Below are positions 1-64,000 of a stretch of 64,000 bases of DNA, piece by piece; position 1 is the stretch's first letter, and every line of letters begins with the position of its first letter. A program made the translations under genes and the position numbers. Source of the stretch: Scatophagus argus (taxonomy: Eukaryota; Chordata; Actinopteri; Scatophagidae); NCBI RefSeq assembly GCF_020382885.2, contig NC_058506.1:19260318-19324317 (forward strand). The letters run 5' to 3'. The notes under the pieces were generated by a model. It was not told the origin of the DNA. It worked only from the letters and a program-made list of their open reading frames with translations, and made no database searches.

Positions 1-1046
1 AATGCTGTGAGGGCTCATCAGTGGGTCGTCAATCCAGAAACATTTTTCCTCATTTGTAAGAGCTCGTGAGCAGCACCTCATCATAAACAAAAAACAGCTG
101 GACAGTTGAAATAACTTAGTTCACTAAAAACCATAACGTTTTGCTACTTTTAGCTCCAAGAAACGTTTATTCTGTGGATGTATTCTCAGTAAGTCGGCTG
201 TACTGAGTCTCAGCTGCGTATGAGGCTGAATTCAATCCTTAGCTTTTGCCTTTTCTTGTCATAAACGCGTTGACATACGTGAAGATGGATGATGCGGCTC
301 CACTTCCTCTCGCTGTACAAAAGTGAAGCCATAACAGCGTGGATACAAGTGCTGCCACCTTGCCTTGGTTTTTAGTTTGCCTCATGTTCCATCTGCTAAC
401 AGCGGGGGACAAGGGGACAACTTTTGGGGAGCTCTCATGTTGTCCATCTTTATGAACAGTCAGTGGGTGGCACTAAAGAAAAATATCGGAGGATCGCAAA
501 CGTCAGTGGGATTCATCTTGCAGACGAAGTATGTCAACAACTATGGGATGGACAAATCATGGAAGTCCATCCAATAGTTGCTGACATACTTCAGACCAAA
601 GACGTGGATGATCTCCATCAGCACGGCGACAAACAACAATTCACTTCCCTTATTTCTTATCTCATATAAGGCAAGATGCATTTTCCACAAGGCCAGTGAA
701 ATGTTGTTTGCATGGATGTCATGTACAATCTGAGACACAGTGCAGGGTATTACCAATGGAGCAAAATGATACCGTTAGACAGTAACCCAAAGCTGTAGTA
801 ACAAAAAGGAAAAGTTTCAATACACGAAGAGGTAGTCTGAAACACCTTCAACATCAACAAATGGAAACATTTAGTGGCACAGATAGAGTCACAGAGCCCG
901 GCCTCTTTTGAATACATGACACATTCTGAACATCAGGAGCCTTTTCTGATCCCGATGTCACGTCCAACCTGATGACTCTTCAGGTGTTTAGTTAAGGCTC
1001 TGGTTTTCAGTAGTTCCAGTCAGTACCACCCACCTCCTCTTCTTCA
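1..1046 (-). other. uimc1 3' flank / probable 3' UTR with old repeat
   Basis: No exon is recognisable. The stretch around 430-470 resembles a dispersed fish repeat (the CATGTTGTCCATCTTTAT motif). A long foldback sits at 526-592. The polyadenylation site was not located with confidence. Confidence 0.4.
526..592. repeat. Imperfect 28-bp inverted repeat with 11-nt loop
   Basis: Arms 526-553 and 565-592 match at 26 of 28 positions in inverted orientation, leaving an 11-nt loop. The size and shape are those of a pre-miRNA foldback or the remains of a small MITE. It lies about 450-520 nt downstream of the uimc1 stop codon. Confidence 0.75.
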
Positions 1047-4000
1047 TCATCGTCGCCTCTGGCTCGGCTTCTTGGGCCGATTTTGCTTCTTGAAGTCGAT
1101 AAGGCAGTCGGTGGCCTCAGAGATGGGAGTGAAGGATCTGATGGGAGAGTTGCTGATCCTGATGGCTGAAACAGCTCCTTCTTCCTCCTCCTCCTCCTCA
1201 TCATCATCCCGCAGATCAATGATCTCTCTGATGCAAACACACAAACCCAGGCTCTGTCATTGCCCTTATTATAATCATTATTATTACTATTTTACTCTGT
1301 GGTCAGGTTTCACTTGTTAATGAGATATTAATCTCATTGTGGCTTCCTGACAAAATTAAGTGTTTATATGCACTAAACACATTTTATGACACGCTAAATT
1401 ATTTCACAGCCAAAAGATCATTCAGACTTGATTCACTTTACTGACACGGAGCTTCCGTACAGCCATTAGAAATGTTGTGAATTTCTACTGTGAACAACTG
1501 AAGTCAGTGCAGTTGGGACGTGTGTTTTAATGGGTTTTTTAAAACTACACAACCTGATCCATACGAGAGCATCAATGTGACTGCCGAGTATCAGCACAAA
1601 TGTTTCTGACTTTGACTTCCGCTGATACAAACGAGGCCTTCAAACTGTCAGTGCAAACGGCTCTAAATCAACACGTAGACCAAATCATCAGGCTTAACAA
1701 TCTTTCTGAGACGTCTCACCCTGGCTGGTGTTTGGATCCAGAAGGCCGGGCATCTGTAAACATACAAAATGTAAATAAAACATGAGGCAACTCATGTTTG
1801 ATTTTGAAATTCTACTTCTGAGGCAGCAGAAACGAGTCTGGATGTTGATGGCGACCTGAGGTGAAGATCTCATCTGTAAACCAGAAAAGCAGCTGTCGTT
1901 CAGAGGTCAACGGGCCTGATTATCACGTTTTGTGAGCTCAACCTCAGTGTGATTGATGTCTCACATTTTCTTTTGAAACATCGGCCACCCAAACATCCTT
2001 TCAAGACTTTCAGACCCACCTGAATCTCTGCTCTCTGTTTTCTGCAGGGCTGACAGCAGATTTCCCTTCTGAAAGGTCAGAAACATAGAAAATTGTAGTT
2101 ATTCTTCACACCCAAAGAGTAATAAATAAAAATAATTAAGTTTAGGTACATGTTGTAAATTACTGACATAACATACCACGTACTAATTAATTTATTTATT
2201 ATATCTGCACTTGCTGTTTTTTGCACTTCTGGTTAGATGCTAAACTGCATTTCGCTGCCCTTAGTTACATGAAGTTGAATCTAATCTAATCTAATCTAAT
2301 GTTTCTGCGTTATCAAGAGTCATTTTCAGCTTATTTTCAACATGCAAATTCCCGGTCTTGTGTCAGTTGGTGTTACTGTTGGATGGTTGGGTGTTAAATG
2401 AGACTTACTGCTGCAGTCTTGGATGTCTGCCGCTGGATGCAAAGCTCTGTGTGTCTGCTGTAGTCTCTCAGAGGAACTGCCTTCTGACAGATGAAACATT
2501 TCTCTTGGTACCTGTGGAAAATAAGACCATCCATCTAAAACGCTGAGCTGTTCCTGTTAAATACGACCCCAGGCCACACGTACTTACTTGACCGAGTTGG
2601 AGAAGTCGTTCTTCTCTTCAGCAGCCCCTTCTGCTCTCCTTATTCTCTTCCTACGTGACTTCAATGACGCTACGAATTAGAGGAAAGCTTTTAAGTAAAG
2701 GTTTGAAGCCAGTGGGCCAAACTAATCAGAGGCGTTAGATAAAGTTCACGTCACCTTGGGAGCGGCAGGAGTCGGGCCTCCTCTCGTCCGTGATGGCCAC
2801 CTCTCCATCGCAGTACGCAGCGTGCATCTCGATCTCCGTCACAGGAAAGGATCCCTGACAGATGGGACAGTCCACACTGCTTTTAAGCATTTGAGGGACG
2901 ACGGCTGGTTCCAGTTCAGGAGCCGTTGAACTTTGAAGCCCTTGATCCCTTTTCTCCTCCACGTCTGGATCCTCGATGCCCTCCTCTACCTCCTCCTGTC
3001 TCTCATGTTGTCCACCAACATCGCTGCTTCTAACAGGGATGTTTCCCTTCATCTGTATGTCCACTGGAGCTGAAAAGACCCACATCAACTCATTTCTTAA
3101 ATGTTATTTCCTGATGACACGCACCTACATTTCTGCTCCACAGAGTCAGAGAGCAGGTGCTGGTTTACAGACACTGAGTTATGTGAATTCCACTACAACA
3201 CTGTTACTGCTACTCCGCCAAGCTTGTGAGCTTTAGCAGAAGTTCACAATATTTTAATATCATGAAACAAATTCTAAAGATTTACGGTGACTTTTGACCA
3301 AATGAGTAGTTCCTCTGTTTTGGCTGTGTAGAGGAAGGTTTAAAATTCATTAAGCATGCAGATTTACCGTCCAGCTCCACCTCCATCTCCTCCTCCTCCT
3401 GAGGCTCGTCCTCGGCTGGAGACTCGTCCTGCAGAATCATCTCGACCTCAGGCAGCTCAGGGCCTTTAGGTCGCAGCTGTGAAGAAATCCAAGAAATAGA
3501 AGAAAATGTTGTTGAAATAGAGAGAAAAGAGAGTGGACAAAATAAAGAAATTTATTGTTTTGTTTACTGATATTTATTTATTTTGATGATCCTGCCAAGA
3601 ATCAGTGATGTTAATCTGGAAAATCACAGCTACGCGCCAGGCACATGCTGATTTGTTATCAGGGAGAAGCAGGAAAAACAAGTCAGGTTGCTGATTCTAA
3701 TCTGAATAAACCTTTACACACACACTAAGCATAGACATGCTAAAGCACACACTTTGAAGTATATAATAAAAATAGATACCATAAAGTACACAAACATATG
3801 GACATAAAAGTAGAAATTCTAAACATGGACACTATAAAGTACACACGATACACTACACTCCTGTATGTGTAGTGTCCTGTATGTGTACTGGAATATGAAT
3901 GCTGTAAAGTAGAAACCACAGAGTACATTCGAGGTACAGAAACTATTCAGTATTCACTCTCCAGTACACACTGAGTGAGGACACCACAGAGGACACAGTG

Positions 4001-7000
4001 CTGTAGTACTCCTCAGTCGATCTTTTACGCTGAATTGCGCTGAATTGTGGCAGTCTGCAGCCGTCATGTTGTTTTAGTGAAATTCCAGACGCAGGGTTAC
4101 TTCCAACACAATTTCATATCCTCTGAGGTTCGTCCAGTTGTGATACAAACAGCACTGACTGCAGAGAAGGTCGGTTTGAAACTCAAAACACGTGAACTCA
4201 CCTCCGCAGCAGAGTCGGTGTACAACATCAGATCCTGCGTCCTGTCGTCATCCTCACTCAGCTGAGTCTCTGTTGTTCAACAGACACGCACACACACACA
4301 CACACTCTGACTGTCAGCAGCTCACAATATGTCTCAAAGTTTTTCATGAAAATTTCACAGCAGTGACAGAAAAGGTGTAGCTTCAGTACCTGGACAAACC
4401 TCACAGTCATCAGCATCCACCTCTCCTCCTCCCTCCATCTGCTTGTCTTCGTCTTTGCTCTCTCTTTGCTCCTCTTCACCCTTGTTGTCTTCTTCCACCT
4501 CTTGCTCAGCTGGGGGAGTATCAGCAGCGTCACACAGTCGCTTACTTCTCAGTCTGACGCCACGCCTGAAAATTATTTTCAATAAATACAAGAGCACAAG
4601 CGGCGTCATCTCGTGTGTTTCTCTGGATAAAACGGCAACTATTGGTCTGCGGTTTAAGACGGATCAAAAGATATGAATCCTGCCACTTGCTCTCCCAATG
4701 AATTCATCCTCACTGAACGTTTTTGGATTTTCAGCTGTTGGTCAACTAAAACAAGCAAGATGAAAACATAAAGGGTGGGGGAAAATAAAATGGCATTTTC
4801 ACATTTTGTTTGCCTAAGTTTGCGCCGTTAAGGGCTTCCTCGGATGATCTTAAAATCAATCGGCCAGGTTTACCTTTGAGGAAGCTGTTGAGGTGATTCC
4901 ACAGGTGAATCAGATGGAGATGGAGATTTCTGTGGGAAAAAACTGGTTCATGCTTATTGACTGCCTCACAATGAGTCACAGGTAGTTAAACAAGACGATT
5001 ACACTTCCTGTACAGGTCTCTTTGCACAGTTCTAAAATATGAGATTGAAACATCAGATCGTCAGACCCACGTTTGGATCCTGAATCAACATAAGGTCCAG
5101 CTAACCATCAAACACTGTCCATGAACACAACAGCTGGAGACTCAGCAGCTGCATTAAAATCAGTTTCATACCTCAGGCTGTGGCAGGATGGCCTCCCCCC
5201 ACTCGGCCTTCTGCAGCAGACCCCTCTGGGCCTGCTTCAGACTCTTCTCGTACACCTCCATCTGCGCCAGGATCACCTGAAGGCCGGGACACAGGTGGAT
5301 GGATGAACAGATGGAACAGGGAGAAATTAGATGGTGTGAAACTTAAAGAGAGTAGATAATTAAACGTGTGTAAGTACAGAATCAAGTGTTCAAGTTTAAG
5401 TGTCCATGAATGATGCATTTACTGAGATGAAACAAATCTTCACCTGTGTGTAGCTGTCTGGGTCCAGGCCTCGTGGGCAGAAGGGAACCCCCCAGTAGTA
5501 ATGCACTGTCGAGGCACCCACAGGCTCCCCAGACGGGGCCAACGCAGCACCGACCGTTTCCTCAATGCTGATTGGCTGTGGCCCCGTGGTGGGAGGCTGC
5601 TGTCGGCTGCTGCTGGACGTAGAGGCAGATGGTCTGAATGAGGTGTGTGGAGACATACGGACGGACTTAACATGAGCACAGAGTTGTCTTTCAGCTGGAC
5701 ACTCTCTTGAAAAAGTGATAAAAGGGCTAATTTGAGTATATTTCATATATTACTTTACATGCTGCTGCACTGTGATGTTCCTGACATGGACCAACAAACT
5801 AAAATTCACTGGCAACTTCCTGTTTCTGGTCAGCTTGATGTGGGACAGAGAAACGCTGGTGTCTTCTGTACCTGCGGGACGTCAGGTGGTTCAGGGGGGC
5901 GGGCTGGTCGTCTGCCTGATGAACAGGTCTCTCCTCTGGGAAGACCGGGCTGGGTGAGCCCACCGGCTGCAGCACATTACAGATGGAGACAACAAAACAA
6001 CAATATAACCAAATTTCTAAATTAAACAGAGTGAATTAACAGATGACACACAAACAGAAGTGCCAATATAAAAAAAAATACTGGAAGAGGAAAAAAAGAG
6101 AGGAAAAAACTGAAATGACTTCACAAGAGATAAAAATAAAAATAAATGCAGTCTTCAGCAGTTTAAAGTGCAAATAAAATGAGAACTACAGGTGGATCAT
6201 ACAGACTAAACATCAAATCGTGATATTCTTAACACACTGGTGCTGTAGTTTTTAACAAACGTTACTCCAACGGGAAGTGAGAGTGATGTTTTTCAAAAAC
6301 TGCAGTGAACAGGTGAGTCTTCACAAAGGCTCAACACGTTCTGACTTCCTGTCTGTGACCCTCAGCTCTGAACCCACTGGTTCCCACAGAAGACGTAAAT
6401 CTTTCGCTCAGTTCAACAAACAGGAGGTGTCGCAGTCTGGTAAACTGGTCGTCCAGCTGAGAGAAAACCTCCGTACCGTGATGCCGTCATCCTCGTCCGA
6501 CCAAAGTAGAACCATATCACTGCTCAGCTCCACCTCGCACGAGTCCCGGTCTTTGGACATTTTCTTCAGCTCCTTTGCATCATCTAAAACCAGAAAACAC
6601 ACACAGACCCGCTGATCAACAGGCTGCGTTCACATCATGAAGATGAATTAGGATCAGGGTGTGTAATGTTTCAGCGTACCCGACTTGGACGGCTCGTTAG
6701 ACCTAATGTCTTGATGGTGATCAGTCTCGCCGTCCTGTGTTCAAAGGCAGGAAGAAGAGAGGAGCAAACAGGACTTATGAAAAGATGTCTGGATGTTACA
6801 GCTGAAAAAAATATCCTTTAATGTCCTGAGATCACGTCAATTAAAACTTTGAGAATAACTGATGACAAAAAACAGAAACAAATTTCAGCTGAGATATCAT
6901 TATTGGTTGCTTTTAACTCTCACATGTCAGTATCAGTGCTTCTCTGCTACTCAAGGCCTGAACTCACTAGCCTCAGACTCTGAGAAGGACTTTGGGTAAC

Positions 7001-10000
7001 AGGACAAGGACTCACAGACTCTGAGCATTTCTGCACATCGAGACGAATCTCCTGTCGTCGTCCGGTCCTGCCAAACGCTGGACTTATACAGCGACTGTGA
7101 CTCTGCCCAGTCTGTTCTCCGTCCGTCTCTGAGAATTTAGGAACCTTGCAGGTTGCTGATCTCTCTGGGTGGGGTGCGGGACTTCCTGGGAATACTGGGC
7201 TCTGAGACCGACAGGACGTGGACCTCACAGAGGAGGTTAAACTCTCCTGAGGAGAGAATGTGAACCCTGAGTTACAGACTTGGGGGTTACAGGCACTTGG
7301 AGGCTGATCTTTCTGAGTATTCCTGCCAAACACTGGACTTTTAAAATACTCTTGATCCAGCTCTGTCTCCCCATCGTCTCCCTGATCAGTCTCTGAGAAG
7401 ACAGGACTTTTAGGAGATGCTGTGTGCTTGGACAAAGTGAAGTTACAGGAGCTTTTGGGAAATGTTGGGCTCTTGGGTTGAGCAGGTAAAGACTTTTGAG
7501 GCGAAGCCAAGCTGTCCTGAGAGCACCACACAAACCCTGAGGTTCTGCAGGCCTGCAGCAGGTTCTGGCTCAGCCGGGATAACTGAACTTCAGCTCTGCA
7601 GCCAGTTGAGGGGAAGACGGGGGATTTACAGAGCTGACAGTCGTCAATCTGCGTCGAGTCAGAGCTCTGAGAAGAGAAATGCATATGTGATCACTCACCT
7701 GAATCCAACATTCACTGTCTTTGAGCTCTGATTTTGGCCTCCACCAGCTCCTGAAAGCAATCATGAATTGCAGCCACAGATAGCAGCTACTGCAGACAAC
7801 AGCTCGAGCTCTTGGTAACCATGACAAGCAATGTTTTCTGGCATCTTATTGCTTAAAAAAATAATTAAAGAACCAAAACAAACAAAAATCAATAGACTAA
7901 TTAGAAGGAAAAAAAGTCTTCATGCCAAACCTGCGGTGAGTCCAGCGGCAGGTCCAGGACCTCTGAGCTGGAGGATGACGCCTGAGAGTAGATCTTCTGA
8001 GTCTGGGACAAGTCTGGCATTTCCAGCAGAGGACTTCCTTCAGTCCTTTTCCGTTTTTTGTTCCTCTTGCTTTCATTTCCACCTCTTTTTGCTCCTGGGA
8101 ATACAATACAGCATGTTTTCAAACTCTTTAGAGTTTCTGCAGTTTGATTTCATTCCAGCAGTTGGTCTGATTAGGAACCAAAATGACAAATCTGATATGT
8201 TTCCGTTTCCAGAGTTTTTCAGAGGCAAGTTATATTTGTGACTGCATTCTAACATTAACCACCCTTACTGGTCCGGTCTGTTAAGAACATAAATCAACTA
8301 ACTTATAGAGTTGAGGCTGGCCACCACAAATAAATCGATGCATGGGAAACGACGTTTGCTGCTATGGTACTTGTGTCAAAAAACACTAACAATACGTGTG
8401 ACCACCAACAACACACCCTACTCAGCCGTCTTCAGTGACTCACCTCGGGTCAGGAGTGTCTCTGCTGTGCAGACGTCCTGTGATGCTCCCTGATCGACGG
8501 GAGACGCAGGCTTTCCGTTTGGGTACGAGAGTTTCCGTCGAGAGGAGATCCTGAGTGATGCTTCAGTGTCAGGGTGTGTCTGACTGACCATCTTAAAGGG
8601 AAAAACCACACAAAGGGCTACAGCTGTAATTCTTAAATGCGTCAGTGTTTGAACCACATTAATCAAAGTTGACCTTTGGCTTTTTGGATCACTTGTCATC
8701 ATTTTCTCCTGTTAAGTCATATGAGTGAAATTTTGTCATAATTAGTGCATGAATTCTTGAGTTATGGCTGTTATTATTATTGTTAGAACACACAGTACCA
8801 CAGACACGCTTCAGTCATCGTTGCTTTTATATTTATTTATATAGAGAGGCATATTATTTTAAGTTACATGTATATAATAGTTCTATGCTTGTGTTCAACT
8901 CTCTTTGCTCAGTCATTATCCTTTGTTTTTAGCTGTACATCCAGTTCTATCCTCTAGTAAATTGTGCTGTGTGTCACACTCAGTCACTGAATCAAAAACA
9001 GGGTCGACCTCCATGTCAGAGCCGTTACTGTACTCACACTCTCCTGGATGGCTTTGATCATGGCCTCTTCCTCCCTCTGCTGCCTGAGTGCAGTTATACT
9101 GGCTTCCTGTTCGCTGAGACGCAGGGCCAAGTCCATCATTTCCTCCTCCGTCATCTCTGAAAACAGAGAGGCCTACGAGTCAGGGTTGTCTTAGTGATCT
9201 TAACTATTCACACAGACTGATGACATCATAACAAAATATGCTTAGTACGGTGCCACATGTAATGATGGTGTGACACATTCAATTGGCCTTGAAATGAGTA
9301 CAGTTCCATGTCTTACTTGCTCAACATGGTAAGAATATTTCAACTGTAAACATTCAGAATTATTTCTACTGAAATTCACTTCAGTGCTAATATTCTTGTA
9401 CTTTGCCATCTCAATAAATTTTGCACAAATTAGAACACAGTGTGTGGTGTTCTGTACCTTTGGGTTTGGATTTGTTTTCCCTCTCCCTTCTGCGTTTTCC
9501 TCTGAGTGTTACAGGTGGCAGAAGTGATGATGAGAGCTCGTCCTGGAAGAACAAACAGTCCAAGTTTTGGCGCTGCCATTTCTCTGAGGTCACAGAGGCC
9601 TCGTGTTTCAGTGATCTGGTTTGTCCAGTTTTTAGCTGAAGAGTTTGACAAACTACAGTAGATTCAAATTATCCCAGAAGTATCACTGATATGTGACAAT
9701 CCAGCCACAGTCAAAGCATCAAATCTACTCTGTTGGAAACATATCGTGTTTTTGCCATACCTTGCCTCAGTATATATTATATTATGTGCTGGTATGTATG
9801 GCTGTTGATGTTTTGATGGAGATTTTTTCTGTGCAAAACTAATTCCCCAAGGGGCAGTAAATGCTTCATTAAGACACATATTTAAATCTTCCCCAAACAC
9901 CGGTCTGAATTTGTGCGGTTAGGTGAATAACTGTGATTTGAAAGTTATTGGAAAAAAATAAAGTCAGACCAGCAGGAGTGTGTGAGAGCAGTGCTGCGAT

Positions 10001-10780
10001 ACTCTGCAACTCCAGAGTTTAGCGATAGGAGCCTATCTGTACATGAACCTGTTCATCTCAGCTGATTCTGAATAAAGTTCACATTTGCCATTGCCATGGA
10101 AATCAACATCCAAATCAGAAATCAAATGCTTTGTGTTTCTTCTTTTTTTAAGAGAAAGGAGACTTTGTATCAGCTGCACTGCAAAAGACTGGCCCGCACA
10201 CGCCCCACGTGACAAAGCTTCGAGTTATTCTCACTGAAGCTTTAAAGCCGCGAGAACGGCATTCTGGACACCCCTAATTTATTTACGTTGTCGTCTCCAT
10301 CGTCGAGAGCTTTGTCCTCCTGTGTGTTTTCGTCAATCTGTTGTTCTCCAGAGGGACTGTCACCAGAATCCTGGATCACTTGCTTCCTCAGAGCCATCCT
10401 GGTCTTCTTCTGAGAACCTTAAACCATCAGGGAAAAAAAAAGATTCAAGTGTTACATTTCAAAACCCTTCGATTCAGCATCTCATCACTCAAATTCCTGC
10501 TGATCAGAGTTTATTGTATTTATTTTTTTTTTATCTTAAAAACATTAAGAGGACTGAGAAACGCGTATGCAGCACACATGCCTATTTGTCTTGACTGGTT
10601 AAAAACACAGGATGAGAGCGATCAAATTAAATCACAGCTTCAATAATGTGATGTTTGAGACCAGGGGATAATCTTAGCGTACACTTAACCTTAAACTGCA
10701 CCAAAGCTAATGATAGTGGGCCTCTCTCAGCAGTAGTCACTTGATTTACCTGACGATGACGAGTGCCCTCTTCCTCTCAT
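1047..10780 (-). CDS. uimc1: uimc1 / RAP80, ubiquitin-binding subunit of the BRCA1-A complex (22 coding exons)
   Basis: RAP80 binds K63-linked ubiquitin at DNA breaks and brings Abraxas, BRCC36 and BRCA1 there. Exons in transcript order: 10780-10750, 10417-10287, 9542-9458, 9156-9038, 8591-8444, 8094-7931, 7666-6968, 6734-6680, 6583-6477, 5966-5872, 5633-5444, 5276-5172, 4929-4874, 4565-4400, 4267-4202, 3476-3368, 3069-2755, 2669-2588, 2511-2409, 2068-2020, 1753-1720, 1227-1047. Phases agree throughout, giving 3090 bp and 1029 residues. Seen: tandem UIMs (TEEEMMDLALRLSEQEA, REEEAMIKAIQES) in the fourth exon; a basic NLS-like run in the sixth; the Abraxas-interacting region (YYWGVPFCPRGLDPDSYTQ); two CxxC...HxxxC fingers (CPICQGSFPVTEIEMHAAYC, CFICQKAVPLRDYSRHTELC); and a C-terminal SEATDCLIDFKKQ block as in human RAP80. 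Human RAP80 is 719 residues; the extra length lies mainly in the 699-bp exon. The start at 10780 is inferred from phase; Met in the second exon is an alternative. Confidence 0.93.
2190..2302 (+). mobile_element. L2/Rex1-type LINE 3' end fragment, (CTAAT)n tail
   Basis: The sequence is the 3' terminus of a LINE family: CACTTCTGGTTAGATGCTAA, then CATTTCGC, then a four-unit CTAAT tail. It is the reverse complement of the 3' end of the longer element starting near 18695. It lies in a uimc1 intron. Confidence 0.6.
3720..3995. repeat. Degenerate short-period repeat in uimc1 intron
   Basis: Variants of TATAAAGTACACA recur about every 40-60 bp (for example near 3782, 3834, 3905 and 3925). There is no coding potential. 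It looks like a decayed minisatellite. Confidence 0.35.
6968..7666 (-). other. uimc1: uimc1 large exon with six SPxF motifs
   Basis: This 233-codon exon has a good acceptor and a GTGAGT donor and is in phase on both sides. It encodes CKSPVF, PKSPTF, PKSPVF, FKSPVF, SQSPVF and CISPAF, plus a degenerate KVPKF. A seventh motif, PSPVF, lies in the exon at 5966-5872. The rest is low-complexity Ser/Pro/Cys/Gln sequence, so the exon looks like a disordered linker made from a degenerate repeat. pS-P-x-F is the known BRCA1 tandem-BRCT ligand; its use here is inferred. Confidence 0.85.
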
Positions 10781-11059
10781 TTGTCCGATGTCACGAGTGC
10801 GGACTCCAAACAAACTCACCTCTGAGTTAAAGTTCGGAAAAAGGCGAAGCGAGAACGCTTTAACTACTTAAAGTAGATTAATCCACATAATGATCAGTAC
10901 AGCTCATATCTAAAGGCTCGCGCATAGCAGATACCTTCCGTTCGAGTTAGCTTACACAACCATTGATATGGAAACAAACTGGACACACGAGACACTAAAA
11001 ACTCTTAATAAAGTTCATCTTCTCAATTTTCTCTTAACTTAACCGTACAGCTCAAGAGC

Positions 11060-11235
11060 ACTTTTGGTGTTTGTGTTTTTATATATCGAAGAGCTAAAGA
11101 AAACTGCGATAAATCAAATTATATTCATTTTGGAAACACTCACAGCAGACTTTTCCTCACTTTCGCGGCGCCATGTTTGTTTCTGTTGACGTAATCACGT
11201 GATTTCTACGTAAAGCACGTCTATCACGCTGCCTT
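11060..11235 (-). promoter_or_regulatory. uimc1: uimc1 promoter and non-coding first exon
   Basis: Read on the minus strand, there is an E-box CACGTG next to a CRE/ATF-like TGACGTAA complement at about 11190-11205. A YY1-like AACATGGCGCC context follows at about 11170, and then a donor CT|GTGAGT at about 11143. No TATA box is seen. The only ORF in the first exon is a five-codon uORF. The same block is duplicated at about 18475-18560. Confidence 0.55.
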
Positions 11236-11391
11236 CACCGACTACAGGTTCATGTTACTTTTATTATTTTCTACATCCACAAATGTAAATTTTCCAAAGT
11301 TAGACCTCTTTTTTGTGTTTTTATGAAAGAACTCGAATTGTATTTTAAATCAGTGTCTTCTTCTAAAAATAACAAAGCTATTAAAACTATG

Positions 11392-12640
11392 AGGCTGACA
11401 AATCTTCACCTGTGTCCTGATGGCAACAGGGAGAAGAGTGAGTGTCCGGGGCGATGGGGCTGCCTGAGGATCTTCTCGGCTCTTGACCTGCATCGTTTGG
11501 TGTAAACGTCCTGCAGGTCGGGTAAAGTTGTTCCGATTGTCCGCTCAGCTGAGCGGACTTCCCTTCTAAGGGCTGAGAGGTCCTGCTTTGTGCAGCTGCC
11601 CATCCATGTGGTGATGCTCCCACTCAAGATGCTCTCAGTGGTGCAGGTGTAGAAGTTCCTGAGCACCTTGAGGGTGAGCCTGAAGTCTCTGAGGCGTCTG
11701 AGGTGGAACAGACGCTGCCTGGCCTTCTTAACAGTCCTGTGAATGTGCAGTGACCAGGACAGGTCCCGTGTGATGGTCACACTGAGGTATTTAAAACTGT
11801 CCACCCTCTCCACCTCAGACCCGCCGATGCAGAGTGGACGGATGTCCTTCTGCCGCTTCTTCCTGTAGTCCACAATCAGCTCCTTAGTTTTGCTGACGTT
11901 CAGCAGGAGGTTATTCTCCTGGCATCAGCTCTCCAGGTGGGTGATCTCCTTCCTGTAGGCCTGCTCCTTGTTGTGGGAGATTAACCCCACAATGGCTGTG
12001 TCGTCAGCAAACTTTATAATGGTGTTACTGTCTGATGTGGACACACAGTCATGTGTGTACAGGGAGTACAGCAGGGGACTCAGCACGCAGCCTTGGGGGG
12101 ATCCAGTGTTGAGGGTGAGGGGGGGGGTGAGTTATAGGGGCCCACGCGTACCACCTGTTGTCTGCCAGTAAGGAAGCTGTGGATCCACCTGCACAGGGAG
12201 GAGTTCAGTCCAAGATCACACAGCTTGGTTGCCAGCCTGGAGAGGACTATGGTATTGAATGCTGAGCTGTAGTCCACAAACAGCACTCTCACATAGTTCC
12301 CCATCCTAGTGTCTACGTGGGAAAGTGTCTTGTGCAGCAGGAAGGTTATGGTTATGGTTGTAAACACCAGTGCGAGCTGTTCAGCGCAGGCTTTGAGGAC
12401 CCGACCGCTAATGCCGTCAGGCCCTGCTGCTTTCCTGGTGTTTACACTTCTAAACATCCTCCTCACCTCCAGCTCCGTCACAGTGAGTGTCACCTCTTCA
12501 CCGGCTGGGAGCGCAGCTTCTTGCCTGCTGTCTGACTCGAAGCGTGCAAAGAAGTTGTTGAGCTCATCAGCCAGAGAAGTGTCGACTCTAATCGCGGGTG
12601 GATGTGTAGCTTTGTAGGTGGATGTGTAGCTTTATAGGAG
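11392..12640 (-). mobile_element. 5'-truncated, internally deleted LINE (Rex1/L2-like) with reverse transcriptase
   Basis: On the minus strand the translation starts at about 12610 with an RT N-terminal region (ADELNNFFARFE, then RKAAGPDGISGRVLKACAEQ). It continues with the RT core VLFVDYSSAFNTI and GLNSSLCRWIHSFLTGRQQ. A C-terminal block between 11873 and 11406 has FKYLSVTITRDLSWSLHI and ESILSGSITTWMGS. About 70 residues between the fingers and palm blocks are missing, and there are frameshifts. The endonuclease and the 3' tail are absent. It begins exactly where the uimc1-proximal flank ends (AAAACTATGAGG). Confidence 0.8.
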
Positions 12641-12693
12641 CTTCGGTACGTTCGCCTCATCTCCTGTATTTTTTTTTTTTTCCACATATATTC

Positions 12694-13130
12694 TTATTAG
12701 GGTGAGGAGCTCCGTCACCCGGGAGGAGCTCGGAGGAGAGCCGCTGCTCCTCCACATCGAAAGGAGCCAGTTGAGGTGGCTCGGGCATTTGTTTCGGATG
12801 CCCCCTGGACGCCTTCCTGGGGAGGTGTTCCGGGCACGTCCCGCCGGGAGGAGGCCCCGAGGAAGACCCAGGACACGCTGGAGGGACTATGTCACTCGGC
12901 TGGCCTGGGAACGCCTTGGGCTCTGCCCGGAAGAGCTGGAGAAAGTGTCTGGGGAGGGGGAAGTCTGGGCATCTCTGCTCAAGCTGCCGCCCCCGCGACC
13001 CGGTCCCAGATGTTTTATTTTTTTTTCATTTTATTATTATTTGTTATTTTGTATTTTGTATGGTGTATGGAGTCAAATTCCTTGTATGGTCAGAATCAAA
13101 TAAAGCTGATTCTGATTCTGATTCTGATCA
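12694..13130 (+). mobile_element. C-terminal remnant of a second LINE, with (GATTCT)n tail
   Basis: The plus strand encodes SVTREELGGEPLLLHIERSQ, LRWLGHLFRMPPGRLPGEVF and GRRPRGRPRTRWRDYVTRLA. This is the extreme C-terminus typical of many fish non-LTR retrotransposon ORF2 copies. The 3' UTR ends in AATAAAGCTGATTCTGATTC repeats at about 13097-13128. A near-identical copy is at 19762-20205. An 8-bp inverted repeat (AGGAGCTT... to ...CTCCTGTA region) lies just upstream at about 12636-12667. Confidence 0.75.
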
Positions 13131-13140
13131 ATCGTTTTAT

Positions 13141-13215
13141 TTAGGAATGTGGGAAGAAACCGGAGCACCCGGGGAAAACCCTTACCAACATGGAGAGAGC
13201 ACACACATACACACC
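13141..13215 (-). repeat. Fragment of a common fish SINE-like repeat
   Basis: The reverse complement reads CTCTCCATGTTGG ... GGGTGCTCCGGTTTCTTCC, the middle of the widespread teleost repeat whose 3' part is also seen at 56866-56997. Equivalent fragments occur at 20217-20290 and 38705-38785, so it belongs to the block shared by the three orphan-gene copies. It probably supplies part of their 3' UTR. Confidence 0.6.
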
Positions 13216-13300
13216 TCACCAACAGGTGTGAAGGCAGCAAACCTTCACCTTGCTGCCGTGAAGTCGCAGTGTGAATTGTTGAGGCACCGCATGTCCTTTT

Positions 13301-13365
13301 CATGTCATCACGATGAAAACACGTGAACAGGTGCTCTCTCCAGGTGTTCTCATCGTGATGAGATG
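13301..13365 (-). other. Conserved 3' UTR hairpin, copy A
   Basis: Inverted arms 13301-13322 and 13344-13365 surround a 21-nt loop. The core is ATCACGATGARAACAC. Copy A has one extra stem mismatch compared with copies B and C. It lies about 120 nt past the stop of orphan gene A. Confidence 0.7.
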
Positions 13366-13486
13366 TCGTCCTATTTGATGTTGTCCTATTTGGCTGTCCA
13401 GGTGTTGGCCTGTCCACACCAATGAACAGGCAAACACAATGAGCCAAAATGGCATGGAATTTTGGCGCGGAAGAAGACGGGATCTG

Positions 13487-15388
13487 TTATGAGGTCGATC
13501 TACCACCGAAGCAAGCTCTGAAGGGCTTCGTAAGAGCTTTGCACACGGATGAAAAGAACCCGACAACAGCGTTCTTCTTTGTCGTTACAGCATTCCCAGT
13601 CAGGTGAGTCTTCAAGGCCTGGATAACAACATCATCAGCAGCTGGATCCTGTGATGCCATTGCTTTCAGGAGCTCCTCTGCAGAGCCAAACTGCTGGCGC
13701 AGATCTCTGAACAAAGCCTTGGAGATCTTCTTCAGAGTTCCACCGTCTGGGCTGACGGCAATGTCAGTGAACTTGATTTCTTCCATCGCCTCATTTCTCA
13801 AATTCTTGATGATCCTATTGAAATCGTCTTGGGGCAGCGACGTCCTGGCCTTCTTTGTCGTATGCAGCAGGAAGCGAACGAGCAGCAGGATGATCAGTGT
13901 GTGCGTTGTGTCACGATCATCTGCTGATGTTGCTGACTCAGAACTACATTTGTCAGGAGAAACCGCTGGCACAGCTGTGGAGTCATCAGGCTGAGCTTCA
14001 CACAGTGAGGCCGCACTGGCTGACTGGGAAATTGCGTCGTTTGGACAACCCGCTTCAGTGCCAGCAGTTTCAGTTGATATCTGGTCGATCGTGTCTCCTG
14101 GTTGGTCTCTGGTATTTGTGTGGTCAGAACTCTGCTGACTTTCTACTGCTTCTTCTAAACTGTCATGGCTACGTACATCAGCACCATGACTATCGTCAGT
14201 ATCCTCACTTTGTTCAGAATCCTCAGAATCCTCAGTATCCTCAGTATCTTCAGTACTTTCACTGTGTTCACTAAAATCAGAATCTGCAGCTCCTTCATTA
14301 TTTTCAGCTCTTTCATTATTTTCAGCTCCTTCTAAACTGTCATGGCTAAGTACATAAGTATCATGACTATCTTCAGTATCCTCACTCTGTTCAGTATCCT
14401 CACTCTGTTCAGTATCAGTATACTGTTCACTCAAATCAGACCCAGAGAAATAATAGTCATACAGATCTGATGTTTCTTGATTTTCAGTATTTGATGTCCA
14501 GAAATTGGTGACCTCTGTCAAAATGTCAAAGGCCTCTCTGTTCAAAACAGAATAAATTACACAACAGGGCCCCTGCTTTATGACGGTATCCTTTTCTTGG
14601 CTGAGGTCTGGAGCTTTGCTTGTGCTGGCCTTGTCTTGGGTTTTGTCTTGTGAGATGGACTGGCACTTCAAATTTTGCATGATTGTATCTAAATCAGGAA
14701 CTAAAGGATCAATATATGTGCTACAGAATTCATAAAAATCACAAGTGCCCACAGTCTCTGTGTTTTCGATGTCATCCAAGATTGGAGATGTGTTTGCTGA
14801 TTTGTAGACCTTTGAAAAGCACTGGCAGCGGTCTTCAAACATGCACACAAGTGATTTAGAAACTAGAAACATCATAGCATAAAGAGTTGTGAATGATATG
14901 CAGTTGCAGTCAAATTTCAAGGGCATATGAATTGGATAGCTGTTCATTATTACTTCTATGCGAGAGTTGATCCTGTCCGTCACCTCACTGGCGACCATCC
15001 CAATTAACCTGTCTAAGCTATTGCACTGATGGGACTCTTTTCTGCTTCCACAAGCAACAGATAAACAATGTGGAAGGATGATTTTCAGGTTTTTCAGAAC
15101 ATCATTCTGTTCTATACCAAAGAAACACCGGTCAGGGTCTACATGACAGAATATCCGTGGGGCTTTCCTGTGCCAGTCAGAAGTAACTGGTCTAATAGCT
15201 TGCAGAATAGTTGTGGAACATGAATGAACAATGCCCTGACATATGCTGATCAGCACAGTGAAACTACATTGGTCATGGATGCCAGATACCACTTTGCTCC
15301 AGTGGTTTCTAACCAGAGACTGTACGTATGGGCTGATAATTATGTTGCTTGGATGGATTGGGGGGAATTTCACGTAAGCGATCACCAT
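13487..15388 (-). CDS. Orphan acidic-repeat protein, copy A (633 aa, intronless)
   Basis: I do not recognise this family. Seen: a single open frame. Residues about 1-190 are cysteine-containing and share HWSKVVSGIHDQCSF, HVDPDRCFFG and LVCMFEDRCQC with copy B. A second conserved block carries LNREAFDILTE. An acidic repeat (EDTEQS/EDTEDS units) spans about residues 310-410. A short hydrophobic run (TLIILLLVRFLLH) and a basic tail (KALTKPFRACFGGRSTS) follow. The ancestral start, at 15416-15414, is now ACG. Translation most likely begins at 15388, where the seventh codon (Lys in B and C) has become ATG. A TATA box lies at 15505-15500. The gene sits downstream of LINE debris within the tandem duplication. 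Cellular location is not known; a nuclear or membrane-associated role would be guesswork. Confidence 0.75.
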   Translation of the reverse strand: MVIAYVKFPPIHPSNIIISPYVQSLVRNHWSKVVSGIHDQCSFTVLISICQGIVHSCSTTILQAIRPVTSDWHRKAPRIFCHVDPDRCFFGIEQNDVLKNLKIILPHCLSVACGSRKESHQCNSLDRLIGMVASEVTDRINSRIEVIMNSYPIHMPLKFDCNCISFTTLYAMMFLVSKSLVCMFEDRCQCFSKVYKSANTSPILDDIENTETVGTCDFYEFCSTYIDPLVPDLDTIMQNLKCQSISQDKTQDKASTSKAPDLSQEKDTVIKQGPCCVIYSVLNREAFDILTEVTNFWTSNTENQETSDLYDYYFSGSDLSEQYTDTEQSEDTEQSEDTEDSHDTYVLSHDSLEGAENNERAENNEGAADSDFSEHSESTEDTEDTEDSEDSEQSEDTDDSHGADVRSHDSLEEAVESQQSSDHTNTRDQPGDTIDQISTETAGTEAGCPNDAISQSASAASLCEAQPDDSTAVPAVSPDKCSSESATSADDRDTTHTLIILLLVRFLLHTTKKARTSLPQDDFNRIIKNLRNEAMEEIKFTDIAVSPDGGTLKKISKALFRDLRQQFGSAEELLKAMASQDPAADDVVIQALKTHLTGNAVTTKKNAVVGFFSSVCKALTKPFRACFGGRSTS

Positions 15389-15413
15389 GACTCCTGATAG
15401 AGCCGTAGTAGCT

Positions 15414-15880
15414 GTTCTTCTACTTGCTTCTCACTTCGTGTTGTCTGCCGCTCTGTCTTCACTTCTCGTGATTAAGCAATTGTGTGCCGCTACGGTCGGT
15501 TTATAAGGACAGGAAGACAGGATTCAAAGCCGTGTCCTTTGATCATCCGGATCAAAGGAATTCGCACTTGACGCCGCAGCAGTGGGCGTGGCCCATCACG
15601 CGAACGACTTCCGGTGAGTGCGACGTCTTTCCGGTGCGCGCAGGGGGCGCGCAGGTGGCGCCCAGACCAGATCTGAAACTGATCAAATATGTTGCTACAA
15701 CAGCAGCTGGAGCCCGAGTCGAATCAAATAATATCCAATCACGATCCTTCTTTAACCTCAACAAGCAGTTTAATAAGCCGAGAGAAGAGCGGGACGGCTT
15801 AACTTTCAGGAGAGTCTGAAAGTCCTGCTGAAGTTCATTTTGGAGAGCAATTAGGAGCTCATGTAGAAACACTTTCCCAT
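15414..15880 (-). promoter_or_regulatory. TATA promoter and 5' UTR of orphan gene A
   Basis: TATAAA is read on the minus strand at 15505-15500, 117 bp before the used ATG. The surrounding roughly 400 bp is nearly identical in all three gene copies, including GC-rich GCGCGC-containing stretches and CACGCCCACTGC. No initiator could be fixed from sequence alone. Confidence 0.6.
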
Positions 15881-16694
15881 TATTTCCGACTGTCGTTGTC
15901 ACTGAGTCAGTGCTGACAGAAACGCAACTCGTCCCACTTTCTCAGTGCGAGATACTGGCTGCGTACTGTCTGCGTGTCACCGCCGGGTGGCGCTGCACCT
16001 TAATCCACATTCACCAAAATATCCGCTTTCACATACACTAAACATACTGGTGACACACAAGGGGAAAAAAATAACCCATTTGGACTGAGGAACAAAAAAA
16101 ATAAGCCACGCATTTGCATGTTTTTGTGAGAAGTAGCAACGCATACAACAAACATAGTCAAATTTGACCAATTCCACATTAAAGAGACTTTTTGTGAGTT
16201 TTGAGAGTTTTATGTGCAAAAATCTTGTCCTCATGTGCTTCAAAGTGCTGAGACTGAATAATATTGAAAAGCTACCGTTTTCTATTTTTCAGGACTTCAT
16301 CTCCAATTCACAGTTAAGCACAGAAATATAACAGATCATTACCAATCATAAAGTCAATAGCTAATAAATTGCCAGACACTAACTAAGGAGACTCCAGTCA
16401 CCTGAAGCCCGAGCTTCTTAAAACCAAAAACAGCCTGGTTAGCATTTAGAAAAGGTCTGTAAATTTAACTGAAGTCTGCTTAAGCGTGGTGTAAATATTA
16501 CATCTCACACATCTCTTTGCTACCTGCTCCATTCAGGAGGTGCTGGATGAAAGAAGCTTGCAGGCAGCCTTTGCAGTTTTCAGTTTCAACTGGTTAAAAA
16601 CAGTTTTCTGGGACTCTGCATAATATGGTGAAAAATACCACATGGGTGATCTGAGGACGTGTGAAACAACTCTTGAGCTGAACAGATAAACTTT
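15880..16694. repeat. Duplicated non-coding flank, copy A end
   Basis: This matches 22683-23497 almost base for base; the one difference I noticed is near 16680. It is non-coding, contains no recognised gene, and stops abruptly at ATAAACTTTG, where the two copies diverge. Confidence 0.8.
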
Positions 16695-16838
16695 GGCGCA
16701 GCGACAGCAGTAATGCGGTCGTTGTATCGGTCCGTCGTGGTAAAGAGAGAGCTGAGCCGTAAGGTGAAGATCTCAATTTACCAGTCAATCTACGTTCCCA
16801 CCCTCACCTATGGTCATGAACTTTGGGTCATGACCGAA
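16695..16838 (+). mobile_element. LINE ORF2 fragment at the tandem-duplication junction
   Basis: The plus strand encodes SVVVKRELSRKVKISIYQSI then VPTLTYGHELWVMTE, a block found in fish non-LTR retrotransposons a short way before the SVTREELG block at 12694 and 19762. Only about 144 bp is present. It lies exactly between the end of copy A of the duplicated unit and the start of copy B. Confidence 0.75.
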
Positions 16839-18650
16839 ACTGCAGTGAACAGGTGAGTCTTCACAAAGGCTCAACACGTTCTGTCTTCCTGTCTGTGACT
16901 CTCAGCTCTGAACCCACTGGTTCCCACAGAAGACGTAAATCTTTCGCTCAGTTCAACAAACAGGAGGTGTTGCAGTCTGGTAAACTGGTCGTCCAGCTGA
17001 GAGAAAACCTCCGTAATGTTTCAGCGTACCCGACTTGGACGGCTCGTTAGACCTAATGTCTTGATGGTGATCAGTCTCGCCGTCCTGTGTTCAAAGGCAG
17101 GAAGAAGAGAGGAGCAAACAGGACTTATGAAAAGATGTCTGGATGTTACAGCTGAAAAAAATATCCTTTAATGTCCTGAGATCACGTCAATTAAAACTTT
17201 GAGAATAACTGATGACAAAAAACAGAAACAAATTTCAGCTGAGATATCATTATTGGTTGCTTTTAACTCTCACATGTCAGTATCAGTGCTTCTCTGCTAC
17301 TCAAGGCCTGAACTCACCAGCCTCAGACTCTGAGAAGGACTTTGGGTAACAGGACAAGGACTCACAGACTCTGAGCATTTCTGCACATCGAGACGAATCT
17401 CCTGTCGTCGTCCGGTCCTGCCAAACGCTGGACTTATACAGCGACTGTGACTCTGCCCAGTCTGTTCTCCGTCCGTCTCTGAGAATTTAGGAACCTTGCA
17501 GGTTGCTGATCTCTCTGGGTGGGGTGCGGGACTTCCTGGGAATACTGGGCTCTGAGACCGACAGGACGTGGACCTCACAGAGGAGGTTAAACTCTCCTGA
17601 GTGATGCTTCAGTGTCAGGGTGTGTCTGACTGACCATCTTAAAGAGAAAAACCACGCAAAGGGCTACAGCTGTAATTCTTAAATGCATTAACATTAATCA
17701 AAGTTGACCTTTGGCTTTTTGGATCACTCGTCATCATTTTCTCCTGTTAAGACATATGAGTGAAATTTTGTCATAATTAGTGCATGAATTCTTGAGTTAT
17801 GGCTGTTATTATTATTGTTAGAACACACAGTACCACAGACACGCTTCAGTCATCGTTGCTTTTATATTTATTTATATAGAGAGGCATATTATTTTAAGTT
17901 ACATGTACATAATAGTTCTATGCTTGTGTTCAACTCTCTTTGCTCAGTCATTATCCTTTGTTTTTAGCTGTACATCCAGTTCTATCCTCTAGTAAATTGT
18001 GCTGTGTGTCACACTCAGTCACTGAATCAAAAACAGGGTCGACCTCCATGTCAGAGCCCTTACTGACGATGACGAGTGCCCTCTTCCTCTCATTTGTCCG
18101 ATGTCACGAGTGCGGACTCCAAACAAACTCACCTCTGAGTTAAAGTTCGGAAAAAGGCGAAGCGAGAACGCTTTAACTACTTAAAGTAGATTAATCCACA
18201 TAATGATCAGTACAGCTCATATCTAAAGGCTCGCGCATAGCAGATACCTTCCGTTCGAGTTAGCTTACACAACCATTGATATGGAAACAAACTGGACACA
18301 CGAGACACTAAAAACTCTTAATAAAGTTCATCTTCTCAATTTTCTCTTAACTTAACCGTACAGCTCAAGAGCACTTTTGGTGTTTGTGTTTTTATATATC
18401 GAAGAGCTAAAGAAAACTGCGATAAATCAAATTATATTCATTTTGGAAACACTCACAGCAGACTTTTCCTCACTTTCGCGGCGCCATGTTTGTTTTTGTT
18501 GACGTAATCACGTGACTTCTACGTAAAGCACGTCTATCACGCTGCCTTCACCGACTACAGGTTCATGTTACTTTTATTATTTTCTACATCCACAAATGTA
18601 AATTTTTTTCATGAAAGAGCTCGAATTGTATTTGAAATCGGTGTCTTCTT
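16839..18650 (-). pseudogene. uimc1: Internally deleted partial duplicate of uimc1
   Basis: Four uimc1 segments are joined in order. 16839-17013 corresponds to 6299-6475, 17014-17600 to 6664-7250, 17601-18055 to about 8555-9030, and 18061-18650 to about 10748-11337. The second segment aligns at a constant offset of 10350 with no indel. Removed are the UIM exon, most of the SPxF exon, and everything downstream of 6300 including both zinc fingers. Retained are the promoter, non-coding exon 1, the start exon (18093-18063) and part of the large exon. No full RAP80 can be made. Divergence from the parent is only a few substitutions, so the event is young. Confidence 0.9.
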
Positions 18651-18689
18651 CTAAAAATAAGAAAGCTATTAAAACTATGAGGGTGTGCT

Positions 18690-19690
18690 CCCACTTTAAT
18701 AAGATTAGATTAGATTCAACTTTATTGTCATTACACATGTACAAGTACAATGCAACGAAACGCAGTTTGACATCTAACCAGAAGTGCAATAAGCAGTAAG
18801 TGCCAGATATACAATAATTTACAGTATGTACAGGTGTCTATGCTACAGATACAATATAAACATGATACACAGGTAGTTGTCATAATATACAGAGATTCTA
18901 AGTACTATGAACATACTATACAGATGGATATGTGCTTAAATGTGCATCCAGTGTAGGCGGAAACTATAACACAATTTACAAATGATATGTACAGATGTTA
19001 AATTAACTATAAATCACTAGTGCAATGGATAGCATGGTGTGTACAGCGATAGGCAGTAGGCTAACTATATTAGCAGTGAGGTAGAGGAACTAGTGCAACA
19101 CTCAGTACGTAGTACTCAGTTAGGATAGGGTGGTGTAGTGGAGTGTGGTGTAGGGTGAGGGTGTTAGTGGGGGGCTGAGTTCAGTAAGGAGACAGCCCTG
19201 GGGAAGAAGCTGTTGCTCAGCCTGCTGGTCCTGGCCTTGAGGCTCCTGAAGCGGCTGCCAGACGGCAAGAGTGCAAATAGACCACGAGCAGGGTGGGAGG
19301 AGTCCTTGAGGATGCTGCGAGCTCGACGCAGACAGCGTTTCCTCTGGGTGTCTTCAGGGGCTGGAAGTGGAGTCCCTGTGATGCGCTGGGCGGTTTTCAC
19401 CACTCGCTGAAGCGCCTTGCGGTCTGCAACCGAGCAGTTCCCATACCATCCTGTGACACAGCTGGTCAGGATACTTTCGATTGCACAGCGGTAAAAGTTC
19501 ACCAGGATGGCTGAAGACAGATGGTGTTTCTTCAGTGTCCTCAGGAAAAAGAGGCGCAGATGAGCCTTCTTCACAAGGCTGGAGGTGTTGGTGGTCCAGG
19601 TCAGGTCCTCTGAGATGCAGGTCCCCAGGAACTTGAAGCTGGAAATCCGATCTTGGGCGGGCGGGAAAAGAAAATGATTAACTTTTTCCA
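18690..19690 (-). mobile_element. 5'-truncated Rex1/L2-like LINE, different family from 11392-12640
   Basis: On the minus strand the 3' terminus has (TCTAA)n at about 18697-18715 and a CACTTCTGGTTAGATG-type 3' UTR. The ORF2 C-terminus lies at about 19680-19164, with FKFLGTCISEDLTWTTNTS, LVNFYRCAIESILTSCVTGW and ARGLFALLPSGSRFRSLKAR. The C-terminal frame is open. The upstream RT and endonuclease are missing. It sits at the same relative position as the other LINE at 11392-12640. Confidence 0.8.
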
Positions 19691-19761
19691 TACAGGAGCT
19701 TCGGTACGTTCGCCTCATCTCCTGTATTTTTTTGTTTTTGGTTTTTTTTTTCACATATATT

Positions 19762-20205
19762 CTTAGTAGGGTGAGGAGCTCCGTCACCCGGGAGGAGCTC
19801 GGAGTAGAGCCGCTGCTCCTCCACATCGAAAGGAGCCAGTTGAGGTGGCTCGTGCATTTGTTTCGGATGCCCCCTGGACGCCTTCCTGGGGAGGTGTCCC
19901 GGGCACGCCCCACCGGGAGGAGGCCCCGAGGAAGACCCAGGACACGCTGGAGGGACTATGTCACTCGGCTGGCCTGGGAACGCCTTGGGCTCTGCCCGGA
20001 AGAGCTGGAGAAAGTGTCTGGGGAGGGGGAAGTCTGGGCATCTCTGCTCAAGCTGCCGCCCCCGCGACCCGGTCCCAGATGTTTTATTTTTTTTTCATTT
20101 TATTATTATTTGTTATTTTGTATTTTGTATGGTGTATGGAGTCAAATTCCTTGTATGGTCAGAATCAAATAAAGCTGATTTTGATTCTGATTCTGATTCT
20201 GATCA
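19762..20205 (+). mobile_element. C-terminal LINE remnant, duplicate of 12694-13130
   Basis: This shares sequence and borders with the copy at 12694-13130, including the SVTREELG block and the AATAAAGCTGATT(CTGATT)n tail. It is part of the tandem duplication rather than an independent insertion. Confidence 0.75.
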
Positions 20206-20216
20206 ATCGTTTTTTT

Positions 20217-20290
20217 TTAGGAATGTGGGAAGAAACCGGAGCACCCGGGGAAAACCCTTACCAACATGGAGAGAGCACACACACATACAC
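20217..20290 (-). repeat. SINE-like repeat fragment, copy B
   Basis: Same fragment as at 13141-13215. Here the A-specific AATAAA (minus strand, about 13136) has been replaced by a homopolymer T run, so any polyadenylation signal must differ from copy A. Confidence 0.55.
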
Positions 20291-20378
20291 ACCTCACCAA
20301 CAGGTGTGAAGGCAGCAAACCTTCACCTTGCTGCCGTGAAGTCGCAGTGTGAATTGTTGAGGCACCTCATGTCCTTTT

Positions 20379-20443
20379 CATGTCATCACGATGAGAACAC
20401 GTGAACAGGTGCTCTCTCCAGGTGTTCTCATCGTGATGAGATG
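20379..20443 (-). other. Conserved 3' UTR hairpin, copy B
   Basis: Arms 20379-20400 and 20422-20443 match at 21 of 22 positions in inverted orientation, with a 21-nt loop. It lies about 120 nt after the stop of orphan gene B. Confidence 0.75.
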
Positions 20444-20564
20444 TCGTCCTATTTGATGTCGTCCTATTTGGCTGTCCAGGCGTTGGCCTGTCCACACCAA
20501 TGAACAGGCAAACACAATGAGCCAAAATGGCATGGAATTTTGGCGCGGAAGAAGACGGGATCTG

Positions 20565-22202
20565 TTATGAGGTCGATCTACCACCGAAGCAAGCTCTGAA
20601 GGGCTTCGTAAGAGCTTTGCCCACGGATGAAAAGAACCCGACAACAGCGTTCTTCTTTGTCGTTACAGCATTCCCAGTCAGGTGAGTCTTCAAGGCCTGG
20701 ATAACAACATCATCAGCAGCTGGATCCTGTGATGCCATTGCTTTCAGGAGCTCCTCTGCAGAGCCAAACTGCTGGCGCAGATCTCTGAACACAGCCTTGG
20801 AGATCTTCTTCAGAGTTCCACCGTCTGGGCTGACGGCAATGTCAGTGAACTCGATTTCTTCCATCGCCTCATTACTCAAATTCTTGATGATCCTATTGAA
20901 ATCGTCTTGGGGCAGCGACGTCCTGGCCTTCTTTGTCGTATGCAGCAGGAAGCGAACGAGCAGCAGGATGATCAGTGTGTGCGTTGTGTCACGATCATCT
21001 GCTGATGTTGCTGACTCAGAACTACATTTGTCAGGAGAAACCGCTGGCACAGCTGTGGAGTCATCAGGCTGAGCTTCACACAGTGAGGCCGCACTGACTG
21101 ACTGGGAAATTGCGTCGTTTGGACAACCCGCTTCAGTGCCAGCAGTTTCAGTTGATATCTGGTCGATCGTGTCTTCTGGTTGGTCTCTGGTATTTGTGTG
21201 GTCAGAACTCTGCTGACTTTCTACTGCTTCTTGTAAACTGTCATGGCTAAGTACATAAGTACCATGACTATCTTCAGTATCCTCACTCTGTTCAGTATCC
21301 TCACTCTGTTCAGTATCCTCACTCTGTTCAGTATCAGTATACTGTTCACTCAAATCAGACCCAGAGAAATAATAGTCATACAGATCCAATGTTTTTTGAT
21401 ATTCAGTATTTGATTTCCAGAAATGACTGAACTCTGTCAAAATGTCAAAGGCCTCTCTGTTCAAAATAATATAAAATGTACTACAGGGCCCCTGCTGTAT
21501 GATGGCACGCAGAGGCTTTTCCTCTTCTTGGCTGTGGTCTGAAGCTTGACTCGTGCTGGTCCTGTCATCTAAGATTGGAGATGTGCTTGCTGAGTTGTTG
21601 ATCTGTGAAAAGCACTGGCAGCTGTCTTCAAACATGCACACAAGTGATTGATGAACTAGAAACATCATAGTATCAAGAGTTGTGAATGACATGCGTTTAC
21701 AGTCAAATTTCAAGGGCGTCTGAATTGGATAGCTGGTGTTCATTATTACATCTATGCAAGAGTTGATCCTGTCCGTCACCTCACTGGCGACCATCTCAAT
21801 TAACCTGTCTAAGCTATCGCACTGATGGGACTCTTTTCCGCTTTCACAAGCAGCAGATAAACAATGTGGAAGGATGTTTCTCAGGTTTTTCAGAACATCA
21901 TTCTGGTCTAAACCAAAGAAACACCGGTCAGGGTCTACATGACGGAATATCCGTGTCGCTTTCCTGTGCCAGTCAAAAGTAACTGGTCTAATAGCTTGCA
22001 GAATAGTTGTGGAACATGAATTAACAATGCCCTGACATATGCTGACCAGCACAGTGAAACTACATTGGTCATGGATGCCAGATACCACTTTGCTCCAGTG
22101 GTTTCTAACCAGAGACTGTACGTATGGGCTGATAATTGTGTTGCTTGGTTCCATTGAGGGGAATTTCGCGTAAGCGATCACCTTGAGTCCTGATAGAGAC
22201 AT
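20565..22202 (-). CDS. Orphan acidic-repeat protein, copy B (545 aa, intronless)
   Basis: Same unrecognised family as copies A and C. I chose the ATG at 22202 (MSLSGLKVIAYAKFP) because copy C starts at the matching position; an in-frame ATG at 22265 would add 21 poorly supported residues. The N-terminal region is about 80-85% identical to A by eye. The acidic repeat is shorter, with four DTEQSE-type units and no second SEHSESTEDTE block. The last about 200 residues, including the hydrophobic helix and basic FFSSVGKALTKPFRACFGG tail, are nearly identical to C. The TATA box is at 22308-22303. Neighbours are LINE debris downstream and the duplicated flank upstream. Function is unknown. Confidence 0.78.
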   Translation of the reverse strand: MSLSGLKVIAYAKFPSMEPSNTIISPYVQSLVRNHWSKVVSGIHDQCSFTVLVSICQGIVNSCSTTILQAIRPVTFDWHRKATRIFRHVDPDRCFFGLDQNDVLKNLRNILPHCLSAACESGKESHQCDSLDRLIEMVASEVTDRINSCIDVIMNTSYPIQTPLKFDCKRMSFTTLDTMMFLVHQSLVCMFEDSCQCFSQINNSASTSPILDDRTSTSQASDHSQEEEKPLRAIIQQGPCSTFYIILNREAFDILTEFSHFWKSNTEYQKTLDLYDYYFSGSDLSEQYTDTEQSEDTEQSEDTEQSEDTEDSHGTYVLSHDSLQEAVESQQSSDHTNTRDQPEDTIDQISTETAGTEAGCPNDAISQSVSAASLCEAQPDDSTAVPAVSPDKCSSESATSADDRDTTHTLIILLLVRFLLHTTKKARTSLPQDDFNRIIKNLSNEAMEEIEFTDIAVSPDGGTLKKISKAVFRDLRQQFGSAEELLKAMASQDPAADDVVIQALKTHLTGNAVTTKKNAVVGFFSSVGKALTKPFRACFGGRSTS

Positions 22203-22683
22203 AGTGACTGTTCTTCTACTTGTAAAATGCTTCTCACTTCGTGTTGTCTGCCGCTCTGTCTTCACTTCTCGTGATTAAGCAATTGTGTGCCGCTACGGTC
22301 GGTTTATAAGGACAGGAAGACAGGATTCAAAGCCGTGTCCTTTGATGATCCGGATCAAAGGAATTCGCACTTGACGCCGCAGCAGTGGGCGTGGCCCATC
22401 ACGCGAACGACTTCCGGTGAGTGCGACGTCTTTCCGGTGCGCGCAGGGGGCGCACAGGTGGCGCCCAGACCAGATCTGAAACTGATCAAATATGTTGCTA
22501 CAACAGCAGCTGGAGCCCGAGTCGAATCAAATAATATCCAATCACGATCCTTCTTTAACCTCAACAAGCAGTTTAATAAGCCGAGAGAAGAGCGGGACGG
22601 CTTAACTTTCAGGAGAGTCTGAAAGTCCTGCTGAAGTTCATTTTGGAGAGCAATTAGGAGCTCATGTAGAAACACTTTCCCAT
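22203..22683 (-). promoter_or_regulatory. TATA promoter and 5' UTR of orphan gene B
   Basis: TATAAA on the minus strand at 22308-22303, 106 bp from the chosen ATG. The sequence is near identical to the promoters of A and C. At two variable sites (CACAGG versus CGCAGG; GATGATCC versus GATCATCC) B agrees with C rather than A. Confidence 0.6.
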
Positions 22684-23497
22684 TATTTCCGACTGTCGTT
22701 GTCACTGAGTCAGTGCTGACAGAAACGCAACTCGTCCCACTTTCTCAGTGCGAGATACTGGCTGCGTACTGTCTGCGTGTCACCGCCGGGTGGCGCTGCA
22801 CCTTAATCCACATTCACCAAAATATCCGCTTTCACATACACTAAACATACTGGTGACACACAAGGGGAAAAAAATAACCCATTTGGACTGAGGAACAAAA
22901 AAAATAAGCCACGCATTTGCATGTTTTTGTGAGAAGTAGCAACGCATACAACAAACATAGTCAAATTTGACCAATTCCACATTAAAGAGACTTTTTGTGA
23001 GTTTTGAGAGTTTTATGTGCAAAAATCTTGTCCTCATGTGCTTCAAAGTGCTGAGACTGAATAATATTGAAAAGCTACCGTTTTCTATTTTTCAGGACTT
23101 CATCTCCAATTCACAGTTAAGCACAGAAATATAACAGATCATTACCAATCATAAAGTCAATAGCTAATAAATTGCCAGACACTAACTAAGGAGACTCCAG
23201 TCACCTGAAGCCCGAGCTTCTTAAAACCAAAAACAGCCTGGTTAGCATTTAGAAAAGGTCTGTAAATTTAACTGAAGTCTGCTTAAGCGTGGTGTAAATA
23301 TTACATCTCACACATCTCTTTGCTACCTGCTCCATTCAGGAGGTGCTGGATGAAAGAAGCTTGCAGGCAGCCTTTGCAGTTTTCAGTTTCAACTGGTTAA
23401 AAACAGTTTTCTGGGACTCTGCATAATATGGTGAAAAATACCACATGGGTGATCTGAGGACGTGTGAAACAACTCTTGAGCTAAACAGATAAACTTT
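22683..23497. repeat. Duplicated non-coding flank, copy B end
   Basis: Match of 15880-16694. Beyond 23497 the sequence becomes unique (AAATTAAATTTAACATCC) and runs into the 3' end of hnrnpab. It contains no gene. Confidence 0.8.
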
Positions 23498-23664
23498 GAA
23501 ATTAAATTTAACATCCATCGTTATTACAGATCCTTAATTATTGGCTATAAAATAAGAGAAATCCAAATTAAATTTGACAACTAAATTTTAATCCTTAACG
23601 GATTCAACAATGTTTTAATCTTACACTCAAGAACCCGGAAACATCAGAACCAAAAAAAAAAGTT

Positions 23665-24519
23665 ACTGAAAACAGTTTTTATTTGTCAAAAAAGCTCCTT
23701 TACAGCGCCAAGATTTTCACCCTGTAAAGCCAGCAAACATGTAAAATACAAGCCTTACAATACATTAGAATCAAAACAGGTACCAAAAAGTACAGTAAAA
23801 ATTACACTTCCATTGATGGAAATGTGGAGGGAAAGAAAAAAAAAAAAAAGAACACCAAAGGGAACATAAAACCTAAAAATGATAGGATTAAAAAAAAAAG
23901 AAAAAAAAAAGAAAAATTACATTTCGGATGTTTTCTGTACAAATGGTCTGTCATAAAAGAGGTTGAGTCATGCCCAGTGTGTCCGTCCAGCTGTTGATCT
24001 CACTGTGTCACTGGAGTCCTGAGGGATGACAACATTTTCTTCAGATCATTTGATCAACAACATTCTCTTCAAGATGGAAGCCTTTCCAAATAAAATATTA
24101 GCCATCGTCTACACTTGATTCATTAAGTCCGCCAGGGATCCTCTTTAGCATCCTTCTACTGTCAATACCAACCACTTAAAATAACCATAAAGTGCAATCT
24201 AAAATTTTTGGTTTGCAATTCTGAAAAAGAAAAATAATTTCTTTTCAAAAAGTGCTTTTAGTACAAAATACTACAGGCAAGAACTGGTCTACAACATAAG
24301 AGATACAGAAAGACCAGAACAACGCAGGAGCTGATCCTCTTCCCGAAGAGAGATGGCCGAATGGACTGCAGCAGTGGTCACAAACCTTCGAGCACCGCGG
24401 GTGCACAAAGCTTTGTCTGCTCTGAGACTGTCAAATTTTCCATGCAAGTAAAGCCAAAATAGCCTTAAAAAGGGGGACTCATTAGAGCCGAGGGCCTACC
24501 TTGCACTACCACGTGATCA
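23665..24519 (-). other. hnrnpab: hnrnpab 3' UTR
   Basis: This is the AT-rich region after the hnrnpab stop. AATAAA on the minus strand at 23683-23678 is a likely polyadenylation signal, giving a 3' UTR of about 850 nt. Confidence 0.5.
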
Positions 24520-27500
24520 TCAGTACGGCTTGTAGCCGGTCTGGTGTCCCCCTCGTCTTGGTGTTTTCCCGTAGCTGGCATTGCCCTGGTCTGTGGGGTA
24601 GAGAGGGTAGACCGGTCAGACCCGCAGACAGTCCCTCAGCATGCAGCAAAGACAGCACCATCCTATCTGTTCACTGGGGAAACTAACTTAACATTTGGGG
24701 ACATGAGCTTGTTCACTTCATTCCCTACACAGACATAATCTCTTTCAAACAGTGTTGAGATTCTGACAGACAGACAGACAGACAACCGTACATGAAGGTT
24801 TGTCTGTGTACTCACTGTAATCATATCCAGGACCGTATCCGTAGTAACCAGAAGAGTAGTCATAGTTTCCATAGCCTCCATATCCGCCGTAGCCATAGCC
24901 TTGATTACCGTATCCCTGGTTCCAGTAGTTTCCGTAGCCCTGATTCCACCCCTGGCCCTGACCTGAGACACAAAGTGCAGATTTCCCATTGAGGCCTCAG
25001 TGTCAGCCTGAAAACGACTTCTTCTGTCAATGATAAACAAAATGCTTCCAAAAAAAAAGTCGCCATGAGAGACATTTCAGAGCATTTGCCAACGGTTGAC
25101 ATCTGATTGGTTCCATTCATGTTGGACCTTTAAATTCAGGTGTCAGACAACAACTGAACGCCAACACGTGGAAAAAAGATTAAATCAAACTTTCAGGCTC
25201 AAAGCTGTACAATGGAATGCAAGCTGTCGCCCCTTTATGCTACACACACAGTGCTACTGGATCAGGACTGAGAAAAGCAGCAGAGATGGTGCAGATGCCT
25301 CACCCCCACGACCCCTGCCTCCCCGGTTTCCGTAACCGCCACGTCCCGCTCCATACTGCTGCTGCTGGTACACCTCCTTCGGCTGGGCGATCTTCAGCTC
25401 GCACTTTGGACGAGACACAAACACACATTTTATTACCAGACTTTACAGAGGTGGAAAAAGCAGCGAAATGCCTGAATATTTTCAGAATAAAATTACATAA
25501 ACAGTTTAAAAGCCCTAAAAACACATTCCGTCATGGCTTTACTTGTGGACAGAATTTCTGTAAAAATAAATCCCAGCCCCATTCTACAGTCAATACACTG
25601 CATTTTTCCACCGCTTAAATTTTCTACTTGTCATTATGTTTTTCATAATGAAGTCTGTCTGTGGAGGGAGCGATATGCAAACAATCAGATCCATCAGTAA
25701 GAGACCAGGGTCACACTGCAGCATCCTGCACAACATCGCCGTCACAGTCCCAGATCGCCCGACTCTGCTGGAATAAATGTGAGCGTACCCTGCCGCCCTG
25801 GATGTTGTGGTATTTCTTCTCCAGACACTTCTTGACACTAGCTTCTTCTTTGTACGTGATGAAGATGAAACCCCTCCTTTTCTTCGATTTGGGGTCAATG
25901 GGAAGCTCGATGGTTTCGATCTGGAGGGAGAAAAAGTAGATACGTCCATGTTACAAAGTTTTAGAAAAATAAGTTTCTACACTGATGAAATATCAGATAT
26001 TCACTCGGCGTGTTTTCTACTGGTTGTCCTACTGAGAAACCAAAACCAGTCTGACTGCTGCCTGGAGTTTTGCAAAGTGTCCTCCATAAATCAAAGTCAC
26101 ATATTTTGGTTCAACTCACCAAAAGTCTGGTTTACATGACTGTAACATTTGAAACAATTATTATTCTGTGTGCCACTGTCATTTTAAATGACAAATAAAA
26201 CAGACTCTCAGAACAACAAAGAACAGATGTGTCTGAGTGACCAACAGAACTTTTGATAAAAGAAGCTGGTTTCAGTAGGTGGCCTGTCCTCTGACGAACC
26301 TGCAGTGATGCATCTACCAGCCACTTCTACACTAGTATCATTTAAGCATTAGCTTAAATAAGGATTAGGCTCAGGGATTAGACCAGTTAAATGGGGTTGT
26401 GTGGCAGTCGCAGGAGCAAAACTGAATAAACCATCCATCCATCCATCTAGTAAAACTGACCTCTCCAAAGGCCCCAAAGTATTCCCTGATGGTGTCCTCA
26501 GTGGCCTCAGGGTTCAACCCCCCGACAAAGATCTTCTTGACAGGCTCCTTCTTCATGGCCATGGCCCTCTTGGGGTCGATCGGACGACCGTCCAGTCTGT
26601 GTTCCTTCTGTTCCAGCACCTGCAGGCATACAAGGGTTATCATAGTTGGAATTATGGGCTGTCAAAAACCTTAAAAAAGAAAAACTCCCTACATCATGCA
26701 ACATTACATGTAATTAAGTGACTCTTCAGAGTTGTGGCAACATTTGGCCCAATTACTGAAGAGCAGCATGCAGCGCAAACCTTTCTGGTGCATACAGAGG
26801 GCCAAATCACCCAAACAAACAACTAATAAACATCCAGGTGCTGATTACATCACGGTTCAACTCACTCCACTTGTATTGACTGATTTAAGCAGTGATGCAT
26901 GTCAAACAGTTGCCAAGTAATCAAAGCGAAAGACCTTGTCCACACTGGAGGCGTCCTTGAAGAGAACGAAGCCAAAGCCTCGGGACCGGCCCGTGCTGGA
27001 GTCCATCTTGATGGTACAGTCCGAGACCTCACCAAACTTACTGAAGTAATCCTTCAGGTCCTTTTTACTCGTGTCCCAGCTGAGGCCGCCCACGAACATT
27101 TTCCTGCAAACACAGTGAGAAACTTTGCTGTTTAGTTCTTTTAGACCAGTTGTTGAACAGGTAGTTTTAGTTGATCCAAAAAGTCTATCCTTTTACACCC
27201 ATAGAAGACATTATGTAAACCAAATACTAGGCCCTGTGCAGCACAATCAAAAAAGTCTGGTCTGGAGGACATAAATATCATTCTGTGATTTGTTATCACA
27301 CACTTAAGTCATTTTACCCCGTGTCACTAAAAAGTCTTCCCTTCTCTGCGCTTGACATCTTTGGTTTGGCTTGCATGGTAAGTCTGCTTTCAAGCCTATA
27401 TGAACCTGGCATCCTATATTTTATTCAGGCCCAAGCAAAAGCATGTATTGTTTCATTACATTTTCACTGAAAATGAAAAAGTGATCGTACATATTGAGGG

Positions 27501-27698
27501 TGCCAGGTCTGAGGGGAAACCAAACACTCACCCTGCATCCTCTTCTCCTTTACTGGCATCAATTTTGCCTCCATCTGTGCCACTGTCCTGGCTATCCTCT
27601 CCAACCATAAGCTCCTGTTCGGCTCCATTCTGGTCATCCTCTCCCTCGTTGCCGTTCTGGTCTGATGTCTCCATGAGGAGAGTCTCAGCATCTGCCAT
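24520..27698 (-). CDS. hnrnpab: hnrnpab, heterogeneous nuclear ribonucleoprotein A/B (7 coding exons, 314 aa)
   Basis: Nuclear RNA-binding protein of the hnRNP A/B-D family. Exons: 27698-27532, 27103-26935, 26619-26461, 25920-25789, 25403-25304, 24962-24816, 24590-24520. Together they give 945 bp with consistent phases. The N-terminus is acidic ([16 protein letters not shown]). RRM1 (about residues 58-135) has RNP2 MFVGGL and RNP1 [11 protein letters not shown]2 (about 142-215) has IFVGGL and RRGFIFITY, followed by the diagnostic [15 protein letters not shown]. The tail is rich in G, Y, N and Q and ends [10 protein letters not shown], as in vertebrate HNRNPAB (NNYKPY in human). It was chosen over HNRNPD and HNRNPDL on this tail and on synteny with uimc1. 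All introns are GT-AG. Confidence 0.95.
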
Positions 27699-27809
27699 TC
27701 TGAAGGTGGGCTCTGAGAGACTGAGACAGGACAGGACAGGACAAACGCTAGGAATCTCCTTTCATATACTTGGAAGTGCAGATTGCAAACACAGCACAAA
27801 CAAGTTATT

Positions 27810-28050
27810 TCAGAAAAGAAGAAGAAGAATCAGCTTTATTGACAGTATATATATTTTTACATACACACACTGAATTCGTCTTCTGCATTTGACCCATCCT
27901 TAGTTGAACACGCACATGCGACACCCGGCAAATTACATGCAGTGAAACACACACGGGAGCAGTGGGCAGCATCAAGCGCCCGGGGAGGATATTGAACCGG
28001 TGACCCTCCGATCACAAGCCGCTTCTCCAACCCCTAGGCCACGGCTGCCC
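27810..28050 (-). mobile_element. tRNA-derived SINE in hnrnpab 5' UTR intron
   Basis: Read on the minus strand: a head with A-box-like GTGGCCTAGGGGTTGG and B-box-like GGTTCAATATCC, a body, and a tail AATAAAGCTGATTCTTCTTC at about 27815-27835. The tail resembles the LINE 3' ends elsewhere in the window, which fits LINE-driven mobilisation. A second B-box module (GGTTCAAATCC) lies just beyond at about 28070-28085. Confidence 0.65.
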
Positions 28051-28989
28051 CCAAAGAGTTGAGGGGGCATCCGGATTTGAACCGGAGACCTCTTGATCTA
28101 GGACAGTGTACGGTGTGGTTAACAACTGCCTTGTGGTTAAATGGCTTGCAACGATTCAGTATTAACACAAGATTGTGACATTTAAAGTACTTAATGTCAT
28201 TTCCACCAAATTATTTTATTAATTCATGTGCTACTGCCAAAGGAACTGACACCAGAGAGTAGCTGCAAAGCCGTTAACCAAAACTTTCATCATTTATTAA
28301 ATCAAGAGGGAGCGAAAACAACCAAATTACCTTATTGAACGCTTTTTGACTTAAACTCGACAATGACAACACTCAGTGGAGGATAATGTAAAGTCACACG
28401 AGCTGAGGCCGTTTCAGTGCTAACAAATCGTTCTGCAACTAGTTAAGTTTACATCGTTTTTAACGTAACATATCCTTCATAATGCTGTCATACAGTTTGT
28501 TTGGCCGTGGCAGTGGGTAATATACACAGCTGCGTGCTTTGCTTACGTGAACAGTAAGACTTTGTTAGCCAAGCAATGAACCGGCGTGACTCTCAGTGTT
28601 CAGTTTTCAAGCGGACCGCGCTTTGCTTGGTTGCCGCTCGGGACAGAGTGCAGGCCCGGCTAGCAAGGACCGATCTGAACCGAAATCAAATAAACAGCCA
28701 AATTCAAGCAGGCACAGCAAATCAAATCCGAACAAATGCGAGAAATCACGAGGGTTCAATTTCTACATAACTGGAGTAACGGACCACTCACTCACCGCAA
28801 TAACGGCGTTAACGTATTTAGCACAACTGTGGCTAACAAATAGCTAGCTACATTTCCTGCTAACACGAAAACAGACAACAGATAAAGGCAGGGCGATGGC
28901 TGATGCCACCGTGAATTGAACCGGTGCGTAAAACTAAAGTTCCTGATGTATAAATAAATTCAGAAATAAAAAAACAACAAGAACGTTTT

Positions 28990-29070
28990 CTTACTTTAAG
29001 TGAGAAATAACAGAGACGCCGAATCGCTGCTCAAAATGGACACTCCAAATTCGCCGCTAACTCGTGGCAA
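28990..29070 (-). promoter_or_regulatory. hnrnpab: hnrnpab non-coding first exon and promoter region
   Basis: On the minus strand, a donor AA|GTAAG at 28994-28990 follows a stretch containing TCCATTTTGAGCAGCG. A 5' UTR acceptor (CTCTCAG|AGCCC) lies just upstream of the ATG at 27698. This implies a first intron of about 1.3 kb inside the 5' UTR. A TATATATG run lies upstream at about 29071-29078. Inferred, not proven. Confidence 0.45.
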
Positions 29071-29099
29071 CATATATATGACCGGATGTGACCAAGCGC

Positions 29100-32000
29100 C
29101 AGGGTACGTTGCAGTGAAAAAGCCTGTGATTGGACAAACCGATCATTTGTTCGAATAAAGACGTGACATTATTGGCTGATTGGACTGATGAGAAACAAAT
29201 ACAACAGCTAAATGTTCTTCCTGCTTCCTGTGCTCTCACGGCTCCTGGCAAAGATATTTCGGTCTAAATGGAGTGGCAATGGCTAACCTATTTTTACGTG
29301 CATTTATTTTACTTGGTGAACACGAAAGTGTCTCTGAAGTAGCTTTAAATAGAATGAAATGTTACTTACTACGGGGTTTCATCTTTCCGCGTGGTTTCTG
29401 TTTCAGAAACTTTTAACAGTGCTGATGGTGCCCATAGCCCGATACTTGGACACTGAAAATAATGTCAGATTTTATTTTAAGATGTTTTTACTGTTTACAG
29501 TTGTAATGATAATAATATAATGTTTATATACAAGTGAGTTGTTTTCAATAGAAAAAAAAGAGGGAAAGGTTCAATAGCCCTCCATTATTGTTGGCACTTC
29601 TACCAATTCTACCAGTGATTTAAAGCCCTCATTACAGCTTTATGCATTCCCTCAACTTTTATTGATTTTTGGTTCTTTTCACCTTTCATTCTACCACCAA
29701 GTAAAGCGTCTGAGAGTAAAGCATCTGAGAGTATTCTCAATCTCACACCACCTCATCAGGAGTTCGTTCTGTTCTATTGACCATGTGAAGTTACACAGGG
29801 ATACTTTTGACAACATTTATTATAAAGGCACATTCAAATAGACCCAGAATGTTGTTGCTAAAAATAAATGCAGAGAGGGTAGAAAAAGTAGCTGTGACAA
29901 GTGGTATGCAAATGTGAGATGAGTCCACATGAATCCAGTTGTTGAGCATCATGCCCTGTTGGACAACATGGTTTTTGTGTGACTTGAAAATTTCACACAC
30001 TCAGATGTGAAGTTACACTCAGAGATCATGAACTTCGCCTGTTGTAACATATTTATCACACAAACCACTTTACTGCATTCCAGTGATTTATGTATGCATA
30101 CATTCTCACATTTTTAATTTTAATAAGGTTTCATTTTTATGATATTTAATTTTTGCTTACCTATTTTTTGGTAGCAGGGACATAAAAAATTTCACTGCAC
30201 ATTGTACCGTGTATGATTGTGTATGTGACAAATAAACCTATCTGGTATCTTGCTTTACTACAGTGTCTGAGCAGGCATAAAGTCAGAGTAAGTGTCATAT
30301 GGATGGAGGTTTAAACTCACTTGCATTACATTAAGTCACATCAGGCCTATGGAGCTGTGGCAAAAAAGCATTAAAAAACTTGAGACAAGACACATGAAAT
30401 CCTGACAGGCCTTGTGATGAGCTGTGCATTTTAAAATATTTGCTTCCCATAAACAAGTTTATAGCCTGAGTATCTTCATTATTTCAGCTATAAATTTCAA
30501 TTTTGTGAAGCATTTTTCTTGAGCCTTTGGTATGAAAACAGGCAAAATGTCATCATCACTCAAATGAAAGCAGTTTTTCCGTGGCTCAGGAGGACTTTTT
30601 AAGGTTTGAGAAAATAATGTCAGGGCTAAATTGGCTAAAAGTCAGACTTTCTCAGCATCTGCAATGAGTTTTTAGTTTAATTTTACATCAGTGTCCCTCA
30701 CAAGTCTTCAGACTTGTTCGAAGTGCAACCCCCAATCACTGCAGTACAGTACAGCATACGGGACAGTGCACTCAGATTTAAAACCCTGAGTGCAATACAA
30801 TATCTGGGTCTGTGACACAGACGAGGCCGCACCAGATATTGTGTGGCTGAAATGAATACGTATGGTAAAACACGTGAGAGTGCTGTGGTCACGCGAAAAA
30901 CAGCAAAACTGCCAAGTGCTCTGAATGCTTCACCACGGCAACATCAACTCTGCCTGCCAGCCAGGGGCAAGTCGAGGCATGACCTGTATGGACACACACA
31001 CACGCACACACACGCAGTGAAGTCGTCGTTGTGGAGACAGTTGTGTTTCTCCAGCAGTGGTCACTTCTAAACAGAGCGGTGAAAAATGCAGCGACTGCAG
31101 GTAGGATCACAACACTCATCCGTGCACACACAGAACTGAATTTAGGCATTGCTGCTGTTTACAAATGTTTCTCAGCTTGCAGTTGGGGACAGAAGAGTTT
31201 ACTGCATGAAGAGCCCTGAGATGTTTGGATGTTGAAGCAGTCAGGAGCAGCCGATCAGAGTTCTGCTTTACGAGGGTCTGGGCGAAATGAAGTTTTAAAA
31301 CAGGAATAAATGCCTGAAAATCACTGAAGAAGGGCTGCCCCAGTCGCTGGTAAATTTTTTCAGTCATTTTATTCTATCCTGTTATTTTTGACTAACATTG
31401 TCTGGTTTATGTGCAGGAACTTCCCCCAGGGACTCAGAACCTTTGGAGGAACTTGGGGAAACCAAGCAAATCTTATTTCTTAAAATGTTGAGCTCCTTTA
31501 AGGAAATTTCTGAAAGTGATTCTCTTTTTTGTAGGGGTCTTTTTAAACTATATTTTGCAAAAAGCTTCTCCTTACACCGGCTTGAAGAGCTCCAGACTGT
31601 CAGCATAGTTTCAGGTTAAATCCTTCGTGCAAAACCAACTGATCTCAAGTCAGTGTGTCAGCTGCAGTGTTGCGGTGACTGCAGTTGGGGTTGCTGTGTA
31701 GGCAGTGTTGTTAGCTGATTGTTCTTACACACCAATCACTAACTACACTACCAGTACAACCACCGCCACGCACAGCCGTCAGCCACATTCTGATGCCTGT
31801 TTGACAACAAAACACTGAAAAGCCCCACCTGCTCATCTCACAGACTTCATGTTGACATTTTACACAAAAATGATCCCTCAAGAGAGCAGCATTTTGTATT
31901 CATTTTGTCTTAACTCACAGTCCTGTATACAGACTTAAGGCTCCATCTGTTTTGTTTTCGGGTAAGGAAGTTTACTGGTTACAATGATATCCTGAGGTCA

Positions 32001-32250
32001 TTAAAAACCAAAGCATGAAATGAAAGAGGAAACACTTTCAAAATGACCAGCAGAGCTGACACGGACGCATTTATTTCTTTTCAATGACTGTTCAATGTTA
32101 CTTTATTCACACTTACTTTAATTTTAGTTTAAAAACACATTTAGAAGGCAGAATTACTTAAAATACTTCAATATTTCAAAGTTTAAAAACATGCTTAAAC
32201 AGCATTATTTTAAGTCATTGACATTATAAATCATGCACGAATAATAAACT
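29100..32250. other. Intergenic DNA between hnrnpab and btg4
   Basis: No exon with support was found. It contains a LINE 3' end (30110-30250), a short (CA)n around 30990-31016, and otherwise AT-rich unique sequence. Confidence 0.5.
30110..30250 (+). mobile_element. L2-type LINE 3' end fragment
   Basis: The sequence ATTTCACTGCACATTGTACC, then a variant of GTGTATGTGACAAATAAA, is a typical 3' UTR end of fish and tetrapod L2-like elements. No coding part is present. Confidence 0.5.
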
Positions 32251-32391
32251 CTTATCCTTTACAGACACAAATTGTCCTGAAACTTTTTTCCCCCCCACCA
32301 CAAACAGGGTCCATGGCGCTTTGAGCCGCCATCATGGCTGCCTACCCTGCGGTAACCTGATAGTAGTTCGGGGTTGAAGGACCAGCTTGCG

Positions 32392-34620
32392 CTAGGATCG
32401 GGATTTGCTAACCCAGTGGTACTTGTCAACACGAGGCCCAGTGAAGGTGAATGTGGGTCGATAGGACTTGAAGCCTTTTTGGCTGGAGAACTGAGAGGTC
32501 GGACCTCCACCTGAAGGAGCGTGAGGTGGGAATGGATCCCCAGCAAAGGCCTTGCGCTTCTCCCTGAGCCAGGTCTGAGGGGCGCCTGGAGAAAACTCAC
32601 TGAACTGAGGGAGAAGCAGAGGGCAGAGGAGCAGGCATGAAAAGGTTTGTCTGGTTTAACTGGTAAAATGTAAGATTTGTCATTTTCAGCGTTTATTAGA
32701 GGCCTGAAGGTGAAGCTGTTGTGTCACTGGTGACCTGCAAATTCTGACCAACATTAAAGAGCTTAATACTCAAACCCATCGCCAAACAAGGAACAGTTGG
32801 ATAATTATGAGAAACTCCAAGTTGTCCAATGCCAACATTTTAAAAATGATTTCTACAATATCTGAACATGGCAACTACAGAGTTAAGACCACAGAGAGCA
32901 ATCGGGGGTCAGAGTTAATAAAAACATCCTTCATGTAGCCAACCTACCCGGTAGACGCTGTTGGGGTTGCTGACGGTTGGGATGGTTTTGGGCTCAGGGT
33001 TTGTGGGCGGGATTGGAACAGGACAGAGAGCTGATAGGCTACTGCTACTCATGCTGCTGTCTGCTCCCCCCTCCTCCTCTTCGTCTGAAGAGCTTCCTGA
33101 CTGGACATCAAGGCTCGCCCGCTCCACCGCATCATGGATGCGGCGGGAAAATTCCCCATCTCCACGCCGACAGCTGTCCACCACGGAGACGCAAAATGGA
33201 GCGCTGTGTTCGCCGTACCTACAAGGCGGAATTAAACCAATCAGGAAAAGAAAACTAATCTAAACACAAACTGAAATGTAAAATAATTAGAAAACAAAAG
33301 TTGTGTGCTGGAACTATTTCTTGGCCTGGTGCAATGATCCTCAAATTTTGTCAACGTCAAGCTAAACTGAGCGCCTGCTGCTTTGGCTTCCTATAAACTA
33401 AAGCATGCAGAGATGACTGCTAAAAAGTTTCAGTTGATGGGAATTTAAAGTAACAGTTAAATATTTGAGAAATATGCTTTTGTTCCAAAGCCAAAGCAAA
33501 ATTCTCCAATTTAAATGAGCTTTTAATGCAGATTAAAAGGAAGTCTGTCAAAAAATATTTACTTTAAATCAGCCGCAGTTTTGAGGCGTAACAATCCTGA
33601 CAAACAGCCACTTCTGTGACCCCGATAAGATCACCTCATTCAGAGGCCTGACCTGCAGGACACCTCTCCAGGGTCGACCCACACTGTTAGCTCCTGGGGA
33701 AGGCCAAGATCCTCGTAGCGCACCGCGCTCTGCTCGCAGGCCTGCTGCAGCACCGGGTCCTGCAGCCGCACGCGGTTCATCCGCAGACACCTGAAACACA
33801 CAGCACGACATATTAGATCAGGACCTCTTTGAGGTATCTGTGAGATACTTCAGTCTCAGCCCCAAGTGAAATTTCATTTGAGCTCAGCCACAAGAAACTA
33901 GAATCATCAGCAACATGTGCATATGAGAACCCACCTGTCAATCACTCAGTTTTCATTGGAACTACTCTACCTTTAATGAGGAAACAGTCCCTGTGAAAAA
34001 CTGTTCAGAGGATTATTCACATTAACAATAATACCACAGTTAAAGTACATTTTTACAGAATATGAGGCAAACTCTTTTAGCACGTGTGTGTTACAGGGAC
34101 TGTTTTAGCACAAGGTGTGTTCACAGTGAGGCTTGGACTGAAGGGAGGTGTTCTTAAAGTCAGAGGGTTGAGACCAAATGCAGCGATCCTCTGGAACACT
34201 CAGTTCACTGACAAAATGTACTTTAATTTCAACATTAACTAGCAAGCGTGCAGTGAATTGAACAAACGGTGCATTTTATTACTCTTGACTTCACTTTATG
34301 TGGTATTGCTACAGACTTCATGTCCCACATTTGTATCAGTTTGGCAGCCACCATAGTGGAGAGCAAGCAAAGCACCACCGCTGAATCCTCCAAACTGGAT
34401 CTTTTTAAAAACAACAAGAATTACAAACAAACTGAAGGTTCACTGACCTGTAGGCCTGTCCTTTGGTCGGTGCGTTCGGGTGCCAGTGGTTCTTGTAATT
34501 CTCAAACAGAACTGAGGTGAGGGCGGCGGCAAAGCGCTCCCTGCCTTCGTTATCCAGACAGCCATACCGCTTCACCAGCCGAGCCACAAAGAACACAGCA
34601 GCAGCAATCTCCTCCTTCAT
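32392..34620 (-). CDS. btg4: BTG/Tob family anti-proliferative protein, most like btg4 (4 exons, 264 aa)
   Basis: BTG proteins bind the CAF1/CCR4-NOT deadenylase; BTG4 drives maternal mRNA clearance in vertebrate oocytes and eggs. Exons 34620-34448, 33790-33653, 33218-32948 and 32604-32392 join in phase to 795 bp. The BTG domain covers residues about 1-115: MKEEIAAAVFFVARLVKRYG at the N-terminus, box A around ENYKNHWHPNAPTKGQAYRC, and box B LGLPQELTVWVDPGEVSCRY. A Ser/Asp/Glu-rich linker follows, then IPTVSNPNSVYRF and FKSYRPTFTF. VSNPxSxY and the ILFE-type helix favour BTG4 over BTG3; the last residues (KYHWVSKSRS) recall BTG3. A (CA)n run abuts the start codon on the 5' side; an in-frame upstream Met would add 18 residues encoded partly by that repeat. 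Confidence 0.88.
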
Positions 34621-34639
34621 GGCCACACACACACACACA

Positions 34640-35970
34640 CACGACTTTCTAAACTCTGGCTTAATGAACAAAAACTCAACCCTGCACTGTTAAAAACCTC
34701 TACTGAGAATAAAACACACGTAGGCTGATCCTACTTTCATAGAAAACAAACAAACAAGCAAACAAACAAAAAAAAAGACATAAAACTGACAGGACGAGCT
34801 GGAGGCCAGACAACTTAAGCAAACATATTTGCTGCTGGAGCTCTAGGGAGAACTCAGCTTTGGTTTCTAAGGCTGCCACAACAATAAAAAACAAAAGTTT
34901 GATGTGTAAATGTGTGTAAGAGGCAGCAGCTTGTTCAATAGCACAAACCTCACGTACATCACATACTAAAAGAAGTTTAATGAAACCAGCTGTGTGACAA
35001 GCTTGTCACACACCTGAAGCTGGTTGATTTAATGACTCTCTGTGTGTGTTTGTGTGTAATTGATGCTTACGCCAAAGTAAAAAATAACTTCAGGACTTCA
35101 GGTTTAGAAAATAAATTATTAACTCACCCCATCTCTGCAGCAGTTCAGTGGTGAAAGTATCAGAATGTCAAAAAAGTTAAACACTTACAAAATTCTGTTA
35201 CAGAGTCAGTTCACTTGATTGCAATTTGTATGAAATGTCTATAAAATACAGGCAACATACAGCATATTACTGGTGGTTGGTTCGTTTCTAAGTGTGTGCA
35301 TTTGATTTGAGAGAAAGTAAAACCTGCTAGATTTTAATGACAGAGTCATCAGTAACCAAACTAAATGAACTCTCTGTGGAAAATAACACCATTATATTGT
35401 AGTTTTTTATACTAATTGTGTATGTTTGGGCGCCACCTCCTGCTTGTTTATTTTTGCACATGAAAGACCACAACGGGGCTGTTTTGTGTGATACTTAGTG
35501 GCCCCCAGGTTCTCAATATGTCAGCTAAACGACACTCAACTCCACAATGTGGATACGAACGAGTGGCAAAGACACACACTGGAAGGAAAACGAGTCAACT
35601 CATCAGGTCAGCTCAGTGGCAAACTGCCCTCCCTTTGCGCCTGTTGATGGGCGGTTGACGGACGCAGATCCCTCGGGAAAATAAAAGTAGCAACACCACA
35701 ACATGAAGATAAACCGCTGTGATGACACAAGACCTTCTCCTGATGTACGGGGACCTGGCGATACTGACTGTCATACTGACTTATTTTTGTACAAATTTGT
35801 GAGGTGGCCCGCACAGATCGCAGGTTTGTACACTGGGATCTTCTGGACGATATCCAACTTTACGTTTACAAGCTCGTTTCTGTCCGGTTAGCGGGCTAGC
35901 TGTGTGGAGTCCTGTATCATACAAGCGACCAGCTGAATCCGCACCATTTAAAAATAAACAAGCTTATTTA
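34640..35970. other. Intergenic DNA upstream of btg4
   Basis: No coding exon is recognisable. It probably includes the btg4 promoter. The homology block of orphan copy C starts at 35974 (CAGTCGGAAATAA). Confidence 0.45.
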
Positions 35971-35973
35971 TGT

Positions 35974-36428
35974 AACAGTCGGAAATAAAGTGTTTCTACA
36001 TGAGCTCCTAATTGCTCTCCAACATGAACTTCAGCAGGACTTTCAGACTCTCCTGAAAGTTAAGCCGTCCCGCTCTTCTCTCGGCTTATTAAACTGCTTG
36101 TTGAGGTTAAAGAAGGATCGTGATTGGATATTATTTGATTCGACTCGGGCTCCAGCTGCTGTTGTAGCAACATATTTGATCAGTTTCAGATCTGGTCTGG
36201 GCGCCACCTGTGCGCCCCCTGCGCGCACCGGAAAGACGTCGCACTCACCGGAAGTCGTTCGCGTGATGGGCCACGCCCACTGCTGCGGCGTCAAGTGCGA
36301 ATTCCTTTGATCCGGATCATCAAAGGACACGGCTTTGAATCCTGTCTTCCTGTCCTTATAAACCGACCGTAGCGGCACACAATTGCTTAATCACGAGAAG
36401 TGAAGACAGAGCGGCAGACAACACGAAG
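35974..36428 (+). promoter_or_regulatory. TATA promoter of orphan gene C
   Basis: TATAAA lies at 36357-36362. The upstream 400 bp is nearly identical to the promoters of copies A and B. The distance to the ATG is 176 bp because of an insertion at 36429-36507. Confidence 0.6.
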
Positions 36429-36507
36429 ATTCAAGATTCAAAATTCAAGAGTCTTTATTGTCATTATCCAAGCACAACGAAATTTTGTGCAGATTCTCGG
36501 AACTGAG
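36429..36507 (-). mobile_element. LINE 3' end inserted in the 5' UTR of orphan gene C
   Basis: This stretch is absent from copies A and B at the same place. On the minus strand it reads as a 3' UTR (GTGCTTGGATAATGACAATA then AAGACTCTTGAAT) with a TTGAATC-type repeat tail. It lies between the promoter and the ATG. No clear target-site duplication was found. Confidence 0.65.
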
Positions 36508-36537
36508 AAGCATTTTACAAGTAGATGAACAGTCACT

Positions 36538-38433
36538 ATGTCTCAATCAGGACTCAAGGTGATCGCTGAAGTGAAATTTCCCCCAATCCCACCATGCAAG
36601 ATAATTATCAACCCATACGTACACCCTCTGGTTGAAGACCACTGGAGCAAAATCGTATCTGGCATTCATGACCAATATAGTGTCAATTTGCTGATTAGGA
36701 TGTGTGAGGATATTGTTAATTCATGTTCCATAACTATTCTGCAATATCTTGAGCCCATCGTTGCTGACTGGAAAAGGAAAGCCCCTCGAATATTCAGTCA
36801 TGTAGACCCTGACCAGTGTTTCTTTGGCATAATTAAGGAGGATGTCTTTGACAGTGTGAGACACGTCCTTCCACTTTGTTTCAGGTTTGCTTGTGAGAGC
36901 AGAGGTCTGCTTCATCAGTGCAATAGCTTAGACTTCTTCGCTGAGCTTATTGCCGAAGAGGTGACAGGAAGAGTCAACTTGTGCATAGCTGAAAAACTGA
37001 ACATCAGCCCTTCGTCTGATGTCAGCATGAATTTTGACTGTAACTGCATCCTTTTCCCAGCTGCTTATACTATGATGAGTGTAATTTCTAGTTCACTTGT
37101 ATGCATGTTTGAAGACACTTGTCAGTGTCCTTTGCAGAACAAAACCTTAAAGGAGGCAAACACCTGTCCAGCTACAGACTGCAAACAAGAAACACGAATG
37201 GAGCTAGCTATGACCTTGTCTAAGTGCACGTGCCCCTTTTGCACATCTATTGACTGTAGGTATCATATAATTATCCATTCACTTGCGTGCCACCAAACCT
37301 CAGACAGTACCAGTGCAAGGCGAGCCTTGGATTGTGGCCACACATCTGTAAGACCAATGCATAGGTGCGTAGAGCAGCATTTCTGTTCTATTGCGTATTC
37401 TACTTTGAACAAAGAGGTCTTAGACATTTTCACAGAGCTCACCACATTTTGCGCTCCAGATTCTAGTGAAAGTGAAAGTGAAAGTCTTGACAGTGAAGAG
37501 GACCTAAATGATTATGAGTGTGGCGATGTGATTTGGTCTCTGCCTAATGTCGCAGAAGCTGAAGATGATGAAGAAGCTGAAAATAATGAAGGAGCTGAAA
37601 ATAATGAAGGAGCTGCAGATTCTGATTTTAGTGAACACAGTGAAAGTACTGAAGATACTGAAGATACTGAGGATACTGAGGATACTGAGGATACTGAGGA
37701 TTCTGAACAAAGTGAGGATACTGAAGATAGTCATGGTGCTTATGTACTTAGCCATGACAGTTTACAAGAAGCAGTAGAAAGTCAGCAGAGTTCTGACCAC
37801 ACAAATACCAGAGACCAACCAGAAGACACGATCGACCAGATATCAATTGAAACTGCTGGCACTAAAGCGGGTTGTCCAAACGACGCAATTTCCCAGTCAG
37901 CCAGTGCGGCCTCACTGTGTGAAGCTCAGCCTGATGACTCCACAGCTGTGCCAGCGGTTTCTCCTGACAAATGTAGTTCTGAGTCAGCAACATCAGCAGA
38001 TGATCGTGACACAACGCACACACTGATCATCCTGCTGCTCGTTCGCTTCCTGCTGCATACGACAAAGAAGGCCAGGACGTCGCTGCCCCAAGAGGATTTC
38101 AATAGGATCATCAAGAATTTGAGTAATGAGGCGATGGAAGAAATCGAGTTCACCGACATTGCCGTCAGCCCAGACGGTGGAACTCTGAAGAAGATCTCCA
38201 AGGCTTTGTTCAGAGATCTGCGCCAGCAGTTTGGCTCTGCAGAGGAGCTCCTGAAAGCAATGGCATCACAGGATCCAGCTGCTGATGATGTTGTTATCCA
38301 GGCCTTGAAGACTCACCTGACTGGGAATGCTGTAACGACAAAGAAGAACGCTGTTGTCGGGTTCTTTTCATCCGTGGGCAAAGCTCTTACGAAGCCCTTC
38401 AGAGCTTGCTTCGGTGGTAGATCGACCTCATAA
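36538..38433 (+). CDS. Orphan acidic-repeat protein, copy C (631 aa, intronless)
   Basis: Third member of the unrecognised family. The start ATG at 36538 (MSQSGLKVIAEVKFPP) aligns with copy B. Residues 1-200 are about 60% identical to A and B, keeping HWSKIVSGIHDQ, HVDPDQCFFG and LVCMFEDTCQC. C then has an extra cysteine/histidine-rich stretch (residues about 203-285, including CTCPFCTSIDCRYH) that A and B lack. The LNKEVLDIFTEL block, an acidic tract with about six EDT units (residues about 355-400), the hydrophobic run and the basic tail follow. From about 37720 to the stop it is almost identical to B. An amphipathic C-terminal helix is likely from the sequence. No known enzyme motif is visible; function is unknown. 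Confidence 0.8.
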   Translation: MSQSGLKVIAEVKFPPIPPCKIIINPYVHPLVEDHWSKIVSGIHDQYSVNLLIRMCEDIVNSCSITILQYLEPIVADWKRKAPRIFSHVDPDQCFFGIIKEDVFDSVRHVLPLCFRFACESRGLLHQCNSLDFFAELIAEEVTGRVNLCIAEKLNISPSSDVSMNFDCNCILFPAAYTMMSVISSSLVCMFEDTCQCPLQNKTLKEANTCPATDCKQETRMELAMTLSKCTCPFCTSIDCRYHIIIHSLACHQTSDSTSARRALDCGHTSVRPMHRCVEQHFCSIAYSTLNKEVLDIFTELTTFCAPDSSESESESLDSEEDLNDYECGDVIWSLPNVAEAEDDEEAENNEGAENNEGAADSDFSEHSESTEDTEDTEDTEDTEDTEDSEQSEDTEDSHGAYVLSHDSLQEAVESQQSSDHTNTRDQPEDTIDQISIETAGTKAGCPNDAISQSASAASLCEAQPDDSTAVPAVSPDKCSSESATSADDRDTTHTLIILLLVRFLLHTTKKARTSLPQEDFNRIIKNLSNEAMEEIEFTDIAVSPDGGTLKKISKALFRDLRQQFGSAEELLKAMASQDPAADDVVIQALKTHLTGNAVTTKKNAVVGFFSSVGKALTKPFRACFGGRSTS

Positions 38434-38554
38434 CAGATCCCGTCTTCTTCCGCGCCAAAATTCCATGCCATTTTGGCTCATTGTGTTTGCCTGTTCATTG
38501 GTGTGGACAGGCCAACACCTGGACAGCCAAATAGGACGACATCAAATAGGACGA

Positions 38555-38619
38555 CATCTCATCACGATGAGAACACCTGGAGAGAGCACCTGTTCACGTG
38601 TTCTCATCGTGATGACATG
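38555..38619 (+). other. Conserved 3' UTR hairpin, copy C
   Basis: Arms 38555-38576 and 38598-38619, 21 of 22 paired, with a 21-nt loop. Just before it is a 15-nt direct repeat (AAATAGGACGACATC, twice at about 38529-38558). Confidence 0.75.
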
Positions 38620-38704
38620 AAAAGGACATGAGGTGCCTCAACAATTCACACTGCGACTTCACGGCAGCAAGGTGAAGGTTTGCTGCCTTCACACCTGTTG
38701 GTGA

Positions 38705-38785
38705 GGTGTGTATGTGTGTGTGCTCTCTCCATGTTGGTAAGGGTTTTCCCCGGGTGCTCCGGTTTCTTCCCACATTCCTAAAAAA
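38705..38785 (+). repeat. SINE-like repeat fragment at the 3' end of copy C block
   Basis: Forward-oriented counterpart of 13141-13215, with CTCTCCATGTTGG and GTGCTCCGGTTTCTTCCCAC. A plus-strand AATAAA follows at about 38850 and may serve gene C. Confidence 0.55.
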
Positions 38786-39054
38786 AACGATTGATTGGAC
38801 ACTTTAAATTCCCCCATAATATGAAATGTCTTATGAACCTATGTGTTTGAAATAAATTATAAGCTTATACGATGCTGTCTGAGATTAGAATATATTCTGT
38901 AATATTTTGATTCGACTTGTCGTTTAAAATATATGATAAAAAAAATATATGTGATATGTGATATCAAATATATGTGAAAATGATATTGTGAGCATCATTT
39001 TATATAATGACTGCACAAACCAACTTCATCTGTTGGGAAAAAATTAATAAATTA

Positions 39055-40195
39055 AAAAATTAATAAATAATGTTATGTTAAGCTCCACTGTAAGAAATCT
39101 AGGAGTTATCTTTGACCAGGACATGTCCTTTAACTCGCACATTGCAAATATTTCAAAGACTGCATTCTTTCACCTCCGAAATATCGCAAAGATTAGGCAC
39201 ATCCTGAGTCAGAAAGATGCAGAAAAATTAGTCCATGCATTCATTACATCTAGACTGGATTACTGTAACTCCCTTCTATCAGGCTGCCCCAGTAAATCCA
39301 TAAAAACTCTCCAGCTAATCCAGAACGCTGCAGCACGACTACTGACAAGAACCAGCATGAGAGACCATATTTCTCCTGTTCTGGCTTCTCTACATTGGCT
39401 ACCTGTAAAATTCAGGATAGATTTTAAAATTCTCCTCCTCACTTATAAAGCCCTGAACGGTCAGGCACCATCCTATCTTAAAGAGTTAATAGTACCCTAT
39501 TATCCCACCAGAACTTTGCGTTCCCAAAATGCAGGGCTACTTGTGGTTCCTAGAGTCCTCAAAAGTAGACTGGGAACCAGAGCCTTTAGTTATCAAGCTC
39601 CTCTGCTATGGAACCATCTTCCGGTTTCGGTCCGGGAGGCGGACACCCTCTCTATATTTAAGAGTAGACTAAAAACTTTCCTCTTTGATAAAGCTTATAG
39701 TTAGGGCTGGCCTAGGCCGGCCCCTAGTTATGCTGCTATAGGCTTAGACTGCCGGGGGCCCTCCCATGACGCACTGAGCTCTTTCTTCCTCTCCCTCTCC
39801 TTCTGCACACATTCATGTCCCATTAATGCATATTACTAACTCAACTTCTTCCCTGGAGTCCCTGTGCTTTCTTGTCCCGCAGATTCCTAGCGATCATGAC
39901 TGGACCTCCTGCTGCGGTCCTGCTGTCGTCCTGCTCAAAACCTACTGCAATTACTACTGTTTAGTCATAATCTGATTTAAATCTGTTAAGACTCAGTACA
40001 GCTACTACCATTATTGTCACTACCATTGTTATCAAAATCACCATAATACCTTCTGTATACTTCATTGTCATTATCATTATCTACATTTCGATACTTCTGG
40101 TATTATTACTGCTGCTATGCATCTCTGCTTGTGTGCTCCTTCTCTCACGCCCCACCCCCTCTGCCTCTCTCCCTTGCTCTCTCTGTCGCTCTCCT

Positions 40196-40243
<48 letters not shown>

Positions 40244-40490
40244 ACCGGTCAAGGCAGATGGCCGCCCATCTTGAGCCGGGGTCTGCTCCGAGGTTTCTGC
40301 CTTCTAAAAGGCAGTTTTTCCTCGCCACTGTCGCCAAGTGCTTGCTCAAGGGGGAATGTTGGGCTCTCTCTATTTTACAATTTAATTAAAGAGTTTGGTC
40401 TAGACCTGCTCTAATTGGAAAGTGTCATGAGATAACTTTTGTTGTGAATTGGCGCTATATAAATAAACTGAATTGAATTGAATTGAATTA
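39055..40490 (+). mobile_element. L2-type LINE, 5'-truncated, complete C-terminus and 3' UTR
   Basis: An open frame from 39075 to 39704 encodes the ORF2 C-terminus: VRNLGVIFDQDMSFNSHI, RLDYCNSLLSGCP, LHWLPVKFRIDFKILLLTYK and FKSRLKTFLFDKAYS. The 3' UTR contains a (CT)n run at 40195-40238 and ends with a GAATT repeat tail at about 40470-40489. The C-terminal frame is intact, so the insertion is fairly young. Confidence 0.85.
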
Positions 40491-40562
40491 AGCCCTTTGA
40501 GACAAACTGCTTGTAAAAATGGGCTATACAAATAAAGTTGACTTGACTTGACTTGACTTGAA
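40490..40562 (+). mobile_element. 3' end of another short retroelement, (ACTTG)n tail
   Basis: The sequence GGGCTATACAAATAAAGTTG is followed by four ACTTG units. It is a very short 3' terminus abutting the L2 tail, either a nested insertion or a template jump. Confidence 0.5.
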
Positions 40563-40629
40563 ATAAATTAAATAATTCTACTGTAGGCTTTTCTCAGTTA
40601 ATGTCGAAATATTTTCACCTCTCACCTTT

Positions 40630-41118
40630 CACCCATTCATTGCAATCTCGGGTGATTTCAACCATATTAACCTGGACAAAACACTCCCCACTTTCACTCA
40701 GTTTGTGAACTGTCCTACCAGAGAGGGAAGAACAATAGATCTGCTGTATGCTAACGCAAAGGACTGTTACAGCTCTTCCCCCCTCCCCCCACTAGGCAGG
40801 TCAGATCACAACCTGATCCACCTCTCCCCCTGCTATGTGCCTCTCGTAAAGCGTCTGCCCGCAACTTCAAGGACTGTGAGGAGATGGACAGACGAGGCGA
40901 ATGAGACACTCCAGGGCTGTTTTGAGGTGACAGACTGGCAGGCACTCCGTGAGCCCCACGGCGAGGACATTGATGGGCTCACTGAGTGCATCACTGCCTA
41001 CATAAACTTCTGTGTGGACACCATTGTCCCAACCACAACGGTAAAGTGTTATTACAAGAATTTCCCTCCAGGGATTAATAAAGGAATTCTGATTCTGATT
41101 CTGATTCTGATTAGGTCT
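40630..41118 (+). mobile_element. LINE endonuclease fragment joined to a LINE 3' tail
   Basis: The translation contains AP-endonuclease motifs ISGDFNHINLDKTLPTF, EGRTIDLLYANAKDC and GRSDHNLIHLSPC. The reading then passes straight into GGGATTAATAAAGGAATTC plus (TGATTC)n at about 41086-41118. Reverse transcriptase is missing, so this is an internally deleted copy. Confidence 0.75.
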
Positions 41119-42695
41119 ATTAATTCTAGAGCTGCTCTGTATGCTGTATATTTTGATTTTCCAATGTTCCAAACAGCTCCACCCTGTGGTGACATGCAGA
41201 CACTGCACCACAGTCAGACACGGACAAGCTGGTAAAAGCTTAAATATTATAATCTAGAAGTTTGATTTTACCAGCCCAACCGAACAAAGAAGAAGAAATA
41301 ATCTGATACAGAAACAATCACAGCATATAATTTATTGGAGTGAGGACTGAATTTATATAAAGCCCAACCCATTCTGTCAAAGAGAGGAAAAAAAATCTTA
41401 TAACTTCCACCATAGAAATTCATCAAGTGAACAAGCGTAAGGGTTAAGAGACAGCAATGACACACGAAAGTGCAAATGGTAAGTGGAAGTGAAGAGAAAA
41501 TGTACAAAAATATTTATAGATTTTCTTCTCCTGTCAGACGGCCACAATTTCCACACTCAAAGTTTGCGACAAAACATCTTGACGAAAACATTATAAGCAG
41601 GGCGTTCGTTTCGCTGAGCAATCAAACCAATGAACTAAACATGCGGATAAAATGATTTTACCGCAGGATCTCAGGCTGTGATCAGGAGGTGATGACATCA
41701 TGCTAACTGGCTGAAATCCAATGCTAAGTCAATGGCTGATATCTTCTCAGTTTGATCGGCGTGACAGCAGGACAAGGGAAAACAAACACAAGCAGACAAA
41801 CAGTCTGCAGGGAAGGAATCACTGATGTGAATGTCTGAATGGAGGCATGGGGGGAGGAAAATGGGAGGAAACATGTCACAAGTTTTATATTACTTCTGAA
41901 TTAAAACAGTAGGATAGATTGAAAAGTCTACTGATGTAAAAAGTTTAAATACCAAATGAAAAAATCTGATTGCATGGCACACTGGGGGGACATTTTGAAG
42001 AGGTTCTCCTGTGTTGTCAAACTATTCTCTGACTTCAACCAATCACAAGTTCTCTTTCAGGAAGCGCTACACAAAAGAACAAAAAAAGCTGTTAAAAGTT
42101 TCTGGTAAAATTAGGATGCACACAGGATGTTTTACAAAACGGATGCAGGTAATTAGAGTGAATTTCTATTAATAAAAAATGAATAAACAATAAAATGAGT
42201 AAATAAATTTAAAAAACAGCCAAAGGTGACGGTGATTACGCGTCATACTGATGGAACTGACGCAATCTGTGGATTTGCATCGGGGGAAACCTTTCTCACC
42301 CTCTCTGGTTGAAAGAGACGGAGAGATTTAAAATATTTGGTCAACAAATTCGAGACTCGGAGCACTTAGCAACAGTTCACGTAAAAACACAAAATCAAAG
42401 TAAAACATGCCAGCGTGAGCAATGCTTTTTGTTTTTTGAGCAGGAATGGACAACAGGGTCTTTTCAATCAAATCAATAGATCAAACCAGGTTGACATTAA
42501 AAGCCGCACTCTTTAAAAATAATTAGAAAAATAACCAGGAAACCTAAAACATAAAATTCCCCAACATTGTTCTAAAATAACTTTAACAACACTAACACAA
42601 TCTCAGAGGTGAACTACAGGACGGCTCAAAGGCTGGTCATGTGACAGCAAACCCTGCTGCGATCCGACACTCATCAGCTCACGGCGACACAACAT

Positions 42696-42711
42696 GGGGG
42701 GGGGGGGGGGG
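42696..42711 (+). repeat. Poly-G run (16 G)
   Basis: A homopolymer of 16 G on the plus strand. It can form a G-quadruplex in DNA, and is C-rich in the slc25a14-sense transcript. It is also a typical assembly or sequencing weak spot. Confidence 0.9.
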
Positions 42712-44072
42712 AATTAAAGGATCAGTTCACACAAATTACCTGAAAACAAACAAACAAAAAAAACCCCAAAAACCCCACCACAGATATGATATGAGGGAGT
42801 GAAGTGTCACAACAATATTTACATTCACGCAACATGCAAAAATGTGCACAAAGAAAGAAGTTGTTGGTGAGCATAAAAGAAACCTTTACAAGCAGCTGCG
42901 TGAACCATTTTGAGATCTGCTTTTTCTTCAGTGTGGATGAAACACAAAAGCAGACTCACTGGACCTGCGACCTCACCCTAAGCGCTGCACTCACATTAAC
43001 TCAGCACTCACACACTGAACATCTGAGAGCCGATTCTTCACTCGGTGGAAACTCTTTACTACCAATTTGTGGTTTACTAAACAAGCTGATTAAACTTAAA
43101 CTTCACACAGTTTACAGGAAGGTAAATGTTGTGCAGATGAATCTAGATAACTAGATATTTTTCTGTATTCCAGTACTATGCATGACTGTTAACAGAAGCT
43201 TTAAATGGCTCAGGAAAGCACGACCGCTGAGGTAGCCCCGAACACATTTCCCCACAGATGCATCGAAATGCTTTGAAACTGGTTTCCGAAAAATTCCCGT
43301 TACACTGAGGGTCTGTAGAAGGTAACTACAGTCCCTTTGACACGTACAGTCTATCTGTGAAATGTTCAGAAACGTTTCCTGCACGTATTAGAGTGTGAAT
43401 GGCAGCAAGGAAATCTCTACCACTTCTACAACTTCCCTCTTAAAGGCTGCGTGAGATTTCAGGGAAAATGCTGGTACGACTGCATTGAGAATGAAAGCAG
43501 TAACTTCTGCCTGACACAAGACTCTGATGGTGGTGTATTTGAACCTTGTTTAGTGCCACAAAAACATAACATACTAGTAAGCAAACTAATATACTATTAT
43601 TATACTATTTTATTAATATAAAATAACAGGAAGGCGCATGATAGACGACACTGAGATAACGGTGCCTAAATCTAACCAAACTGCAAAGGTTCCCAGGGTG
43701 TGTGATGTACTAAATGTGTCCTCCGTCTGTTGAGCTTTATGGTGGCTGTCACTGCTGTCAGCTGGACTGTCTTTCGCCCCATCTATCCTGCATTTCCATG
43801 GCATGTGTGAAAAGGCGGAAGACAGAAATGTTCCTCAATGTAGCTGCATGTGTGAACAGTGAAAATCACTCGCCGTGCCTGAAAGGTTAGGAGCTGTGTG
43901 TCCGAAGAAAAATACTAAACCCACACACTCAAACTCAATACAGTAATGAGACATGAGTACAGGCAGAGGAGGATATCATATGACATCATAAACAGGCCAT
44001 CAACATAAAGTGTAAGGCTGTAACAGTGCGCCTCTGGCAAGACTGCATTAAAATACCTTAACATCAAACTCA

Positions 44073-44078
44073 GGCGCG

Positions 44079-44127
<49 letters not shown>
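44073..44127 (+). repeat. Compound (GC)n(AC)n microsatellite
   Basis: About seven GC dinucleotides run into about 21 AC dinucleotides. Both are alternating purine-pyrimidine tracts, able to adopt Z-DNA. Confidence 0.95.
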
Positions 44128-44128
<1 letters not shown>

Positions 44129-46056
44129 CCCTCAGTAAAATCAACTGAATCCATCACCTCGCAGTCAGATAAAATGTAAAACAGTCAGATGCTGCTGGGA
44201 AACCACAGCTCATGGAAAGGAAGAGTGACCTTCTGGTGGATACACATTTTACCTCCTATTGGTGGCTTTGGGTATGCAGATGTTGGATTCTGCAGTCAGG
44301 ATCAGATTTCTCAGTGCCTGTGAGATTTCTGCTGCTGCATCTCAGGCTAAAAGGGCAACGTGTTTTTAACCAAGATGAGGAAACGTGTGAAGGCAAAAGC
44401 TCATTCACAAAATCCCGACAACGTAGAAGAAAGCAAATAAAGAGGTGAGACTGAAAACGAGGATGGACGAAATATGACTGAGACAGAATCAAGCTGGGTT
44501 ATGGTCTCAGATATAACAAACCAACTACAGCACAGAACAGGACACAGCAGCACACGTGGAGCATAGCAAGTGCTGTGGAAGCTAATTATAAAATATTTCC
44601 ATCAGTTAATGAATCCAGCAGGTTTGTGCCGTCACAACAGATGAAATACGACTTTCAGGACGCCTAACCTAAAACACACCCAGCTGTGATCAGGAGGACC
44701 AAAAGATAAGAAAATAAATACCTTAAAGCTTTTGAAACAAATAAAAAGTACTTTGAAAATATAATATTTGACTTTTAAAAAAAAAAGGCTTGGTGACGCA
44801 GATGGACAGAAGGGTGAGGGGGAAGCTGCACTCCTGTTTCGTACAAATCAAACGAGGGACAATTTGTATTTGCGAATAACTCATAATACGTGTAAGGATA
44901 ACTGTTCAGATATCGTTCAGAGCTTAAAATACAATTTAAAAAAAAAAAAATCCATTTGGTTTGTTTTAGTTTTTCTTGTAAAGAATTTTACACAAACTCA
45001 GAGTATCAGCAAACATAACAACTTTCAGAAGTATCTGCAAATAAATTCAACCCCATTTGGTAATAACTAATTTTGGCACAAAGGCCCTCTTTCCCACTTC
45101 CTGTCCACATCGACTGCCACGAGTGACACGACAGCAAGAGCAGTGCAACAAGGCAGCATACGTACACCTGGACATGCGTTAGATAAAGTACATCCACCTC
45201 CGTGTGCGACCGAGTTTGTACAGCGACTCACACTATGTGCTGGATCAGGAACGGAAGTGTGGAGGCAAGCATCGCTCACAAGCCATCGGCTGGCAACACT
45301 GCAGCAGGCTGGAGGTGAACAAAGCGACAAAAATAAATGTCTCTTCAGCAAAGATAAAGATTAAAAAAACCTTCATTCGTAGTGACTGATCTGAATTGAA
45401 TATTTCCTGAAAATAAAAAAAATAAATAAATGAGTGAAAAATTCTGACAGAAGTTAATGAAATGCGATCACTCCACATTCATCAGTTAAATCTGACATAG
45501 TTCCCGATCGCATTTCCCGCGGAGCCAATGCAATTAAAAATACAGGCTTCCTACATGTCATTACATTTTTAAACTTCACAATCTTTTCTCCTTTTTTAAA
45601 AATTCCTCAAACCGTCTGTAACGGCATTCTGCAAATCCTGGGCTTACAATTAAACTGATTCCCCTGTGTTTTCCCAGATCTGTGAAGCAATCCCGAGGAA
45701 ACGAAGTTCACAAGACTCCAGCCACCTAATAGACAGGGGTAAACTCTGTCTTTCTCATCAGCTCAACAGAATGAGGCTCATCTTCCAAACTTTTGCTACA
45801 ACCAAATATTTAGCTGCCTGGGGAGTCCGTAAAGCAGTACGATAACAGAAGCAGTGACAATAAATAAAAAGAACTCAACATAAGCTTTGGATGAGCGCGA
45901 GGAGATGACTGATACCGTAACGTATCACTGGTATGAGTGTGAAGGGAGTGTGAATAAACTGGTGTGAAATCTCCAGGTGCTGCTGTGCTCACACCCCACT
46001 TATACACTTATGTGACACGGTCTGACAGACCGGTCAAGTCCCGCTTCCTGCTGCTG

Positions 46057-49000
46057 TTAAAACGGGAGCTTCTTCAGCTGCTCGAAGGTGATGAAGAACT
46101 GAAATGTGTGCTAAGGAAAACTGTGACAGTGAACAGGCTGGTGCCGCTCAGTGGCCTGACAAATAAACTGCACTGGGGGCAAATTCTGGTTGGTTGGAAT
46201 GTCAAAATGAAAAAGAAAGCGACGGATGAAAAGTGCATTTCTGACAGAGAAAAGACACTCAATGCAACGCGGACACGGAGGTTACGACACGGCTTTGACG
46301 CTTCAATAACTATTCTGAGGTCTGATTTCAGTCAGTAGGTCTTAGGTTTTAAAGGATACAATGATGTTCCAAGGCCCCAGTCGCAGCCAGTTTGGCCAGA
46401 ATCCCTTATAGAGAGCGAAGAAGCCCTCGTTCCTCCATGTCTGCATCACTCCGTCCAGTGTTCCTTTGTACATGGGTGCTCCCGACAAAACTCGCTGGTT
46501 CATCATCCGCGTCCGGACCACATCTACAGGGTTGGAGGCCAGCGCACCCGCCAAGCCGCACGTGAAACTTGAGCTGAACAGCGGACGTCCGGACATGGAA
46601 CAAGGTTAGAAGAAGTTCTGATAAGCCGCTAGCTTTCGGAGCAGTTTTCATCAGTGCTTAAACAAACCAACTGCATGATCGAGAAGGGTGACCACTCTTG
46701 ACCTGAAAAGAGCTGACGAATATATAAACTTACATGAAATGTGCCAAAATGGTGTCTCCCATAAGGCCAGAGCGAAGCAGGTGTTTCTTTGTGATGTCGT
46801 AGACAGGAAGCTCCACCCCGACGACGATGGCTGCTCGCTGTGCTGTGGGGATGACACCCTGAGGAGGAGAAGGAGAAGGAGGAGGAGGAGGAGGATGAGG
46901 AGGAAGATTGTAACTCTGCTCGGCTACGTCAACGTGTTTCAATCTCGAGCGCATGTACCTAAAATGTACCCAAAATATTGATGTATTTGAAATAACTGCT
47001 TTGTTTTTTTTTTTTTTTTTTAAGGTATCTTGGGGTCAAGGAAAACAAGTTGTGAACAGAATATTAATGCAACACCTTTTTTTAAAGTCGAGCTGAAACA
47101 TAAAGTGTCTTTTTAAGCCGTTAAATCAACAGTCATCTGCGTGGTTGACCTCATTGAAAAACACAATTTTATAACTCTAATTACAAAAAAAAACCCATTA
47201 AAAACAAGGTCTATGGATTATCTTGAGTAACCGGGTCATGACTTATGGAGAGCGACATTGCTGGTTTTCTTTTGGTGCTCTCAGTGCCACAGGTGAAGTG
47301 CCATCGAGGTCCCTCATAATGAAGAGGAGGCAGACGTCTCTATAGCTGACACACATCCTCATCCTGCACTCACCCTCCACAGCCCTCTGGTGCCCTCCGT
47401 CTGGTAGATGTTGATGAAGTTGGACATCATGCTGCCTTGGAGGAGACTGCCCTGCGCCTGCATTCTAATCTGAAACACACACAGTTAACAGACCGCCTGC
47501 TGTGAATCCCACCATTTTACGAGGTGAATCATTGTTCTTGACACAAAGGACTCAATGAGAATTTTAGAGAATCTAAAATCGAAAAATTTAAGCACAAAGT
47601 TGAAGTTGTTTTCATGTAATTGTTGTCAACACATGAGCAGGGGATGACAGGGCTGAACACAGACGACTATTTATCAAAGATGATAAATGTCCTCAGCATT
47701 GAGAATCACCTTGAGGACGTCGGTGGGGTTGGCCAGAGATGAGGACAGGACTCCAGACACGACGCCACAGAAGACGTTGATGACCATCGTCTCGTCTGCC
47801 GTTAAAGAGACAAGAAACAATATCAGCTGAAGCACAAAAACACAATTTTGTTAAGATCAGCCTATAATGTACTATGTGCAGATGTCTACAGGGATGATAT
47901 GTTACTTCCACAAAGTAAAATTATCATGCATGTTGTCCACTTTATTAAACTGTGTGTCATTTTCAGCACACAAGTAGATCGTGTTTGGGCTAAAACATGT
48001 GAACAGTTGAACTGTGTTTTTGGCCAAAGGTGATGAATCTGCATCAAAATTAACACCAAAGTACAAAGACTCAACAGACTCTTCCTGCTTGCAGGGTAAG
48101 AATCAGCCCTTTGATTTTAAACACCTGCCTCTAACAAGTGCTTAGTCATGGTGGGTATGCACTTTTCTTTTTTCAAAATCTCAATATCCTCCAGCCCAAA
48201 CGAGACAAACAACGTGTTGAAAATGACACCGCAAGAGTGCACTTAGAGTGACAGAACCTGTTTTTTATATCCCGTTTGATTCTTGCAAAGCTACAAATTT
48301 AGCATCGATATGAACTCTGAACATAATTTTCGACAAGAAAGTCAGAAAGGACAAAAAGTATCTTACAGACAGGCAATTATTATCAAGGATTATTTTCTAC
48401 TACTCTGGGCTCCCTGCAAAGAAATCATTGTGTCTAATTTATGTTATCTGCATACAAGCGTTTATGTTCTCTCTGACCTACTTGGAACACCACATGGGTG
48501 GAGTTAGGTGTGAATCAACGCCCGCTGGCTTTGATGGACCTTCAAACGGTTAGTTTCTCACTTTTATGACGTGTGAACGTCCACCCATCTGGCACTCCGA
48601 GCAGATCGAAACAAACGTTGAGAATAATTTCGTTTTTTTGCTTGAGAGAAACTCTGAGCTCTGTACATTGGCTTGAATAAACAGGAACCACTGTTAGCAA
48701 TTAACTTCAGCAGAGTTTGTCAGGGTTAGCATGTGGTGGATCTCATTATTAGTAACCCAGTATGGTGTCTACACTGGAGTAAGAAGACAAAGAAGGAGGA
48801 GGAGGTGACAGAATAATAGTGGACTGAGTTCAGAACAATAGTTACAGTGATCCTTGATCAATCTGACCAACAGTTAGTGTGGCGGTCCTCGCGCCGCTCA
48901 TTTTTTGGACAGGGGAATGGGGCGTTCGATCCCACCACAACCACTGGGCAAACCCAAGCCTGCATCAAAACAAGCATTCAAAACACAGTGGCACCATCGT

Positions 49001-52000
49001 GGCAGAAGGCATGCAGAGTAGAGAGGCAAACAATCAACAGAAACAAACAAAAACAAACAAAAAAAAAAAAAACAAAGAGAGAGAGAGATCAGAAACAAAA
49101 TCTCTTCACCCACAGATTAGCTTCCATCATTTTTCCAACTCACTTCAGATGAAACCACGCCCACCTCCAAATGACGCATCACTTCAGCTGCTGTCAGGCC
49201 AACACTAACTAGCTTATTCTTGTCCCTTCTCTCTTCTAACAAACAAACAAAAAAAATCATCAATTTCAGAGCCTCATGTGGCTATTTTCCAAGCCACCGT
49301 ACCCGTCGAGACTTCACGTCACGTGGATGTGCGTGTGGTTTCATCTAAAGTGGTTATCCTTCCTTGCTCCCTTCCCTTTAACCTTTCCTTTTCTATCTGT
49401 CAACTTACATTAAGAATCATCAGCATAAGAACACTGAATGCACAAGGCACTTGCCCTGGTTTATTGGTGCAGATATTTTAGTTTAACCAGTTTACAAACA
49501 GAAATGTAATAATGTCAGTTTGTGGCTTTAGGGCCACGTTAGGTTCTGGATCTCCTTCTGGACCGAATACCATCCTGGTACAGTGACTTTATATGCGGCT
49601 TTCTTGCAGAAACATTGTGGCTTCAAAGCAGCGAAGTGGAGAATATACTGATATACCTGAGTATCACACTATTTTCTTTTGTGATATTGTTCATTTTTAA
49701 GTAATAATTTGTATGCAAAGGCTAATGAAACAACATTTCGCTATTATCACAATATCATGAATTGCCTAAACACTCGATTCGTATTAAGGCTGTAACTAAT
49801 GATTATTCATGATTATTTTCATGCCTAATCCATTAATCACTTTGTTTTGGAATTTTCAAATTGTCACAACGTCATTGTGAAAAATTCTCATTGCAGTTTC
49901 TCACAGCTCAAAGTGCCGTCGTCAAAATGTTTCTTCGGTCCAACCAACAGACTCTTCATTTACTTTCATAAATGACGAAAGAAAAGCAATGAATCCCAAC
50001 ATTTAAGAAGCTGGAACAGGCAAATGAAACAATTAATCGATTATCAAAATGGTTGTAAATTTCTCTTGATCTTCTAACAATTAATTGTTGTCACTCAGTT
50101 TGTGTCTTCTCATCTCCAGCGTATTTTCCAAAAGGCACTTTAATTAAAGTACAAAAAACATCACCATTTCATTTCCTTCAGTCCCTCCCTCCTGTTCTCC
50201 TATGTTGATCTACTCTATTATTGATATTATCTATCTGCTATTCAATAATTGCTCATCAAATATTGAGAGGAGCAGCAGGAAAGAAGAGAAGAAAGCAAAG
50301 TGGAGGAAAGTGAAAAAAAAGAAATAAGACAGGGAAGCAAGGGGGGGGGGGCTGGGAATACAAAGGTAGTTTCAGATAAAGAACCAGTCAATGAGAAAAG
50401 ACGAATGACAAATAGAAAACGCAGATGGAGAGGGAATTGAGGAAGACACGGCGCCCGTGGTCATAAACTTCCTGTGAGTCTCAGAAACATGCTGGCGCCG
50501 GCAAATCACTGACAAATGTAGCGCGAACCCATTTGTCTGATAGCTGAAGTGGCTCTCTGTGCTTCTCTACAGGGAGGGCGAACATCAGAGCTCCAAACAA
50601 CAAACACTGATCCACTTTCACGTTTTTAGGATGTTTTTCCTCTCCATGGCTGAGCCTGCATATTTCTAACCACTTTAATATTTAAACACGTTGTCACCGT
50701 GTTGTGCCCATGGGGGCATCTTCAGACAAGGATGAAATCCTTACATTTGAGAAGCTGAAGGAAGAGAATGTCTTAGTGTTTCAGGCCTGAAAAATGATTT
50801 TCAATAATTGCAGATTCATCCTCTGCCGATCGACTAATTCCTTCAGCTCCACTCTGAGCAGATCATTTGGGGTTTCCTTCCATCTGTCTTTTCCAAAGAC
50901 TACTTTTGCACACATTTCAGTTTTGTTACAAGCCTTTAAGTCTTGACTGATCTGAGGCGTCTCTCTGAATAGAAAACACACTGGCTGTTTGCGCTGAAAA
51001 AGTATCTACTGCAAAGTCAGTGAAATATATGACATTTTGGACTTGTTTAGGGGCATGAGCTCTGTGTCTGACATTAGTGCAAAAGCACATCGAAGCACTT
51101 ACAGCTGCAGTGTGAATGTAGCCTGACTCACCCTCTCATTCTGCACACCCCCATCCTGCTGTCTCCCCGTCTCTTCCTTCCTTCCTGGAAACCCTTTGCT
51201 CTTATGTCATTTATTTAGCTTGCAAATCAGTGCCTGCTGGGTACCACTCAGGTCATCACGACACATTTAGCCTTTCATTTTCAGTGGTCATGTAAACAAC
51301 ACAATGCTGGTGTTGAGTAAAGAAACCTGGTTGTTGGTAAAGACTCAAGTTACTGCACCAATGGCACCTGGGTAAATTCACCTTGTGATGATTCACAGGG
51401 ACAAATCCTCTTTTCTAAATCTCTAACTTGACCTAAACTGTGGTAAAGTCCGACCACCTCTTACTTGAAGCCACATATAGTAAATGAGGAAAACATCATT
51501 AAGTCCTTTTCAGCCATGCCTACATGTAAACAGAAGCAACCTGCCACCAGAACACCCAACACACACACACACGAAGCGTCCCAGCATGAACAAAGAGGAC
51601 AGAAGATACTTGAGGCACAAAAATGTTTTGAGTCCAAACAGAAGGAAAATGAATTGAAGAAGCAGCAGAATGAAGAACATGAGCAACAATAAAAGTTTGA
51701 ACTAAACCTTCGCTGGAAGAAACATTAAGGTTGACTTGAAAGGTTGAAGTCTTGTTCATTTATTATATCGTATTATATCTATTCTGAAATTCAGTTGAGT
51801 TTGTTGTTTCAACAAAATAAACAAACCTCCTTAAAATTCTTAGGACGAGTGCGTGAGCCTTCAGCTGTTGCAGGTGTGGAAGGCTGAGCTCGCGCTCGCC
51901 AAAGGCAGGAATGCTTTAGTGCACGTGGAGCAGAAATGATTCCTTTTTATGTGAGCAGGTTTTTAGACTAATTAAAAGACACTTGGTGCAGCTGATGCAA

Positions 52001-55000
52001 CTTTTCCTTCCTTATGAATTCCCGGATGAATGCATGTGTTTACCAGTTAAAAAATGTACATTTAAGAAAATGACTGTGGTGCTGCTACTGCCAAACTGTT
52101 TACTGTTGCTGCTAAGGAAATCTGCTCTTAGCAGTTCAAGGTTGGCTGTCAAGAGTTTTACTCGAGGGCAATTTTTAGCTGGGTTGAGGCTGTCAGTAAT
52201 GCTTATAGTACCTATAGTTTGCAGGAGATTACATCAGGCTGAAACCAGTCAGACCAGCCATGCAAACTTGAATCTAAATTTACTATACACAGCTGTCGAC
52301 TATCAGTATCGTACAAACCATCTGCCACGGTTTTCAATCTTGTTATAGTGTGTACAGTGACAATGAAGACACTCTATTCTATTCATTGTTTGGCCAGCTG
52401 CTGTTGTTCCAGACTTATATCTTACAAATGAAATTAATTTCAAGCTTTAAGGTGACTCGTGTGACAATAACTCAGTGAAGCCTGCGAATCAAAAGGCTTG
52501 TTTCCTTGCCTGTACGCAGGCTGTAAGCAGAAAGGTAAGAGACAAAATGTCAGAGGCAGAAACAGTCGACACTCACCTTCTGGACGACTGACAAACAGCC
52601 TCTTCAGAGAGTTGTAGGTTCCTATTTTGATTGTGCCGTAAGAAGCTTGTCTCAACAAGGCAGGAGAAATCCTGAAAGGAGAGGTCAAATGTATTTATTA
52701 ACCTTTTCCCTGGTGGGAAAATGAAGGCAGGTGCAGAAGATGAGGCGGTGCGAAGTCAAAGAGAAGATCCTTCTCTTAAAATGGAACATATTTCGCTCCC
52801 ACTGGGCTTCTTTCAAATCTGTAGCTGGATTCAGTAAAATCACAGTTCAGCCACCCACAAAGTGTAACAGCTCCGTGGGCAAAGCTTATTACTGCATATT
52901 GTATTGAGCACATGCTGTTTCTATCAGCGTGGAGCGTATCTCCAGCATGTAGCAAGAAGAAGTAACTGAATTTACTGAGTTTAAATTAAAGTGTTCTCGC
53001 CCCAGGAGCAGCAAGCTATCTGCGACTTTATTCACACATCCTGGAACCGAGTACTGAAACTCTATGATAAGTCTTATGTATTTTTAAAGAATTCCTCCTG
53101 AAACTAATGACTGAATCCAAGTTTAAAGCATTTAGCCCTGAAAATAAAACGGTTCTTTACTGAAATTACCAACACTATGCACTTTTTGCTTGCCTTTGTT
53201 CCCTCAGCCTCTCACACGGACATTTGATCAGTACTTTGTTACATGTGAGTATAAGCACGAACCTCAATGTACAGTTTACATAAATACAAATGAGTCTCAA
53301 GAAGACATTGATAGCGATACTCCCTCCATTGGAGTCTACGGTGTCCCTCCTGCTGGACTGTTGCTAGCTCGATGCTGGACAGCATATAAAGAACGACAAA
53401 TATAGAAAAAGTTCTTTAAAGCGTGGAGATCAAACACAATTTTAATCATAATTACAATCTGAAACGGTGTCACTAACCATCTGGAGGTCTACCGTGTTTA
53501 ATCATTAAACTGGTAACCATTTCACCCATAGTGCTGACTGAATGAATTAACTCCATTACGCAGTTAATGCTATTTTCTGGCCTCTGTTTACTTAATTCCC
53601 ATCACACACGAACACCAAACTCGCTCAGATTAATGGACTAAAACCTCGACTTCAATTTCAATGTGACGATTCCATTCAGTTTTCGATTTAAACTTTTTTT
53701 GTCCCCAACACTTACAGCTATGCCTTGGTTAGACTATTGAACTCAATTTGTAAAAACACTGTTGATTTCATTGCTTGACTACTGTCATTTCCATTTACAA
53801 ATTCTTCTTTAAAAAGACATTGCTATGCAGCATCATGTGCGATATGACCACCAAATTCATTTGAAATGTATAAACAATATCACATTGGGAACAAACTCTC
53901 TGTACAGTAATCAGTTACAGCAAATACAGCAGTAATCAATCTCCACTGTTAAATAGACAGAAGCCTCCAAATGAATGCCAACTGATCACAAAAAGTATCT
54001 AAGTATCTTTATATTATTATTGCATCATACTTTAATATTTTTTTAGATTAGGGAATGGTTTCCTGTGAGGACTGTGAATGATTAAGGAGCTTGATTAACC
54101 AATAGCTTTCAAATGAAGCATCATCTGTGGCAACTGAGTCAAAACCACCTCCCTAAGAGATTAAACGCTATTGTGTTTTACTCAGGATTTTAGTGAATGC
54201 AGCCAGCGACCACCACACACTACCTCTATCTACTGTGCTCCAAACTTGCATGCACTTGAAAAATCATCTGCAGTGGCCAAAGTGTGAGTATCATTCGGTG
54301 TGTAGTTTGTGCAAAGCTGAAAAAAGCAGGTTGCATACCCAGAGTACAGCGCCCGGATACCTTCCTCCTTGCCGATCCTGAAGAGGGCGTGGAACATCCC
54401 TCTGTAACGCACCTCGGTGTACTGGGACTGACCCTGGACCTGGAGCCGGGTTTTAGTCAGGTCGATGGGAAATGTACCTGAGGATTAAAAGTATTACAAT
54501 ACTGGAAATAATAGATATGATTTACCAAAAAAAGAAAATTCAAGTAATGGTATGAAAACCATTACTTGAATTTTCTTTTTTTGGTCATGTCATGAATTAT
54601 ATTTGTGCCACAGAACATGATACAATTTAATTATTTTTTAAAAACGGTTTCCCAAGTTGCAACTCCTATTCAGTTACCAGAAACGGCCTATTATCTTTCT
54701 GTTTTTGTACAACACATCAAAAATTTCACAACATAACAAAAAGTAGCATTAATATATACAAACGTGATCGGAAAAACCTCAGAGCACAACCTGGGAAATG
54801 GGTTAAAGAAGGGAATATCTTTTTTTTTATCATGCAGGAGACAATCTATGCAAACATATACTTTAGAAATACTGATGCCAGGCACTGTGACTCGGAAGTT
54901 ATGATAATACCCGAGAGGTACAATGTGTTAATTCCCGTTAAGACCCCAGCAGACTATTGTGTTTGGATCAAAGGAGAAACACTGTGAATGTGTCTACCTT

Positions 55001-55335
55001 CATGAATTGTGTAAATCTGCAGTTGCAGGATGCCATATATACTTTCCACCAAAGAGCTCTGATATGTATTCATGTGGGATGCATCGTTCCCCGTGTAGAG
55101 CCAGAGCTACCACCATTTAGCAGGTGCAGCAGAATTTTCCCATGACTGCAAATTCATGGAACCGAAATGTCTATTTGCATAGACGATAAAAACGGCACAG
55201 TATTACAGCGTGTGAGCCCAACAATACCTGACGGTTACGGTCTGCGTGTTGTGGTGCATCACGTAGCCTACCGAATTCTGCGACAATCGAGGCCATCCCT
55301 CCGTAGATGAACGGCTTCCAGTTCAAGTTGGCCAT
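46057..55335 (-). CDS. slc25a14: slc25a14 / UCP5-like mitochondrial carrier (8 coding exons, 286 aa)
   Basis: Inner-membrane carrier of the SLC25 family. Exons: 55335-55272, 54477-54339, 52671-52577, 47795-47710, 47469-47374, 46858-46734, 46573-46360, 46098-46057. They total 861 bp with all phases agreeing. Three carrier repeats are visible, each with its signature: [27 protein letters not shown] and [13 protein letters not shown]. The start [13 protein letters not shown] matches the SLC25A14/A30 group. [14 protein letters not shown] and [12 protein letters not shown], together with the neighbouring gpr119, favour SLC25A14 over SLC25A30. An in-frame upstream Met at 55452 would add 39 residues with a hydrophobic segment, resembling the extended N-terminus of mammalian UCP5. 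Intron 3 is about 4.8 kb. Confidence 0.93.
49785..50075 (+). repeat. Decayed dispersed teleost repeat
   Basis: Contains GGCTGTAACTAATGATTATT, CGGTCCAACCAACAG, AAGAAGCTGGAACAG and AATTAATCGATTATCAAAAT in the order seen in a very abundant fish interspersed element. No ORF. The class was assigned from memory of the motif order. Confidence 0.55.
50725..50840 (+). repeat. Second fragment of the same dispersed repeat
   Basis: CTTACATTTGAGAAGCTGAA followed by CTGAAAAATGATTTTCA and GCCGATCGACTAATTCC corresponds to the 3' half of the element at 49785-50075. Confidence 0.5.
52330..52385 (+). mobile_element. Possible LINE 3' end remnant
   Basis: GTGACAATGAAGACACTCTA followed by TTCTATTC looks like the last bases of an L2-type 3' UTR with a short repeat tail. 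Confidence 0.3.
54524..54585. repeat. slc25a14: Perfect 28-bp-arm palindrome, 6-nt loop, in slc25a14 intron 1
   Basis: Arms 54524-54551 and 54558-54585 are exact reverse complements; the loop is ATGAAA. It lies 47 bp upstream of the second coding exon on the transcribed strand. It could form a hairpin in pre-mRNA or a cruciform in DNA. Confidence 0.95.
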
Positions 55336-55339
55336 CTCC

Positions 55340-56150
55340 GCGGCGGCCGCTGCTTCAACCTGCGGGAGCCCCGCTAGAAACAAAAGCAGCCCCCCCAGGC
55401 AGAGGTCAACGCAGTGCTGCAACCTCAGACAATACAACATGTCGACAAACATTGAGCTCTGACGATGCTACAGTCCAAGGAGGCTTCTCAGCATCAGCAT
55501 CCCAGCGTACTGCGCCGGAAAGAGACGCCCGCTGTGTCGAACACCGCGGAGAGAGCCATCATATTTGTTGTGGCGCTGCTATTGGCTGTGAGTTCAATCA
55601 ATCAAAACACTAAGTGATTCCATTGGCTGGTGTGCCGGTGTGGGCAAACCATGAATGACAGTTAAGTGACAGCAACAGTGTCACGAGAATTAAATGAAGT
55701 TTATTATCGTTAAGTCATATGATAAATAAAGACGGTGCCTTCTCAACGAATTATAAATCAGCCTTCTAGCTATAACGCACAGTTTAAACAGCTGAAATTC
55801 GTGCATTTTGAACGTTTATTCCAGAGATGGTCGTCCCAACTGTTTCATACGGTTAGCTCTGAGCAGAAGGCTACTGCTACACTAGCGGCTACTCGGCAAC
55901 CGCTTGCAGAAACCACAAGCCAGCTTGTTGGCGAGGTTTAACAGTTAGGAAATAGTTACCGTTACATTCAGACGAAATATCACGTACCTGTTGTGTCGAT
56001 AAAAATTCGGAACCTGCTACTTAACTTGGTTTTCCATGACTTAATTAACGCCTGTACGCGGCTTGACTTTACCAGAGTGCAAGCAGCAAAAAAACTTCTC
56101 GCCTGCTGTTAGCTACCCATTTCAGCTAATGTCAAACACAGCAGAAGCGA
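55340..56150. other. slc25a14: slc25a14 promoter region and upstream DNA
   Basis: GC-richer sequence with GCGCCGGAAAGAG (an ETS-like CCGGAA core) at about 55512-55525. No TATA was identified. No divergent gene is recognised. Confidence 0.4.
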
Positions 56151-56154
56151 GCCT

Positions 56155-56250
56155 GTTTCTGCTTCTTCTTCGCCGCTGCCTTTAAGGTTTAACGGCAGAT
56201 AATGTCCTTAGTGTCGCATTACTGCCACCTGCTGGAGTTACTTAACTCCT
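56155..56250. repeat. Fragment of a dispersed fish repeat
   Basis: GTTTCTGCTTCTTCTTCGCC through CATTACTGCCACCTGCTGG is a pattern recurring in many teleost genomes. Short and non-coding. Confidence 0.4.
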
Positions 56251-56741
56251 ACATGTTTTCTCATCGGTCCAACATCCTTTGCCTTACTGAGGTGTAGACC
56301 GAATCCTTTTGATTAAATTAATTAAAACAATTATTAAAACTTAATGTATTTCTTAGCCACTGGAAAGCACTTTGTGTTTGAATTGTGCCATATAAAGAAG
56401 CTTGCCTCTTAAAATCAATTTTTCATGGAGCATATTTAAAACATTTACACTTTTTGCAACAAATGTGAAAACAGACTTACAGCGTCATATGTCACGCATA
56501 CAGGTTTTCACGCATAAGCTCAAGCATGCAACTTCAGGAAAAAAAAAGAACATATTTTTGACCAGAGGGAGGCTACATACTATAATACATTTTTTAACAG
56601 CTTGTTTGGCTAGTTTGTCCAGTCTGTCACTACCCAAATGCCTGTATGTGACCTTAGTGCTTTCTTTTGTTACTTTTGGCTGGGGGTTTTGATGCCACAA
56701 TTTCAAATAGCAAACAGTGTCATCAATTCTACAATTTTGCA

Positions 56742-56760
56742 TAGATAGATAGATAGATAT
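56742..56760 (+). repeat. Short (ATAG)n microsatellite
   Basis: Four ATAG units followed by an A-rich stretch. Confidence 0.85.
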
Positions 56761-56865
56761 AAAAAAAATAAAAATGACACACAGGCTTCTTAAGAAATTT
56801 GAATTTGTTTAATTGGTGTGAATATCATCTAGATTATGTTTAAATAATGATAAACACTGTCTTTG

Positions 56866-56997
56866 TGTGTTGGCCCTGCGATTGACTGGCGACCAGTCCA
56901 GGGTGAACCCTGCCTTTCGCCCGTAGTCAGCTGGGATAGGCTCCGGCTCCCCCGCGACCCTGACGGATAAGCGGTATAGAAAATGGATGGATGGAAT
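56866..56997 (+). repeat. SINE-like repeat, 3' part with GGAT tail
   Basis: Contains GGCCCTGCGATTGACTGGCG, CCAGTCCAGGGTGAACCC, CTGGGATAGGCTCCGGCTCC, CCCGCGACCCTGACGGATAA and a GGATGGAT tail. This is a hallmark dispersed element of percomorph genomes. Confidence 0.75.
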
Positions 56998-57169
56998 GAT
57001 AAACACTTGCTGTTCGTCCTCACAACAGGTTTAGGGACTGATGGCAGTGAGAAATAGGACCTAAAGTTAAAGTCATCAATCACATCACCTCAGTAGACAA
57101 CTGTCACAGCCCAGCATTTATTCACCACTGTTCGATAGTCACAGAAATTCTTTATAAACTTATTCACGT

Positions 57170-57312
57170 AAGCATGTTTTTATCTGGCATTTTGCCTTTT
57201 TCATTAGATAGAACAGTCGAAAGTAAACAGGAACATCAAAGAGCCCAGGGTTTGGTCTCAACCCAGGCCACACACACTCCACCAGGTGAGCTACCAGGTG
57301 CCCCATCGTCTT
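57170..57312 (-). mobile_element. tRNA-derived SINE
   Basis: On the minus strand the head is GGGGCACCTGGTAGCTCACC with an A-box-like sequence and a GGTTGAGACC B-box. The body has CTTTGATGTTCCTGTTTAC and a tail CTATCTAATGAAAAAGGCAA. It matches the layout of a common fish SINE. Confidence 0.6.
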
Positions 57313-58425
57313 CTTTTTATTTTTTACCATGACATCCAGGGTGGAGCAGCTAAAGCTGGAGGGAGTGTTACACATTCACTCAGTTTGAACAAAAAGTGAA
57401 AAAATTAAGATGTCACCAAACCCATGCACACTGACAGTCAGAGCCACGCTCAAAGGAACATCACCTTTTAAAGCGGCAGATAATATTAAGGTCAATTCAG
57501 GCAGCTTGTTGCTCAGTATTCTATCTGAAATGTCATCTGTGATCGGCTCTACCACAATCATCACTGCAGCAAGTCAACAAATCCTTTATTTCTTACAACA
57601 TTGTTGTGTGAAATAATCCTCTGACTTAGTAGTATTAAATGCTTTTAACATTTCTTTACTCATTCATCTCACTTTTGTTCATTTTCACGGACACAAACCC
57701 TAATTCAGACAAGCAGCTACTTCACCAGGAGACATCCATCCTGATTTGACCAAATATGCTGACTCTTCCTTCACTATCCATCTTTTCTGACACCAACCAA
57801 TGGACGTGAGACTGTCCTGAGGTCCCTTTTGTATCTATTTCCAGATTTTTGCCTGAAAATGAATTAATGCATGATGAGTTTGGACAGGAGTTTAACAGGT
57901 TTCGGGCCTGTGAAGACTTCTAATATGTTTGTTTCAGGCTCACACCCACTCCACACATACTACTGTCAGCTAGAATGATGACTTTCTGCCCCGCCTTGCT
58001 GTTAATGAAGGCACCTTCACACGTAACATCAACAGTACCACGGCGTCCAGATATTTCAGCCAGCAACCTCCAGGCTACGAGCCTGACAGCTGAAGCTTCA
58101 TCCCTCTCAGAGCAGCCAAGCCGGAACTGAAGCCTTAAAAGCATTTAAATGACTGTCCTTATCTTCACTTCACTCGCACCTCATACAGCAGATACCCACA
58201 ATGTCAATCAGCAAAAAAACATAAACCTTTTCAGATACTCCTCGCCTGCCCATTTTGAGTACAGTCCGAGACTTCCTGTGGCAAAAACACAGCAGGACAG
58301 CTGGAGCCCAAGTCAGAGAGAAGATAGCTGGTGGGAACATCACAGTCTGAGAGTTCGTTCCCCTTCCTCTGCTTCTACTTCTTCTTCTTCTTCTTCTTTT
58401 AATTGGACACAGGCAGCGCTGTGGA

Positions 58426-58807
58426 TCAGAGAGTGGTGCGCAGCAGTCGAATGACACGCTGGTAAAGCTGCTGGACGACTGACACCAGATTCCTAAGAGA
58501 AGGTCAAGCAGTTAGTGAGGAACGAGCAGAGACGTGTTGATTCAGCTCGAGTCAGGCTGTCTGGCAAGCTTCTCATCAAAATGAAAGTTTTGTCCTTTTT
58601 AAAATCTAAGTTCATATGCACAATAACCTGGACAAAACTAGTCAAAATATGAAAACTGTAGCATCTAAATAAGGTTGTTTGGAAATGATTTTGGATTGGC
58701 AGCATACTAACAAACTTTCCACAGAGTTGTGGTTGTCTGATGGTTGTCTGTAGCGTCAGTCGCTGTGATAAAAAAAGTCCTCAAACATTTGTCCGTTTTT
58801 ACACACT

Positions 58808-58848
<41 letters not shown>

Positions 58849-58958
58849 CGAGCTCCGACGGAGAAGCAGTTGTTGCGGTTCGGGTGGAGGCAGAAGAGCG
58901 AGGCCACGCAGTAAACACAGCACAACAACATGGACACCAGCCGTCTTTTTAAAGACAT
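58426..58958 (-). CDS. Candidate two-exon membrane micropeptide, 58 aa
   Basis: Not recognised. Exon 1 coding 58958-58849 and exon 2 58492-58426 join in phase (177 bp). The junction uses a GTGAGT donor at 58848 and a TTCTCTTAG acceptor at 58493. An acceptor (TTTCCATCAG) a few bases before the ATG suggests a 5' UTR intron. The product starts MSLKRRLVSMLLCCVYCVAS, a basic head plus a hydrophobic segment (signal anchor or signal peptide, residues about 7-24). It continues with CLHPNRNNCFSVG and ends in an amphipathic VVQQLYQRVIRLL stretch. The intron is a (CA)n-containing 356 bp. It lies between slc25a14 and gpr119. No homologue comes to mind; it could instead be a fragment of a longer type II membrane protein or chance. 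Confidence 0.4.
58806..58846 (+). repeat. (AC)n microsatellite
   Basis: About 20 AC dinucleotides inside the intron of the candidate micropeptide gene, ending at its splice donor. Confidence 0.95.
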
Positions 58959-60214
58959 CTTCAGCCTGATGGAAACACAAACGCAGTTACTTTCTTCATA
59001 TAAAAGTCACGTACATCACAAAGCACAGGACGCAGGACTTCAATAAATGCCTGAGACTACTGATGTTTCCCACCACAGCTAACGCAGGCTCCTTGCCAGC
59101 ACAAAACTGAAGCAGGAGGTTAAAGACTGAAATCTGTAACATCATGATGTTAAAGTGTCAGAGATTTGGCCATTTGTTTTTGTTAGTTTCGTTGTTGTCT
59201 CTGATCAGGCACAATCCCAGGAGCTCTGATTCGACCCTGACTCTGCTGCAGGCCACACCGATGTGTAACGGCAAAGGAAAGCAGCACTGAAATCTCACAT
59301 ATCTACCATCTACACCATCAACATCACCTCAACAGTCCTGTCCTAGATGAGCTATTTTCCTCACAGACTGATCTTCCAAACCTCCTCGCTGTAATGAGAA
59401 AAAACTCAGCCGCTCCTTCAGATTGGATCTCAGGTGGACTTGGAAGAAACGGTCACAGAGGTTGGAGGATGGCGCTGGCAGGGGTGTAAACAGGATCCCG
59501 GCTCCCTGGGTGCTGCTGGGCACTGGACACAATTACTGCTGACCCACGTTTTGTTTTGAAAGGTCCTGAAAGGTCTAGCAGGGGTGAATAACATTCCCAC
59601 ATTGTGTGTCTGTTGGAGCTCTTTTGGCTTGTCGGTGGGGGGGTGGGGGGTTGATATAAAAGGATCTTTCCTGTCAGGCTGCCGTGGACTCACACTGGAC
59701 CTGGTGAAACTGCTCTGCTGCTGTGGGCTGGCTGTGACTGTAGTGCTAAGTTTAGAGGATGCGTTTGTGTGACTGGGACATGTTTAACATGTTTACCAGA
59801 TTCACAAGTGTGTTAGCGTGCTAACACTTGCTAATTAGCGCTAAACGAAGGGCACCATTGAGGCTTGAGTTAAATGTCATCGTTTGTAGTCCAAACAGTG
59901 AAGTACTCAGGTCGCAAAAGATAAAAAAGCCTCCAGCTGCATGTGGCGGGGCATCAGCTCCAAGGCTTTTTCTAGCAGTTAGACTAACACAAATGGACCC
60001 TCAACACATTTTATCACCAGATTTAGAAATCATAGACCGTTTCCACAGCAGTCATTTTGAGGAGAAGCATGAGAATGATCCTGCCTGTTTAAAGCTATGA
60101 CAAGCCAAATGTCTACTGCGAAAGGTCTGCCGTGTGTACGGTGGCTGAGAGAGCTCAAAGCACTGCAGGCAGACAACACACAAGTAAATTAAGAAATCAT
60201 TTTCAGCAGTTAGG

Positions 60215-60322
60215 GCACCACAGTGGTGCAGTGGCTGGCACTGTGGTGTACCCCGCCTCTCTCCGTAGGCTCCAGCCCCCCCGCGACCCTGACGCATAAG
60301 CGGTATAGAAGATGGATGGATG
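60215..60322 (+). repeat. Internally deleted SINE-like repeat
   Basis: The tRNA-like head (ACAGTGGTGCAGTGGCTGGC) is joined directly to the 3' part (TAGGCTCCAGCC, GCGACCCTGACGCATAAGCG, GGATGGATGG). The central portion, present as fragments near the orphan genes, is missing. Confidence 0.65.
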
Positions 60323-61464
60323 GCTCTTCAGCAATTTGACAACAGCATTTTGGAAACGTGCTGCACACCGTGTTACAGTTAGAGCTCAGACTGTTTGAGC
60401 AGTTTTTAAAAGAGGCATCACTAATATCACAGTGAAATGAAACTTACTGAACACATGATGCACAAAAACCCAGTCGTGTCACAGAATTTTAACAGAATTT
60501 TTGTAATTCAGCAAACTTTCAGAGTGAGTTGTGGGTGAAAACCTGTTTCATGTTTCTTAAAATATGATTCATTTCAAAGAATTGCAATTGAAATTGAAAT
60601 TCTGATCCTTAAAGAATCCTTTCATTTAGTCCTAATGTCCCAATGTTTTAGCAGGAAATACGTCAACTCATGGAAGCAAGTGAAGTGTTGTTTCCTTGAG
60701 ATGAGTAAAGAAACCCCCACGAACATTTCCAGTCCTCATCTTGTTTTTCTTTTCTCACAGACTATAGCTGCTGCTTACTGGTTTGAGAAGCTGGTGTGAT
60801 GCCAGGTGATAAATTGAGTGTGTACACGAAGAAAGCATCATTAGCCAGATCTGTTTGTTTGTGAATCTTAGTGGAAAATGGCCCCGTCGTGCCAGATGTC
60901 TCTCCTGGGGACTTGGGGGCCAGAGTGGAACAGCAGCCAGCAGGGTTAGAGTTTAACTAGACCCGTTCAGCTCTGCTACGTGTTCCTGTGTGTAATGAGG
61001 CATAAACTGAATAGATCAATAAAAAGCAAAGAAATGCAGAGAAATAAATCTACAGATGTGTAATTATTTTCATTCTTTAATTTCACCTCTGGATCTATTT
61101 TACATCATTGTATTTCATTTTTCCTCCTGCATGGTGTGATTTAGATTTAAATTAAACTTTAGTGTCTTTTCTTATTATGCATACCATTGTGTGGTGGCCT
61201 AATAATTTACATTTAAATGTGGTGAAATGTTAATGTAATTTGGTTTTCACATTTTGTTGCTTTTGTTCTTTATGGTCACCATAAAAGAAAACACCACAGA
61301 AAGGTATTTTCTGACCTTCTTATACTTTCAAGTTCCCATTTGAAAGTTTACCGTTATGGCCTGAAGTAACAAAATGAAATTCAGAGTTTCTCATTGATAT
61401 AATTAACCATACAACAGCAGAAAAGACCCATGAAGTCAGCGAAACAACTCAGCAGTATCTACTG

Positions 61465-61720
61465 AAAAGGTCCAGTGTGTAGAATTTAGTGGGATCTACT
61501 GGCAGACTGGCAGCTGTTTTTTGTCACCTCAGAATGAGCCTCTTGTACCGACAGAGGAAGCAGGTCCTCTTCCACAAAGTCCACCATGTTGCACTGCCAT
61601 GTTTCTACGGAAGCCCAGAGGGAACAAACCATTCACAGGCTTTACAGAATGCAGTTTGCATTTTTAGTGACGACTGTCGATTCTCCCACAGGCGTGGAAG
61701 GGGAAGGTGAACAAGTACAG
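61465..61720 (+). repeat. Dispersed fish repeat
   Basis: Starts AAAGGTCCAGTGTGTAGAAT then TTAGTGGGATCTACTGGCAG, the usual 5' start of an abundant non-autonomous element in teleosts. The 73-codon frame inside is not considered a gene. Confidence 0.5.
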
Positions 61721-62389
61721 CTGCAGCACCACAGTCCTTGTGTGTTTTGAACTGAGTTGGGGTGTGTTTCATTGCTCATAAATTCAATTGTTTATTTGTA
61801 ATAGTTAAGACGGTATTGCTTCTTTCAAAAGTCATACAGTCCGCAACACAGAGACACAGAAGTCTCCCGAGTGATGTGACAACACAGGATTTTAATTATA
61901 TCAACCTCATTTTGCGAGAAATCGTGTTTGTCCTATCAGGAAGCCCACGACCTGTAAGCCTTTGTTGCCATGGAGAGTCGGATGTGTGAATCAGAGCTGC
62001 TGTACATTCAAAGTGCTTTTGTCGCTGCAGCTGGGAATCAAAGAGAACACCGTGCAAGTAAACCACTCTTTAAACTGTTTCATGTTTAATCAGAAGTGCA
62101 GTTAATCTCCGTCAGCGTTGCCTCCTCTTGCTGTACAGACTTACAGATTTGACTCCTCACGAGAGAAACAGATGTTTTCTTACAGCTGCTCATCTTTTGC
62201 ACTAATGATCCAACTAGGAGTTTCATGTTCAGTCTACAGTTTGGATATAATTCAAGCCAATTAATGTGCATTACGGTGTTGCTCCAGGTGGGTTTTTTTA
62301 TGCTTTTTACAGGCGTTATAAAGTTAACATCAGACCCAACTGACTCTGAAACAGCTCATTATGGATCAGGAGACATTTGGAGAAAACAC

Positions 62390-62878
62390 GCTGTGTGAAG
62401 GACAGGTACCGCCGCTCCTTCCTGTCCACTGCTGTCGGACTCCACAACAAGCACAGCTGACAGACTGGACATTTAAGCTGCTGAATGTGTTAACTGGACA
62501 ATAAATCATGTGCAATAATGGGGACAAGTGGTCACACCAGCACTACAATAATACATGTGTAGTAATAAAGTGCAATAATCCTTATACTCATGTAACACTA
62601 GGATCAGTACATACATACGTACCCTGAAACAAATCTGTACAATAATCAATCCGTCCACTAATCATGACTTGAGGGACTCTAGTGTGAATAGTATTTTTCT
62701 TTTCTGTACTGTGCTGCTGCAGGTACTTGTTTCCTGTGTATTTATTCTTTTTGAATGCTCATCCTTCCCTTATCCTTGCATGCTTTGCACGCTCTATATC
62801 CTGTTTGCTGCTGTAACACTGTAATTTCCCAGTTATGGGACTAATAAAGGATTATCTTATCTTATCTTATCTTATCTA
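62390..62878 (+). mobile_element. Rex1/L2-like LINE 3' fragment with (TTATC)n tail
   Basis: Begins with the last ORF2 codons (DRYRRSFLSTAVGLHNKHS, stop). A 3' UTR follows, ending GGGACTAATAAAGGATTATC plus (TTATC)n at about 62855-62878. It is 5'-truncated. Confidence 0.75.
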
Positions 62879-63240
62879 AACACAGATGTTACTAATTAAC
62901 AAACACTCTGTTCAAGTGTCCCAGAAAGCCTTGACAGTGTGACAGTGAGCCAGTATGAACAACAGCAGGACTCCATCATTAAATTCATTATTCACAGCTG
63001 TCCTTTACTGTGACATGTTGAAATGTTTCTTGTTTAGCCACTTACTCATCCCACAATGATTTCATTCATTGGTACTTTGTAGTACATTAACCCTGACAAA
63101 GCCTTAGTTTAATAAAATCTTATCGACTAAAAATTATAATTCTAGTAAATAAGTAGAGCTCGTCCATCTCAGCGAAGAGCCAACAGGGACAAGGGTCAAT
63201 CCCAGAGAGGCAACAACAGGAAAAGATGAGCAGAGGAAGG

Positions 63241-63241
<1 letters not shown>

Positions 63242-63298
<57 letters not shown>
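63242..63298 (+). repeat. (TG)n microsatellite
   Basis: About 28 TG dinucleotides, roughly 0.4 kb upstream of gpr119. Confidence 0.95.
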
Positions 63299-63299
<1 letters not shown>

Positions 63300-63643
63300 T
63301 GAGGGGAGGAGACAAGCGAGACCTGCTGATAAAGCTGTGAGTGGTTTTTGTCCTTCTGCATTAGTTGAAGGGATTTTAAGGACACTGATGAGCATGGTGA
63401 GATTGGATGGATGTGTTCTCAACTTAACCTTTGATTTGAGCCACAGTGGAAACATTTACATGACATTGGATTAACGCTACAGGACCATATTGGCTGACAG
63501 AATTCTTCATCTTGTGGTGATCAGACATACAGTACAGTCACACGTTTGGCTACCAGAGGAAGTACTTTGATGTAATATTCGATTTTCAGTATATCGACAT
63601 GTTGTATTTGTGCGGACATGAGAGTGCTGTACCCTCTGTTAGC

Positions 63644-64000
63644 ATGACTCCTGACTGCATGGACGCCAACAAGCCGATAATCCAAAGCGACATGAAGCCT
63701 CATGTGATGGGAATTATCCTGAGCATCGCCTCTTTCCTCATCATCTCGACCAACCTGCTGGTGGCAGCTGCTCTACTTAAACTACTCCTTAGAAAGAAGA
63801 CCCAGAGCTGGTGCTTCGTCCTCAACTTGGCCCTGGCTGACACCCTGGTGGGTGTGGCCATCACTGGCCTGGCCACAGAGGACTTCAACAGCAGCAATAT
63901 CACTCAGAGCCAGGACAGCCATGTCACTGCTGATCCTACAACAAACGTCACGCCTTCCGCTCAGGGCAAGATTCGCTGTTTGATGCGGATGGGCTTCGTG
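63644..64000 (+). CDS. gpr119: gpr119, lipid-sensing class A GPCR (5' part, runs off the window)
   Basis: GPR119 is a Gs-coupled receptor for oleoylethanolamide-type lipids that promotes incretin and insulin release in mammals. The open frame runs to the window end (119 codons from 63644). TM1 is about residues 23-47 (GIILSIASFLIISTNLLVAA). TM2 has LNLALADTLVGVAITGL, with the conserved Asp 2.50 in LALAD. The Cys before TM3 is in KIRCLMRMGFV. These align with human GPR119 (FTLNLAVADTLIGVAISGL, CSLRMAFV). Start is uncertain: in-frame ATGs occur at 63599, 63644, 63659 and 63692. The segment before TM3 is longer than in human and carries three N-glycosylation sequons (NSS, NIT, NVT). Adjacency to slc25a14 matches human Xq26. 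Confidence 0.9.
   Translation, partial: MTPDCMDANKPIIQSDMKPHVMGIILSIASFLIISTNLLVAAALLKLLLRKKTQSWCFVLNLALADTLVGVAITGLATEDFNSSNITQSQDSHVTADPTTNVTPSAQGKIRCLMRMGFV

What the first reader, a model, noticed from the sequence alone, without database searches (positions are those of the whole stretch)
13487..38433. Unassigned intronless gene family with three intact copies (A, B, C)
Three long ORFs (633, 545 and 631 codons) share a layout: a Cys-containing N-terminal region, an acidic S/T-D-E repeat, a short hydrophobic helix and a basic amphipathic tail. They also share a TATA promoter and a 3' hairpin. I recognise no known family and no transposase, polymerase or protease motif. All three frames are open despite heavy substitution, which argues for selection on protein. 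This is the best candidate in the window for an undescribed system. One neighbour, btg4, is oocyte-specific in other vertebrates, so a germline role is a testable guess only.
Basis: partly seen in the sequence, partly recalled or inferred. Interest (0 to 1): 0.88.

Follow-up and report, generated by a model that had tools for sequence, protein, structure and literature searches.

The report
Undescribed fast-evolving intronless fish gene family
The three genes belong to a large, unnamed family of intronless fish genes that share a start-of-gene signal and a folded RNA hairpin with other intronless genes, two of which resemble sperm-tail genes, which hints at a common switch in male germ cells.

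Summary
In detail: A, B and C are intact single-exon ORFs (633, 545, 631 codons) with the stated layout, TATA promoter and 3' hairpin, and match no known protein family tested. "Three copies" is too few: relatives number at least 29 large open frames on 11 contigs (15 read in full) and 27 near-full-length short ones (13 read; 11 of these with a C-terminal membrane anchor). A and B differ mainly by amino-acid changes (dN/dS 2.7, uncorrected p 0.004) between nearly identical flanks. The non-coding parts are more telling. CTTTGAT lies upstream in 9 of 9 subfamily representatives. Long perfect 3' stems occur in 13 of 15 large loci (background 1 of 119). A covarying mini-hairpin (CC--GTGCT--GG) is in 11 of 12 large loci checked. 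It also follows unrelated intronless ORFs, among them WDR64-like and CFAP58-like ones (sperm-axoneme names); 7 of 10 have CTTTGAT upstream. Best reading: a lineage-expanded family in a shared, probably male-germline programme; the protein's role (membrane-bound helical scaffold) is inferred. Against it: no expression data, no other fish genomes, and parts of the 3' region resemble repeats. AlphaFold models were too poor to search. The Gig1 lead could not be tested.

The parts
13487..15388 (-). ORF A, 633 aa
   Evidence: family match
20565..22202 (-). ORF B, 545 aa
   Evidence: family match
36538..38433 (+). ORF C, 631 aa
   Evidence: family match
15500..15557 (-). A promoter core: CTTTGAT, ATCAAAG, TATAAA
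22303..22360 (-). B promoter core: CTTTGAT, ATCAAAG, TATAAA
36305..36362 (+). C promoter core: CTTTGAT, ATCAAAG, TATAAA
13305..13361 (-). A 3' hairpin, 18-bp stem
20383..20439 (-). B 3' hairpin, 18-bp stem
38559..38615 (+). C 3' hairpin, 18-bp stem
13157..13179 (-). A mini-hairpin box (stem GG/CC, loop GTGCT)
20233..20255 (-). B mini-hairpin box
38743..38765 (+). C mini-hairpin box
35987..36428 (+). 5' flank of C, 99-100% identical to those of A and B; no other place matched it in the genome search
   Evidence: 40 of 488 candidates scored
36426..36498 (+). dispersed repeat inserted between the TATA box and the ATG of C
   Evidence: 37 further places among the 40 candidates scored

Best explanation
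A, B and C are members of an undescribed, lineage-expanded family of intronless fish genes run by a shared expression programme, most likely in male germ cells. Shown: single-exon open frames, copied with their own promoters; CTTTGAT sites upstream (HMG-box/TCF-like by recall), a TATA box in 6 of 9 representatives; long 3' stems and a covarying GTGCT mini-hairpin in the 3' region. Unrelated intronless ORFs, among them a WDR64-like and a CFAP58-like one, carry the same mini-hairpin and often the same promoter word. Shown for A against B: more amino-acid than silent change in the N-terminal half between nearly identical flanks; against C, the 3' half and the flanks are 97-98% identical while the 5' half is about 75%. 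Inferred: HMG-box factors drive transcription in spermatids; the 3' hairpins control storage, stability or timing of translation of these unspliced mRNAs; the protein is a helical scaffold fixed to a membrane by its amphipathic Cys-bearing tail (a likely true membrane anchor in most short relatives); its N-terminal domain diversifies in a conflict such as sperm competition or gamete recognition.
For: Family: at least 29 large open frames of 455 aa or more on C2, C4, C6, C9, C11, C13, C14, C17, C19, C20, C23 and 27 near-full-length short matches, counted by hand; alignments. Promoter: among all 7-mers CTTTGAT ranks first, 9 of 9 representatives (p 8e-10 before correction for 1885 words; background is the window, shared descent not modelled); GTTGCTA 6 of 9; CTTTGAT in 5 of 5 further loci, three of them close relatives. 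3' stems: 13 or more Watson-Crick pairs in 13 of 15 large loci against 1 of 119 window segments and 0 of 13 short loci. Folding energy of the best 110 nt lies below all 85 background segments (lowest -51.8) in 10 of 13 large loci and 12 of 15 further loci. 3' regions are 67-84% identical where fourfold sites are 56-65% and 5' flanks 45-60%, in seven subfamily pairs. Stems HP1-HP3: 93-94% of cells paired against 27-58% when slid. Mini-hairpin: 76 strict matches, 0 in the reversed control; the free pair is A/T in 32, G/C in 41, mismatched in 3; four stem types in the family. Other genes: of ten ORFs beside a box, 7 have CTTTGAT within 350 nt (chance 0.108 each, p 1.6e-5; without L057, which was also picked by a promoter pattern, 6 of 9, p 1e-4); WDR64 (9fqr, E 2.6e-30), CFAP58 (8j07, E 3.6e-8). 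Selection: A-B 73 nonsynonymous and 8 synonymous differences, ratio 2.69, p 0.004; 7 mismatches in two 600-nt flanks.
Against: No transcript, protein or other-species data. Testis rests on two of ten ORFs: L057 matches generic WD40 proteins as well or better, and the Pfam CFAP58 match of L065 is below its cut-off; two others are kinases, six unnamed. L059, L062 and L063 lack CTTTGAT within 350 nt of the first ATG; 3 of 13 box loci fetched outside the family (L053, L054, L060) have no ORF of 300 aa or more. CTTTGATC-25..55-TATAAAT is only 111 genome-wide against 73 in the control. By energy A and C are not exceptional: 6 and 8 of 85 background segments fold as strongly. L017 has no stem and no box. 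Only 1 of 5 short loci has the box. The 3' arm of HP1 matches scattered short places (27 of 40 matches), and box and HP3 resemble a fish tRNA-like repeat (recalled), so repeats contributed to the 3' region. 3' regions are not more conserved than fourfold sites in L010-L016, L009-L010 and L011-L013. Covariation against shuffles is mixed (HP3: 342 of 500 shuffles reach the observed doubly changed pairs). Of 20 gene pairs only A-B is significantly above 1, not after correction; 16 are below 1. L066 boxes do not pair.
Confidence: 0.46

Rival explanations
1. Innate antiviral effectors: the family is related to fish Gig1 (GCRV-induced gene 1), an interferon-induced, fish-only multigene family, and its N-terminal variability comes from an arms race with viruses.
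For: Excess replacements between A and B and tandem copies. Salmon gig1-like genes have their coding region (222-240 aa) in one exon, occur in tandem, and show no domain beyond PANTHER PTHR38706 (passages of PMC12247413); the short relatives read here are 163-228 aa single-exon ORFs. One large member, L016, has GAAANNGAAA at -384.
Against: No GAAANNGAAA within 1 kb upstream of A, B or C (nearest -1199 and -1188; none in 2 kb for C). Salmon gig1-like has a separate small exon and a long intron, whereas 6 of 9 large representatives here have a TATA box 99-181 nt before the ATG. The same promoter word serves WDR64-like and CFAP58-like ORFs. No Gig1 sequence was available to compare.
Confidence: 0.14
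2. Retrotransposition cargo: the 3' mini-hairpin comes from a SINE or LINE tail that reverse transcriptase recognises, so any mRNA that carries it is copied often; the shared 3' end explains the intronless copies rather than regulation.
For: The box lies after unrelated intronless ORFs. In L056 and L054 it sits in a tRNA-like repeat (sequence; the repeat's identity is recalled). Part of HP1 is dispersed. The C14, C2 and C19 units end at the same ATTCTG repeat.
Against: Copies carry their promoters (L011-L013 5' 300 nt 90% identical), which mRNA copies would lack. The flanks of C occur only at A, B and C. CTTTGAT upstream is shared by unrelated ORFs. L010 and L016 each have two boxes, one well inside the 3' region.
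Confidence: 0.18
3. Maternal (oocyte) genes, as the first reader guessed from btg4.
For: BTG exons about 1.7 kb from the promoter of C and divergent from it. TATA promoters and structured 3' UTRs also suit stored oocyte mRNAs (general knowledge).
Against: Position does not show shared expression; 26 of the 29 large loci are not in this window. mir-34 lies in the same interval. Two of the ORFs sharing the box resemble sperm-axoneme proteins.
Confidence: 0.12
4. The 3' hairpins are processed into small RNAs (microRNA-like or hairpin siRNA) that regulate paralogs; the protein may be secondary.
For: Long stems, energies down to -79 kcal/mol per 110 nt, conservation of both arms in the HP1-HP3 subgroup.
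Against: No Rfam family reaches its gathering score in ten family loci. ORFs are maintained. Perfect stems outside the subgroup have other sequences.
Confidence: 0.09

Closest known systems
Fish Gig1 / PANTHER PTHR38706 (SI:CH211-198C19.1-RELATED)
   Same: Fish multigene family, coding region in one exon, tandem copies, no other domain reported; the short relatives here are of similar length
   Different: No interferon-type site near A-C; TATA box directly before the ATG; A-C are about 2.5 times longer; sequence relation untested
Sperm-axoneme proteins WDR64 and CFAP58 and the intronless ORFs that resemble them here (L057, L065)
   Same: Intronless ORF, CTTTGAT upstream, mini-hairpin in the 3' region
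   Different: No protein similarity between the 28 family proteins read and L057-L066 at E 1e-4
Replication-dependent histone genes (recalled)
   Same: Intronless, multicopy, conserved stem-loop in the 3' region
   Different: Other stem and loop, further long hairpins, poly(A) signals in A and C, unrelated proteins
Teleost tRNA-like SINE repeats (recalled)
   Same: Box and HP3 resemble parts of such a repeat
   Different: In the family the element stands at a steady place after the stop with covarying stems

Membership tests
Gig1 / PTHR38706 | sequence similarity to Gig1 | not testable with these tools
   no Gig1 sequence or PANTHER library held
Gig1 / PTHR38706 | interferon-response element near the promoter | tested here: not met
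   none within 1 kb upstream of A, B, C (L016 has one at -384)
Gig1 / PTHR38706 | small first exon, then one coding exon of 222-240 aa (salmon) | tested here: inconclusive
   single coding exon met; lengths 545-633 for A-C, 163-228 for short relatives; no transcripts to show a first exon
DNA transposon or retroelement ORF | dispersed flanks; transposase or reverse transcriptase domain | tested here: not met
   flanks of C only at A, B, C; no such Pfam domain
Viral or phage protein | match in viral or phage collections | tested here: not met
   C alone; C and three relatives against PHROGs; profile searches could not run
Intronless family described here | C-terminal helical domain | tested here: met
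Intronless family described here | N-terminal domain | tested here: met
   C with L011 E 2e-9, L015 E 1e-8, L013 E 2e-7; weak with L009, L016, L025; none listed with L010, L012, L017
CFAP58 or WDR64 family | sequence match of A-C | tested here: not met
   C against PDB sequences, no hit to E 5; family proteins against L057 and L065, none

The most novel reading that the evidence does not exclude
Fish have a cell-type regulon of many unrelated intronless, multicopy genes, defined by a common promoter code (repeated CTTTGATC plus TATA) and a common 3' stem-loop, much as histone genes are defined by theirs. It lets retrogenes and orphan families join one male-germline programme of unspliced mRNAs, and A-C are fast-evolving effectors of it.
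Probability: 0.28. Interest if true: 0.85.

Novelty: new variant of a known kind. Interest (0 to 1): 0.58.

Why it matters
Lineage-expanded intronless genes are often taken for retrocopies without control regions of their own. Here unrelated ones share a promoter word and a covarying RNA stem-loop, which makes it testable whether a genome recruits new genes into one germline programme through two short signals. The family itself is at least 56 loci strong, with no domain name in Pfam for the members tested, and one tandem pair shows a signature of positive selection.

Tried and rejected
Known domain or fold: Pfam on single members and per-member scans (best E 0.0017, AAA_assoc_C in 2 of 17; no family in more than 3 members), PHROGs, and PDB sequences and profiles (best E 0.015) gave nothing convincing. 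AlphaFold2 on the A/B/C alignment (pLDDT 32.1) and on the C-terminal 152 residues (45.0) was too poor, so no fold search was run. N- and C-terminal domains as copies of each other: no (hhalign probability 1%). L062 as a distant member: suggestive only (probability 39.6%, E 3e-4). Mobile element: rejected for A-C; the unit shared by C14 and C2 has repeats beside it but no clear terminal repeats of its own. Gig1: the passages read held no sequence or primer. Interferon sites: none near A-C. Rfam: only sub-threshold matches in ten family loci. In the paper searches no listed title or abstract opening described this family, this motif set or such a regulon (open-access library; listings only). A first background for folding energy used a coarser step than the family did; it was redone at the same step, which removed A and C from the exceptional set.
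Full report
What is there. The window is C14:19260318-19324317 of a 570.7-Mb genome in 48 contigs, by gene content a fish; no species name was given. A, B and C are the only ATG ORFs of 250 aa or more. A and B lie in a tandem duplication of about 7 kb and C is inverted. C shares with A and B about 440 nt of 5' flank (99-100% without gaps) and about 1.1-1.2 kb covering the 3' part of the ORF and the 3' flank (97-98%), while the 5' part is about 75% identical. Searching the genome with 574 nt around the start of C matched the flank only at A, B and C (40 of 488 candidates scored), apart from a dispersed repeat of about 73 nt inserted between the TATA box and the ATG of C; 287 nt after the stop matched only A, B and C. 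So the unit is not a mobile element.

Family. The genome gave 54 matches with C, 72 with L015, 43 with L010, 67 with L025 and 47 with the short member L021; these searches report lower bounds. Counted by hand from the tables, large loci with an open frame of 455 aa or more number at least 29 on 11 contigs, A-C included; 15 were read in full (A-C, L009-L018, two in L025), the other 14 are known from the open-frame column. Near-full-length short matches number 27 on 7 contigs; several contain one stop, which in the fetched L022, L027 and L028 lies before the ATG used, while C6:25110050 has an internal TGA; 13 short ORFs were read. Large members have an N-terminal helical domain (invariant W36, D45, E141 in C numbering), a variable middle and a C-terminal domain of about 130 aa ending in an amphipathic basic tail. 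Short members keep the C-terminal domain; 11 of 13 end in a stretch with Kyte-Doolittle mean above 2, a tail anchor by its look. AlphaFold predicted helices throughout but with low confidence.

Selection. A against B: 73 nonsynonymous and 8 synonymous differences over 534 codons, dN 0.061, dS 0.023, ratio 2.69, two-sided Fisher p 0.004; in the first 300 residues 59 and 6 (p 0.011). The two 600-nt flanks differ by 2 and 5 mismatches plus 7 and 9 gap positions. Twenty pairs were computed; after correction A-B is not significant. A-C (1.10), B-C (1.16) and L011-L013 (1.15) are near 1, the other 16 below 1; all 10 short pairs are below 1, 4 of them with p under 0.05. The reading is diversifying change of the N-terminal half and homogenisation of the rest, probably by gene conversion (inferred).

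Promoter. All 7-mers in the 300 nt before the ATG of nine subfamily representatives were ranked against the window: CTTTGAT/ATCAAAG was first (9 of 9), GTTGCTA was in 6 of 9, TATAWA in 6 of 9. For L015 the inner ATG was used; counted from its first ATG the site falls inside the ORF. Five more loci all had CTTTGAT, four of five GTTGCTA; three of these five are close relatives. CCTTTGATC is the TCF/LEF consensus and GTTGCTAAGC resembles an RFX half-site; both names are recalled. No interferon-type site lies within 1 kb upstream of A-C; L016 has one at -384.

3' region. Thirteen of 15 large loci have a perfect stem of 13 or more Watson-Crick pairs within 500 nt of the stop (L011 has 11, L017 none), against 1 of 119 other window segments and 0 of 13 short loci; 3 of 13 short loci have one in the 5' flank. 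Of 15 further 3' regions (14 large loci and C9:6086711, a 198-aa relative) 6 have such a perfect stem. Against 85 background segments scanned at the same step (lowest -51.8, median -34.1), 10 of 13 large loci and 12 of 15 further ones fold more strongly than every background segment; A (-44.7) and C (-44.4) do not, and stand out only by their perfect 18-bp stem. L011, L013, L014/15, L025 and relatives share a train HP1-HP2-HP3, L012 only HP2-HP3. In seven subfamily pairs among L011, L012, L013, L015 and L025 the 3' regions are 67-84% identical, fourfold sites 56-65%, 5' flanks 45-60%; this fails for L010-L016 (51 against 71%), L009-L010 (53 against 64%) and the close pair L011-L013 (87 against 91%). 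On alignments of 9 or 10 chosen rows stems are kept in 93-94% of cells, with 2 of 31 (HP2), 3 of 21 (HP1) and 2 of 18 (HP3) pairs changed on both sides; shuffles reaching these numbers were 13, 38 and 342 of 500, and 11, 5 and 25 of 500 for the covariation score. The HP2-HP3 segment gave 34 matches, by coordinates all but four (C19:403502, C19:404000, C11:22221696, C11:23503782) within about 2 kb of a family match. HP1 gave 40: 13 near-full-length beside family ORFs or their remains, and 27 of 32-69 nt that are mostly scattered, so part of HP1 is a dispersed repeat.

Mini-hairpin box. GTTTNCTCCGNGTGCTNCGGTTT occurs 76 times (38 on each strand) and 0 times read backwards; the two free letters are A/T in 32, G/C in 41, A/C in 1 and C/C in 2 (counted). 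In the family the stem is GG/CC, GA/TC, AG/CT or AA/TT around a constant GTGCT loop. A relaxed form is in 11 of 12 large loci examined (not L017) and in 1 of 5 short ones. Many copies are recent duplicates, so 76 is not 76 events.

Other genes with the same signals. Thirteen box loci outside the family were fetched (L053-L057, L059-L066). Ten have an intronless ORF of 340 aa or more that ends 11-356 nt before a (relaxed) box; the strict box of L066 is 665 nt away and neither of its boxes pairs. Seven of the ten have CTTTGAT within 350 nt upstream (p 1.6e-5); L057 had also been picked by a promoter pattern, and without it 6 of 9 remain (p 1e-4). L057 matches WDR64 over 277 residues (PDB 9fqr, E 2.6e-30), though generic WD40 proteins score as well or better; L065 matches CFAP58 (8j07, E 3.6e-8; Pfam E 4.5e-4, below cut-off); L056 and L066 are protein kinases; six are unnamed. 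The tails of the kinases (KRIRKFFTRMFKSFDCC; RRIRDFFYSFFV) and of L062 (RKRIQMFFCSLCCC) look like the family tail (not tested statistically). L058, chosen by the promoter pattern alone, has a 909-aa intronless ORF and no strict box. Genome-wide the promoter pattern is 111 against 73 in its control, so the promoter words alone do not mark the genes.

Mechanism. Shown: intronless ORFs, shared promoter words, folded 3' elements, copies with their promoters, N-terminal excess of replacements in one pair. Inferred: HMG-box-driven spermatid transcription, post-transcriptional control by the hairpins, membrane attachment by the tail, conflict-driven diversification. That WDR64 and CFAP58 are sperm-axoneme proteins, and that btg4 beside mir-34b/c is a vertebrate arrangement with testis expression of mir-34b/c, is recalled; the calls give only the names (111, 114) and the positions (71, 78).

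Comparison with known kinds. Gig1 is the nearest published fish family by size and lack of domains (passages of PMC12247413), but no sequence could be compared and the promoter argues against it. In zebrafish nearly 28% of orphan genes have a single exon, and 12 of the orphan genes with tissue data (50.0%) are listed under gonad (passages of PMC3599513), which fits in kind. Whether other fish have this family could not be tested: only this fish genome was held.

Noticed in passing
31693-31760 (+), 33646-33801 and 34432-34620 (-): mir-34 by Rfam (62.1 bits) beside BTG-domain exons: by recall the btg4/mir-34b/c interval.
   Followed up: partly
C6:18.56-20.64 Mb (L053, L054), L056 (C7:21607500-21610300), L066 (C14:4245500-4249100): Intronless protein-kinase ORFs (L056, L066; a fragment in L054) with the 3' box; 26 of the 76 box copies lie on C6 at 18.56-20.64 Mb.
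   Followed up: partly
L063 (C12:19553500-19557000) and L064 (C13:14366600-14370100): Two similar-looking intronless coiled-coil ORFs (633 and 563 aa) on different chromosomes, both with the A/T form of the box.
   Followed up: no
C14:9057213-9061044, C2:25096683-25100514 and the C19:2.62-Mb copies: A 3.8-kb family unit 98.8% identical between two chromosomes; the C14, C2 and C19 copies part at the same ATTCTG repeat, and at C14 palindromic repeats stand on both sides of the larger C19-type unit.
   Followed up: partly
54524-54585: A 28-bp perfect inverted repeat with a 6-nt loop, the only one of 13 or more pairs among 119 other window segments.
   Followed up: no
L010 and L016, 3' regions: Two copies of the mini-hairpin box in each, as if a module had been duplicated.
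   Followed up: no
L024 and L027, 5' flanks of short members: Perfect inverted repeats of 20-22 Watson-Crick pairs 270-420 nt before the ATG in 3 of 13 short loci.
   Followed up: no
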